In this document: one piece after another, positions 1 to 64,000 of the stretch
Numbering within the stretch: position 1 is the first letter of the stretch
How the letters are laid out: each line of letters starts with the position of its first letter
Assembly: GCA_947034885.2 (NCBI GenBank)
Contig: OZ019759.1
Coordinates: 14,944,501 to 15,008,500 of the forward strand
Origin: Thuidium tamariscinum
Taxonomy: Eukaryota; Streptophyta; Bryopsida; Hypnales; Thuidiaceae
Length of the DNA stretch: 64,000 bases
Direction: 5' to 3'
Translations under genes and position numbers: made by a program
Notes under the pieces: generated by a model
Told to the model about the DNA's origin: nothing
Databases searched by the model: none
Seen by the model: only the letters and a program-made list of their open reading frames with translations

Positions 1-311
1 CATCCCTAGCAAAGCAGAGTTGCTAGACAATGTAAGCAATTGAAACACTGCTCTAGAGGTGCCACTCCCCTTCCTTTTCAGAAAAGGAAGCAAGTTCGCA
101 ACTAGTGCACGTGAGCTGTTGAAGACGAAGTACCAAACGTCCGTTACAAATGTGTCCTACTAAGACTGGGGACGTAACATGGAGGCTAAGTGGACAATCA
201 AGCCAATGGAACTTCGGATGGAGTTTTATCTTGAGATTCTTCAAACCTTTGCAAAGCCTAACAACAACATTCTTGGCATTTGCACTGGAGCAAAGTTTAT
301 GCTGGCCTCAA
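1..311 (+). pseudogene. Partial exon of an unrecognised coding sequence
   Basis: The plus strand reads as coding up to a good 5' splice site (AAG|GTAATTT) at about 311. The readable part includes KWTIKPMELRMEFYLEI and, near the end, ILGICTGAKFMLASK. A stop lies upstream in the same frame at about 160. The glycine-containing TGAK segment after a WTIKPMEL block faintly recalls motif I of amino-methyltransferases, but this is too weak to name a family. The exon is cut by the window edge. It probably belongs with the coding blocks that follow to 1955, because strand and spacing agree and an intron-like stretch (about 312-434) lies between. That link is inference. Confidence 0.35.
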
Positions 312-434
312 AGGTAATTTGCGACACACTGAAATTATCCTCAACTCGGTGATATCATGCATGTAACTATAATACTTGTACAAATGTACTGTTTTGTCTC
401 CATGTAATGTCTTTTATCCTCGACTCGATGATGA

Positions 435-1955
435 ATGTCGCACTCCTACTTACTTTACAACTTGATGGTTGTCCAGATGTTTGGGGTGTACTTTTATGGG
501 TTTGTCGCAAAAGAAGAGGTAGAACAGTACCTCAAAATTACAGACTTGGGCAAAAAGTTGGATAGAAATGACTTTATGTTCTCGAATTCCCCTTACACAT
601 TGGAGTACAAGAAGCCTCCTTACCTTGAATATGAAGAATATCGGTTGAACTTGCCTACTTCCCCACCCATGACTCTTATTTCGCCTATGGATGTCAATCC
701 CCTTCCCCAAGGAGAGGGGGGAATTCTGAACCTCCCATTACCTCTGATTCCGTTGTTTTGGATATTGATGAATATGGAACAAACACGTTCCAAGTTTATA
801 CTTGGATGTCTGTTCCAGCGGTGAGTGCAATAGCTCCTAACTCAAACGTGCAAGAAGTTGGCGATGTAGGTGTGCAGTTGGTGGACCTTGATGCGTCTCC
901 AAAAACACCCTCTAATATTGCCATGGTTCAAAATCCTTCATTTGAGGTAGATGAAGGGATGGAGACTGACTTCGAGTTTGAGAGGCATAGAGCTGAGCGC
1001 AGGGGATAGACTGACAATGAAGAGGAGGATGAGTTGAGTTTTGGAGGGGGAAGAGGACCTCTTCATGAGGGAGAATGTTGCGGATGATGACTTGGATTTT
1101 TGGGGAGAAGAAGACGCCTTCATGAGGGACAATGCATCGGACGATGACGTGGTCATGGAGCATGTGGCGCTAGTGATTCCCATAGATGTTGTCGACAAGG
1201 ATGGAAAGCCCTTGTTCTACAACTTTGGTAGTGACGACGATCCGCTTAACCATCCTCACGAGTCAGATCACAATGACGAAGACCATGACGGGGCTCCTAG
1301 GGTGAAAGAGTTGACACCTCTATTGACCCCTGGAGGCAAAGTCATCAAAGTGGAGAAGGATCACTAGAAGAAAGAGGAAGAGAAGCGAGCGAGAAGAATA
1401 GCTCGAAATGCAAAAAAAGAAGCAAAAGACAAAGCGCTCACCGATGCAAATGCTAAACTCATCGTGGTGCAGCGGGAGTCGTAGGTGAAGATGTCTTCAC
1501 TTTCCATTCAAGTGGAGGAATTGAAACAGTTGGTCCAAAGTTAACTGAGTCAACAAATTCCCATAGCACCCTCGCAATCACCGTTGCCACCTCCATCAAT
1601 ATCTTTGCTACCTAGTCCTATTGTAGTTCAGCATCTCGATTCTTAGCTTTCTCATCCTTGATTTGAGGATAACGACCACCTCCTTGGCAAAAGATGAGGT
1701 GGTCACGTGCACCCCTACTTCTCAATTGTGCTTGAGCATGGCTTCTCCAAAAGTGGGTGCGTTTGACGTTTCCATCCCTCCGTCTCGGGGGCATGCATAA
1801 GAAGACACTCAAGAATATCATCGAATTGACGATACTCTCGAAAAGACTTTTGGAAACCACTCCCGATCAGAGGACACACCTCAATGTCAAGTATCTGAGT
1901 AAGTGAATGTCCTCGTGGAATTGACTTCTTTTGTGCATGAGGAGGAAGGAGTGGA
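435..1955 (+). pseudogene. Broken acidic protein gene, interrupted by element A
   Basis: A run of overlapping plus-strand coding blocks on different frames: one to about 700 (VAKEEVEQYLKITDLG, SPYTLEYKKPPYLEYEEY), one around 730-1009 (VQEVGDVGVQLVDLDASP), one at 1041-1367, and a Lys/Arg/Ala-rich coiled-coil-like stretch to about 1540. Frame changes and stops show that it is decayed. The third block has a short internal duplication (EEDLFMRENVADDD then EEDAFMRDNASDDD). The last frame, ending ELTSFVHEEEGV, runs into element A. Beyond A at 7431 the same frame continues as DYGDDEPDDNVLEEG, so A landed inside an older continuous coding stretch. No family is recognised. The FCP1-like domain at 8089 may be its C-terminal part. 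Confidence 0.4.
1056..1162 (+). repeat. Short tandem duplication within acidic coding block
   Basis: Two consecutive copies of a unit of about 54 bases encode EEDLFMRENVADDD and EEDAFMRDNASDDD. Both keep the FMR core and the DDD tail, so this is a coding duplication and not a low-complexity run. Confidence 0.5.
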
Positions 1956-2340
1956 TGTCACAGTCCAAAAATATCATGTAAGTAAAATAGGAAGATAGTT
2001 TATAGAATAGTTCAATTTTTCAAAATTTTTAGGTTTAGACATGGGGAGGAGAAGACATTTAGAGTCCTTTTACCTTGGGATCCGTCTAAACGGATTGACC
2101 AAGGAGAGTTTCTGGATTGTGAGTGTAAGTTTTCGGATCTGAATTCTTCAATATCCGGAATGGAACTTTCTAGAAGACGGAACTGGACAAAGACGGATCC
2201 GGAACACTCTAAGGCGGATCCGAACTAGTTCCGGATGGACGGCACCTACGGGTCTACGTCGCCGACCTACGAAAACTAGTGTAACGGCTCGGGAACGTCG
2301 CGCCGTTCCGATGAGAACCGGGAACGCAGGGTACCGACTG

Positions 2341-2351
2341 GTATATAAACC
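2341..2351 (+). promoter_or_regulatory. TATA box of element A
   Basis: GTATATAAACC lies 385 bp inside the 5' end and about 140 bp before the first coding block. Copy B has the same motif at the same distance (about 19544-19554). Placement fits a promoter driving the internal coding region. Confidence 0.55.
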
Positions 2352-2483
2352 ACTTCGCCCCACTTCATTTTCCCTTTTCGATTTGGCAAATCAGGGTACG
2401 CTTGTGTGTAGGTTTTGGAGCGCGTATAGAGAGAGAAAGAGTGGTGAGCAGTAGAGATCGGTTCCGGGTTTAGTTCAAGGTCG

Positions 2484-4520
2484 GTGCCGACCGCACCGAC
2501 AAGTTCCGACTCAGGCAGAGAGATGGCGAGCTCCTCCAATCCGAAACGGATGGTGGTGACTGCCAAGGCGATTTCGCCACTCATCCCTTTTGATCCGCAA
2601 CATCGAAAGGAGTTAGAGGATGATTTAGTCTTCCTAGGGTGTGAGGGTCTGATCCGGCGCCCATGGAGTGTAAAGAGTGACGAGATGGTGCAGGAACTCC
2701 TCACGGGAGTTCCGAATTAGTACCAACTCACGGTGAGGGGTAGACCGCCTTCATGGTCGCCGGAAGTCTGGGCGGAAGTGTACGGGTTTGAGAAAACCGA
2801 ATTAGGGATGGCTCCCCGGACGGACAAGTTTAGCGTCACGAAGTTCCGAAATCCGCCCCACCCGAAGGACAGATATTCGGTTCCGAATTGCACGAATGAC
2901 CGGCATAGACGGATGTTGGAATTCCTGATTTCCATCCTCTACCCGGAAAAGCCTACCTGTATCATTGTGACAGTAGCGAACACCATTTTCGGATGTTTCG
3001 AGAAGCGGATAGTCAACTGGAGCCTAGTCCTCCAGTATGTAGTTAATCGGCTAGCCGAACATGTTGGACGGGAGAAGACTAGCCCTATCAGCGCCTACTT
3101 GTTCCATTTGTACCATCACAATGACGTACTAAGCGGACCGGAAATCCTCTCCTATGAGACCGGAGTTCAGATCCTAAAGTACGGCTTGATGGATGAATTA
3201 GACAAGGACCCGGAGGACCCAGAGGACGAGTGGATGGAAGAAGAACCTCAGGAGCTGAAGCCGGCCAACCAACCGGAGCGGAAGGCAGAACGGAAGAAAT
3301 CCACGACGCCGGATAAGAGGGGCAATCCAAACCCAGATCCACCCGGATCGACTTCGGGTAAGAAGAAGAGGAACCACTTCGATACCATCATCCGACATGC
3401 CATGATGGCACATGCGGACAACAACAATCACCAGGCAATACTTAAGCAGATCTACGTCAAGCTGGGCAGAGTAAAGATCGAGGACATTCTGGAAGTCCTG
3501 GACCATCTTCCGACTCAGGAGGTGTTACGGAAGAAGGACGAGGAAATCCGGAAGTGGGAAGACAAAGCCTAGATCCAGACGGATCGGATCCGACAGGCGG
3601 AGGATCTGACCCGAGTGGCTGAAGAAGGGCGGAAGAAGGCGAAAGAGGAGCGGAACGCGCTCCAGAGCACGGTGAGCTATTTGGAGAGTGACCTCAGTGT
3701 CGCCAACGGAAAGATCAACGAAGCCACCACCCTGGTCCACAACCTGCAAGGGTTGGTGGCCCAACCGGCGGAAGTAGTAGTGAGGGCCCAACTGTTTTCC
3801 GCCCGGTTGGTAAAAGAGGGGCACGTCACCGGATCGAAGCTCCTCACCATCTTGGTGGATTACCAGGCCAAGATGGAGGGGGTACTGAAGGAGATGAGGG
3901 CCTTGGTTGGATCCCTCAATCCGGAAATGGGAGAGGGTCTTCCGAACCTGCTCAACTAGTAGGTTTACACTAACTTCAGCCGCGGAGCACAAGGACGGAT
4001 GTCGACGGATCGGAAACTGCTTGGTGACTCTCTAGTCATGAAGAACCTTGGCGAACTCGAATCGGATCCGAAGGCGGCCGGACCGTCAACCACACCGACG
4101 GATCCGCCCGAGAAGAGGGCAACACCACGACTTGACCTAGAGATCCGGGTGAAGGCCCTAACAAATCCGGCTAGGGAGAATCCGGCGAGGGAGGATCCGG
4201 ACAAGTTCGCCCATATGAAGGAGCCGAATAAGGTTCCGCACAACACACCGATCATCCTGGACGACTCGGACAAGGAAGACGACCCGCCCATCATCATCCG
4301 TGACGAAGTTGGGGAGCAGAGTGAATTCCAGGGAGTAGAGCGGTCGGAAAGCTCAGAGGCGGATTCGAAGGAGACCTCGACGGAAGACAACAGAATGCCG
4401 CCGGCCCCGATTTAGAAGAGGCAGACCCATTCCGCCACCAAGAAGACTCCACCTGCCAAGGCAATGACGCGCACGAGTTCAGTTCCGCCCGCGAGTACTA
4501 CATCGAAGCGAGCGCGTAAG
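2484..4520 (+). pseudogene. Element A coding region, plant mobile-element (Transposase_32-like) protein
   Basis: Broken coding region of roughly 670 codons. The middle part has the pattern of the 'putative plant transposon protein' domain: SWSPEVWAEVYGFEK, then FEKRIVNWSLVLQYVVNRLAEH and ISAYLFHLYHHNDVL. A charged linker rich in Glu, Lys and Pro follows. Next comes a coiled-coil-like segment (EEGRKKAKEERNALQSTVSYLE), then a Ser/Asp/Glu-rich tail with PIILDDSDKEDD, which resembles a SUMO-interacting motif, and a basic C-terminus (KRARK). The domain assignment is by eye and moderate. The same breaks appear in copy B, so they predate the split of the two copies or reflect expression the family tolerates. 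Confidence 0.5.
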
Positions 4521-5089
4521 TAGGACAGAGTAGAGTAGTTAGACAGCTTTTTGAGATTTTGGACGAAAGTTTCCTAGATGGATTTCCCGGATGTGGGCCC
4601 CGATCCGGAACTTTAGGAACAACTCGCCGGACCTTTCTGAATAATCCGGTTGGGCTCCGATTGGTTGTCTTGGATTTTCTTTTGCCTTGTTGGCATTCCG
4701 TTTCTGTTTTTAGGCTTTGACTTTTGTTTTGATTTGGGCTTTTAAGGGGCAGGCAAGTTAGTTGGCATGTCATTCACTACTAAAAAAACAGTGCCCAAAT
4801 TAACAAAACATTAACAATTTTTTGTTAATTTGGATACTGTAACATCCATTTTCACAAATATTTGTTAACTATGCCCAAATTAACAAAGTTGTCTCAATTT
4901 TTTTGTTGATTTGGATAGTGCAATTACCACATCAACAAAATTTTGTTAATTTTTTTGGAATCTCTTAAAATCTCTTAGAATCATGAAAAAGTTTAGAAAT
5001 TTTAAAAATCTTCAAAAACCTTTTAAATCTTCAATAAACAATGTAGATTTAAGAATAAAATAAGTACACATTCAATTTGGTGTTTATTA

Positions 5090-5450
5090 AAGTCAGCAGA
5101 CTTTAGGGTCAATTTTCACCTTGTAAAATTAATTTTTTCAATAAATTTTGAACTAATGAAAGTTGTAATATTGATATATCTTTCACCTCCAACAATTTTT
5201 TTGAGATTGAGATCTTCTAATCAAAAGTTATGAACAAAAATCAGAGAGAAGTAGAAATGGACATTCTTTTTTACATTTTTAAACACCTTCTCTGATTTTT
5301 GTTCATACCTTTTAATTGAAAGATCTAAATCTTAATTGGATTGATGTAGGTGAAAGATATCTTCATCTTACAACTTTCATTGGTCCAAAGGTTTTTTTGA
5401 AAAGTTTATCTACTAGGACAAAATCGCCACTAAAGTCTACTGACTTTTGA
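5090..5450. repeat. Foldback module 1 inside the small CACTA element
   Basis: An imperfect inverted repeat with arms of about 160-170 bp. AGTCAGCAGACTTTAGGG at the left pairs with CTAAAGTCTACTGACTTTT at the right. Inner arms pair TGAACAAAAATCAGAGAGA with TCTCTGATTTTTGTTCAT. The loop is near 5260. A transcript would form a long hairpin suited to small-RNA processing. Confidence 0.75.
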
Positions 5451-5613
5451 TGGGAAAAAACTTAAAGAATAATATAATTGAAATTATATGTCTCAACTCC
5501 AAATTCAAATATAAGTATAATTTTAATCCTTTTGTTTCTTCATAAGCCTTTGGAGTCTTAATTTTACAATGTAGATTTCTTTTTAAATTAAATCATCACA
5601 AATCGGATTTTTG

Positions 5614-5977
5614 AAAAGTCAGCAGACTTTTGGGGCAATTCAGACCTTGTAAAAGAACTTTTTTGCAAAAACTTTGAACTAAAAAAAGTTGAGAAATAAA
5701 GTCTTATTTCATCTCCAACAATTTTTTTGAGATTTAGAACTTTAAATCAAAAGTTATGGACAAAAATCAGAGAGGGAGTTTGAAAATTTTAAAAATAAAT
5801 GTTCATTTTCACCACTGTCTGATTTTTGTTTATAACTTTTGATTGGAAGATCCAAATCTGAAAAAAATTGTTGGAGGTGAAAGAAGACTTTATTTCTTAA
5901 CTTTTGTTAGTTCAAAGTTTTTCCAAAAAAGTTCTTTTACTAGGTCTGAATCGCCTCTAAAGTCTGCTGACTTTAAA
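5614..5977. repeat. Foldback module 2, a diverged duplicate of module 1
   Basis: Same design as module 1. AAGTCAGCAGACTTTTGGGG at the left pairs with CTAAAGTCTGCTGACTTTA at the right, and the inner arms again contain ACAAAAATCAGAGAG and CTGATTTTTGTTTATAAC. Length and arm sequence match module 1, so one module was duplicated within the element. Confidence 0.75.
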
Positions 5978-6047
5978 AAAGAATTGAAAAAACCCGAAAA
6001 AACTATGTAAATACATTTCTACATCTTCATTAGTCACACATCTTGAG

Positions 6048-6116
6048 TGCTTGGTGCCTTGGCAAGAGCCTTGGCCTCCAACCATGAGGTCAGGGGTTCA
6101 AACCCCGATGACCTCA
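6048..6116 (+). repeat. tRNA-like (SINE-type) segment in the small CACTA element
   Basis: Contains an A-box-like TTGGCAAGAGCC and, about 30 bases on, a perfect B-box core GGGGTTCAAACCCC flanked by ATGAGGTC and GATGACCTCA, which can form a T-arm-like stem. No complete tRNA cloverleaf is evident, so this is more likely a tRNA-derived SINE head than a working tRNA gene. Confidence 0.45.
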
Positions 6117-6434
6117 TTTCCTTAGTAGTTGCCACGTGGTTGTTGGATAGGTTGCCATGTGGTTACTAGCCACGTGGCACCACTGTAGAGGTCGAAATTT
6201 TTTATGAAATTTTTAAAATATATTTTAAGAAAAAGGTCCAAATTAACAAAAAAATCAACACTTTTTTGTTAAAAAATGAACACTTTTTTGTTAAAATTTG
6301 ACATTTTTTTGTTAAGAAATCAACACTTTTGTGTTCAAAAGTACCCAAATTAATACGTCCATTTGAACAAAAAAAATCAACACTTTTGTGTTGAGTTTTG
6401 TTAATTTGGTCACTGTTTTTTTCTACTAGTGATT

Positions 6435-7430
6435 CCCTCCTAGCGCATATTCATGTATTTTCATTCCTTTCTTTAATCTGAGCCGGCAGGTGAACATTCC
6501 AGCTCTAACTTTTGTGTTTGGAATTCTCTTGGTGTATTTCTTTGAAGTGTTGAGAGTTAAGAGGGACGGGTGAGGAGGAATCCGGATTCTTAGGCAACTG
6601 AGATTTGAACTGAGTGACTAATTTCCGAGAGCCGGGGTCTTGACTCATGAGTTTGAGCGTGGAGCCTTTAATTTACCGGAACGGTGATCCGGTGTGAGTC
6701 CAGGAGTGACGGAGAGGAGGTTCTGGAACCACAGGGGTGGATCCGTGTGGAGTTAAGCAGCCGCCATAGGAAAGTTTCCGTCCGCCAGAAGGTCTGCCAA
6801 CCACTAAGTCGATCCGTGGAACTAGGGAAGTATGTCCTTTCAGGTTTTGGGGGTCTTTTGATCTGTCGTTGTAGTAAGGGCAGGTGAAGTAGTCCTAAGT
6901 GACTTGCTAACCGGATTGGCTCAGAGTCATCCGGAAAGTTGTGAGGATCCGGATCTGCCTCTACTGCAAAATTGGATATATTTGGGTGTCTTTGTGTGTT
7001 TTGTCTATTTTATTTGAGGGAAGAGAGTCTGAGGTTTATGAGTGGTGAGTCCCTACCCCTCTAAAGATTAAGAGAGGACCCCCTGAGGGTAAAATAGGGG
7101 TATCTAAAACTGATAAATCGAAGTGACGGAACTGGAATCCGGATTGAGATGGATTCGGGTGGAAGTGAAATCCGGATCCGGGAAGGGAATCCGGCAATAG
7201 TTGGGATACGGATCCGAAGAGAGGTGACGGATCCGGCAAAAGGATTCCGGAAAACTAAGTAGTATTCCGGATTGAGAGTAGTAACTTGGGTGTCTTTGCG
7301 CTGGGAAACCTAGAAACCGGAAAACGCAACTATTAAGTAACGTCTGGAATCTCCTGGGACGATATTCCGTGTCATATTATCACGTTTGGGTGTGATAAAG
7401 GTTCTTTCTGCTAGACTGCGCGTACGACAA
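6435..7430. other. 3' noncoding part of element A
   Basis: About 1 kb with no supportable reading frame, rich in CCGGAT and GGATCCGG words. The same stretch appears in copy B at 16135-17117. It ends CTTTCTGCTAGACTG then ACGACAA. Confidence 0.6.
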
Positions 7431-7577
7431 TGGACTATGGGGACGATGAGCCCGATGACAACGTTCTTGAGGAAGGCAAAGTGCGAGCTCTTACTGCGGT
7501 AGTTGAATCAGTGCTTGTACCCCAACCAACTGATTCAGTGCAAGTACAGTCTTCTAACCTTTACAATATCGGTTGAC
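7431..7577 (+). pseudogene. Downstream half of the coding stretch split by element A
   Basis: Reads DYGDDEPDDNVLEEGKVRAL then TAVVESVLVPQPTDSVQVQ before a stop at about 7575. Leaving out element A and one copy of the TGGA duplication, the host frame before 1956 (FVHEEEGV) continues directly into this one. An ATG also arises by chance at the junction (7430-7432). The stretch from here to 8088 holds nothing else I can identify. Confidence 0.45.
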
Positions 7578-8088
7578 TATCGACATTTTAAAGTCATATT
7601 ACCCTCTAATTAGGGGTATTTAGTATTGGGAAGAGAGTTGCAAATTTCATTCCTATTATTACTGTCTTACAGGAGCGGGTCGTCACTCCTTGATTGCCTG
7701 GCACTGACGGAGAACCCGTTTGCGGCGGACAAGTTGTACAATAGTGTAGAGTAGAACTCTTGGATTGTATAGTTTTGGCGGCCGAAGAAATTTTGAAATG
7801 TATCTAAAAGCCATGTGAATAAAAATATATACTTCACAATATTCAAAGTGTGAATTGTGTCTAATTGAATTCCATTGTCCATGTTTTTTTGTTCAGCTTG
7901 AAAAAAATGTAAGCTTGCATCATCCGCTACCCAGAAAAGCACTTCCTACTAGGAGGGCGCAATCGAGTAGTGAATTGTAATGCGTTTCTCCGCACTCTGC
8001 CTTTACCAGTTCTGCATGTAACCAGGTAACTCCAAATTCTTTGTTGTCTTACTTTAATCAGGTAGGATCGGAGGGGCGAAGAGAGGTC

Positions 8089-8889
8089 ATGCGGAGGATA
8101 GACCGTCCTATGATGCCTCCGCCGAGGAGGAAGTGGTTGAACATTGTCTTCGACTTAAACGGGGTGTTGTGCCACACCACATTGAAGTCCTACGATGACA
8201 AATTCAAACTTTACGGACTCAAAGACAATGTTCTGAGCCATCAGAACCCCACGATCATCGGCCACAAGGTAGTGTTCACGCGACAAAACGTCGCTGAATT
8301 TCTCCGATAGGTTTCAGAGATAGCAAATAAAATCATAGTGTGGTTGTCCATGACCAAGCGGAACGCTAAACCAATTACAGAATTCTTGTTCTGGGGGTGC
8401 AGACCGCCCTACAATGTCTTAGGCTAGGAGCAATGCATAAAAATAGAAACAGCTCCTAGCAAATTTTTTCGTTGGAGGAGGTCGCCCCTCTTCATGAAAT
8501 TCCTCGAGGGCAATCTGATGGGCACTGACAGTCAGGGCGCATCATTCTTTGCGCCCGACACCATCCTCATTGATGACTCTCCTGAAAAGAGTGTCCTCAA
8601 TGTAAGTGGGAACACGCTCCTTCTGGAGTCGTGGATCCACGATAAGTGTAGGGACAACGTGCTCATAGGGCAGCTGTTGCCATGGATCCGACGACTCCAC
8701 TCAAAGTGCGACCTAGAAGGGGGGTTGCTCGAATACGTCGACGACAACCGGATCGGCGTCAATCCGCTTGGCCGCGGCGACGCCCACTTTAAGGAAATAA
8801 TAGAAGCCATGAGGGAGTCCGCCAAGGTCATGGGGACTCGATTTGATAGCTTCAACACGGGCCCCATTATATCTAGGTGTCGTCGTTAG
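8089..8889 (+). pseudogene. FCP1/NIF-type HAD phosphatase-like pseudogene
   Basis: One frame of about 266 codons opens at MRRIDRPMMPPPRRK and carries the HAD motif I variant VFDLNGVLCH (second Asp replaced by Asn, as in many plant NIF-like proteins). VVFTRQNVAEFLR and IIVWLSMTKRNAKPI (motif II region) follow, then TILIDDSPEKSVLN (motif III/IV, Asp-Asp-Ser-Pro). This order is typical of NLI-interacting-factor/FCP1 domains, which dephosphorylate proteins such as the RNA polymerase II tail. Two in-frame TAG codons interrupt it (8308-8310 and 8425-8427). No introns are visible across the domain. It may be a processed copy or transposon cargo; see the shared terminus near 10465. Confidence 0.6.
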
Positions 8890-9241
8890 AATTAGACTTT
8901 TTTGTATCGCGTGCATTCAGGGAGCACAAGCATAGTTCATATTTTGTCATGTATGACATAATTTTTTGTAAATAAAATATATTGAATTGTATATATATCA
9001 CATTACTTCGTTGTTTTGAAAGTTGTCTTCGATAAATGGATGCCAATCTCACATGTGTCCATGTACTCATGAACAGAAATCCATTAAGGCCTTTTAAAAT
9101 ATGTATTCATTGCAAGTTAGAGCCTTTTGCTTTTTTGAAACACCAAAAAAACAGAAGCTTACAAGGAGTCTCCTCTCCGGATTGGAGAAGTCGCCGTCTA
9201 CTAGATCATAATCCGATGGAGCGAGTTGTGAAACGGCTCCC
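8890..9241. other. AT-rich spacer without recognisable features
   Basis: No gene, repeat or element border seen. It follows directly on the stop codon of the phosphatase-like frame. Confidence 0.4.
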
Positions 9242-10051
9242 ATGTCCAAGCCCTACATATTGCGTTCTGTTGTGGACACAGCATCCGTTGCCATAGAGTT
9301 GAGCAAGGGAAATATCAATGATGGTGTTGTTGATAGTCCACCGAGTCGTACAACAGGGAAGACTCCCGTCTGCTCGCCTTCGCCACTGAAACAGGCATCC
9401 TCGAGTCGAGGACGGTCTTGGTCGCCGACATTGCAAACAAATGCTGCTACAAGTCGAAAACTCGAACTAACGGTTGACAATGCTAGGCGACATCCTCGAC
9501 TCGACGTTGAGGTTCTTCTCACTTCTCTGGTGCCCACCAGTCTCACCATTGGAGTAATGCCGACGGGTAGACCAGCGGAGGAGATCAAGGTTCAACCTAC
9601 CTTGTTTGATGGAGCTCTCCACTTACCTCCAGTCAACAATATTCCAACTCGCCCTTCACATTCCTCAAGGTCTGGAGGAGCTAAATGTTTGCCATCGGCA
9701 AACAGTCTTTTTCCTCAACGAATTATTAGAGATCATTGGCGCTCTCTAGACGCCAAGTATACCAGAAATAGCGTTGCGTACATAGACAGTATAAAATTGT
9801 TAGTGTCGGGGCCACCACAACAAGAATCTCAATCTCTTTCGACTTCGGGGGCTCTCCAAAACACGTGCAAGTCAAAACGAAAAGCTAGTGAATGTCAAAG
9901 CGTGAGTGAGAGTGGTACTCTGTACAATGAAAGTGGGCTACAGCATCATTCTCGACGCAAGGATATCCTAAGAGGTCTTGCAAAGCTAAAAGCCATAGAG
10001 GCAGGGAAGGCAGTTTATGAAACCAAGAGTAATGTTTACGGAAGCCACTAA
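9242..10051 (+). CDS. Hypothetical serine-rich protein, 269 residues
   Basis: One open frame opening MSKPYILRSVVDTASVAIEL and ending ETKSNVYGSH. It is rich in Ser, Arg and Pro, with basic patches (KSKRKASE, SRRKDILRGLAKLK) that could serve nuclear import. I recognise no domain. Two copies of the recurrent palindrome (CATCCTCGAGTCGAGGAC at 9396 and CATCCTCGACTCGACG at 9491) lie inside the frame. Its length without a stop makes it a plausible real or recently lost gene, but an intact frame is the only evidence. Confidence 0.35.
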   Translation: MSKPYILRSVVDTASVAIELSKGNINDGVVDSPPSRTTGKTPVCSPSPLKQASSSRGRSWSPTLQTNAATSRKLELTVDNARRHPRLDVEVLLTSLVPTSLTIGVMPTGRPAEEIKVQPTLFDGALHLPPVNNIPTRPSHSSRSGGAKCLPSANSLFPQRIIRDHWRSLDAKYTRNSVAYIDSIKLLVSGPPQQESQSLSTSGALQNTCKSKRKASECQSVSESGTLYNESGLQHHSRRKDILRGLAKLKAIEAGKAVYETKSNVYGSH

Positions 10052-10465
10052 AATTTTAGTAGTCATGTACTTACTATAAATAGATTGATTAAAATACTTA
10101 AAATTACCTAGACTAAGTGCTTCATGTTAATTTTCTTAGTACCCTACAATGGACATAGAAAACATCGGAGAAGCTGAGGATCTATGACTATACATTGAAG
10201 GCTTCATAAATGTATAAATACCCGCTTCGGCATTTTCATTGAGTCAAAATAAATAAAGAATGACCACCTTCTATACTATGCTTTGCTTCTCACTTGATTC
10301 AAGTCATTTGGAGAAATAGTTTGAAAACTTTGAATCCTCGTTGAAAGCCTTGTTGTATTTATCCTTGCATTCAACAACTATTTACAATGATTGGGAGTTT
10401 TAAACCAATTTCCAAAGTCTCATTAATGCCATTTTGTCTCATTTTAACAAGTAAGGCCTTTTTCG
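10052..10465. other. Noncoding tract ending in a transposon-like terminus
   Basis: No gene visible. The right edge, read on the minus strand, is AAGGCCTTACTTGTTAAAA then TGAGACAAAATGGCATTAA and TGAGACTTT. The left edge of the DUF7869 element at 21193 reads AAGGCCTTATTCGTTAAAA then TGAGACAAATTGC, with ATTGAGACTTT further in. The match covers about 30 bases with few differences plus a repeated GAGACTTT word. Confidence 0.45.
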
Positions 10466-10546
10466 ATCATTTCAAAGCGAAGTAAGAGTCATAGGAAACA
10501 TATTTCTTACTTTTATTCTTCTTGGAGAGCATTAAGAAGGGCCAAG

Positions 10547-10741
10547 ATGACTTGCGGAAAGAAGACATTGTCAAAGAGAGGTCGTGGTGAACCGAGTCAA
10601 TCACAGAAGTCTCTTAGTTTTGAGAGAAAGGGGGGTGACCATTTGACGAGTGCTGAGGGCCAAAACGCAGATCCTACGCAGGATTACTCAAAGGAGATGT
10701 ACACCAAGGACGAAGGCACAAAATCGCAAGGAACTTCCAAT
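10547..10741 (+). CDS. Possible first exon of an unrecognised gene
   Basis: Starts ATG (MTCGKKTLSKRGRGEPSQ) and is open to a strong splice donor (ACTTCCAAT|GTAAGT) after GTKSQGTSN. It is basic and hydrophilic, with no known domain. No matching downstream exon is identified; a repeat fragment begins at 10875. Confidence 0.25.
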
Positions 10742-10874
10742 GTAAGTCTGTTGCTTGCATCTTTGAAGCCATTTGTATTTCTTGTAGTTAGAATTATGAA
10801 TAGTGAATAAATTTAGTGTATAGTAGGTCACTGAAAGTGGACAAACTGTCTTTGAAAGATTTGTCAATTACAGG

Positions 10875-12420
10875 TGTCGTAGCACAGGAAAGCACAATTC
10901 TTTCTTTAAGGTGTTAGAATGCACTAAGTTAGCCTTAAAGTGACTCGAGTATTGTTCCCACAAGATTTGGTCGGAAGCTTGCAAAAGACCGGAGTACGTT
11001 AATGGTTACCACAACAAAAACCCAAGCAAAGATTGATCCGGTCCCGGTCTAAGCGTTTCCTAGAATTTACTTTGGACCGGAAATGAGATCAATCCTTTAA
11101 CTGCAGAGAATTTCTTCTCTACTTATACCATCATGTTTAGAGTTTTCTTACTACTCTTTCCGACTATGGGACCGGAAACCGGAAACTAAGATTCTGGTCT
11201 GGTCCCTAAATAAGTAGCCAAGTGTAGGTTTAACCTCTGTAACAAGAGGATCTGCTCTTTTGGGCGTTTAGGAAGGAAGTTTACTCCTACCCTTCAAGTT
11301 TTAAAGTGTCAGAAGTTCCACTATAAAGAGAAATGAACTAATCCTAACAGACCGGAATACTTCACAACTAGACCGGAACTGATCCGGTCCAGCAGGTCAC
11401 GCAAGTACTCCTATCTACTCCTAACAAATACTACAACGATAGATTACCGAGTTAGTCTAAGTCGTGGCAAAACAAAGGCAGTAGCTTGCGTAAGAGAGCT
11501 GGATTCCTCACTAGTCCTTCTTTCACCTAAAGAGACCGGATCACCTTTCAGTTGGCATTTGGCCGGACGCTCCCGATCTCAAACCCAGACTCTACGAGTG
11601 TCTATCTCTACTGATTACTCCCCAAACCTGTTCTAGAATACACTGTGAGATCCCACACAAATTCCCTATCAAAACCGAATTCACTTCAATTCCAGAGACC
11701 GGATAAACTCAACATCTGGGCACACATCTCATCCACACAAGGTTGCAATCCTAATCGTCGCGACAAGACTTTGACAAGGTCCAGCGTACACAGCCTACTT
11801 CAGAGAGAATCAGAAAAGGTTCTTACTTGTATTTGCAACACAAAAACTTGTGAAAGTAAGATAACATAATGCGTGCCCGGATTCAATTACAACCCAGGTT
11901 TAAATACTAAACTACAAGCATAACCTAAAAGTGCAGGTGGAATCAACACCAACCCCAGAGAATGCCACGTGACATTCTTTCACAACTTGGGTGGGTTGAC
12001 TTCCACAAAATCCAAAAATACCAACAAAATAGGATCTCAAATCCTACAAATCCGGATCCGGTCTAAGTTCAAAACTTCTACTCTAATTATATCTTGCTTT
12101 GGCTAAAGACTACCCGCCTTTCCTACCTACCTAGAATTAATGCCCCTACTTCCTTAGCCGCTTGATAGGCGAGGCACCCTTCCGGGCTGGCTGCTTCTTT
12201 TCGGCCGAAGACCGGAACATCTTGACCGGCTTGGGCTTCAGCTTAGCCTTACCTCGCGCCTTGGCCCGACTCTTCTTCGTCTCCGCCAGTGCCTAGTCCG
12301 CATTAGAGTACTAGTCCGACTCATCACCGGAGTCGGTCTCCTCCTCCGAGTCCTCATCTTCCTTGTTTGACTCATCGTCCTCCTCTCTTCTATTCGGGCC
12401 CAACCTTGCTAGGAAGGGAG
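10875..12420 (-). mobile_element. Fragment possibly related to elements A/B (3' part only)
   Basis: On the minus strand this begins with the end of a coding region: an acidic stretch (REEDDESNKEDEDSEEE) then a basic tail (KKSRAKARGKAKLKPKPVKM, ending KGASPIKRLRK). More than 1 kb of noncoding DNA rich in CCGGAT and GACCGGA words follows. It ends GTGCTTTCCTGTGCTACGACA, like the A/B end (CTTTCTG...TACGACA). Coding layout and terminus resemble A/B but most of the sequence does not align by eye, so this would be another, older family member. The 5' portion is missing beyond about 12420. Confidence 0.4.
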
Positions 12421-14400
12421 CGGTGAACGGTGAGCGGTGAGCAGGGAGCAGGGATTAGTGAGTGGGGACGAAGAATAATGAAAGAAAAATTGAAAAAATA
12501 ATTAGAATTCTTAAGAAAATTGCAAAGAAGAAGAAGAAAAAGTGGATGAATTTTTGTAAGAAGTTAGATGAAATGACACAGAAGTGGATGAAAAAAGTGG
12601 ATGAAAAACGTAGATGAAAAAAGTGGATCATTCATGAAAGCAGATGAAAGAAGATTTTCACTCTACGAATGACTGTACACAAAGGATAGGATGAAAATAA
12701 GCTCCAATTATATCATAAGGAAATTTTTTACATTGCGGGATGAGACCTCTTTGAAAAGGACAATTTTTATCCCGTACTTCCATCCATATTGACATCATGA
12801 TGTTTATGAAGGTACATGTTGTTTACTGTGGTAAATAATGAGGCATTAGGTACTTCTTGTAATTCAAATATTAAGGACATTGAGGGATTCATTGAATTGG
12901 AGAAGGACAAAATTGGTGCAATTAGAAGACGAATGGCTCATGTGTTTTTATTACTATTTGAGACTTTTAAAAAAAATAAGATCATTGTTAATACATGCTC
13001 ATGATGTTTGCACTATGAAATGCCTCTTATTGGACACTAGAACAATAGGTACTTTTGGTCATTCAAGTCCTTTGTACTAGAAGTGAATTTTTTACATTGA
13101 CAAGTTCAGAAGTACTTGATGAGATTCACACAAGGTAGTGACACATATTTTGTACTTAGGCTATCAACTCTAGCCTCCAATAAATAGCTTTGCATGTGAA
13201 TTTGTAAGGGCCTCCTTCAGGCTTAAAAATTTATCTAATGACAGAGTCATACTGAACTTTGTATTTTTGATACCTTACAAATATTTCTATATAGATGTTG
13301 AAGATCCTATAACCGTGGAAGTACGTAGAAGTCTTAGAAGGCCGGGAATGTAGGGGTCGTATTTTCAATTTGTGGATTCTTCTAATTCCAATCACGCAAA
13401 AAAACACTTTTTCATTTAGTGTACTTCTTGCACACTACATTGGGGCATGTTATGAAATTTGAGTCCCAACTTTGCGAAGAATAAATTTTATTTGCAGTTC
13501 ATTTTAAATACGACCATCGACAGCTTTGTTGTCCTTTACCACTTACATATGCTTGATTAAACCTTAGGGTATAGAGAAGGGCGTTTAGGGTAGCTAAATC
13601 AATGAATGGTTAATATTACTTGTTCTGAAAGTGCGAGCACAGTAATGAACAACTGTTCGTCATTTCGGGACATCATTATTTAAGATACATTTAAAATGAA
13701 GTAGGACTTCCACTTTGCATACAGCTCATTTAATGTTCTAGTAGTATTGGGGTGTACTTGCTATCTGTGTATTTGCTCTGTGTGGATCTACAAGACTAGG
13801 GACAATGTTTTTGGGTGTTCAAGGTGTGATTGGAATTGTCCATGTCTTGGAAGTTAACTAAGTTGAACATTGCATATGGGAAGGGACACGAGCTAGTCGT
13901 CCCCAAGCTCCACTAGAACATATTGAAATTGCCTACAAAACATGAAATTCAAAGTTGGCGTGTAACATTGTGCTAAAGAAGTCTACTAAAAAATAAATCA
14001 CATTGTGGAGTGAGTAAGAAGTTCTATCAATTTCCATCAAAGTGGTTGAAAGCACAAGGTTCGCAAATGTGGGTCAGCTTAAACCTCCATCCCCTAGATC
14101 CAAAGGGAAACCCTAAACTTTGAAGAGCCTAAACATGCTCTACTTCCATAGCCATGCACCTCTCACCAGAGAAGACTCCATATAAGCCGAAGCCCTAACT
14201 GTAATGTTAGACTCAACCCATTGAGTAATTGTCAGCATAATTATGTGGACTTCTCAATACATGAGCACGTACATCCCCAATAACCTCTTGCACGCTAGAG
14301 TCATCATCATAAGCTGTAGAAGCCACAGAACGACTAAGAATCCATTAAAAAAAACTACAATTGCAAGTGGATGCTAGACATAATAGAATGTGGTTTCATT
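12421..14400. other. Two kilobases without recognisable genes
   Basis: Contains a purine-rich simple repeat (12530-12655) and otherwise AT-rich sequence with only short chance frames. No element ends, splice-supported exons or RNA genes seen. Confidence 0.4.
12530..12655. repeat. Purine-rich minisatellite
   Basis: Irregular repeats of the word AGTGGATGAAAAA and variants (AAGTGGATGAAAAA, ACGTAGATGAAAAA), four to five copies, following an AAGAAGAAGAAG tract. Confidence 0.6.
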
Positions 14401-16130
14401 CTAAGTGGTAGCCCGATGATTACGTTTGTCCAACTATGAATCGAGTGGCCTGAAATTTGTGGCAGTGACTCTAGAATTGGATTCTTAAATTAATATCAGG
14501 ATGCAAGGAATGTTGTAGGTCTTGTGAGAGGTTTAGGGTCCTTTCTCCCATGCCATTCCTATGCTTTGGTTTTAAAATCAGTGTGTGTCGATGCCCCAAT
14601 GTGGGTTTTGCAATGCATGAGCTCTGACCCTCTCAATGCGTATGGATCGGTTTTGGGCGTCTCTAATTCCAAATTTGGATATTCAATTGATTATAATACG
14701 ACACAAATGTCGTAGATGGGGTTGAGGATCGAAGGCCCTCCCTTTCACGCACTTATTCTCTTGGTCTTAGGATTGAGATGTGTATGATGTGACAATTTGC
14801 ATCGCATGGCAAAAACCACCTTCCTGGATGTCAGTGCCAACAAGGGTCCTGCGCTACTATGTCCAAGATTTTATCCTATATCGATAGCAGTCTGAAATGA
14901 AAGCCACAGTAGGAGTGTTAGGGTTAGGGGGCCCTCCTTGCACCCCATTTTTCAAGTGTGGGAATGGATCGTGGGTTTACATGGTATTAATGTGTTAGTC
15001 CCTCAATGTATAGGCTTCCCCCCTAAGGCTGCTTGGTGCATGGAAGGTGCTTGAGGAGGCCAAGGCCAAACACCAATGTTTCTAATTGTTGATCGTATAT
15101 CGTAACCTATGAGATATGAATGCCACACATGGATGCGCGAGAGTAAGAGCGGCACTCCCTCACCCCATTCATTTCAAATGAAACGTGGTGTCAATGGTGC
15201 AAGGATGTGTGTCGCGAAATGAATTGACTGCCTTTTCCAAGGAAATAGGGCTAGTGGGTGTAATTCCTGAATCAGTGGGTCGGAATTTCAATAACATATC
15301 AACAGTTGTGAGCGTAAGATGAGATGCAAAGACTACCCTCCCTCCGTAGGCTATCAAGTGCCGATAGAGGCCCTGCAGCTTGGGGGTAGTGCACTAGTAT
15401 GACTGGGATTCACAATCATATTGAGACACACTTCAATTGATGTCGCAGCGGTTTTAGGGTTGAGGGGCACCCTTCCACCCCATTTCTACTTTAAGTCTGC
15501 ATGCCCCCGAGTAATTTTCAAATGAGCGCGGGTGTAGTTATATAGACTACCTCTCTCCCTAAGGGGTCTCAGCATCAAAAGCAGCACTTTGGGGTGGGCT
15601 ACAAATGCACCAGTATGAGTTTGACTGGGATTCATAATCGATAGCGCAGTGGGCGTTTCCGGATGGGGGGCAGCCCTTCGATCCCATTTTTTTTTACCAA
15701 GCCAAAATGCTTCTGGTGCGAGTGGGCGCTAGCTAGGATACATGGACGGCGCCCCTCCCTTCGAAGTCTTATCACGGAGAGGGGACCTTCGGGGGTTGGG
15801 GGCATATGAAAGTATGACTCGGATTCACATTCATGTCGACACACACTTCTGTCGATGCCGCATTAGTGTTGCCATGGGTGGGGATTGGCCACCCACCTAC
15901 CCTTTTATTTGGGATTCTGTCTCGATGCATGTTGTGAACTGTTCGAGTTGAAGCAAACTAGGATGTCGAGACTGCCCCTCACTCCAAGGTCACGGCACCG
16001 GGAGGGGCCTTTCGGGGTCGGGGGCATATGCTAGTATGACTGGGATTTACATTCATATTGACACACACTTGTATGGATGCCGCATTGGTGTTGGCATGGG
16101 TGGGGCATTTTCCACCCACTCTTTTTGTCG
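14400..16130. repeat. GC-rich satellite, left (decayed) part of array
   Basis: Units of about 225-240 bp marked by GCTAGGATGCATAGACTGCC, a GGGG-CCTTCGGG block, ATTCACATTCATAT then GACACACACTTGT, and ACCCCATTTTTT. Copies near 15320, 15530, 15730 and 15957 are recognisable; copies to the left of about 15000 are increasingly degenerate. The array resumes at 19943 after element B. Short open frames here are chance frames in the repeat. Confidence 0.7.
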
Positions 16131-16134
16131 TGCG

Positions 16135-19100
16135 CGCAGTCTAGCAGAAAGCACCTTTATCACACCCAAACGTGATAATATGACACGGAATATTGTCCCA
16201 GGAGATTCTAGACGTTACTTAATAGTTGCGTTTTTCGGTTTCTAGGTTTCCCAGCGCAAAAACACCCAAGTTACTACTCTCAATCCGGAATACTACTTAG
16301 TTTTCCGGAATCCTTTCCCCGGATCCGTCACCTCTCTTCAGATCCATATCCCAACTATTGCCGGATTCCCTTCCCGGATCCGGATTCCACTTCCACCCGG
16401 ATCCGTCTCAATCCGGATTCCAGTTCCGTCACTTCGATTTATCAGTTTTAGATACCCCTATTTTACCCTCAGGGGGTCCTCTCTTAATCTTTAGAGGGGT
16501 AGGGACTCACCACTCATAAACCTCAGACTTTCTTCCCTCAAATAAAATAGACAAAACACACAAAGACACCCAAATATATCCAATTTTGCAATAGAGGCAG
16601 ATCCGGATCCTCACAACTTTCCGGATGACTCTGAGCCAATCCGGTTAGTAGGTCACTTAGGACTACTTCACTTGCCCTTACTACAACGACAGATCAAAAG
16701 ACCCCCAAAACCTGAAAGGACGTACTTCCCTAGTTCCACGGATCGACTTAGTGGTTGGCAGACCTTCTAGCGGACGGAAACCTTCCTATGGCGGCTGCTT
16801 AACTCCACACGGATCCACCCCTGTGGTTCCGGAACCTCCTCTCCGTCACTCCTGGACTCACACCGGATCACCGTTCCGGTAAATTAAAGGCTCTATGCTC
16901 AACTCATGAGTCAAGACCCCGGCTCTCGGAAATTAGTCACTCAATTTAAATCTCAGTTGCCTAAGAATTCGGATTCCTCCTCACCCGTCCCTCTTAACTC
17001 TCAACACTTCAAAGAAATACACCAAGAGAATTCCAAACACAAAAGTTAGAGCTGGAATGTTCACCTGCCGGTTCAGATTAAAGAGAGGAATGAAAATACA
17101 TGAATATGCGCTAGGAGGGAATGACATGCCAACTAACTTGCCTGCCCCTTAAAAGCCCAAATCAAAACAAAAGTCAAAGCCTAAAAACAGAAACGGAATG
17201 CCAACAAGGCAAAAGAAAATCCAAAACAACCAATCGGAGCCTAACCGGATTATTCGGAAAGGTCCGGCGAGTTGTTCCTAAAGTTCCGGATCGGGGCCCA
17301 CATCCGGGAAATCCGTCTAGGAAACTTTCGTCCAAAATCTCAAAAAGCTGTCTAACTACTCTACTCTGTCCTACTTACGCGCCCGCTTCGATGTAGTACT
17401 CGCGGGCGGAACTGAACTCGTGCGCGTCACTGCCTTGGCAGGTGGAGTCTTCTTGGTGGCAGAACGGGTCTGCCTCTTCTAAATCGGGGCCGGCGGCGTT
17501 CTGCTGTCTTCCGTCGAGGTCTCCTTCGAATCCGCCTCTGAGCTTTCCGACCGCTCTACTCCCTGGAATTCACTTTGCTCCCCAACTTCGTCACGGATGA
17601 TGATGGGCGGGTCGTCTTCCTTGTCCGAGTCGTCCAGGATGATCGGTGTGTTGTGCGGAACCTTATTCGGCTCCTTCATATGGGCGAACTTGTCCGGATC
17701 CTCCCTCGCCGGATTCTCCCTAGCCGGATTTGTTAGGGCCTTCACCCGGATCTCTAGGTCAAGTCGTGGTGTTGCCCTCTTCTCGGGCGGATCCGTCGGT
17801 GTGGTTGACGGTCCGGCCGCCTTCGGATCCGATCCGAGTTCGCCAAGGTTCTTCATGACTAGAGAGTCACCAAGCAGTTTCCGATCCGTCGACATCCGTC
17901 CTTGTGCTCCGCGGCTGAAGTTAGTGTAAACCTACTAGTTGAGCAGGTTCGGAAGACCCTCTCCCATTTCCGAATTGAGGGATCCAACCAAGGCCCTCAT
18001 CTCCTTCAGTACCCCCTCCATCTTGGCCTGGTAATCCACCAAGATGGTGAGGAGCTTCGATCCGGTGACGTGCCCCTCTTTTACCAACCGGGCGGAAAAC
18101 AGTTGGGCCCTCACTACTGCTTCCGCCGGTTGGGCCACCAACCCTTGCAGGTTGTGGACCAGGGTGGTGGCTTCGTTGATCTTTCCGTTGGCGACACTGA
18201 GGTCACTCTCCAAATAGCTCACCGTGCTCTGGAGCCCGTTCCGCTCCTCTTTCGCCTTCTTCCGCCCTTCTTCAGCCACTCGGGTCAGATCCTCCGCCTG
18301 TCGGATCCGATCCGTCTGGATCTAGGCTTTGTCTTCCCACTTCCGGATTTCCTCGTCCTTCTTCCGTAACACCTCCTGAGTCGGAAGATGGTCCAGGACT
18401 TCCAGAATGTCCTCGATCTTTACTCTGCCCAGCTTGACGTAGATCTGCTTAAGTATTGCCTGGTGATTGTTGTTGTCCGCATGTGCCATCATGGCATGTC
18501 GGATGATGGTATCGAAGTGGTTCCTCTTCTTCTTACCCGAAGTCGATCCGGGTGGATCTGGGTTTGGATTGCCCCTCTTATCCGGCGTCGTGGATTTCTT
18601 CCGTTCTGCCTTCCGCTCCGGTTGGTTGGCCGGCTTCAGCTCCTGAGGTTCTTCTTCCATCCACTCGTCCTCTGGGTCCTCCGGGTCCTTGTCTAATTCA
18701 TCCATCAAGCCGTACTTTAGGATCTGAACTCCGGTCTCATAGGAGAGGATTTCCGGTCCGCTTAGTACGTCATTGTGATGGTACAAATGGAACAAGTAGG
18801 CGCTGATAGGGCTAGTCTTCTCCCGTCCAACATGTTCGGCTAGCCGATTAACTACATACTGGAGGACTAGGCTCCAGTTGACTATCCGCTTCTCGAAACA
18901 TCCGAAAATGGTGTTCGCTACTGTCACAATGATACAGGTAGGCTTTTCCGGGTAGAGGATGGAAATCAGGAATTCCAACATCCGTCTATGCCGGTCATTC
19001 GTGCAATTCGGAACCGAATATCTGTCCTTCGGGTGGGGCGGATTTCGGAACTTCGTGACGCTAAACTTGTCCGTCCGGGGAGCCATCCCTAATTCGGTTT

Positions 19101-19938
19101 TCTCAAACCCGTACACTTCCGCCCAGACTTCCGGCGACCATGAAGGCGGTCTACCCCTCACCGTGAGTTGGTACTAATTCGGAACTCCCGTGAGGAGTTC
19201 CTGCACCATCTCGTCACTCTTTACACTCCATGGGCGCCGGATCAGACCCTCACACCCTAGGAAGACTAAATCATCCTCTAACTCCTTTCGATGTTGCGGA
19301 TCAAAAGGGATGAGTGGCGAAATCGCCTTGGCAGTCACCACCATCCGTTTCGGATTGGAGGAGCTCGCCATCTCTCTGCCTGAGTCGGAACTTGTCGGTG
19401 CGGTCGGCACCGACCTTGAACTAAACCCGGAACCGATCTCTACTGCTCACCACTCTTTCTCTCTCTATACGCGCTCCAAAACCTACACACAAGCGTACCC
19501 TGATTTGCCAAATCGAAAAGGGAAAATGAAGTGGGGCGAAGTGGTTTATATACCAGTCGGTACCCTGCGTTCCCGGTTCTCATCGGAACGGCGCGACGTT
19601 CCCGAGCCGTTACACTAGTTTCCGTAGGTCGGCGGCGTAGACCCGTAGGTGCCGTCCAACCGGAACTAGTTCGGATCCGCCTTAGAGTGTTCCGGATCCG
19701 TCTTTGTCCAGTTCCGTCTTCTAGAAAGTTCCATTCCGGATATTGAAGAATTCAGATCCGGAAACTTACACTCACAATCCAGAAACTCTCCTTGGTCAAT
19801 CCGTTTAGACGGATCCCAAGGTAAAAGGACTCTAAATGTCTTCTCCTTCCCATGTCTAAACCTAAAAATTTTGAAAAATTGAACTATTCTATAAACTATC
19901 TTCCTATTTTACTTACATGATATTTTCGGACTGTGACA
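16135..19938 (-). mobile_element. Element B: inverted near-identical copy of element A
   Basis: 3804 bp on the minus strand, with the same TGTCAC start (at 19938) and ACGACAA end (at 16135). It is flanked by an exact 4-bp duplication (CTTT at 16131-16134 and 19939-19942). It lacks the CACTA insertion and so supplies its empty site. The insertion splits one unit of the surrounding satellite: CCCACTCTTTTT on the left and TTGATTTCTGG then CGTAATGCTTGTTGTGAATTG on the right rejoin as an ordinary unit like that at 15895-15950. Identity with A is very high, so the two insertions are recent. It is broken in about three places. Confidence 0.75.
17375..19410 (-). pseudogene. Element B coding region (same protein as element A)
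   Basis: Matches the element A coding region nearly residue for residue, including an identical central block with SWSPEVWAEVYGFEK and ISAYLFHLYHHNDVL and the PIILDDSDKEDD acidic motif. Differences are a handful of substitutions (for example Glu/Gly and Asn/Ser in the acidic tail). Broken like A. No reverse transcriptase, integrase or DDE transposase is seen in either copy, so both depend on enzymes supplied elsewhere. Confidence 0.5.
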
Positions 19939-19942
19939 CTTT

Positions 19943-21192
19943 CTTTTTGATTTCTGGCGTAATGCTTGTTGTGAATTGTTCGGGCTAAAGCAAGCCAGGA
20001 TGCGTAGACTGCTTCCCAACTCAGGAAAGGGGCCCGATCCACCCACCCCCTCTTTTCTTCATTGTGCCTAGATGCTTAGTGTACAATTTGCGAGATCGAT
20101 CGAGCTAGGATGCATAAGCTGCCCTACACCCATCGGCGACTCTACACCGAGAGATCCCCTTTCGAGATCGAGGGCATGCGCCATAATGATTGGGTTTCAC
20201 ATTTATATAGACTCACACTTATGTGGCTGCCATGGTGGTTGTGGCCGAACCGGGGGCTCGGCCACACCAACCCCATTTTTTAAAATTGTGTCTGGATGCC
20301 TAGTGTGCAATGAGCGAGTTTGACCAAGCTAGGATGCAAAGACTGCCCCCTCCTATCGGCAACTTGGCATCGAGAGGGGCCCCTTCGGAGTCAGGGGCAT
20401 ACATCGGCCACACCAACCCCATTTTTTGTAATTGTGTCTGGATGCCTAGTGTGTAATGAGCGAGTTTGACCAAGCTAGGATGCAAAGACTGCCCCCTCCT
20501 ATCAGCGACTCGGCATCGAGAGGGGCCCCTTCGGAGTCAGGGGCATGCACCAGTATGATTGTGATTTACATTCATATCGACACATACTTGTGTCGATGCC
20601 GTGGTGGATGTGGCTGGGGTGGTGGGTACGGGCCACGCACCCCCATTATTTTTAATTGTGTGGGGATGCCTAGTCTGCAATGCGCGAGTTCGACCGAGCT
20701 TGGATGCATAAACTTCTCCCCTGGCTCGGACACCTCGGCACCGAGAGGGTCCCCTTCGGGCGTCCGGGTCCAGCGCCAGTCTGAACATGATTCACATTCA
20801 TATCAACACAAATGTGTGTCGATGCCGTGGTGGTTGTATCTCGGGTAGTGGCCTTTGCCAAACCATCTCCAATTCTTTTTAAATTTCTTTTTCAGGGGTG
20901 TGGATGCGGAGTGCGCAATGTGCGAGTTGTATCGAGCTTGGATGCATAGACTGCCCCCCTCCTCGGGATGTCTCAGCATCGAGAGGGTCCCCTTCAGGCG
21001 TCCAGGCCAAGTGCCAGTATGATCGCAAATCACATTCATATCGATACACACTTGTGCCGATGTCGCGGTGGTTGTGGCTGGGGTGGTGGCTAAGGCCGAG
21101 CCACCCCCATTTTTTTTATTTTCTTTTTCAGGGGTCTGGATGTCGAGTGCGCAATGTGCGAGTTGTATCGAGCTTAGATGCATAGACTGCCC
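19943..21192. repeat. GC-rich satellite, right (better preserved) part of array
   Basis: Unit starts (AGGATGCATAGACTGCC or close) fall near 20330, 20477, 20702, 20938 and 21175. Periods are therefore about 225-237 bp with one shortened unit of about 146 bp. Conserved blocks are CATCGAGAGGGGCCCCTTCGG, GGGGCATGCACCAGTATGA, CACATTCATATCGACACA and GATGCCGTGGTGGTTGTGG. Open frames across these units are repeat-derived. The array stops where AAGGCCTTATTCG begins at 21193. Confidence 0.8.
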
Positions 21193-21743
21193 CCCAAGGC
21201 CTTATTCGTTAAAATGAGACAAATTGCAGTCTCATTTCTATTTTAAGGCAAAAACAAATTTCATTAAATTGAGACTTTCATTAAATTGAGACTAAAAAAT
21301 GTCCCAAAAATTATTTTTATAAGTGGCTTAATTCTTCATAAACATTCAAATTTATTCTCTGAATTAGTTTATTATTAAATGAAATACCTCAAAATATTTT
21401 AATTTTACATGTTCTTTTAAATGGAAACTTCTACATCTTACAACACACATTTGAAGATTCCAATATGGTATTTACCTTTACAAATTTATGAACTACTACT
21501 GTATGCAAGAAATTTTTTTTGCACAACTTTCTCTTGCGAATGACAAAACATAATTTCTATTAATAGAATTCAATCTCTATTTTTTAGTCACAATATTTGT
21601 AATGAAAGGCATTTCTATATGCAATACATTATATGTACTCAAATATCATTTTCATAACTTGTAACTACAATATAAAAAGTACTCTATTACTTCAAATTCA
21701 ATAACAAAAACCTACAGAACTAACTATTACAACTACAAAATAC

Positions 21744-24634
21744 TCATTCTTCCTCCATAGACTCATTTGCCTCGTTGTTGCGTTCTTCGATTGCAAAGGC
21801 TGTTAATGACGCCTTATTGATGCCAATTTGTAAATTTGGAATCGACACTTTTGGTTTCTTAGTGTTTTCTCGGAAACGAGGCTTCCAAGCCGTTAAGATA
21901 CAACCTGTATTTGACCATGTTGGCTTGATCACAATGTCTTCACGCCACACATTTCCTTGTTTCATGTCCCATCCCTCATACGTATCCATATTAATGTGTC
22001 GATTTGAAGCAGGCGTCCAATACTGAATTCTGATCATATGCATATGTCCTAGATCTGGACTTGGAGCCGTAATAGCCCGAGCTAACCAAAATGGTTTAGA
22101 ATCACCATTTGCAGGGCGCATTGCAATAAAAGAACCTTCGTGCGTATCAACGTTCACACGGAATGAAGGACGCGGTCGATCACGTCTACGTCCAACGAAT
22201 GGCACATCTTCTGCGTCTTCCTCATGCAATGTACCATCTCTTTGCATGCAATCAGTCTCATCAGAGGTAATCCTAGAAGCTGGCCAAAATCCATCGACTA
22301 ATGACTCACGAACTTGAAGAGGTGCATCTAGAGCTGTTTGAACGCCTTTCCAATAATCTTCCAAGGTGCCATTTTTTCGCCTGAACTCCCCTGTATAATC
22401 GTCATCTGCCATCTTCTTCCAGTACGCCAGAAAACCGTTCAAACCCTTCTTTATGTCTTGAAGTGCTTTCATCGGTTCAGGAACTAGAGGTCGAGGATTA
22501 CATGTTGGCACTTTGGGAAGGCCGTGTGCAGTCTCTAACCACAATCTAATTCCCTTGCCACCCTCGAGCAACCACTTATCATCTGTACACAAATTCTTAT
22601 ACTCCATCAAAGGCCATCCATTAGAATCCTTGAAAAACTTAAATTGTTGGGATCTAGAATGACCCTCCAAGAAATCCCCACCTGTGCCGAGGTATCCATG
22701 CACAAACGCCTTGAAGTCAGGAACTTCTTCAATGAGATGAGGAATCACGGGGTGCTCTTTAGTATCCATAAAGGACTTCATAAGCCTAGGAATTGTTGGA
22801 TAGTTATTTGTCTTCAATCTCGAGCTCCATCGACCAAAAAGAGCATTAATGTCTTCATGAGTGTGCCCCACAATGAGGAAGTTGATGTACACCTCCCGAA
22901 AAATGCCTTTGTATACAAGCATGGAGCAAAAACCAAAAACATAACGATTCTTGTTGTCCCCTGTACAATTGTGCAGTTGTAACATTAGAACAAGGGGAAG
23001 AGGTTTAGGTGGAGGTGGCTCATCTGGAGGTGGAAGAAGCGAGTCCAAGCAAGCTACTGCTCCATCTAGAACTGCCTTTGTAAGGGTGGATTGGTTATCT
23101 TCTATTGAAAATAACGTGCACGATGAATTCTTTGGCGCTCCTTCCAAATCACACAACAACCTCGCAATCAATCCAATGGTATGATTTGAATCAGTTGGAT
23201 AAATGTCCAAACCATAGTGCGCATATCCCACATCACCATACCCATGAGCAATCATACCTGTTACCGCTACAGGCATTTTCATGAATAATTCAGTGACCTT
23301 CGTTTTGTGAGAGAAGTGTGGAGAAGCAGTCTTTGAATGATCCATCTTGTCATGAATAATGCACAATACTTTATCAAGTGATTTTATTGATTCGTCCCGA
23401 TGTCCGTAGTACAGTTGCCTATGAGCCAATTGCCCCTGATTATGGGTTTTCTTCAATTCTGTCTACTTAGATTTTGCCTCCTCACCTATACAAGCGCTTC
23501 TCAACTGATTGTACTTGTCACACAACCCACATTTAGCAAATGTATCTCCACGCGCCTTTGCAGCGAATTCGAGAAATGAATTACGACGAATATTGCTCAA
23601 ACCACTAGAAGAAATGGGTGGCAAATTGAAGCTTGCATTGGATTCATTGATTGTTTTCAATTGATCACTCCATCGAAATGAGGATGGGAGAACCATGGCA
23701 GTAACCTTCTCCCCGGACTCCAGTGTCCTTGTCTTGTATGGCATCTCTTATCAGTTTCCATCTCAATTAACTTTCAAAGTATGGCAGTTGCTTGAATAGT
23801 TTCCATGCGTGGCTTTTTGGATCCCAAATTCCCATGCACATCAGCTTCTTTCCCAGTTTTGGCTTTCTCTTTATACCTATAGAATGTACACTTTGTAATT
23901 CCGTGAATGATCCACCACGCTGTAGGACAAACTTCCCTCTCTTTTAAAGTGATCCACTCTTTGCCATTAACATCTTTGTGAATTTGCCTATGCACCTCCA
24001 ACAAAGTCTTGTTGCGAGCTTTGAAGTCACCACCACCATACAGCTCGGTCCGTATTGCTTGAACTTGTGTACGAGGAAAATGCTGCACACAAATCTCTCT
24101 GCAACAAGTTTTTGTGGAAATTGCTCTGATCGATTCCATAGTCAAGAGAAGTTGCTTCTTGGGAGGGACCTCAGGATCAATTCTCACACGAGTTGTCTCG
24201 TACGATCGTAACCCCTTTCAAGCCCTTTTGGAATTCATAGCCGTGTTGTATTTTTGTGTTTCATCGTGGTCATACAAAAAAGCACCGTCATACAAAAACA
24301 CATTCCTAATGTGCCAAGAGCGTATAGACCACATATTTGATGAAGAAAAGAGCTCTTCATTCAAAGACTCCGCAATGTGAACAGCAACACGGTCATCGCC
24401 TACAGATTTTCCATTTTGATCAAAGATCATATCAGGGTCAATGTTCTGAATGACTCCCCTCGCAACGTCCACTCCATCTTCATCTTGAAGTGTGACCGGC
24501 TGCATGACCCACTTTGCACGAGGAAGTCCCTCGCATAAGTGAACATCAAGCGGAAGTGTTGCCACTAGATTTGCAAAATCCTCAGGGCCATGGTAATCCA
24601 TTCTGCAGACAACAACCTCCAAATGAAAAAACAT
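21744..24634 (-). pseudogene. DUF7869-type transposase, broken
   Basis: Three coding blocks. The N-terminal block (24634-24218) has MWSIRSWHIRNVFLYDGAFL. A middle block (24187-23774) has EREVCPTAWWIIHGITKCTFYRYKE, the pattern seen before the catalytic domain in this family. The C-terminal block (23744-21744) has LQLHNCTGDNKNRYVFGF and FLIVGHTHEDINALFGRWS, the RNase H-like signature of DUF7869 proteins. Family members usually have LQ(M/L)DNC there, so the presumed catalytic Asp is His here. Stops separate the blocks (TGA near 24215, TAG near 23463). The long C-terminal open frame (570 residues) suggests fairly recent loss. It probably ends in the acidic NNEANESMEEE. Confidence 0.6.
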
Positions 24635-25296
24635 ATCATCGACTCGATGATAAAGATTTTAACTAAATCCTCTTTGTGATAGACAATTCTATGATTGTAA
24701 CACACTTTCATGCCTATTGATACTCGATAAAGAAACATTGTACGGATTATGAAAATGTTAGTCTTAAGAAACTACAGGAGCAAGGTAGGTCACGAGGGGA
24801 ACCACTTCATTACATGTATATAGTGGCAGTCAGTACTTATTGTTGACTCGAGGATAACCAGGAAAATGATGTGCCCACAAATATGTAAAAGTCAAAACAT
24901 TTCTTCATATCTTTGGTGAAATTGAACATTTAATATAGTGTCAGGTAGAAAGTACATAGCATGCAAAGACCCAATTATAAGATAGTCCCAACGAACACTG
25001 TCCTCCACCAATGACTTGTCCCTGATATAGTCAAATCGAGGATATCCTCCAAGACGAAATATTATTCTCTCTCATGATGAACTTCAGAAATTATGTGCAC
25101 AGTTCAATCACATCCATTAGGACCTTCGCATGAACAAAACAATTGATGCATTCATTACATGCTATCGTCGAGTCGACGATAATAAGTATTTGTCTCAAAT
25201 AAGTGTACTTGTGTTTGTTCATAAACACACAACAGAAGCTTAAGTCTCAGAATATTATATAACATTACAATTTTCATTATCTTCGAATCGACAATA
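24634..25296. promoter_or_regulatory. Cluster of five 19-bp palindromes upstream of the transposase
   Basis: TATCATCGACTCGATGATA at 24634-24652, TATTGTTGACTCGAGGATA at 24838-24856, TATAGTCAAATCGAGGATA at 25026-25044, TATCGTCGAGTCGACGATA at 25163-25181 and TATCTTCGAATCGACAATA at 25278-25296. All fit TATCNTCGANTCGANGATA with at most a few changes. Spacing is about 115-205 bp. The position fits subterminal transposase-binding sites or a promoter operator; the role is inferred. Confidence 0.65.
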
Positions 25297-25810
25297 AGCC
25301 TCCACCTCCGTCTTTTCCGGCATGTTTTTCGGAATTCCTAAACGTCCCGAATGCAGTTTCTGCTTTACAGAACTCACCACTACACAAAAGAGTGCACATG
25401 ACATCACATGCTTCAATCATTCCATGAACAGATAAGAACCTAACGACCCAAACAAAGACACGATATGTAATACAAACAATGTCACAGACTACGATTAGGA
25501 CTGCCATGCATACTGCCTAGTAAAATCTCTGTCAGCAACGAAGCATTACAAACCCTACACTCTATGCACTGTATCACAACTAAGCCCCCTCATTACCTGG
25601 AGATTTGAAAGGAAACAATGTGTTGTGAGTAACCGCGCACTGTGTGCTCTAAAAGTTTAAGAACTGCTACAAAAGCATCAAGCATTCACTCCAGAAAGGG
25701 ACCACGTCAAGAACAAAGCGACGACACCAAGGCACTGCAAAATGATGTAGAAGAAAAACAATGTCCACGGACCCGATAGGGGAGACGCATCCAAACAAAA
25801 ATACACTGTA

Positions 25811-25850
25811 GGCGAGAAATTCAGAGCGGGAAATTCAGAGCGCGAAATCC
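25811..25850. promoter_or_regulatory. Tandem E2F-type sites
   Basis: Three consecutive units of about 14-15 bp: GGCGAGAAATTCAGA, GCGGGAAATTCAGA, GCGCGAAATCCC. The second and third are perfect matches to TTTSSCGC on the minus strand (25826-25833 and 25840-25847); the first is one base off. Such sites bind E2F/DP factors at S-phase promoters. They lie upstream of the leftward transposase gene, about 1.2 kb from its first visible block. Confidence 0.5.
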
Positions 25851-25899
25851 CAAAGTTCAAAAATCCCTCCACGTCCCAACACTGTAGTGCACGCGAGCA

Positions 25900-26869
25900 G
25901 ATTTAGGGCGTCTTTCGCAGCTTTCTGCTGTCAACTTTACTAATAATGCTTAACAGTCCAAAGAAGATGCTTCCCTACATGGACAGCTACAGTACTACCT
26001 CTGCCATTCCAGCACTTCTACCCCACATTTAGGAGATTCCTAGCACTTTCCACCGTCTTTACGGAATGGCTTCTCCCGCAATATTTTCCCCCCATTCCAA
26101 TCACGTAAAAATTCTGGGTCCATGTTTAGAAATCCAAAATCTGCACCGTCCCGGGTTCAGGGTTTTGACAGTTGAGGGTCCATCTTCCTACGGGTTAAGA
26201 GATTTAAAACACTTCTGGGTTCAAATGGATTTAAGGTTTGGATGTCTAACAAAAATTAGAAGCTGAACAAAGATGAAATTGAAAATGAATATTTTGAAAG
26301 TGTTGATGCTTCCAAGTCTAGTCCCCCTGATCCTACTAAACCCTAAACCCTAAACCCTAAACCCCAAACCCCAAACCATGACATGTCATTGTGCATCTTG
26401 GAACCCTAAATCTGAACTTTGAAGCCTAAGAATGCTAAACTTTGGAGCATCAAGATTAATCATAACTTCAGAAGTAATAAGGAGTAACGAATGGCTATAA
26501 ATCATAGAAGAGAAACACAGAAACCTTAAGGCAGAAAAATTTACTTATAAGCCTTGAATCCTAAATCTTTTTTGTACACCCTAATGAAGGTAAACTTTCA
26601 ACAACCCAAATTTTTCAGAACTTCTAAGTTACACTAACATGTTGAATTGTTTATGAAATCATGTAGGAATTCAAGTCTTGCTAAGTGCTCTTTCTTAAAA
26701 AAGAAATTCATGGACAAATGTGCAGAGTTAAGCTGTCAATAAGTACCAATTAAAAAAAGGTAATACATTGAATATTCACCCATTGAATTGATGTTTCTAA
26801 ATGAACATGAACAGTAGCCAAATGAAAACAAATTATTTTAGAAGTTACAATAAACCTTCACAATTATAT
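25900..26869. other. Spacer with interstitial telomere-type repeats
   Basis: No gene seen. Contains CCCTAAACCCTAAACCCTAAA followed by two CCCCAAA variants at 26341-26376. This is a short interstitial tract, not a chromosome end, since unrelated sequence continues on both sides. Confidence 0.55.
26341..26376. repeat. Interstitial telomere-like tract (CCCTAAA)n
   Basis: Three perfect CCCTAAA units and two CCCCAAA variants, matching the common plant telomere repeat TTTAGGG. Confidence 0.7.
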
Positions 26870-28117
26870 GGTACGATCAATTTGCTAAATCATTTTAGTT
26901 CCTTGCAAAAATTGCATTCCATTCAAAAGAAGGTGTAGCCCTGCCAATCATTGTTTTTATAAGTTTTATTCTACAAATGTTTCAAAATTCATATTAAGAA
27001 TAGCCCAAGAAAAATGTAGAGGTATGAATACACCTCCAAATTCATTTTCCACAGTCAATTTGCAAAGTCATTTTACTGTCTTCCAAAAATGTCATTGAAT
27101 TCTAATGAACATCCAATTAGTGCAGGCAATGTGAACTTCGATTTCATAGATGCTTCAAAATTGACATCAAGAACAGCCCAAAAAATTGTACCAATAATAC
27201 TATACATCCACAATTATTCTCTAGTACGGTCAATTTGCTACATCGTATTGTTCTGTTCAAAAAGTAGCATTGAATTCCTTAGAAGACCCTGCCTAGGCAT
27301 TGTGAAGTTCAAATTCATGGATGTTTCAAAATTATCGTCAAACACAGCGATCCAAGAAAATGTAGAAGTTGCAATGTACCTCTACTATTATTATGTAAGC
27401 TAAAAAATCATATACATTTGTTCCGAAATGTCATTGAATTCCATAAAAAATGAAGTCCACACATTGAAATTGAACTTCCATTTCCATGGATGTTTTGAAA
27501 TTGACGTTGAAAACAGGAAAAAAAACATGTAGAAGTTGGAATATACCTCCTCAATTATATTTTGTAGTCCATTTACTCAACCATAATGCTTTGTTCGAAA
27601 AACGTCATTGAATTCTTTAAAACAGCCAGTACAGGCATTGTCAAGTTCAAATTCATGCATGTTTCAAAATTCACGTCAAACATGGCGAACCAAAACTTAG
27701 TAGACCTTGGAATATATCTATAAAATTATATTGTAAGCTCAATTTGGTAAAATTATTTAATTTTACCAGAAAGTGTCATTGATTTCTATAAAAATAAAGT
27801 ACACACATTGAATGTAAAATTCCATTTTTAAGGGTTTAGCCAAATTCACGTCGGAAATGGCCAAAAAAAATCTAACAGTTGGAATATATCTCCAGAACTC
27901 TATTCTATGGTCAAATTTCTCAATCATATTCTTTTGTTCAAAAATTTCATTGAATTCCCTGAAAGACCTAATGTAGGCATTGCCAAGTTTGAATTCATGC
28001 ATGTTTCAAAATTCACATCAAATATGGCAAACTAAAACATTGTACAACTTCGAATATATCTCTAAAATTCAATTGTAAGGTCAAATTAGAGAGTCCTGTA
28101 CATTTGTTCCAGAAATG
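26870..28117. repeat. Satellite array with units of about 172 bp
   Basis: Seven diverged units begin near 26875, 27053, 27226, 27396, 27563, 27733 and 27908 (periods 165-178). Shared words include GTCAATTTG, TGTCATTGAATTC, TTCAAATTCATGCATGTTTC and GAATATATCTC. Alternate units resemble each other more (TAGGCATTG units versus ACACATTGAA units), so a dimer of about 343 bp is the likely higher-order unit. The array stops near 28117, where another satellite's unit begins. Confidence 0.7.
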
Positions 28118-28210
28118 TCAAAAAATAGGCTACCCTCTCATTTTGTCGGTTAATTTCCAAATTGCCCATAGAATTTAAAATAGAGATAAAGGAAGGACCA
28201 AAAGAAAGAT
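28118..28210. repeat. Left remnant of the 175-bp satellite unit interrupted by the giant CACTA
   Basis: AAAATAGGCTACCCTCTCATT, CCAAATTGCCCATAGAATTT and AAAGGAAGGACCAAAAGAAA align with the unit seen at 62620-62690 (GGCTACCCTGCC, GGAATGACCTATAGAAT, AAAGGGGGGACCAAAGAAA). The rest of this same unit continues at 62339 (AAGAAGTTGAATGTCAT). Confidence 0.75.
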
Positions 28211-28374
28211 CACTAGTAGAAAAATAGTGAACAGATTAACAAAACATCAACAGTTTTTTGTTAATTTGGATACTGCAATTACTTAATTCACATAGTTATC
28301 AAATTTTTGTTAATTTGGATAAAAGTACCCAATTCTTTCTGTTGATTTGGACACTCTTTTTTTTCCAGGAGAAG

Positions 28375-30273
28375 TAATCATGCTCCTCAAAGCTCAAACT
28401 TCTGGGGTCTTCAATTAATACTTGCAAATGGTTGGCCTTTTAAAAACTAAAAATTCACTGAAACTCAAAGTTCATCCTTCAAACCATGCACATAGCTTTC
28501 TTGTATAAATTCCCCACGTAGTCTTCAATTCAATTGTTTTAGAGCAGTTTATGAAGTCTACCGAAAATGCCCTAAAAAAATTTGGAACTCTGTACAAACA
28601 TGTATACTACTGAACCAGTTATAGAAAAAATACTCCTACTTCCAGAAAATCAGAAAGCACTGTTTAAAGATATAAATTCGTTTATTGACATTACGTGTAA
28701 TGAACAAACGCTCATGTACTTCACAAAGACATTGCATAGGGAACTGGTCTCCACCATCTCTGGCAGTTGTCATCACTATGTTACTTGAACATGTGCATAT
28801 ATATATAAGTCACACTCACTAAAATTTATCTAAGAATATCATAGAAGAGCTGCCCTTTAGCTCCTACCTGCACATGCCAATTCATGAACTCATTCCCCCA
28901 TTTTTTTCTTTAAAAAAAAATCACAGAAATAGAGCACTCAAACTATTTAGACTTCAACTTCAAAACTTCGTTGCAACTGCAGAAACACTCCCAAAGCAAT
29001 TTCTATTCATGTATAAATGCATGTGTACAACATCCATTTACATAGTCAACATTGCCACTGAAGAATTTCATTCAACTTGAAAGATCCTACTTCCCTCAAT
29101 CTTCTACTGTATCCAGAAACTGTGTGTTTCTATGAAATAAGGACACTGACTAAGTTTCAATGATACACACAACCGTCCCCAACACGTACATCTACACCTC
29201 TTTTGTGCTAAGTCCTTTAACTCCACATCAGAACCTCTTACGTGCTAATTGGAGTGTTGAACTCCACATCAGAAGGAAGTTACGTGTAGGGCATATGTCC
29301 CTCACAAATTAAGTTTATGAAAAGGGATTAGAACTACCTTTTCCTTCATGTATGCTAGTCAGTACCTAGACCATCTTCTTTTCTTGAAATGAATGTAGAC
29401 TTCAATACACTATCTTCATTCCTGTACCCAACCAATATAATACCCAAAATTCCATGTTAAAGGAGGAAATTGTCCTCACTCCACCTCTGCCTACTGAACT
29501 AGAAACTTTTGCTTCAACCAACATGAATTACTTCATTTTAGAAATTAGGCTTACATGATTCCCATCTCTACTCTCACAGAATATTTTGGTGACATAAATC
29601 ATGCAACAACTAAAATAAAATAAAGATCTTCTCTACTGGTTTGAAAATAAAACAACATGCACAGAAGGGGTAAACATACTCGTCCTTCAATGATTCATGT
29701 CATGTTTCTATGGGATTCTTCTCCAATATTTATGAAATCGTTCTCTCTCTACACCCAAACAAGTATCAACTAATTCCCATTATAAAATCTCATCAAACAT
29801 TTGTGATTCATCCACAATGAAGGCCTCACCCATACATACACTTCTGAGTTTTTTACACATTGTCTTCCCCACATGTCCTTGATTAATTCTTAATAGTTCA
29901 TTAGTTTCCACAGGAGTGCCAAAAAACTCTATAATGCTATAATTCCTTTTCAGAAATCAAACTATGACACCCTCTTATTTTCTCCACTCTTTCTTACACA
30001 GTTACTTACTTTATTTTCTCTTACCATGGTCATTCTGGAAATACAATGACCATGATTTCAAAATTCTTCATTGCCATGTTCTCTATAAATAATTGCTTCA
30101 GTCAAGTCCATTTTACTGAAACAAACAATCAGGATTATCACGTTCACTTCATAGACAATTGCATTGACACATAACAATACTTCCTAAAAATGCTGGGTAA
30201 TTAATCATCAACATCTTATCTAACTACATTGCTTTATAAAATGAGCACTTACCTCATCTACAGATTTGTATTT
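28375..30273. other. Noncoding left arm of the giant CACTA
   Basis: AT-rich, only short chance frames. Lies between the left subterminal repeats and the 3' end of the transposase gene; probably 3' untranslated and spacer DNA. Confidence 0.5.
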
Positions 30274-33200
30274 CTCACAATTCGTCCTCTGAGGACTCTC
30301 TAACATCCCTATCAAACATCACTGGATTTTCTTGAAGCCCTTGGTTGAACAAGTCATTGAATTCAAGGTCTATGCCTCCTGCAGCTTCATTAGAAAAACT
30401 TTCAGGATCTTCATCTCCTACCTACAAACCTTCATAGTCTGCATTTTCCCCTATGGCAAACATTTGTGGCTCCCCCTCCTCATCTGCTTCAATATCAAAT
30501 CTCCGTCCCCTCACCTCAGTGCGTAATACTACTTTCCAACCTGGTTCGTCCTCATCATCAGAGAAAAACACCTGCTGACAATGAATAGGGAAAGCAAATG
30601 ACTCATATGCAAATGGTACTCGTGCTCTAAAATTTGCCATGGTAAAGCCCCACTCGTCTTTTTTCATTGTGGCATTCCTGCCTCTGTAGTTTGCTTTCAC
30701 CCAATCACAGATAAGGAGCAAAACACAATGTCCTCCATAGTCTAGCTCTACAATCTCCTCTATTTCACCCACTTACTCCAGCTCACCATTCACAATGTTC
30801 TGGTCTCGTCTCCCCGAACGACATGGTTGTCTAAAAATAGCAGCTACTCCTGAGTCACGAGTACTGGTGCTGCTCTGCTCTGCACTCTTCACTCGAAAGT
30901 GGTACCCATATGCATACATGCTTTTATATCTCCTGGCGTTAAGAGAAGGCATTTTCGATGAGTCTTTCACATCTTGCTCAATCTCTTTTCCCTCCTAGAT
31001 AGCCTTCTTCACATCTTCTTCTAGCCATTCTGCAAATGGTGGGATCTCTTCCATTCTGATGGGATATGGGGCTCCTCTTCTACCAGCTCTATGTGGGTGT
31101 CTTCGACGAAGTTCGTTTCGTGCATCTGTCCTCTCTTGCCATATTTCCTCATACCTCTTGTAATGCAATAAAATTTTTATTAGGCCTTACCAGAACCACA
31201 TCATCAAGATCATAATAGAGCATATAAATTTTCTTCAGGGTTTAGGGGCTTCCCATTTTTTTAAATCATATACATGTTCTACAGTTGTTCATATAGTGAT
31301 GTAGGGGTTCAGAGTAATCCCATTCCAGTCCCTAGTCAGTAGTATTCAAAACAAATCATTAATATATTCACTCTCTTCCTCTCATGTCATACATATGGTA
31401 TAGCACACCTTCCACATCATGAAGATTATGGACATGTTTTAGTCAAGTTCACTGTTTTCCGCCCTCCCCCGATACATATCAATTTCTTCACTAAGATTTA
31501 GAAGGCAATACAAATTAATGCTTGGACATGAAACTTCTAGCAATTTTCCATGAACTCCTTACATATAACATCTCTTCCCTGTGGCTGTCAAAACTAATAG
31601 TGCTCCAACTTATTTTCATATTTCTCACTTTCTTTTCTCTATTTCCCTAATTTCATATGAATATAATAATAGGCATATTTATTATAAGCGACACTGTATA
31701 CATTCTGATACATTCCTATACACAAATTCCTGAAACACTATTACTTCTCCACTACTGATTTTAGAACAAACTCTGGAATTTTAGCCAAGTGTTCATTTTT
31801 TGCAAATTTTTAATTTATTTTGAAAAGGGCATGAAAAATTTCAGTACAAAATGAGAGAAATTTTGCCAGTTTCGGGATCACTGATTCCAATTACCTTCAC
31901 CTTGATACCATCAATTCAAGAATACGGTTGCCTCTAATCCACTGACAAATTCAACAAACCTTTCAATACAATTGACAAAACATGGAAGTCAACAATAAGT
32001 ATGTTCCATGACACACTGTTGTTTGCATTAAAGAGTGACATGTATATAATACAATACCATATTTTATTTAATCTTCTGAGTTCATTTTATTTCAAAATGA
32101 TCAACACCCTCAATTATGAAGCTATCATGATGTAAAACTCTCTCTTCCCATAAACTTTTTCCTCACGTTCTATTGTTTACAAGACTGCACTACACATCTG
32201 AGGGAGACCTTCTAATACCTGAGTACTAAAGTGGTTTTTAAAATTCAATCTTCAGAAAACATTATACCAATAACAACTCATATATTTGATTAATTAATGC
32301 CTTCCTATTTCCAAAAACATCCTCCAGTACTTAGTCACCTCATGTGAATGACATAAACATATTTTCATCCACTAATTCCTTTGGAAACTACAATATGCTT
32401 CTGAAGTGATTATGGGAGAGGTACATTTTGCTTTCTTCAATGTGTAAATACCATACATTCTGCATACCTGTTTTTCCCAGTGACCACTTCTTCTGAACTT
32501 ATGAAACTCATAACTAACTTCCTGCGTATCTTACTTATATAGAACAACTTTGTGTACATCCCAATTGTTTTTCTCCTCTGCAATGGAATTTCTTTTCAAT
32601 GACTCAATTTCCTCGTTAAATGTAATCATGCACACAATGTAGATTTCACTGTGAATGGGCAGTTCCTTACCTATGGCTACTGAAGTCATTGAACTATGAA
32701 ATGGTTACTAAATTCAATTTTAAAAAGGTTGCATCATTTCAAAACTTGTTCAATGTAATGCTTCTTTAATTAAAGTAATTCTCATTTAATTCATAAACCA
32801 TTATGCCATAATTGTAATTGCCCTTTCCAAATTATACATTAGACAACACTTCACGTTATCAATCTCAAATTAATGTACATTATAAATCTAAGATATAAAT
32901 CTGGAATTAATCCTTTTACCTCACAAACACTGAAATGTGAAGTTGCAGACCGTACTACTTAGTGACATCATTGAAACTGATTCAAAGAACACTTCTGATA
33001 TATTCTAGCTAATTCAATCAATAAAAAGAAACCGCTTTTCATTTGTGCATGCCTTCCCAATGCAAACAGTTTTGTTTGGGACACTCACCTACAAAATGGT
33101 TCAATGTGGGATGCATTGTCCAATATGAATTTGTGCATCGCACTTCTTAGTTCCTCAGACAATACTCTTGGCTTCCCTTTACCCTCCACAATCTCGTCCA

Positions 33201-36200
33201 CCATAGTTGGCTCCTCTTTGTCATCCCAAATTCTTCGAGACGTCATATTATACTCGGACATATACTCTATGATGAAACCCAATGCCTCTTCCGCTTCATA
33301 CCCAATAGCAATGCTGCCCTCAGGCTTTGCCAAATTTCTGACATATCCTTTCAAATTCTTGAAGTAACGTTCAAAAAGATACATCCATCTTGTATGGACC
33401 TGACCACAAAGAAACAACTCTTCGACCAAATGGTTTGGCATGTGGGACATGATGTCAAAGAAAGCTGGGGGCATTTCTTTTTCCAATATACACATAGTCT
33501 CTGTTGATTCAGCTTTCATTTGCTCCTTCTGGTCTCGGTTGACTGATTTAGCACAAATCTTTTGGAACAATCTTCCCAATCGTATGATTGCACCAGCAAG
33601 GTGCTTGTTTGAAATCTTTCTGTAGCACAACGGTAGAATCTGCTGCAACAATATATAGAAATCATGTGACTTCAAGCTGCTTAGCTTTCCCTTGCTAATT
33701 TTTTTATGTAGTGCTGAGATATAATGGGTAGGGGTCCTCAGATTCTTCAACACGCGAAATACCTTTGCCTTATCACTAGCTGACAATACATATGAAGCAT
33801 TTGGCATGTGCAATCGATTAGGGTTTGGACCTCTACCTCGTAAATGGAGATGAGGTCTTATTCCACGTGCTTGCATGTCGGCTCTCACAGCTGGTGTGTC
33901 CTTCTCTCCCATTGTGGTCTTCAAAATGTTCTCTGATAAATTTTTTTCACAATGCATGACGTCAAGAACATGACGCACCAGAAGATCCTGAAAAACAAAA
34001 TTCCTGTCAAATTTCCTTCATGTGAAAGTAGTCTAGGAATGCAAGAATTTCTAATAAATGGATTCATGTCTTCTAGAAAGAAAGCCAAGAATTTTATGTA
34101 CAACTCCACCTCACTCTCTCAAAATCATCCAAGATATCATAAATGTGTTCATTGGGCCCTTGCACTCTCTTGCACAACAGTTACAACATTTTTATTTTCA
34201 TCATGGAGTCAACTTTTCCAGAATGAAATGACAAGCAATTTGATACAAAACTAGGAGACACACTGAGACCCGTTCCGCTTCCACATGGCAAACAAAATTT
34301 TAGGTTCTACATAGAACCACACAGCACCCATCAAATACTTCCTCTGTAATTTATTAACTTTACAAAAGGTTCAGTCATTCCAGGGCACTTACACTTCTAA
34401 AATATCTAGTCCAAAAAATATCCTTTCATGACACCCTCTCCTTCCCTTAATAATTAATTTTTCAATGTCTCCTTATCTGAGGCCTCGACAATCTCAGTCT
34501 ACCCATTTTTTTGGCAACCCTCACAATAGGCCATTAGTTCCCTCTCGAAGCATTTCCTCATGGGTCAGAAAACAAATTCTCAGTATTTCAAACTTGTTAT
34601 TCAAGTGACAATAAATAAGGAAAACTGCAACAAAGCTTTCACATTCTATTCCAATGATACAAGAGAACAAAACTACTACTGGAATCTGAAGTAGGGTACT
34701 TCTGCACATCCCTTATTACATGCAAAGAGAGATTATCTTCATGCATGATGCATACCAGAATCCCACTACACTCTCCATTTGTTCACTTTTCAAAATTGAA
34801 CATATTACTACATTTAAAATGCACATTCTGCCAGGAAAATCTGCCAAGGAACAAAATGTAATGGACATGAACTCACTACTTCATAATCAAAGTTCTTTTT
34901 CCCTCAAGTTCTTACAACTGGAATCCAGAATGCAAGACTACCAATAATTATGTTCAGTCATTTTAGATTCCTTCAGCTCAATTGTTGTTTCCATTACGCC
35001 TTCACTTTCTCTATTCTTCATATTACTATACCCAATGTGCACTTGTTATTGGATTCTATAAAATGTACTAGGAATTTGATACACAAAATTATCTAATATA
35101 GTGTACAAAAACTTTATTCAATGTTGTTTCTGTATGAAAATAAAGATTACATGTCAAACATATTTTATGGTTTACGGTTTACGTTTGAATTCTATAAACA
35201 TGTCTCCATTGCAAGAACTAAACATATCTCCTTACCTTGAGTTCCTGATGCAAAAAGAAATACAACTTCATAAATTATATAAAACTTAATTCAAAAAATT
35301 TGGCTTCCAATTGAAAGATTTATTTCTCTCTAGTTCTATATTATTCAGAATTTCAGATGCATATTTGGCCACTTCATTTAAAATTACATATAACAATATT
35401 TTATGCATACATTTTGACAATACACCTCTGCAATTGTAAGTAATTACCAAATTTCCCATACTTGGGACATCTACCTCATATTAAATTACTGAAACTTCAT
35501 TTCCATCTCACGCCATGGCTAATTTAAATTGATAGAGGCTCAGAAAGCCTTCCTTCAAGTTATTTGTTTGTATAATGTCTGCTACAATTTATAAAATACA
35601 TCAAATACACTTCTTAGAGTCCTTCAAATCACTGCCCTCTTATTATTGGATGCAATAAGTCAAACAATTCAATTGAAAGTCAACACACTTCTACTGCTAA
35701 TTCAACCAAATTAGGAATTCAATAACATACACAAAGTAACTCCATAGAAGATGTGACACTGGATCTACATTACCTCGTTCCAGAAACATATATGCATGAC
35801 AAATGACTAACTCTAATATTTAACGCTTTCAACATATTAGGCTAAAGTAAGGCGTTTAGTAAATACTCATGTCGATGTAAACAAAGATAGCTAGAATTTT
35901 AAATAAAATCTTCAAGTGGGGTATTAGAGGATAACGTTTACTGCAATCCTATTACTGGGTTTCAATAGCAATGACTTCTGACTCGTATTTGAAAAATCAC
36001 TTTCTTTAAGTTTGGAACTGAAGAAATTCCAAGTGGTGGTCGCTTTTTTTGATTACTGATTCAAGACTTCAATTTCAATTTGAATAATTTAAATCTATTT
36101 CTTCATAATCTAACAGAATTTAAACGACTACAGCTCTCAAGCATTTACAATCCACGACACATGCTCTGGCTCTGTATTAACAATAGACGAAAACATATTT

Positions 36201-38330
36201 GCTATCATTCTTAGGTAACCTTTAAAAACCCCAGTCACTGTGAATCTATATTTACTAGTCTATTATTATTTCAATCACAGTCAGAATGATATGAAAGGGA
36301 ACTTTTCTTTCTACATATAATGGTTAGAATTATGTACCTTCCAACAAGGAAGAAGGAAAAAAATGCTACAACGCTTGACACCATGCAACTTCACTGGATC
36401 TTCGTCTGAATTCTCCACTCCACCATCCTCCAAAAACCTTGACCTTTGCGTCCCCCAACGAAAAACTTCTTCACCTGTTGCTCTAGTAGGAGGTAATTGC
36501 CACTCTTGTTCATTATTGAATGCTGCCCTTTCCCTACGGAATTGGTGATTACCTGGCAAATAACGTCTCCCTCCAAGGTATATCATTTTTGATAAAAGCA
36601 TCTTATGCTCACTACAAGTTTCAGGCCCACAGCCAGGACAACCTTTATAACTGTGGACTTGTTGTCCTGATAGTAGTCCATATGCTGGGAAGTCATTCAC
36701 CGTCCACATTAATAGAGCTCGCAAACTGAATTTCCTTTCTCCCGATGGCTTAGACATATTCACTGCTGGAACTCCTTCCCATAGTTTAAGCAAATCACGT
36801 ACAACTGGAGCTAAGAAAACATCAATGTTCTCTACTGTTGGCGCTTTTGGGCCAAGAATTAATACAGCCAATGAAATGAAGAATTTTTTGGTCAATAACC
36901 ATGGTGGCAAGTTATAGATGGTTATTAGAAGAACCCACGTGGAATGCTTCACTGCATTATTCTTAAAAGGAATAACCCCATCTCCTACTAATCCAAGTTG
37001 CAAATTTGTTAAAACTGATGCAAAGTCAGGATATGCTTCGTCTATTGCCTTCCATTGATCACTATTTGCTACAGACCGCATTTTCTGACTCCAGGATTTG
37101 TTAGTACTATACCAAGTCATATGCTTTGCTACTTGGGGACACCTGAACATTCTCAAGAGATGTTTCACAATATCAAAATAACGGACCACTCGTTTAGGAA
37201 CTTCATTGGAACCTTCAACATAACGTTCACTACCACATACTGGACAAGATGTAAGGTCCTTGTTCTCTTTTTCATACAAGACATGGCCGTCAGGGCAACA
37301 ATGGACTTGCCTATGCTTCAATCCCCACTTCATCAAAATACTCCTCACTTCATAAGTTGTTCTTGGAAAGCAATTTGATGAAGGTAGCACATCCCTAGCG
37401 AGCCATGTGAGCAAGGCATCAAGGAATGTGTTTGGCACAGAGTAAAGGCTACAAAGGGAGAAAATTATTATAGCGCATTGAAGACGGTTCACCTGACTTC
37501 CCTCGAAGACTTTTTCTGTTGACTCTCTTAAAAGATTCTCCATATCAAAATCATTCAACTCCTCATTCTCCTCAAGGTTTTCTTCATCGCTGATTACTTC
37601 TCCATCTTCATTCATAACAAATTCATGAATCTCATCTACTCGAGCAAATGCATCTCGGGCCATAGTCTCAATGTCAATGGTGTTCCTTCCTAGCCAAGTG
37701 AACGTACCGTCCTCTTCTTCATGATTTGATCGACGATACGGTTCCTGTTCCCTATCCGGATGACTGGCTGGGCCCCTTACATTCCGACCATCCACTGTCT
37801 GCAAGCCAAAAAAAAAATTTAGTCTCATCTCGTAGTGTAATATTGTTCATGGACAATAGCAAAAGTGAAAGATACCTACCTCTGTTTTAACAAAATTACT
37901 GTTTTACGTGAATCATTAACAATAGCTAGTTTTGAGTTAATGTTCACTTAATATCACATACTTCACATCTGTGATTGAAAACTCACGTTCTCTGGTTCCG
38001 TTACATATATAACAAGCTAAAGTTATATTCCGTCATTACACAAATGTAGAATAGCACTGTTGAAATATGGTTTGAAAAGCGGTTCATAAGAAGCAGTTCT
38101 TTGCTTGTTATGATTATCAGTGCACGTTCTGAAGAAGTTTTCTCACTCACCATTACTGGGTAGATTAAGAAAGGATCCCTGCCTTCCCGGACATGGTGCA
38201 TAGCAACTGTCTCCACTTTTTGCACTCAGCTCCTCTGCATCTATTGCAAGCGCATGGGTATTCCGTTAATCCCAAGCGCTTTGCTATGGACCGCTTGATG
38301 TGGTAAGCTCTGGAAAGTCTTTGCCGCATG
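30274..38330 (-). pseudogene. CACTA transposase gene (TNP2 / Transposase_21 type)
   Basis: Exons on the minus strand: about 38330-38151 (CACNRCRG then VETVAMHHVREGRDPFLIYP, a Transpos_assoc-like zinc motif, with a one-base frame change between the two parts); 37798-36338 (CCPDGHVLYEKENKDLTSCPVCG, then the TNP2 core with NLQLGLVGDGVIPF, TVNDFPAYGLLSG and CPGCGPETCSEHKMLL); 33987-33089 (DLLVRHVLDVMHCEKN, then the DUF4218 region with MPNHLVEELFLCGQVHTRWM); 31154-30274 (DUF4216-like EIVELDYGGHCVLLLICDW). Splice sites are consensus, and the junction CWK|DLLVRHVLDVMH matches the uninterrupted family sequence, confirming a 2.35-kb intron. Three in-frame stops in the last exon (near 31000, 30773 and 30422) mark it as inactive. 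TNP2 proteins cut and join the element ends in the nucleus. Confidence 0.8.
33988..36337 (-). other. Long intron of the TNP2 gene
   Basis: 2350 bp between donor GAAG|GTACAT and acceptor TTTTTCAG|GATCTT (minus strand). AT-rich, with no nested element ends or coding segments recognised. Confidence 0.7.
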
Positions 38331-39818
38331 CTTCACAACAATCGCACTTGTGAAGTTCAAAACTAATTCTACATGACTCGTTCCCAAACATACATCTATC
38401 AACACTACTTCATAGAGTCACTGATCGAAGTTCTCATTATTGTTCCAAGTTGTTAGGTAGCAGCTTCCCTTCACTGCTTTGTTGACTTTACATTACAGTT
38501 GTACACAATGGTAATTGAACGTTTCGCCACTTGAACTTTGATTTAACTATAAAACATCAAAAAAAAAAATTATGCAAGAGTAGTTAATGCAAAACCGGTC
38601 CCCACTCCCCAATAAGAAGAAACCGCAGTGTCCACTCCTTATTAAAATGTAGACTTCATGATCCTAGTAACCATCTTTACAACGACAGCATTTCAGAAGA
38701 AGTAAATGAAACCATATTATTACAGACTCCGCTAATGAGCCTCCACCTCCAAGGCTTATAGAATTACACCAGTTCCTTTAGACGTGACTTTATCCAAATT
38801 CATCTTTTTTGCGTCAGCTCCCTACCAGCTACAATGCAAGGTCCCAACAGGCACACATATCTTGAAGGAATTCCATTACTAGTTTAACTCTACAATCTAA
38901 TATAACCTTGTCAATAGAATCAACTGCTACTTTAGATTACCATTTTAAAATTGTGAGCCAGGTAGTGTAAAATGCCCAACTCATTATGTGTAGCAAATAA
39001 AGGACAAACTCGAAGTCTGAGCACGTCTATGATGTAGCGGTGTTCTCTCCACAGCGTTTGAACGTTGGATTCCTCAATGCATTTAATGACCTCACATAAA
39101 GAAAGCACACATCCTCTATCTCTATCCAAGTTCATGTACCTTTACCATTCTATAATCTCCACAGAGTTTGACAAAGTAATTAATAGAGATGATGATTTTT
39201 TACGAGTAGAAAGGCAGGTTCAAATGAATAGTGATATTGGTTCACAAACCTGTGCATCAATACTCAACATCTCATTGACGAAACGACAAAAAAATATTCA
39301 AACTAATACTCTATAGTTGTTGACTAAATCTTGAGGGAATTCATTAAGGAGTCAGTATCAACAAATGTGATCTTCATAACATTATCACTGACGTCCCTCA
39401 AAGCAAAAAAGGTGTCTATATAGTGCAAACTGCAGAAGTTCATGCACATCATTCAAACAAATGTGGAAGTTCATGGAGACAAATTCTGCGTGGATAAACA
39501 CACTCACAAACATTAACTACTCAGCATGGCCACAAGACATTTGTATGTGTCATGCATCAGAGGATAAGAATACACATACCTTCTCCGTTGGTAATAAAGA
39601 ACGTGCTCACAACTCCAGATCTTCCTTGACGTCTGCAATCAAATTATCTGAACAAAATAACATGAAAATAAATGTCACAACACTTTGCATCATGCGTGCA
39701 TTCAAAATTATTAGTAACATAATTAAGTTGACATGCACATGGTCTTCTGCCAAGTAGACAGTTCACTGTAAATGCAATAGTTACGATCAATGACCGTGTC
39801 TTCTTATATTAAAAACTG

Positions 39819-40568
39819 TTACAGGTTCTGAAATTTCTCTTCATCACTGCCACTTGGGGCATCTGCATTCGCTAAACTACCATCCTCAATTGCAATACGC
39901 AGCTGCTCTTCTAAATCATTGACCTTCTGCAAGATAATACTGGACTCCTTCACCATATTCAACAGTTGCTTCCTCATCTGCAGCTTCCTATCAGGACCGC
40001 TGGCACAAGCTCTGGGTCGTGCTACAACTCCTATCATAACATTGTCTGGAAGGGGACAACTAGACTTCACTAAGGCGTATTGAGAATGGGGAATGAAGTT
40101 GCATATGCCGTGGCAGTGCTCTTTTGACATCCATGCATTTGTGTTGTTTTGAACGTTCTCTACACTTCTGCTTTCGACATCATTAGTCGTGTCCTCAGAG
40201 TCCATGAATTCCTGGATTTTCACCGGCCATTTGTTCCAAGACGTCACCTGCTTGTTAGAATTATAACTATAAGAATGTGTCGAGCCACATTCATTGATTT
40301 TTTCATCAGTTACGTATACTTGTACATTGTATACCGGTAGAGAAGCTACAGGAATTTTACACCTAATAAAACCACAGACATTTCCATTAAACTTTTTATA
40401 TTATTTCGTAAAATGACGGCAGTTTGCTGATCGTAAGTACCAATTCTCTCTATAAGACCACAAGGTTGATATATAAAGGTATAGAAAGCACTTACAAGAG
40501 CGCTCACTTCGTGTTGTTGCAAGATCTTCCCCACGATGCTTTGCTATCTCCAGCGCAGATTGCCAATT
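39819..40568 (-). CDS. Unrecognised coiled-coil protein gene in the giant CACTA (partial)
   Basis: Two exon-like blocks on the minus strand. The upstream one (about 40568-40491, NWQSALEIAKHRGEDLATTR) is bounded by CTGTAG| and |GTAAGTGC. The downstream one (about 40249-39819) follows AAGCAG| and reads TSWNKWPVKIQEFMDSED, then a predicted coiled coil (MVKESSIILQKVNDLEEQLR), ending GSDEEKFQNL. Phase between the two blocks does not fit cleanly, so the model is incomplete. A further open stretch at 41112-40921 (VTSGLGSGHWRITTLCAVFQ) may be another exon. It lies 1.5 kb upstream of the TNP2 gene on the same strand. Coiled-coil accessory DNA-binding proteins are known from CACTA elements, but no specific match is seen. 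Confidence 0.3.
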
Positions 40569-42727
40569 CCTACAGAAGCTGAAAACTCTTACATACCACT
40601 GGGAAAAGAGAAACTGCAATAGGTGCATACTTCAGACAAAACCAAAATATCCACAGATGTTTTTAGTTTTGAAAAATGCGCGGATATTCAAGTACGTTAG
40701 CGAGGGAATGTCATTTGCATTGGAAACGAAAACAACAAACTATGTCTGCGGTGTCCTCGTGGACGTCGAAAGCAACCACAGTCAACAAGAACTTGACGCA
40801 AATGAGGTCGCAAATAAGGGCACAAGGCAGTTCCCGACAAAGAGCAAATACATAAGTAAATAGCACCAAGGCCAGGGGTGATCTCAACCTTCCTTATCAT
40901 TTGTGGTTTCTTTGAATCCCTTAACAACTTTCACGTGAACATGATTTTGAACTAATATACCTTGCATCATCAAATGATAATCTCAGAATGAGCTTCCTAC
41001 AGAGGCGCACACCCTCTTCAAGAGCTTGGAAAACGGCACATAAAGTAGTAATCCTCCAATGCCCACTACCGAGGCCACTTGTTACAGGAATTTGTCCAGG
41101 ATTTGTGTTCAACTACTTGTCTTCAGTTATTCAGTGGCATCGAATGATATTGCTCACAATCACTGTATATGTGACATGGGGAAAAGATCAGACGCTGGAC
41201 AACCAAATTTCCTACCACAATTCGAAAACGGGATTCCTCTTTCAGTCTTTCCTCGAGATTGGAATTGGAAAATTGTGCCCGAATTACTCTTCACCGTCTA
41301 CTCACATCCTAATTATAATGGAAAAATCTAAGTGTACCTTCGATATTTGCCAGTGACAAACCTAAATTTATGACGTACTAGTATTGACATAATTGCAAGC
41401 TAATTGATTGAAGTCTGAAGCATCACCATTGCACAAAGACTAATTATGTCTAAATCAAGACAATACCAAATAGCAATCTCAGAATCTCCAATTGTTGTCA
41501 ACAAGGATTACTTCCTCCTCCCTCTGGTTACACATAATGGTGTCAATGACTTGAAAGTATGAATCATTCATTGACCGGTGCTTCTTTATGGTAATCAAAA
41601 TTACAGGGAAGTTCACGAATCCTACCACGCTACGTCTAAACCACGTACGTAGTTAAATCGGCAGGTCTGCAGCATTTTGGATTGGACGCTAATATTATTG
41701 ACATTGGTTTGGTTTCAATCAGAAGTAAAGTAATACCTCGGAAGTGGTCACGTTCATTGGATTTGGAAAAACCTCATTACCGGAAGATAGCAAGCACGTA
41801 ATCACTATAACAAAAAAGTTCGACTATTACACCGTAGTCAACTCAATGTCTCGGTCTAGGACAACATTCACTTCTAATTTTAAATCAATGACAAATTCCG
41901 AAACCAAAACCTCCAATTCAATCCTTAGATGCATCTAAAAAATGCGAGTATCTTTATGTCTAAAATTCTGGAGTCTGTATGAAATCGAACTGCACTTATA
42001 ACATCTCTTGCACTTCCGAATTAAAATTTTCAAAACTAAATATCCTGTGAAAGTACTGTGTAGATTCTAAGGTGTTATAGACTTACTATGTCTCACCAGG
42101 GTTTTCTCAATTATTTAATTTAGATAGTGTACACTACACAAGAGAATTGAAGAACACAAGTGTGCTTCAATTATATTCAGTGGTATGCACTGTCAAAGTC
42201 ACTTGAGAGCGCAATCATGAGAGAAATACTAACAAATCACTTAAGCCATTAATAAGACTTCACTGCTGATTTTCACAGCTTGTTCCACAAGACTAGACAA
42301 CACAAACTTTCTCTACTTCAAGTTCAACTCTAATGCACAAGATGAACAAGCTTCTTACCTGCTTCAAGCAGTGGAGAACTCGATAACTCCTTCGCAGTTG
42401 TAGTTCGGCCAACTCAGTGAATGCAGGTCCAACAACTCCAGGAAGTCGGAGCGCTTCAGGTGTCGTGCAGCAATATCCAGTAGAAAGTTGTTGTTGCAAA
42501 CATGCTGCTTCCTACGCCTCATGAGGTTCTACGGTTACAAGTGATCACATCGAACGCAAAATACTTACAAGAGGCACTACACCATGAGAATTCAATGTAA
42601 GTGCTTCAAATCATTGTTGAGGCCGTCTTAGAACTCTCACCTTCTTCGCTTGAAGCACCTCTGTTGGCCTCGACTTGCTAGGCTCCACTGAAAGCGGAGG
42701 GAGTTCCTTCGTTGTTTCTTTTCCTAC

Positions 42728-45700
42728 CATGGCCACCGCCTTGGCGCTTCAATGTTTCCTTCGGCACCGCCAGATGTTGTGAAAGTTTTGCTGCCAATCA
42801 TGTCATTAGAAAATCCCGCTTTAGCTAAGCTAAAATTAGTGTTTGGCAGATGTAGTCGTCGCCTCCAGTCTCTTGCGTCGTCACCTACCACATGTCAGAA
42901 ACTACTGTCATGCCTCTGGTTTCATAAAAGTTTAACCAGTGAGAACGCCACAGCTTCCAATGAAACCCGTGAAAGAAATTACCTCCCGTAGAAATGGAGA
43001 CTTGCACCATTGTAGTAGAATTGTTAGGCATACATTACAGACTGAAGCTTCTTCAGGCAGCCATAACCTCAAAAATAGAGCCGCCGCCCACTTTGCCTCG
43101 AAAAGTGTGCCTTGTTGGCAACCCTAATGAGCGTCCACGCTGTACACGGCGAGAAAGCTACAGCTAGGGTGCAGTTTTATCTGTCGAAGCTTTGCATTGA
43201 TTTATTTGGACGTATTTGGCATGGTCTACCTGACAATCTTCAAAGTAGTCTTTCTAATGCGGAGGTCCTCAGAATATGGAGTCGTGGAATCCTGTGTGAA
43301 CAATCCAGGTAGCTCAACTTGTAAAGTCATGGCTTTCTTTCTTTCGCATATTTATGATGTAGTTTGACAATGCAAATATGAGCAATTGAACAAACGAGCT
43401 CTAGCAGACGCCGAACTATATTTTAGGACAGGTAGGGTGAAGACTCCTTCACCGCCACCATCATCAGACTTGGACAAAGACCTTCCAGAGCTACAGACGA
43501 TAAGAAGTGCAGAGAGAGGTTGTACTTTGAATCGCAGGGAACGTGTAGTTGGAGTTCATCTTGAGCAGGGGTCCGAGGCACCTTTGTCGCTTGAAATTAT
43601 CGTGCTCTCCAGTGACTCAGAAGAGGAGTTCTGTCGATGCGTGCAAGTCCTGGAGCAGAGTGCTAAGGTAACAGTAAGTAAGAAACCCGGTGACAATAGA
43701 AGTGTTCATACGGATTCAACCTTCATTACCAACAAGTGTGCGAGAGATTCTCAAAGCAGTAGGAGTGCGATTTTAGTGAAGCAAGTACAGTCAAAGGACT
43801 TACAATTAGCAACTACTGGCAAGGACTTGTCTTCTAACAGCACTTCTCCTGAAAAGAAAAGGATAACAAGCAAGACCATTACAACTCAGTTGGAGCGCAC
43901 ACACGTAGAACTAGTATGTTCATGGCAGTTGATCAGAATTTACATTTAATGTAAACATAGGATCTATTGATGTCATTTCTATGCACCTCCTAAAAAGTCC
44001 TAGGAATCAATGTGATTGTAGGAAGGAATGTTGTTGCTTGAGTAACGCAAGTGATTGAACAAGATGTAGTGAAACTCGTGTTAAGGTATGACTTTGAAAA
44101 GTCTGGAACGAGAACTCTTTATTTTTAGGTCAACATTTCCACAACATGTTCAGTCTGAAATTTAGAGGTCTGTGTACTCAGTTGGGCTGGGAAGTATTTT
44201 GATGTCAAAGGAATCATAATAGGCTTTTTATATCAATCTCTTTCGAAAGCATCCCTGCCATAGAAACTACTGCTCACAGAAACAAGCAGTCTTAGAAGTT
44301 GACTTCTACGTAGTTTTCCTCAATCTTCTTGTCACTGCTAGTGTATTGTGTACCGTCACAATTTCAAGGTTTGAATTGAAGATTACCAATACTTTAAATC
44401 CAAATAAAATAGCGTTTTCTTTGTTTCCAAGTATTGGTACTGAATCTGTCAGCTTATTCACGAATCTGCTTTATTATATAGTAATATTGGTGCATGCATG
44501 CAATTCATACTTCCAGTTTCACTAAATTCTATGCCGAACGGGAACTCAGTCAATTGATTTCAATTTACTGTCTGTGCTGCAACAGATTCGGCAGATAGAA
44601 ATGGTGACAGCGAGAAGGGGTGAGAATTTGCCAGATTCCTTGTTGTAGAAGGAGAAAGCATCAGCATCAAACCCAAGGCAAACCAGAGCAGGTATGAAGA
44701 TATCGTCCACTGTGGATAAGATTTTAGAGAATAAAGATGTAGACATGCCGACTGGGAGCTGCAGACCAAAAAAAGGGGTATCAAAGGAAACTGACAGACG
44801 AAAGGGAAAAAAAAAGGGAAACCCCTCTCTCCTGCAGTTGCAGATGTTGTATTTGGTAGATTACAAAGTGTTGTGCCGGACGTGGAGGAACTACGAAGGA
44901 AGAGGGAACAAGACACAATAAGATGTGGTCGAGTGGTGAGACATGTAGGAGATGAATTAACCCAAACCCGAAGCCCAAAAAAGTCAACTACTACTATAGA
45001 GCACAATGCTTTCCACAATGACGGCAGTGCATCCAGTCGTGAGGGAAATCAAAGACCTCCTGGGAACACATCGCCAATTGCAATAGTGACTGGTGAGTTC
45101 CTCTAACATGACGTCAGTACTCAGAGCATTGCTGTATGCATCAGTGAAGGGTTACAAAATGCATGAATTTGTAAGTGACACTTGTTTGATATGCGGCAGA
45201 CTTCAACGACCGAGGAAAGAAAGCAGTCATCGAAATCGGTGGAAAAGGTAATGACACACAAGAACCTTCGGACGTCCATGGAGTTTGTGAAGAATGCCTT
45301 TTAGTAAATGTGGAGCAGCAAGTGCCAACATCGGAGGGTCGTCATATCAAAGCTTCACGGGGCGTGATTGGTGAGGAAATGGAAGTGCATAGGGATTCTG
45401 AACCTAAGAATTTGTCTCCACTGTTGTCTGAAGATCGATGAATCTATTCTCGTAATCCTTCACCCCTCCACTACAACAAGAATGTGAGTATCTTTCTCTT
45501 ACTACAAACGTTGCGAATGCTTAATACACCATTTAAATAATTGTTTTGGCTAATCCTTTTACCAAAAAAAAATGGGGGTTTTCGAAACTTAGAGACAAGA
45601 AGATTCAGATACAGAAAAACAATATCTATAGGCATAATGGAAGAATGAAGATGTTAACTTTGCTGAGTGAAATTGGATTCAGTACCTATATATCAGCCAC

Positions 45701-47880
45701 TAAATTCTAGTTTTCATTTCCCTTGTAGCCTTCTACAAGAAGAGAAGAATTTCGGAACATCTCCCCTAGATAGGGACGCCAATCACAACGTGAACAGTCA
45801 TATGATTCCATGCAAAGGCTGCCTCGGGAGGATTCATCCAAGAGAAGAAGAAGAGAACGATCTATGAGTCGATAGCACAATAATTCGAGGAGTCCCGTTC
45901 ATGAGAGAAGAAATCAACGAAAGAGCAACAGTAGTTACGAAGAAGAAAATGATAGACGTCGTTTTCTAAAGCGGACCTCACACTGTGAGCATATTCACCA
46001 AACTCTGATGTACTAGATTAATTCATTACTTTGTTAAGCTTTTGACATTTACAAAAAAATCAGGAAAGTCTGAAGCCTTTAATTGACTAAGGTGTATAGT
46101 CCTTCCAGAAACACTAAATCGATGAAGATCAGGAATTGGAATGACAATACAACCACATAAGGTAATAGAATTGGAAGGAATGAATAATAGTTGAACTGGA
46201 GAAGTCCCCAGATGCAAGCGGAATATTCAAATAAGTAATAATGACATGAACACATATCAGAGATTCAGAGCCGAAAGAAGTTGAGGAATTTTCGGAATTT
46301 TTCTAACATTTTCTTGAATTGGTCAGTGTGGCCCTAGTGACATTGGCCTTCCTTTAAGTACATAGGGGGTTGGGGTTGCGCTTTGACATTTGAAAACCAA
46401 ACCAAACTTGCTGGAGTACGTGTTAGTTGTTAGGAAGGAAATGATAAGCCTTTCTGTGAACATTGCAGATTCTCAAAATTAGGGGAGGGAGGTCATTGAT
46501 GAAAGAATTACTCGTTGCAATAGGGATTTCACTTACAATGACACCAACTATAAATATCAGAGGTCGTCAGACTCACCAGATCTTCGCTGTAGACATTGAA
46601 GAAGAAGTGCAAGTTATGAAAGACACCGGTCCCCTTCAATTCCGTTGATGGCACCCTCTGAGGATGGAGGCCTTAGAACAAGAAGGCGAGAAGACATGAA
46701 CAGGTCCACGGATCTTGCGGTATCCTCATCATCAGCAGACAGAAGAACAAGACGTTATAAGCTAGCATTTCGCGAAGCAGAAAGATCCGAAAGACTTCAA
46801 GGAGGGAGGAAGCCGTTCTATTTAACGTTGAATGCTGACGGAATTCCTTACGGTCCGGGAAAACCATCGTGGATAGCCGAAGTCAATAAGTTAGCCGGAG
46901 GTTCAGACCCTTCATGCACGCACATCAGAAAACAGACTCACGAAGATATGTGCATATTGAAGGACCGGTTGGATGAGCGCTTTGAGTATTCTAGAGAACT
47001 TAATCAAGACCACCTTAGAGCATTGCTTGGTAAAGCTGTGACTAGGAAGAGGACGGAACTTATATCTTTCATCAGAAAAGGTGGAAAGCAGCCAGTAACG
47101 TTAGACATAGAAATCTGGAAAAGGTTGGAGAACCTAGCAAGTAGTGAGCAACGAGAAAATCGAACAGAACACGGACGCTTCGCAAATTCCTGTCGCTGTA
47201 CGGTAGGAAGGACCGGTGCAATAGGTTTGGATGGTGTGCGTCAGAGACTTGCAGAATTTTATGGAAGGTCTCCGGACCCTGATGAGGTGGCAGAGGAATT
47301 GGAACGCAACAAGGGGTACGGGAAAAAAGCAATGGACCCACGTCCTAATTCCAACAGAGAAATTCAAGGATGTAAGGAGGATGTTCGAGGGGAGAGGTCA
47401 AAGTATCAGCAATCAAATAAAAGTCCAGTGGAAGAAAATAGTAGTGACGACGGTTACGCCAATGGGAGGAAAAAATTACGTCGATCTACCTTGCAGATAT
47501 GTCCTAAACTCATGGACTTCGGTGCACAGTTACCTCTTATATATGGTTTCAAGTTCCTGAGAAACGTAAAGTAATATTTTTGTATTGTGAAGATGAATGA
47601 TGAAGTTTTTGCAATGTAGGGCATTGTCATGGACCAGGTCGTACAAGGAATAGGCATTGACTGTCTAGAAAAGCTAGTAGGTGAAAGTGAACGGACGTCG
47701 AAGGATGAATACATTGCCCAACTTGAAGCTCAACTTCGAATTATGTAAAGGGATTCTGTGAAGGGATCCTCATCTCAGACAATACTGCGGACTGATTTTG
47801 CAATGCGGGGACATGAGGACTACGATGAAGGTTTGGTAAGAAACAGAAGTATAGAGGAATACCTAGAAATAAGCAATTAA
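42728..47880 (+). CDS. Second CACTA gene: Ptta/Transposase_24-type protein
   Basis: A multi-exon rightward gene. The decisive block is 46648-47330: KPFYLTLNADGIPYGPGKPS, DPSCTHIRKQTHEDM, LLGKAVTRKRTELISFIRKGG, then the Transposase_24 signature IWKRLENLASSEQRENRTEH and GRSPDPDEVAEELERNKGYG. Probable earlier exons are near 42728 (ACCATGGCC start context), 43112-43310, 43386-43914, 44694-45100 and 45200-45440. A later one, after an acceptor near 47617, has DCLEKLVGESERTSKDEYIA. The 43386 block carries EIIVLSSDSEEE, a good SUMO-interacting motif. Exon joins are approximate, some blocks change frame, and a stop lies near 47745, so the gene may be decaying. In this superfamily the second protein binds subterminal repeats and assists transposition. 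Confidence 0.55.
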
Positions 47881-49635
47881 CTGAGGTAGATGTTCACTTC
47901 GTTCTTACAGTTAGTTTACAATTGCAGAATGTGAGCCCATGCACCTTGTGTATGTTCGATGTTGCCGTCCATGTGCTTATGATTGTATTTTGGTAGGTGG
48001 GGTACGGAGCGGGAACATCTACAAGAGGCAGTAAAGGACATGGAAGAGTGTAGTGGGATGTAGATAAAGGCAAAAGAAACACTGGATATGATGAAGTGTA
48101 ATGGAATAAGAAGGTCATCCATGAAGCGGCAAATTTTTGAGCAGAGGTATGCACGTTCGACCACCGTCCTTGCACTTGGAATTCACGTTTTCAGAGTCCA
48201 TGTGCAGATTAATTCCAAAGGTATTCATTTTTTTGGGATGCGTACAAACCTTCCTTTTCTTCAATCTTATTTAAGAACTATGAAGTTGTATATGTGATTA
48301 GCTTCTCTGCATCGGCTTGATAGAATTGTAGGGAATTCAGGAGTATGAGATGCATGGTTTTCTGTAATTGATTACATATGTAGATATTGTATGGGCTGAT
48401 TGGACTATTCAGTACTGGTTTGGGGATGGAAAACTTACTCATTTTCTGTCATTGTAGGACTCGTTCTTAAGGTCTTCGAAGTTGAAGAATGAGAACTACT
48501 TTGGCATTTCGGATAATGGACCTGTCCCAGGGTAGACGTCAAGCAACATAAAACATGTCTGTCTTTAAGAATACTACTATAGCATTAGTAGCAGTTTTGG
48601 AAGCCTCCACTGAGAATGCAGGAAGCAGTGGACTTTGTTTTGAAACTTGCAGAGGTAATCTGCGTATGTGTGAGTAAAGACTTTTTTATACGTCCTTGTT
48701 AGAATCTAAGCAGGCAGATTGTATAAGTGGACATGACAAAGTTCCTTATTTGCATACCCAGTCTTAAATCGGGTAGAGGAAGTGTACAATCCTTTTGTAG
48801 GCTCTGTTGTCATAAGTCCTCAAGTGTGAAGAATTTGTATTCGGCAGTGTCTTTGTATTTAGCAACAAGCAGAAAATACTCTCTTTATTTTTGCATGTAC
48901 TTGTCACTATTCTTTGTATTTTTTAGAAATCCAAGTTCCAGGTGAAAGCGGTGATTGTTGTATGGTGGAGAGGACATGACGTTAAATTGACAAAGGCCAA
49001 GGCAGAAGTCTTGTGAAAAGGAAATGACTGAAGCTAAAGATTTGCTTCGGCCACTGGAATTCATGGTGAGGCATTACTAGTTCTCTCCTTGCTATGAAGC
49101 CATTTTTTGAAATACCTTTGAGTAAAGAACAGAATTAGGTCAGTTGAAGTAGTAGAGCCTACGAATGCGTGTATGACTGAGTAAATTGATACTTCAGATT
49201 TTAACTTGTCATGAATTGCCGCTTTCGTATTTCTGCACATGTAAGCAATTGACATGAGAAGCGAGGCCAATTTTAGATATTGAAGACGGAGTTCAATATC
49301 TCTTTTCTGTTACCCTAATTGGACATGTCATCATTGATGCGACGTGCATTCAAAATGATATTGAACGAGATGATGTCAGGTAAGGCGGTCTCGTTCTGTT
49401 TCATATCCAACTCCATTTTATAATCTTCCAGCCTTTTATAGTTCTGCAGACCCGTTCTTTGCGTCATTTAGAGCTCTTGTCGTGGTTTTAGATCAACTCT
49501 AGTCCTTTTCTCATGTGGCAAGTCGTTTTTGGGATGTTTCTCTTTTTGCCTGAGGGATCCAACGAAGATCGTGTTCCAGTGTTGTCGAATTCAATTTCAG
49601 GGAACCGTTTCTGTGTTCTGATCCTCTTGTGAACC
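47881..49635. other. Noncoding stretch between the Ptta-type gene and the CK2 fragment
   Basis: No supportable gene. A stretch near 49361-49385 (MILNEMMSG|GTAAGG-like) resembles an exon end but matches nothing I recognise. Confidence 0.4.
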
Positions 49636-49722
49636 AAGTACTTCGAAGGGCGTGAGTTGCTTGTCGATTTTGAGAACTATGATCTGGACATGTGGAGCTT
49701 GGGGTGCATGGTCGCTGGCATG
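49636..49722 (+). pseudogene. Captured exon fragment of casein kinase II alpha subunit
   Basis: Reads [16 protein letters not shown] then [13 protein letters not shown], followed by a donor-like GTGCGT. CK2-alpha kinases have [31 protein letters not shown] at this place (subdomains VIII-IX, with the invariant Asp of DMWSLGC). The match is continuous apart from two missing residues. Upstream the frame is lost (TGA at about 49630), and no other CK2 exon is recognised, so only about 29 codons remain. It lies on the plus strand, like the SPX-MFS fragment downstream. It is clearly a trapped gene piece, not a working kinase. Confidence 0.7.
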
Positions 49723-52700
49723 GTGCGTTTATTTGGACAGTTTTATTCGTGAGTGGATGAGATTGTTGATTTTAGTGATTTTGCTGCGCTAAATCCTAAT
49801 TTTGCTGCAGGTTGGTGTTATTGTTATAAAGAGAATTATTACAGAGTAATGTTATTCTTGGAAGCACTGTGTACTTCCATGGATGTGTGTGCGTCATATG
49901 AAGTTCATTTTAGGTTAATGTATGTAAAATTTTGAAGAAGTTCTCAGTCCCTTGTTGATGTTCGTTTTCCGTCACCAGGAGGTCCCCTCTACTACTTTAG
50001 CCTGTTTCTATATCCTCCACAGAGTTTATTCGTTGGACGATGTTGTAGAGAATGTATCATCAACGTTGTGGTATGATTATAGATGGTTAGCCTTGGGGTT
50101 GATCTCTTCTACTAGGTCGCGTTGGGAGGTACTGGTATGCTGTAGGGAAATAATTGATGTGTAAGGTTTATTGCTGGCGTTCTGCAGATTGGGTAGAGGC
50201 ACCCGACAGGTTTGATGACGAATTTCTTATAGCTTTTTGAGCCTCGTCTGCCGTTGGAATGCGAACCCCCTCCGGAGAAGCTAAAATGTCTCCAGTATGA
50301 AGGTGATCTTTCTCCTCATGAACTCACTTGAAAGAGTCAATTGTACTCTTTGTTTCTGATTTTCCTCATCACGTTCTAAACCTTCTTTTAGGGTTTCATT
50401 ATAAATATGATGCAGGATTCTGACCTGAAGTCTCATGGCTTACGGTTTTATTTTTGTGTTGGAGGTGCTATGGTGTTACTGAAACTGCATAGGCATGGAA
50501 ATATGCCACCGAATACTCCGGGGCCTACTTTCATTTTTTTTTTCTGGTAAATATTGCAGGCATCGGACACTTTGTTCAGCATTTTGCGGAGCGTGGAGAT
50601 CTTGAATGTGCTCCTCCTGTCACTAAGGGAGAAACTCCTGTAAGAGTCCTCATCTTTCGTCAGTGACTATGTCAAGTATTTCTTCTGATTTGCATTAGCT
50701 TCATTGTCGTGGGTTGGTTTATGTTGATTCTCTCTAGGTCTTGCACTTTATGATATATGTGCTTTCTTGTCTTATGGTGGTAATTCCATATTGTTAAGTT
50801 CTCCAATATTGGAACAATGACATTGGATTATATGTGAATTGATTGCAATTGAACCATAACAGAGATGTGCAAGGATGCAGAGTCAAAGGCGTGCTCGATT
50901 CCATCAACTTCGATTGGAGGAAGGAACAAAGAAGGCACTTGATGAACTGGCCAAATGTATGTCTTATTTCCCATGGGTATATTTTCGGGATCTTTGTTTT
51001 GCTGAGGGCCATTACACACGGTGGACTTTTCATTGCAGTGTAGCTTCACATTGATTCGCTCTCTTTAGTCTCTATTTAAAAGTTGTTAGTGTTTGCACCT
51101 TGATGGTTAATCAATTAGGGTTCCTGGAACCCCATGAATCTCTCCAGATTCAAACCCTCCCAGTTCATCAGTCATCACAGGTTCGTCATCCTCTTCCCTT
51201 TTTTGGAGGGTTTTGGCCCACCCAACTACAACACCGAGTCAAAAACGAAAAGCTAGTGTGGCCTTTTCGTGCATGATGTACTTTCAGTACACAAGTAGCA
51301 TGCCATTACTGTACATGTACAAGTCATTCAGCTTATTAAGCCTTAGCTTCAATTGCTTCCTGAGGTTTGAAGCCAACTTGAAATTTGCAAATGCAGATGC
51401 AGCTCCACTTCCACATTTGTGAACTCCTTCATTGCTTTGCTCCCGTTTCTTGCGTAGTGGTTGATCGAATTCTTGGGTCAGTCATGCTTGCGCCTCAATT
51501 TGTTGGTTCTTTAGTAGTAGATGGGATTTATTGTATGCCTTTGAAGGTTTATTGATTTTGTGTTGAATCGTGAAGTGTAGGATCAGTTTTGTTTGCAATT
51601 TGGTGTTTTGTAAGGTCAATTGAATAGGGTTAGACGTGAATTAATTGCAGGAATGAATCAGTTTGATTGGTATTAGTGGATGGTATTGGAACCCTCGGAA
51701 GGTTCAGTATATTTTGTATCTTGAAACGTGAAATGTAGGATCAGTTGTTAGTGTTTGCACCTTGAAGGTTAATCAATTAGGGTTAGACTTGAACTATCTG
51801 ATCAGTTTATGTGCACTTAGTTGGTATTTGGGGATGGTATTGCAAGCCTTGAAGGTTCAATGAATTTAGAGTTAAACGTGAATTTTATGATCAGGTCTAT
51901 TTGCACCTTGTTAGTATTAGTGGATGTTGTTTGTGAGGTTTGACTGTTTCGGATTGAACGCAGTCACAGGGCGGTTAGTTTACCATTCGTTTTTGATGTT
52001 TTGTCTTGCAAGAAATTGGTGTTACAAGTAGCAATTGCGTGTGCAAAGATTGATTGTTCATGGGGGACTTCGTTGTGTGGGAAGAGTTATTGTGGATGAT
52101 GATCACTTTAAACCCTAAACCTCGACTATGGATTAGTTCATGGATGCTTTTGTAGTGATGAACAATGGTGGGGTTCGGGAAGAAGCTGGCGGAGAGGCAA
52201 GTTCCAGCATAGGAAGCGTAAGTGTCTTCGGCACGAATTCAAAATATTAGTTTTGGGTTAGACATGGGAACATTGAGAGGGGTGATGCGTGAACAGGAGC
52301 TTCGCAAGTGATTTCGTGAAAATTGTCCTGAATAGTTTTCCTTAGTCTTCCTTAGTTTTTCAATTTTGCAGTTCCTGGTTTCTAATTTGGGTACATTGCA
52401 CATGATGGGACTCCCGTGTGTTTATCGAAACCATAGGTCAATTGAATCCGCAACACAACATTCCCGAGAATCCTCGTTAAACACCGTCTGAATAGGCATT
52501 TTCTGAAGCATCGAAAGGACTACCTGACACCTTGTTTTGCAAAGTTGAACTGAATTAGAACAAGGGAAAGCTCTTTAAGCCAATACGTTTTTGATAATGT
52601 CAGAACTTTATTTTTTTGCTTATTACGCTCTGCTTCAACATGGCTTTGCTCTGAATAACTCATTGTTGGCATTGCTCTCCAAAGTTGTAAGACTACTACT

Positions 52701-52869
52701 TAAGAATGTCATGTAGGGGACCTCTTTTTGGTAAATTTTTTACTAAACCCTTCGCTGGACGGCCTACACTCTTGCCTATCATAGACCCTACGTGCTTTGC
52801 CCTTGAGGGTTTTCAATTTATGAGATTCTCTGAAGTATACGAAACTTACTGCTTCTGTTTGTTGGTCCA
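49723..52869. other. Mostly noncoding stretch inside the giant CACTA
   Basis: Contains exon-like bits with acceptor and donor signals but no recognised product: 50200-50290 (WVEAPDRFDDEFLIAF), 50570-50640 (GHFVQHFAERGDLECAPPV, with flanking CAG| and |GTAAGAG) and 50860-50955 (MQSQRRARFHQLRLEEGTKK). These may be remnants of further captured genes. Confidence 0.3.
51560..51935. repeat. Degenerate direct repeats
   Basis: Two to three diverged copies of a module containing CACCTTGAAGGTTAATCAA, AGGGTTAGACTTGAA, TGATCAGTTT and GGTATTAGTGGATGGTATTG. A further partial copy lies at about 51085-51120 (TTAGTGTTTGCACCTTGATGG). Confidence 0.5.
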
Positions 52870-55485
52870 GATATTACATAAATTACAAGATGATGAAGAG
52901 GAAGGTCAGGGACTACAGTGAGAAGCTGCAGGATGGCCACAAAGATGAGCGTAATCGCATTCTCAAAGAGTTCTCGGATTTGCTTGATCATTAGGTATAT
53001 GTCACCGACACTTTTTACATTTATGATCTGCTACTGATATCAATTCCTTCCGTATGAATGTTTTGTTGCCCAACCACAACAAAGTCAAAGGTGTTCCAAT
53101 AGTAGATGGTAAAGAACTACAGAAACCTTACCGCAAACGAATACTACAGAGTTTGAGATCCCTTTCCCATTTGCTTGAATTTTCTTCCGTGATTTCTTTA
53201 GACTAAGGTAGAGTATACGAAAACCTTTAGGAACTTGATCCCGCCTCCCATTGACCCTGTTACCAACAACTCATCTTTTTCAATACACTTGGTTGGCCTT
53301 CAATTAGGAAATTGGTGTAAGAAAGAATGACTTGGCTAAAAGTCTATGACTCCTTAACCTTGAATGGAAATCAGAGTTTCTCTTTTCTCCTTTAAATAGT
53401 AGTCTAAAACCTTGTACTTTGAATGATTGCTTAAGAAATTTGAGGGATAATCGTACATCGGGTGATAAATTTTTTCATTCCAAATGAGCTTGACTCTTGT
53501 TCCCAAAGTGAACTCTCTAGTGAGTTTTCCAATGAAAGAAAATTCCTGTGTAAATGCTTAAACTATTGCGAATAGTATTCTCTACCTTAACTTTTTTTGT
53601 TGACGTTTCTTTTCAGGTTGAAAAGATGGTTCTATTTTTGTTAATCAAGCAAGGTCAGTTAGCTTTGTAGCTTTCTAAACTAGCAGATGAACGTGAAGCC
53701 GAAGATGATGCAGAACAAGGAGGAGTGGAATCTGAGCGTCGGGAGAGATTGCGTGATGCTTACCATTCTGTGGGAGAGGATTTGATGTCCCTTTTACGTT
53801 TTGTGGATCTCAATGCAACAGGTCTGCGCAAAATTCTGAAAAAGTTTGACAAAAATGTGGGATACCGGTTGAGTGATGAGTATATGGCCACTCGTTCCAA
53901 CCACCCTTTCTCGCAGCTCCAACACATCTTTCGACATGTGGTTAGTATGCAAATCCCTTGTTTCACCCCAGAAGCAATTGAAATCCATCCAGACTTCTTT
54001 AATGTCACAACTTCAGTGCTGAAAATGCACATGTTTACCAATGAGTTTGGTAACATTGGTGGCTGTAAATACCCAAACCAAAATCCAATGTTGACACCCT
54101 ACTATTGTGAAAATGAATTGTTGGATGCAAAAGTTACATTGAAGAGGTTGTAGGACTTGTGAAGGTGATCTTTACGGACTTGTTGAACTCCTTATTGTCA
54201 CATTCATATGCAACTGCTTGTGATATAGAAGAGTGTGATAGTGAGAGCGGGGAGTGAGGGCCGAATTTGGTGTATCTGTTTCCTAGGGCTTTGTGGGAGA
54301 AAGTGATTTTAAAGAAATCTGGGTCTATAAATCTCCTCGTGTCCTTGACAAACTTCTCTCGAGGAGTGGTAGAATTAACTGGACATGAAAAAATCAGAGT
54401 CATAGTGAAAGACTTGATGGATGTTTCTGAATCTTTGATAGGGAATCGGTTCAATGGTGGCCACAATATGACGAAACCTTGTGGAGCTTGAAAACAAAGG
54501 GAGACCCGTGACTTCCATATATGAGCAGAAGTCAAAGTTAGGCTTTTAAGTAAAATCCTTCTTCTCACTAATCTGAATTCATTAGAAATTGCTAAGGTTG
54601 CGGGTTTAAGGGTTTAGGGGATAGGAATGTCCAGAAAGCATAAATAGTAGATATCATTTAATAGTAAAATTTGATCAAAACCATCCTGCAGGACCCTATA
54701 ATGGAGTCCATCAGAAAGGCAGAAGACAGGCTTACCAATACAGCAGGCGTTTTGCGTTTCCTTGGTCAGCAGTTTGTGAGTGGCCGTGGTGATGTGCCAG
54801 ACGAGGAAGAGGATCTTGAAGAGAAAAATTATCATTTCATGTCACTTGTCCTCAACCTTGTGAACACGTATCTTTACATGGTGAGTGTTTTAGTCTCTTT
54901 CCAAACCTTCGTTGTTTACTTCCAAATCGTTGTATTTGTACTTAACATTTTTTAAGTGCCTGTGACATGAAACCTTTTGAGAGCAGTGTCAGCTAAGGGT
55001 TATTTAAAGAAAAATCATGCCCAAATCAGAGCAAATCAAGCGAAATTAGCTCAACCTGTTCAACTTTACTAAACATGGTTTCAAGGATTCCTTTTCAACC
55101 CAATTCAGAGAATCCAGAGGGTTTTCAACAAGGATTCTTGAGAATGTTATGAATAGTAATGAAATTTCTTAACAATATGAAAAGTTGTGATTATTGGGTC
55201 CACCATTCAATGCGTTTTTCAGGTGAATACATATATCATTGTTCCAACAGCTGACAAATGCGCGACAAGCTTGGGAGTTGCACCGACACTATGTGGGGTG
55301 ATTATTGGCTCTATGGCTATTGCCCAATTGCTTTCTTCTGTTTACCTGAGTGCTTGGTCTAATAAGTCCTACTTTGGACCCTTGGTTTTTAGGAGCGTCA
55401 TCCTTTGCCTTGGGAATGTGTTATATGCCCTTGCCTATAGTTTCAACTCCGTGACCGTGCTCCTCATCGGCCGCTTGCTGTGTGG
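52870..55485 (+). pseudogene. Captured SPX-MFS phosphate transporter (PHT5/VPT-type) fragment
   Basis: Four recognisable exons with consensus splice sites: 52870-52994 (YYINYKMMKRKVRDYSEKLQ, SPX helix), 53617-53940 (VEKMVLFLL, then [20 protein letters not shown] with the inositol-pyrophosphate-binding lysines KILKKFDK), 54692-54880 (DPIMESIRKAEDRL, ending LVNTYLYM) and 55223-55485 ([18 protein letters not shown], then [21 protein letters not shown], the first MFS helices, ending RLLCG). This is the vacuolar phosphate transporter family, SPX sensor plus MFS channel. The first exon and everything after the early MFS helices are absent, as is the short exon expected between the second and third. 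Two TAG stops occur (52992-52994, where the family has Gln, and about 53668). Retained introns show DNA-level capture. Confidence 0.85.
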
Positions 55486-58400
55486 GTAAGACATACAAAT
55501 CCAGCCCCCCTTAGTGAATAAATTGAAGTTTGATCACGAATTTATGATGTTTTCTTCTTCATGGTGAAGAGAGAATTCACCCTTGAAGAAAATGAACTTG
55601 TTAGAAAACGAAACTTTATTTAGCGGTGAATGAGGGTTGTCATTGGGAGTCAATGAGGCTTGTTGCTCTAATCTGTGCCAAATCATCATATACGAACTTC
55701 TCGCTTCCTACTCTCCTGCCAAATTAGTTTATTAAGTTTTAAGACCTAAAAAAGTTAGTTCTCTATCCTTGAAAACTTGTTTGTTGAACTTTTAGCAATT
55801 GTCTCATTTCTTGGACTCTTGGGAATAGCAAGCTTATGGGACATTCACGCTCGGTCTTTTTGAGAAGTCCATACTTTGACATAAGATCATGAGAGGTTTT
55901 ACATAATTGTTACTATACAGAGTGTGTTGGTTTTATGTGTAAGTGGTTGGGATTGGTAGATAAATGTGAATGAGATATTGATGTGGTTTAAACCTTGACA
56001 TAGGCTCATAAACTCATTTACATATTGAGCTAACATTGGGTGTGAACGAGCCATTAGCTAAATATTGTATTGAATGCAGTGTGTTGATTATTGTAATGCA
56101 ATTCTTGGCATTTGTATACCAAATTTAGTGTTATGATTAATGTGGTTGCGTTTTGTTTCACCTCTGTAGTGTCCCGCCTTTAGACACTACATTCTCATCA
56201 TGTTGTAAACAATGTATAATTAAGTTGTAGTGTGAAAGTACTATTGTTTTCTGGAGACGACTTCTTCCTTTAAAGATTATATTTAAGGTTAGGAACTAAG
56301 GTATTTTGTCTCCTATGTTAAATCACTGTCTTCAGTTTCAGATTCTGATGGTCTTCTTTCCTTTTGGCTTTTGGCAGATGACGTTAATGACCCAGATATA
56401 GAATGAGATCCTGAGAAGACGTTGTTCGTTGTAGGCATTGACTATTTCATGTGAGGCTATTTCATGTGAGGCTACCAAATAGATTTTCTTCATCTTCGAC
56501 TGCCCTAGTTTCCTTGCTTCGTGTTGGATTATTTGTTGCCTGTTGGTTTTCCAGACATAGTATGAAGCCGTGCCTGGTCTGAATTCCCATCGAACAATGA
56601 GGCTGTGGTCGCTTGTGATGGGAGTTGTGTGGCAATAGTTTGGAGACTTTTGAATTCCTTGGCGTATATGTTGGACTTATAAGTAACATGGGGGCATTAT
56701 TTGTTGATTGTTGTTGGGATAGTTTTTGGGGGCTTTTTGTTTTATATTCTGGGTTTCCACTATGTTTTGACAGCCTAAACCCTCACTCTCACTTTGTGAC
56801 GTTGACGATGTTTCTCAGTGTAAAGTTGTATCCCCTTCTGCTTGTGCAGACCATCGATTTCTTGGAAGTGTCAGCATTATTATCACCAGTGCAGGCTGAT
56901 ATGCAGGGTAGCTATGGTACTTTTCACCTCTCGGTCCATTTTTTGGCTTGCAGCCCGCACTCTTGAATTCTATGAGTTTTTTCCAAGTAGCATGTGTGAA
57001 ATTCTTCCAGTGTAGATGACGTTATGAATGTGCTTGTCCCATTTTTACTGTGGATTCTATTCGTAGTTTCCGTGCGCATGCCAATAATTGTAAGGAGCCT
57101 TGGGCTTAGTGTAGGATGGTGACGTCTGTGTGGTACGAGACCCCTTCGTGTTTCTGTCATAGAACATCGGTTATTTATTGATCAATGCACGTTGCACGAC
57201 TAAGCGCAGTCACTAAGTGTCGTGCTCATCCTTACTTGTGTCCTGTCCGTTTGATGGAGGAAAGCAACCAGCATACTCCTTCAGGAAATGGAATTATACA
57301 TTGAAGTACGTCCTGTCCTCCTTTGAATTCATGCATTTCCTAACGTCATACCCTGCTTCCTCGGAATGCTTTGTTTTGTAATCAATTTTTGTGATTAACT
57401 TGAGCATGAGCCTGAAGTATTGAAAGTAAAAGCATTGTATTGGAAACTGTTTTGTGAAGAACGTTTGGATGGGAGCGTTGGACATAATTCGTGCAGGCAA
57501 TAATTTACTTTTCTATTCGTATTGCAGGTTGCCTTTAGCATGACCGTGCTTTTGAGGAGGTTGCCATGAAAATAGCTGATGAAGAGTGTGATGAAGTTGA
57601 GTTCAGGAATAAGTCTGGCATGTTGATAATTGCATATGCCTGGATTCTTGTTTGGGCCTTCGGGGTGATAGTGAGGTCAAGAGTTCACTGCTTAGTGACT
57701 TCTGACATGTTACGCCATTGCTTTCATTTTCCTTTGGTGGACTTCGGTCAACTGGTCTCTCTTCTCGGAAGATAATAATGAATATGTGGTTTATGGTACT
57801 TTGTAGGAAATTGCAGAACGAGAGTGTGGAGATTAAGATAGAGCGTTGACCATGAACCCATTCAACCACTGGAATTGTAAGCCGGCCTATGTTTTGAGAA
57901 TTCTCTTCGACCCATTGGGTTCGTGCAATCTCTTTCCTTTAGGGGAAGGGGCAGTTCAGTGTGCTTGTATGTTTCTCCTTCGACTAGATCTTGTGCTTCA
58001 TTGTTGCCCTCATTTTGTAGAACATTGTAATGTTCTTGAGGCTGATCGGTAATGTTTGTGACGTTATTTTCTACTTCAGTTCTGTCGACGGTTTGTTTTC
58101 TGTGTTGAAGGCTGGAAGCCTTTGCAGTTGAAGTCATTTGTGGCTGGAAGCAGGTTGTGCTCTTTCATTTTCTTCATGAATCGTTTTGTTCAGAGGCACT
58201 CGCGTTTGTGCGTGCGGGTCATTTAATTTGTGGACCACAGACCCCAACGTCTCTGAAACTAGTAACTGCGCTCTGAATTTTTTTCATTAACACGAAAGAA
58301 ATGCATCTATGACGTTAACCTCATGTTCTTTTCTATGTGTCTGAGGATGATTCCTGTTTTCGCATTCAAATTTGCAAGGTCCATGTGATGACTGCTGGAC

Positions 58401-59811
58401 TTAAATATAGTTCATGGGACAAGCTTCGGTGTGTGGGCGTTTCTGCCTGTCCAAAACACTTTGAGGGTGTGCCCAACATTTGTGACATTTGTCAGATCAT
58501 TATACGTGCGCTCTTCATTTCTTTTTGTCTTTGACTGCAGAACGATGGCGATCTGGAAGGCATGATGAGAATCTGTGTTTGTTGTGTTAGGTGACATGGG
58601 AAGCAGTCTCAGTGGATATCATGGCAGACTGCATTTGAATAGGTTCGTTTACCATCCGACATCTCATGCAATATTCCGTTCCAGCATTTGCCGAACCTCA
58701 GTGTGTCACTAATATGTGTGTAGCATTAAATTGACATACACACAGAGGCCTCACTGAAGGAATTTCTTCCTAAACCATAAAGCATGTAATGAGTTTGCAT
58801 CAAATAGACTGTAATAGGTGACGTACTTAACTTTTTCCTCTTTGTGCTTTTGAAATGTGGACAAGGAGAGAGCGCCTTCTGTCTATTGGTGTGGAGGATT
58901 TTGAAGAGAGGGGAAAGCATGTCCCCAAGAGTTTGTTTGTTTGCGTCCACCTGAAGTATAAGTCTACGTCAGTTCTATTGGAAGTTCCCTTGATTTCACA
59001 AGTCGACGGAGCTTTTTGTTTTTTTAATTTGAAATACAAGACGGCAATGCCTACAGTCTTAGTCCTTTAGTAGTGATAGTTGTCTTTGAAAGAAATGAGC
59101 TTGGAGGATGTTTGATTTCCCCGTTTTGTGTAGGGGTATTTTAATCTCAAATTTTTTTTTGTTTTCATCAACGAACAAAAGTGAAATGAGCTTTATATAG
59201 CTTTTGATTGCCCAGATTTCGTCCAGTGTATTCGGTATACTTATGGTCATTCCTAATTCTGGAGCGTAGTTTGCAGTTGACAAATGAGGGCTACCAAAGT
59301 GGACTGTACCTTCGGAAATGAGGCATATCAATGCGTGAAGTCTGAGGTGCACATAGACATGGAGATGCAGAAGCTTCTCAAAGCACGGACGAATGGGTGG
59401 AATGCGTAAGGGTGGGAGCAATAGAAAGATTTAGCATTGCATGTGGAAGCGGAGGATGTTGACGCTAGTTTCCTAAAAAAAGAGCCGGTATTTATAGAAA
59501 TATTGTATAATCAAAGGGTCTCTGCGCTGCGGTTGATGAGGTAGTATTCATCATGAAATCAGTAGCGTGAAGCCCTCAAAATGTTATATTACGTAAGACT
59601 TACCTGTAGTTTTAGCGTCTCGATAGAAAATGTTGTAACTAAATCGCTAGGGTATTGCTGGGTAGTCCGATTAACTCATGGGACGAAGGGGTTCCCTAAA
59701 CCCTAAACCATATGATCATTTTACATCTAAATGCCGATGCTTAGCAGGTCAGTATTGTCTTAATTTGTAGCGAGAGAGAGATGCATGAACTCTAATCCTT
59801 GGCAGTCATGT
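55486..59811. other. Noncoding stretch between the SPX-MFS fragment and the B3 gene
   Basis: No convincing gene. Short exon-like pieces occur near 56380 (DDVNDPDIE after TTGGCAG|) and 57545-57610 (RAFEEVAMKIADEECDEVEF), neither recognised. A short CCCTAAACCCTAAACC motif is at 59696. Confidence 0.35.
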
Positions 59812-60298
59812 TCAGTTGTTGTCGACTTCCTCTAGTAGAGAACAGGAAGTCACACTTTCTCTGCAATTAGAATGCAGGACGTTGAAGCAGGATTTTTCAA
59901 CCAGCTGGAACTTCAAGCGGTCTCCTTCCTGGACGTTGTGGCAGCGTACGAAATCCTCCCACCCATCTTCGAAAGATACCTCTGCATCTTCAGTGAGGCA
60001 TGTGACATTTACTTTGACGTTGACGTTCACTGGCCATCGAGGTTTGTCTCCTTCGTAACCTAGACGGACTTTTTTTTGAAACTTGTCTCCATGGTCTCGG
60101 ACAAACCAAACAGGAACCTTTTGAATGAACAAGAAGTATAGTTAAGTTAGGAGAAGAAGTAGTGAACAAAAAGAGAACTAGAAAACAGGTCAACAAAATG
60201 AAGTAGGAGGAACTCACCAAACTCTTAAAAGAAGATGCCTTAACTGTTTTCTCAAATGATTTCTCTCCATTAGCGACCGCAGCATTGTAAGAAGCCAT
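59812..60298 (-). CDS. Small B3-domain gene with intact two-exon frame
   Basis: Exon 1 is 60298-60218 (MASYNAAVANGEKSFEKTVK then ASSFKSL) and exon 2 is 60117-59812, joined in phase 0 across a 100-bp intron with donor |GTGAGTT and acceptor CAAAAG|. The 128-residue product reads SFKSL|VPVWFVRDHGDKF, then EVSFEDGWEDFVRCHNVQEG and DRLKFQLVEKSCFNVLHSN. These are the ordered marks of a plant B3 DNA-binding domain (FF/SFK start, PxxFV, W..F, EGD.L.F). It is close to REM/VRN1-type B3 domains and contains almost nothing else. There is no stop in the model. It sits within 2.3 kb of the right end, on the strand opposite the other captured genes. It could be expressed as a minimal DNA-binding protein; expression is not shown. 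Confidence 0.65.
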
Positions 60299-62100
60299 TT
60301 CGGAAGGTCTGATGTGCTTGCAAAATCGTAAAAGCAGGACCGTAGTGTGAGAGCGTTGTGGGAGATAGACTGCAGAGAGCGAGGGGGAATGCAGGATTCA
60401 ATTTGAGGGATGTTGGAGGTGGAAGGGAAGCACAAATCTCGTTCCAAGCCATGTAGTTGCTTTTCATGTACGGAGAAGTCTGTAATGAATTCGTGAAATT
60501 GCTTGAATCTGTTGATTAGAGCAGACTTGTGTGAAATCTTTGAAGATTTGGCAGTCACTTCCATGGACCAGCCCAGGTTAAAGAAGTAAACAAAGTAATT
60601 AGTAATATCGGGGAAATCAGTGAGGAAGTGACATTGCTGTCCAGACATCATGAACATAAATTAATTTGAATACACAAATTAGCAGAGAAAATGAAAAAAA
60701 AAAACTTTACCTCTGTAGGTAGTTGATGTGACCGAAGTCATTGGGAGGGAATTTCATCTGGAAATGGGTAATGGCATGGCCCTTGGCTGAACATGAAAGA
60801 GTTGGTGTACCCCTTGCACTACTGGTGACCATGGAAGAACATGAAGTATTTTTTCTTAATTAAGGAAAAGTAATGAATTGCATAAAGCTTGGTAGTTTCA
60901 TTCTTGAATTGTTTGTGTGTGTTATAGAAGATGTAGAGTAGTCGTGAGTATTTACAAACGTGGAATATAAAACAGACGTTTTCGTGTTGTGTGTCGCAAC
61001 ACGAAACTTTGGGAACTTTGGGCAGGCCATGCAATTCGTTCGTCGGAGTCATCGACAGTGAAGTCGGCATTGGAACAAGCGTGAGTGCAATGACTTTTCT
61101 CGTGAAGAGCGAGTTGCAAGTGTTGGTAGTTTCATGTAAATGCATTCTCTAACTCTCTGGTAGTCAAAGTCCGTGGAGTCCTTCAGAAAGTAGGTGTGTA
61201 TGAAGACAATGTGAAGTCATGGGATCATTGAAGCTGAAGGAAGTACATTGCAGTGCTTAACAACTTAGCATTACCGTTGTGGAATTATTTTATCTTTGGA
61301 TTAAGGATGATGTGTACATGCAGTCAGTGAGAATTGAGTAGCTTAGCTCAATTGAATAGCTTAGGTCAATAATGTCATTATAGGGATGCAGTTCCTAGAC
61401 AAGTAAGGGAAAAGAGACTGCAAATGACTCAAGGAAGTTGCTCGATATATAGGTATAGGTGGGAGTTGGAATGATTTAGTATTATGAAGGATATGAGGCT
61501 TCCGAGTGATTGATGTCAGAGATTTCTTCATCCAAGGGGAATGGGGTTGTACAAAACCTCAAGAAAGGCAGATTATGGAGGTGAAATCAAAGGGTGTGCA
61601 CATTATTGAGAAAGCACGCTACAGTGAACTGAAGGGACCTACTTTCTGCTCTGGGGTGAAAGGCATCTGCAAGGTCAAGTTGTAGTTTTAATTAGTGGAA
61701 TCCTAATTAGTGGCATGGGGTAAGAGTGGCTGGAACATTGTAGGAGTTTTAGTAGTTATTTGTATGCCAGCATGTGAAGTTCACATTGCTGAGGTGGCAC
61801 ATGTAGAATGAGATAGGGTTTGAAGTAGGAAAGTGAAGTGCTAGAATTTGAAGTTTGGAGGTTGTCGTGCAGTCAGTTTTGTCAATGTTAATGAATTCTA
61901 CAAAATTGTAATTTACGTAGAATTGCAATTTTGAGTTCCAATTACTACAGCTAATAAAATGAAATTGACTTGAAGCGCATGGCAGCACAGAGATCATACC
62001 TTCATATGTGCAGATGAATAAGTTCTGTCATTGACAGTACCGAAATGACAAGGCAAATATGAATGCTGTGGATGTGGGAAAGACCAATAATGTCCATCAT
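60299..62100. other. Noncoding right arm of the giant CACTA
   Basis: Upstream side of the leftward B3 gene, so it may hold its promoter. Only chance frames otherwise. The subterminal repeats of the element begin near 62100. Confidence 0.45.
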
Positions 62101-62335
62101 GACATTAACAAAAAATAGAAGCAGTTAACAAGTTTTTGTACATGTTTTAGTTCACAATCAATAGTTTCATGTTCAGAAATCTATCCCTTTTATGTTTTCC
62201 CTTCACAAATTTTTGTTGAAAAATCAACACTTTTCTGTTGAAAACTACCCAAATTAACACGTCCAAATTAACAAAAAAAATCAACACTTTTCTGTTATTC
62301 TTTTGTTAATTCGGTCACTGTTTTTTCTACTAGTG
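62100..62335. repeat. Right subterminal repeats and terminal inverted repeat of the giant CACTA
   Basis: Repeated GTTAACAAGTTTTTGT, AAAAATCAACACTTTTCTGTT and CCAAATTAACA words, ending CACTGTTTTTTCTACTAGTG. The last 90 bases closely match the right end of the small CACTA element at 6340-6431. Confidence 0.8.
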
Positions 62336-62338
62336 GAT

Positions 62339-63885
62339 AAAGAAGTTGAATGTCATCAAATATTCATGTTGTATGACAAATCCTCATTGCAAACTTGAAA
62401 TTGCCTATTTTTTGTTTAGTTTCCCACAAAAAAGCTACCCTGCCATTTCTTAGCTTCATTTTGGAATGACCTCTAGAATACAAAAACAACGTGAAGGGGG
62501 GACCAAATAAATTTGGAGAAGTTGGAATGTCATAGAGCATTCATGTTTCATGACAAATTCCCGTACAAACTTGAAATTGTCTATATTTTGTTTAATTTCA
62601 AAAAATAGTTTGCCTTGCCATTTTTTGCAATCAATTTGGAATGACCTCTACAAGTGAGAATGAACGTAAAGGGGGGACCAAAGAAAATTTGGAGAAGTTG
62701 GAATGTCATAGAACATTCATATTCTATGACAAATTCCCATAAGAAACTTGAAATTGTCTATATTTTATTTAATTTCAAAAAAAAGATTGCCTTGCCATTT
62801 CTTGGGTTCATTTTGGAATGACCTATAGAATACAAAAACAACGTGAATGGATAATAAATAAAAAATGGAGAAGTTGAAATGTCATAGAACATTCATGTTC
62901 TATGACAAATTCTCATTACAAACCTCAAATTGTCTATATTTTGTTTAATTTCAAAAAATAGGATGCCTTGCCATTTCTTGCGTTGAATTTGGAATGACCT
63001 CTAGAATTGAAAATGAACGTAAAAGGGGGACAAAATTTTTTTTGGAGAAGTTGGAATGTCATAGACCATTCATGTTTCATGACAAATTCCCTTACAAACT
63101 TGAAATTGTCTGTTTTTTGTTCAATTTCCCTAAAAAAGGCTACCCTGCCATTTCTTGGGTTCATTTTGGAATGACCTATAGAATACCAAAACAACGTGAA
63201 TGGACAATAAAAAAAATGGAGAAGTTGCAATGTCATAGAACATTCATGTTCTATGACAAATTCTCATTACAAACCTCAAATTGTCTATATTTTGTTTAAT
63301 TTCAAAAAATAGGATGCCTTGCCATTTCTTGCGTTGAATTTGGAATGACCTCTAGAATTGAAAATGAACGTAAAAGGGGGACGAAATTTTTTTTGGAGAA
63401 GTTGGAATGTCATAGACCATTCATGTTTCATGACAAATTCCCTTACAAACTTGAAATTGTCTGTTTTTTGTTCAATTTCCCTAAAAAAGGCTACCCTGCC
63501 ATTTCTTGGGTTCATTTTGGAATGACCTATAGAATACCAAAACAACGTGAATGGACAATAAAAAAAATGGAGAAGTTGCAATGTCATAGAACATTCATGT
63601 TCTATGACAAATTCTCATTACAAATTTCAAATTGTCTATATTTTGTTTAATTTCAAAAAATAGGATGCCCAGCCATTTCTTGCGTTGAATTTGGAATGAC
63701 CTCTAGAATTGAAAATGAACGTAAAAGGGGGACGAAATTTTTTTTGAGAAGTTGGAATGTCATAGAGCATTCATGTTTCATGACAAATTCCCTTACAAAC
63801 TTGAAATTGTCTGTTTTTTGTTCAATTTCCCTAAAAAAGGCTACCCTGACATTTTCTAGGTTCATTTTGGAATGACATAGTTATT
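62339..63885. repeat. Satellite array of about 175-bp units in 351-bp dimers
   Basis: Nine units start at GAAGTTGGAATGTCATAGA or variants near 62345, 62518, 62694, 62872, 63048, 63220, 63398, 63571 and 63750 (periods about 172-179). Two alternating types exist: one with TTTCATGACAAATTCCC then GTCTGTTTTTTGTTC, the other with TTCTATGACAAATTCTC then GTCTATATTTTGTTT. From about 62880 to 63650 the array repeats almost exactly every 351 bp. The open frames here repeat with the unit and are not genes. Sequence after 63885 is unrelated and unannotated. Confidence 0.85.
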
Positions 63886-64000
63886 CCAGTACTAATTTCT
63901 TAAATTCTAGAGTTACTGAGGATCATGGTACTACTATCCATAATTGTTAGTATGCTTTAAAGTGCCTTCTACAATTCTAGCCTAAAAATTCATAGGAATT

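Follow-up and report, generated by a model that had tools for sequence, protein, structure and literature searches.

Transposons of the CACTA superfamily (DTC), including En/Spm and other plant elements, share CACTA ends, a 3-bp target duplication, subterminal repeats, a tnp2 transposase and a second product of DNA-binding type (PMC2613891, PMC4158355), and the first four of these features recur in the element described here, in which ORF2 is a putative counterpart of the second product. The same sources present Tgmt*, a 20.5-kb CACTA element of soybean, as having one large gene for both functions. Grapevine CACTA elements are given as 10-25 kb long, and the CACTA-ULP (Cactavine) elements among them carry an added domain, ULP1, in five families (PMC2528002). 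The Tpn1 family of Ipomoea nil captures genes and reaches a cited length of 40,619 bp (PMC8195511, citing Hoshino 2016 and Kawasaki and Nitasaka 2004). Pack-CACTA elements enclose host fragments from several loci between CACTA ends and belong to the Pack-TYPE elements, described as non-autonomous (PMC8903248).

We analysed a window of 64,000 nucleotides of the moss Thuidium tamariscinum (GCA_947034885.2, OZ019759.1:14,944,501-15,008,500, forward strand), which is free of N. Positions 28211-62335 of this window very probably represent a single DNA transposon of the CACTA (En/Spm) type, which entered a satellite unit with duplication of GAT and has a right half grown by cargo and an element-borne B3 gene. 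Like the grapevine and Ipomoea elements it is long, and it shares gene capture with the latter. It differs from Tgmt* in having two genes, divergently oriented about the middle of its 34 kb, plus the B3 gene, and from CACTA-ULP in that its added gene is a B3 gene on the strand opposite to ORF2, near the right end. It resembles Pack-CACTA in its host fragments (CK2-alpha, U1-70K and SPX-MFS) held inside CACTA ends; unlike Pack-CACTA, it possesses tnp2 exons of its own, which are under constraint, and its captures are nested, with no transposon ends apparent at the junctions.

Ends, target site and relatives

The element measures 34,125 bp, from CACTAGTAGAAAAA at 28211 to TTTTTTCTACTAGTG at 62335, and inspection of the flanks finds GAT directly outside both ends (28208-28210 and 62336-62338). 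Alignment of the two ends gives imperfect terminal inverted repeats of the CACTA...TAGTG type that pair over approximately the first 42 bp. The left one (28211-28252, plus strand) begins with CACTAGTAGAAAAATAGTGA and the right one (62293-62335, minus strand) closes with TTTTTTCTACTAGTG. Subterminal repeats of the TGTTAATTT/TGTTGATTT type were located by pattern search. Nine of the 16 loose matches in the element lie at most 150 bp from an end, four on the left (28234-28350) and five on the right (62222-62312); the remaining seven are interior. The genome contains 244 copies of the 14-mer CACTAGTAGAAAAA (116 + 128) and 8 of the reversed control pattern; the 14-mer can therefore be taken as a real family terminus.

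The insertion interrupts a satellite array, whose two parts were delimited by TRF, by satellite match and by alignment of the junction. The left part (27228-28210) is diverged; TRF calls it at 27228-28085 and the satellite match extends to 28206. The right part (62339-63876) is composed of units of about 176 bp and begins at 62339-62341. Joining the flanks with a single GAT restores a satellite unit that aligns to a later unit without any gap across the junction. In a phase control, the right flank was slid: from 138.5 without a shift, the score fell to 117.5 when the shift was about half a unit and rose to 170 when it approached a full one. The unshifted position thus does not score highest, since the later units on the right-hand side are better matches. 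The preliminary description had reported the two ends with their GAT duplications 34 kb apart, letter for letter as we find them, and its view of the flanks as two halves of one satellite unit agrees with the gap-free junction.

A genome search for full-length siblings, which that description had proposed, recovered three, all with the same two ends paired: C4 (39,238 bp, AAT duplication), C3 (61,860 bp, GAG) and C2 (27,694 bp, TAA). Counting the window copy, both ends were located in four long copies, and the 3-bp duplications match in all four; in no long sibling with located ends is either end paired with a terminus internal to this interval. The C4 sibling is collinear with the window element in its transposase, ORF2, B3 gene and both ends. 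Eleven short relatives of 0.9-2.5 kb were delimited as well, with matching duplications in 8 of 10 pattern-matched pairs. The element is a member of a giant CACTA lineage (four delimited copies, 27.7-61.9 kb) that coexists with short relatives, and one modest genome thereby contributes full-length CACTA elements, 28-62 kb in size, whose ends are located. "Very long for CACTA", as it was first called, is true of 34 kb, but the element sets no record in view of the length cited for Ipomoea.

Element genes

The tnp2 transposase gene (minus strand, left) and ORF2 (plus strand, right) diverge from the middle of the element. The transposase is predicted to be of tnp2 type by a match to PF02992 (Transposase_21, E 5e-60) in an open frame at 36314-37846, by a DUF4218 exon at 33088-33993 and by C-terminal exons at 30278-31186, with probable limits, that contain a DUF4216 domain (30425-30772). 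A conserved segment at 39296-40608, collinear in the C4 sibling and matched in others, may hold upstream exons of the same gene, with putative limits and minus orientation. Constraint is evident in dN/dS values from a simple Nei-Gojobori script applied to few pairs, with high dS (0.5-1.3) for transposase and B3. Against C4 and C3, respectively, the ratio is 0.12 and 0.14 for the transposase frame and 0.10 and 0.11 for the DUF4218 exon; for the C-terminal exons, also aligned to two siblings, it is 0.08-0.15.

The ORF2 gene region covers 42093-48743, with its main exon in the open frame 46600-47571 and a likely further exon near 47620-47745. The main exon yields dN/dS of 0.30 against C4 and 0.25 against C3, whose copy contains one stop. 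ORF2 has 123 matches genome-wide. Among the matches listed, 18 of 20 other transposase-exon loci have one 8-58 kb away, in the same order and orientation in all 18, and two have no paired ORF2. By its position and conservation, ORF2 is a putative TNPA-like gene. Of the "two transposase-type genes" announced in the preliminary description, one is accordingly the tnp2 transposase, and the other is better called TNPA-like by position, having no Pfam match. On the En/Spm model, the transposase would cut and paste the ends and ORF2 would bind the subterminal repeats. Two further frames, 39822-40400 and 43368-43946, show dN/dS of 0.3-0.6 and stops in some siblings. Pfam searches returned nothing in either of these, in 46600-47571 or 54668-54952, or in six other open frames (40477-40860, 40925-41353, 42692-42988, 44795-45103, 56619-56963 and 59993-60397).

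A B3-domain gene lies in the right part of the element, as it does in those other B3-bearing copies whose ends are located. The gene list of the preliminary description did not include it. Its main exon (59815-60141, minus strand) matches PF02362 with E 4.9e-8 and 33.3 bits, above the cut-off of 30.1; searches of PDB sequences gave no significant match (best VRN1, E 0.17). Alignment to C4 suggests a putative first exon at 60215-60298 on the same strand, in a frame different from that of 60217-60330, an alternative frame upstream of the B3 exon with dN/dS of 0.44-1.0, indicating weak or no constraint. The main exon is common to four other loci, whose B3 proteins are 60-81% identical to that of the window, and the orientation relative to the element is the same in all five loci, the window included. 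The remaining B3 matches in the genome reach at most 44% identity. Ratios of dN/dS are 0.13 against C4 and 0.12 against C3, both intact, which is as low as for the transposase, and 0.40 against C5. The C5 copy is broken by three stops and the C11 copy by one. The distribution of the gene is patchy: at C11:3.10 Mb a B3 with 70% identity lies near an ORF2 of just 62% identity, and loci with ORF2 at 64-67% identity have no close B3. To judge by these sequence comparisons, purifying selection has apparently preserved the gene in three copies (window, C3 and C4).

Nested host gene fragments

The preliminary description counted three host gene pieces in the element. These decayed pieces are real, and what it did not state is that they are nested: a piece of a CK2-alpha gene encloses a piece of a U1-70K gene, which in turn encloses an SPX-MFS piece, all on the plus strand. 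The outermost layer consists of a left part at 49389-49724, 77% identical to C2:27228269-27228610, and a right part at 56455-58560, 70% identical to C2:27229124-27231230; the C2 locus matches CK2-alpha structures and a peptide match is found in the window. The middle layer is split into 49727-51084 (86-88% to C2:16471295-16472663 and C6:4941281-4942650) and 56154-56440 (89-90% to C2:16472736-16473025 and C6:4942724-4943013), with PF12220 in the C2 copy and a peptide match in the window. The innermost layer, 51131-56154, joins the SPX-MFS piece with non-coding sequence and is 95% identical to C7:22767766-22772773 (K2P 0.035); its SPX match is above the Pfam cut-off and its MFS match below. Searches of PDB sequences with the MFS and U1-70K pieces gave no match. 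At the left junction of the innermost layer lies a 42-bp templated filler (51081-51122, plus strand), 97.6% identical to C7:22768371-22768412, within a repeat-bearing part of the C7 segment.

Identity to the best genomic match thus climbs inward, from 70-77% through 86-90% to 95%. Together with the copied filler and with junctions at which neither target duplications nor terminal inverted repeats are apparent by eye, this is consistent with break repair by copying that took place more than once at the same spot. The right half would have grown by capture of the U1-70K piece into the CK2-alpha piece and then of the SPX-MFS piece into the U1-70K piece, through repeated double-strand-break repair that copied unlinked loci with template switching, rather than through nested transposon insertion. 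Layered captures whose nesting order agrees with their divergence bear on how transposons acquire genes through such copying repair.

Alternative readings and the possible role of the B3 gene

In some elements of the lineage, the B3 gene may serve as a third gene, possibly a self-regulator or an anti-silencing factor; its likeliest role would be to bind DNA and regulate the element that carries it. VANDAL elements are transposons that encode anti-silencing factors, in a superfamily and with a protein different from CACTA and B3. The likeness is one of analogy, an additional gene that might shield its own transposon. A B3 gene apparently selected inside a transposon is in this respect a candidate self-regulatory or anti-silencing factor and, if truly one, would be a CACTA counterpart of such factors made from a plant transcription-factor domain. 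That the giant lineage recruited a host B3 as a stable third gene, which would recognise element DNA and counter silencing or regulate the element's own divergent promoter, is a speculative extension of this analogy and in our estimation rather unlikely. It is also doubtful, in our view, that the gene is an ordinary host capture whose low dN/dS stems from host-gene constraint before independent captures or from exchange between elements. The large size of the B3 family in plants, the broken copies in C5 and C11 and a distribution that does not cleanly follow ORF2 similarity (C11:3.10 Mb) speak for ordinary capture; the shared orientation and right-hand position, the close grouping of element B3s far from other genomic matches and dS values against C3 and C4 of about 0.8, near those of the transposase and DUF4218 exons (0.53-0.72), speak against it. 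Among the papers listed in searches of the open literature, none describes a B3 gene inside a CACTA element, as judged by titles and abstract openings. None of the known B3 or auxin/RAV-type motifs searched for (CATGCA, CACCTG and TGTCTC) was clearly enriched over expectation in both elements, and shared over-represented words, including the telomere-box-like AAACCCTA, were set aside as scattered in position and in many cases lying in cargo.

The cargo block at 49.7-56.4 kb was initially taken for a transposon nested in the element, such as a Pack-MULE or Pack-CACTA that had brought in SPX-MFS. In favour of this, the outer parts of the block (49727-51084 and 56154-56440) occur in several genomic locations, where the two adjoin except for 72-73 bp. 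The reading was dropped, and we now consider it improbable, since that outer sequence is U1-70K gene sequence (PF12220) and no junction duplication was seen; the lack of an apparent inverted repeat and the filler copied into one junction argue likewise for stepwise capture. As to the element as a whole, CACTA ends are common enough in this genome that two different elements might have entered one satellite array and lost their inner ends, leaving outer ends that look paired. Such a coincidence we hold to be very remote: the GAT copies match, the satellite junction is gap-free, searches of 28211-62335 with exact and loose end patterns detect no second CACTA-type terminus, and collinearity runs end to end with the 39-kb sibling, itself bounded by a matching duplication. 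The same evidence, with the three siblings paired alike, upholds the single element originally proposed. The two-element reading gains some substance from another CACTA element, at 4775-6431, whose ends are similar; this is one of the short relatives, and its natural empty site is present in the window.

Ends, flanks and relatives of the large element

The preliminary description had proposed a single CACTA insertion, bounded by GAT duplications 34 kb apart and placed within one split satellite unit, and all of this is borne out. The left end of the element (CACTAGTAGAAAAATAGTGA) starts at 28211 and is preceded by ...AAAGAT; the right end (...TTTTTTCTACTAGTG) has its last base at 62335 and is followed by GATAAAG, with GAT as the target site duplication on either side. 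Aligned to each other, the two ends form imperfect inverted repeats across ~42 bp. Both flanks (27228-28210 and 62339-63876) belong to one satellite and, fused with a single GAT, align to a later satellite unit without gap at the junction. In a phase control, the score of 138.5 fell to 117.5 when the right flank was shifted by about half a unit and rose to 170 for a shift of about a full unit, as the first satellite unit is a poorer match than later ones; the control is consistent with the junction, though its peak is not clean. The window is without any N, and exact and loose end patterns revealed no further CACTA-type end inside 28211-62335. Together with paired siblings and a collinear copy on contig C4 of the same genome, these observations identify 28211-62335 as a real, single, large CACTA element, which belongs to a known superfamily and is a variant in that it carries nested cargo and a B3 gene shared with relatives.

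The genome (363.2 Mb in 19 contigs, with the window at C11:14944501-15008500) contains 244 exact copies of the 14-bp family end versus 8 of the reversed control. Searching it for siblings with the element ends, as the preliminary description had advised, was done with the terminal ~500 bp of each end (best 40 of 195 and best 40 of 315 candidates scored). Paired ends were found among these candidates at other loci, including three long siblings, each with matching 3-bp duplication: C4:16537994-16577231 (39,238 bp, AAT), C3:35972524-36034383 (61,860 bp, GAG) and C2:3078714-3106407 (27,694 bp, TAA). Short copies of 868-1794 bp, found by pattern within fetched loci, carry matching duplications in 8 of 10 cases; the two without are in loci L023 and L063. 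A 2.5-kb copy on C8 begins with CATTA and has AAC at both sides.

A short CACTA element at 4775-6431, with ends similar to those of the large one and ATT at both sides, interrupts the left arm of an inverted repeat (1956-7430 / 16125-19938, arms 97-99% complementary, spacer ~8.7 kb). The other arm is uninterrupted, contains one ATT and presents a natural empty site (17112-17125). Filled and empty arm therefore document insertion with 3-bp duplication by an element having such ends.

Transposition genes and collinear siblings

The minus strand of the element carries DUF4216, DUF4218 and Transposase_21 exons (Pfam) of the tnp2 gene. ORF2 lies on the plus strand; ORF 46600-47571 contains its main exon, and another exon is likely near 47620-47745. 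A genome search with the transposase exon (best 40 of 796 candidates scored) yielded at least 20 other loci. Among the matches listed, 18 of 20 are paired with an ORF2 match at a distance of 8-58 kb, in identical order and orientation in 18/18; no such partner was found at C11:1.76 Mb or C11:2.02 Mb. Where the two genes of a pair are tens of kb apart, nested insertions could lie between them; both element ends were located only for the pairs on C3, at C4:16.5 Mb and at C2:3.08 Mb. C2:11.143-11.220 Mb is a possible very large sibling, with ~58 kb between transposase and ORF2 and a partial B3 match beyond. We claim no novelty within CACTA elements for the divergent tnp2/ORF2 order.

Nei-Gojobori dN/dS values between the element and its C4 and C3 siblings were, respectively, 0.12 and 0.14 for the transposase, 0.10 and 0.11 for DUF4218, and 0.30 and 0.25 for ORF2, whose C3 copy has one stop; DUF4216 exons gave 0.08-0.15 against both. 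Plus-strand GC skew stays below zero between the left end and ~43 kb, where it reaches -0.33, and is mostly positive at ~43-62 kb. The C4 copy shows a comparable change of sign, which long divergent transcription from the element middle would explain. Because weaker negative skew extends left of the element (~21-28 kb), its sign alone is no marker of the element.

Blastn matches to the C4 copy (E 1e-5) are collinear between the two elements and comprise the left end (79%), the transposase exons (81-85%), 39.3-40.6, 42.1-46.0 and 46.5-48.7 kb (68-73%), 49.2-49.3 kb, B3 region at 59.8-60.6 kb (72.5%), 61.4-61.6 kb and right end (70%). At this threshold nothing matched between 49.3 and 59.8 kb, a stretch of copy-specific cargo. 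The extra length of the C4 copy holds a 625-aa frame with no Pfam match, resembling by eye a retrotransposon frame of the window; nested insertions therefore probably add length to the siblings.

A B3 gene shared among relatives

ORF 59815-60141 (minus strand) has a Pfam match to the B3 DNA-binding domain that exceeds the cut-off. A DNA search with this region (7/7 candidates scored) found places on C3, C4, C5 and C11 besides the window. The gene lies between located element ends on C3 and C4; on C5, where only the right end was located, it is ~9 kb inside that end, which among the candidates scored ranks first in similarity to the right end of the window's element; on C11, where neither end was located, it is ~20 kb from an ORF2 match. 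In all five loci, window included, it points the same way with respect to the element. Protein identity to the window copy is 81% (C4), 81% (C3), 70% (C11) and 60% (C5), with none, none, one and three stops and dN/dS (Nei-Gojobori) of 0.13, 0.12, 0.14 and 0.40. Remaining genomic matches (75 matches in all) reach at most 44%; the partial one at C2:11.22 Mb, beyond the local tnp2/ORF2 pair, has 42% and one stop.

Both best transposase matches among those listed, C4 (87%) and C3 (85%), possess a close, unbroken B3 gene. At C11:3.10 Mb, a B3 gene of 70% identity accompanies an ORF2 of just 62%, while loci with ORF2 at 64-67% have no close B3. This pattern speaks against a simple single gain; the B3 gene may have been gained earlier and then lost from some elements, or elements may have exchanged it. 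Because of the same mismatch, the alternative that the element B3 genes are just captures or exchange gains slightly in weight, but we still rate it as unlikely. Our preferred reading of B3 as an element gene extends to its product being a putative self-regulator, the weakest step of the mechanism proposed here.

Nested cargo, probable mechanism and other features

The cargo block (49389-58560) is layered. Its outer layer aligns to C2:27.228-27.231 Mb with an identity of 77% in the left part and 70% in the right; that locus matches CK2-alpha structures, and 513 bp of it are absent at the interruption. The middle layer is U1-70K sequence (86-90% to C2 and C6 loci, PF12220 in the C2 copy), lacking 72-73 bp at its own interruption. 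The inner layer, 5.0 kb, is 95% identical to C7:22767766-22772773, an SPX-MFS gene region (K2P 0.035 over 4,988 aligned bases). Nesting order agrees with divergence, the outermost layer being the most diverged, and stops are present in both the U1-70K and the SPX piece. Inspected by eye, the cargo junctions show neither a target duplication nor a terminal repeat. A 42-bp piece at the U1-70K/SPX junction matches a part of the C7 segment that bears repeats and lies ~600 bp inside it, and the outer right junction (U1-70K/CK2-alpha) bears a 15-bp tandem duplication (56442-56474). From these junctions, the cargo was most likely acquired by copying during break repair; the simplest account would be repeated repair at one spot, with the C2, C6 and C7 loci as candidate donors. 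Sequences of U1-70K type that share 86-90% similarity with the captured piece, either genes or captured copies, occur at C2:16.47, C6:4.94, C6:26.49 and C7:20.34 Mb.

In the En/Spm model, the tnp2 product cuts and pastes the element and an ORF2-type protein acts on subterminal repeats; by analogy, the element would most likely be mobilized in this way. Described CACTA elements include one of 40,619 bp in Ipomoea nil (cited in PMC8195511), grapevine elements of 10-25 kb with ULP1 domains (PMC2528002) and soybean Tgmt* of 20.5 kb (PMC2613891). Captured fragments and extra domains are reported in Chenopodium (PMC8978399) and fragments of several loci in Pack-CACTA (PMC8903248); ORF2 is termed a protein of unknown function in PMC4158355. 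Reviews are PMC6431247 and PMC13317346; PMC7139988 yielded no statement on size. Judged by titles and abstract openings, none of the papers listed for CACTA together with the B3 domain describes such a gene in a CACTA element; both terms occur in PMC7602945.

Elsewhere in the window, a 572-aa open frame with DUF7869 (21747-23462, minus strand; PF25273, E 9e-42) is perhaps another transposon-related gene, and 8428-8886 (plus strand) is a possible gene piece with a sub-threshold NLI-interacting-factor-like phosphatase match (E 7e-4). A tandem repeat of ~146- and ~238-bp units (20044-21195) adjoins the right arm of the inverted repeat, and six telomere-like CTAAACC units (26336-26377) are located ~1.8 kb left of the large element.
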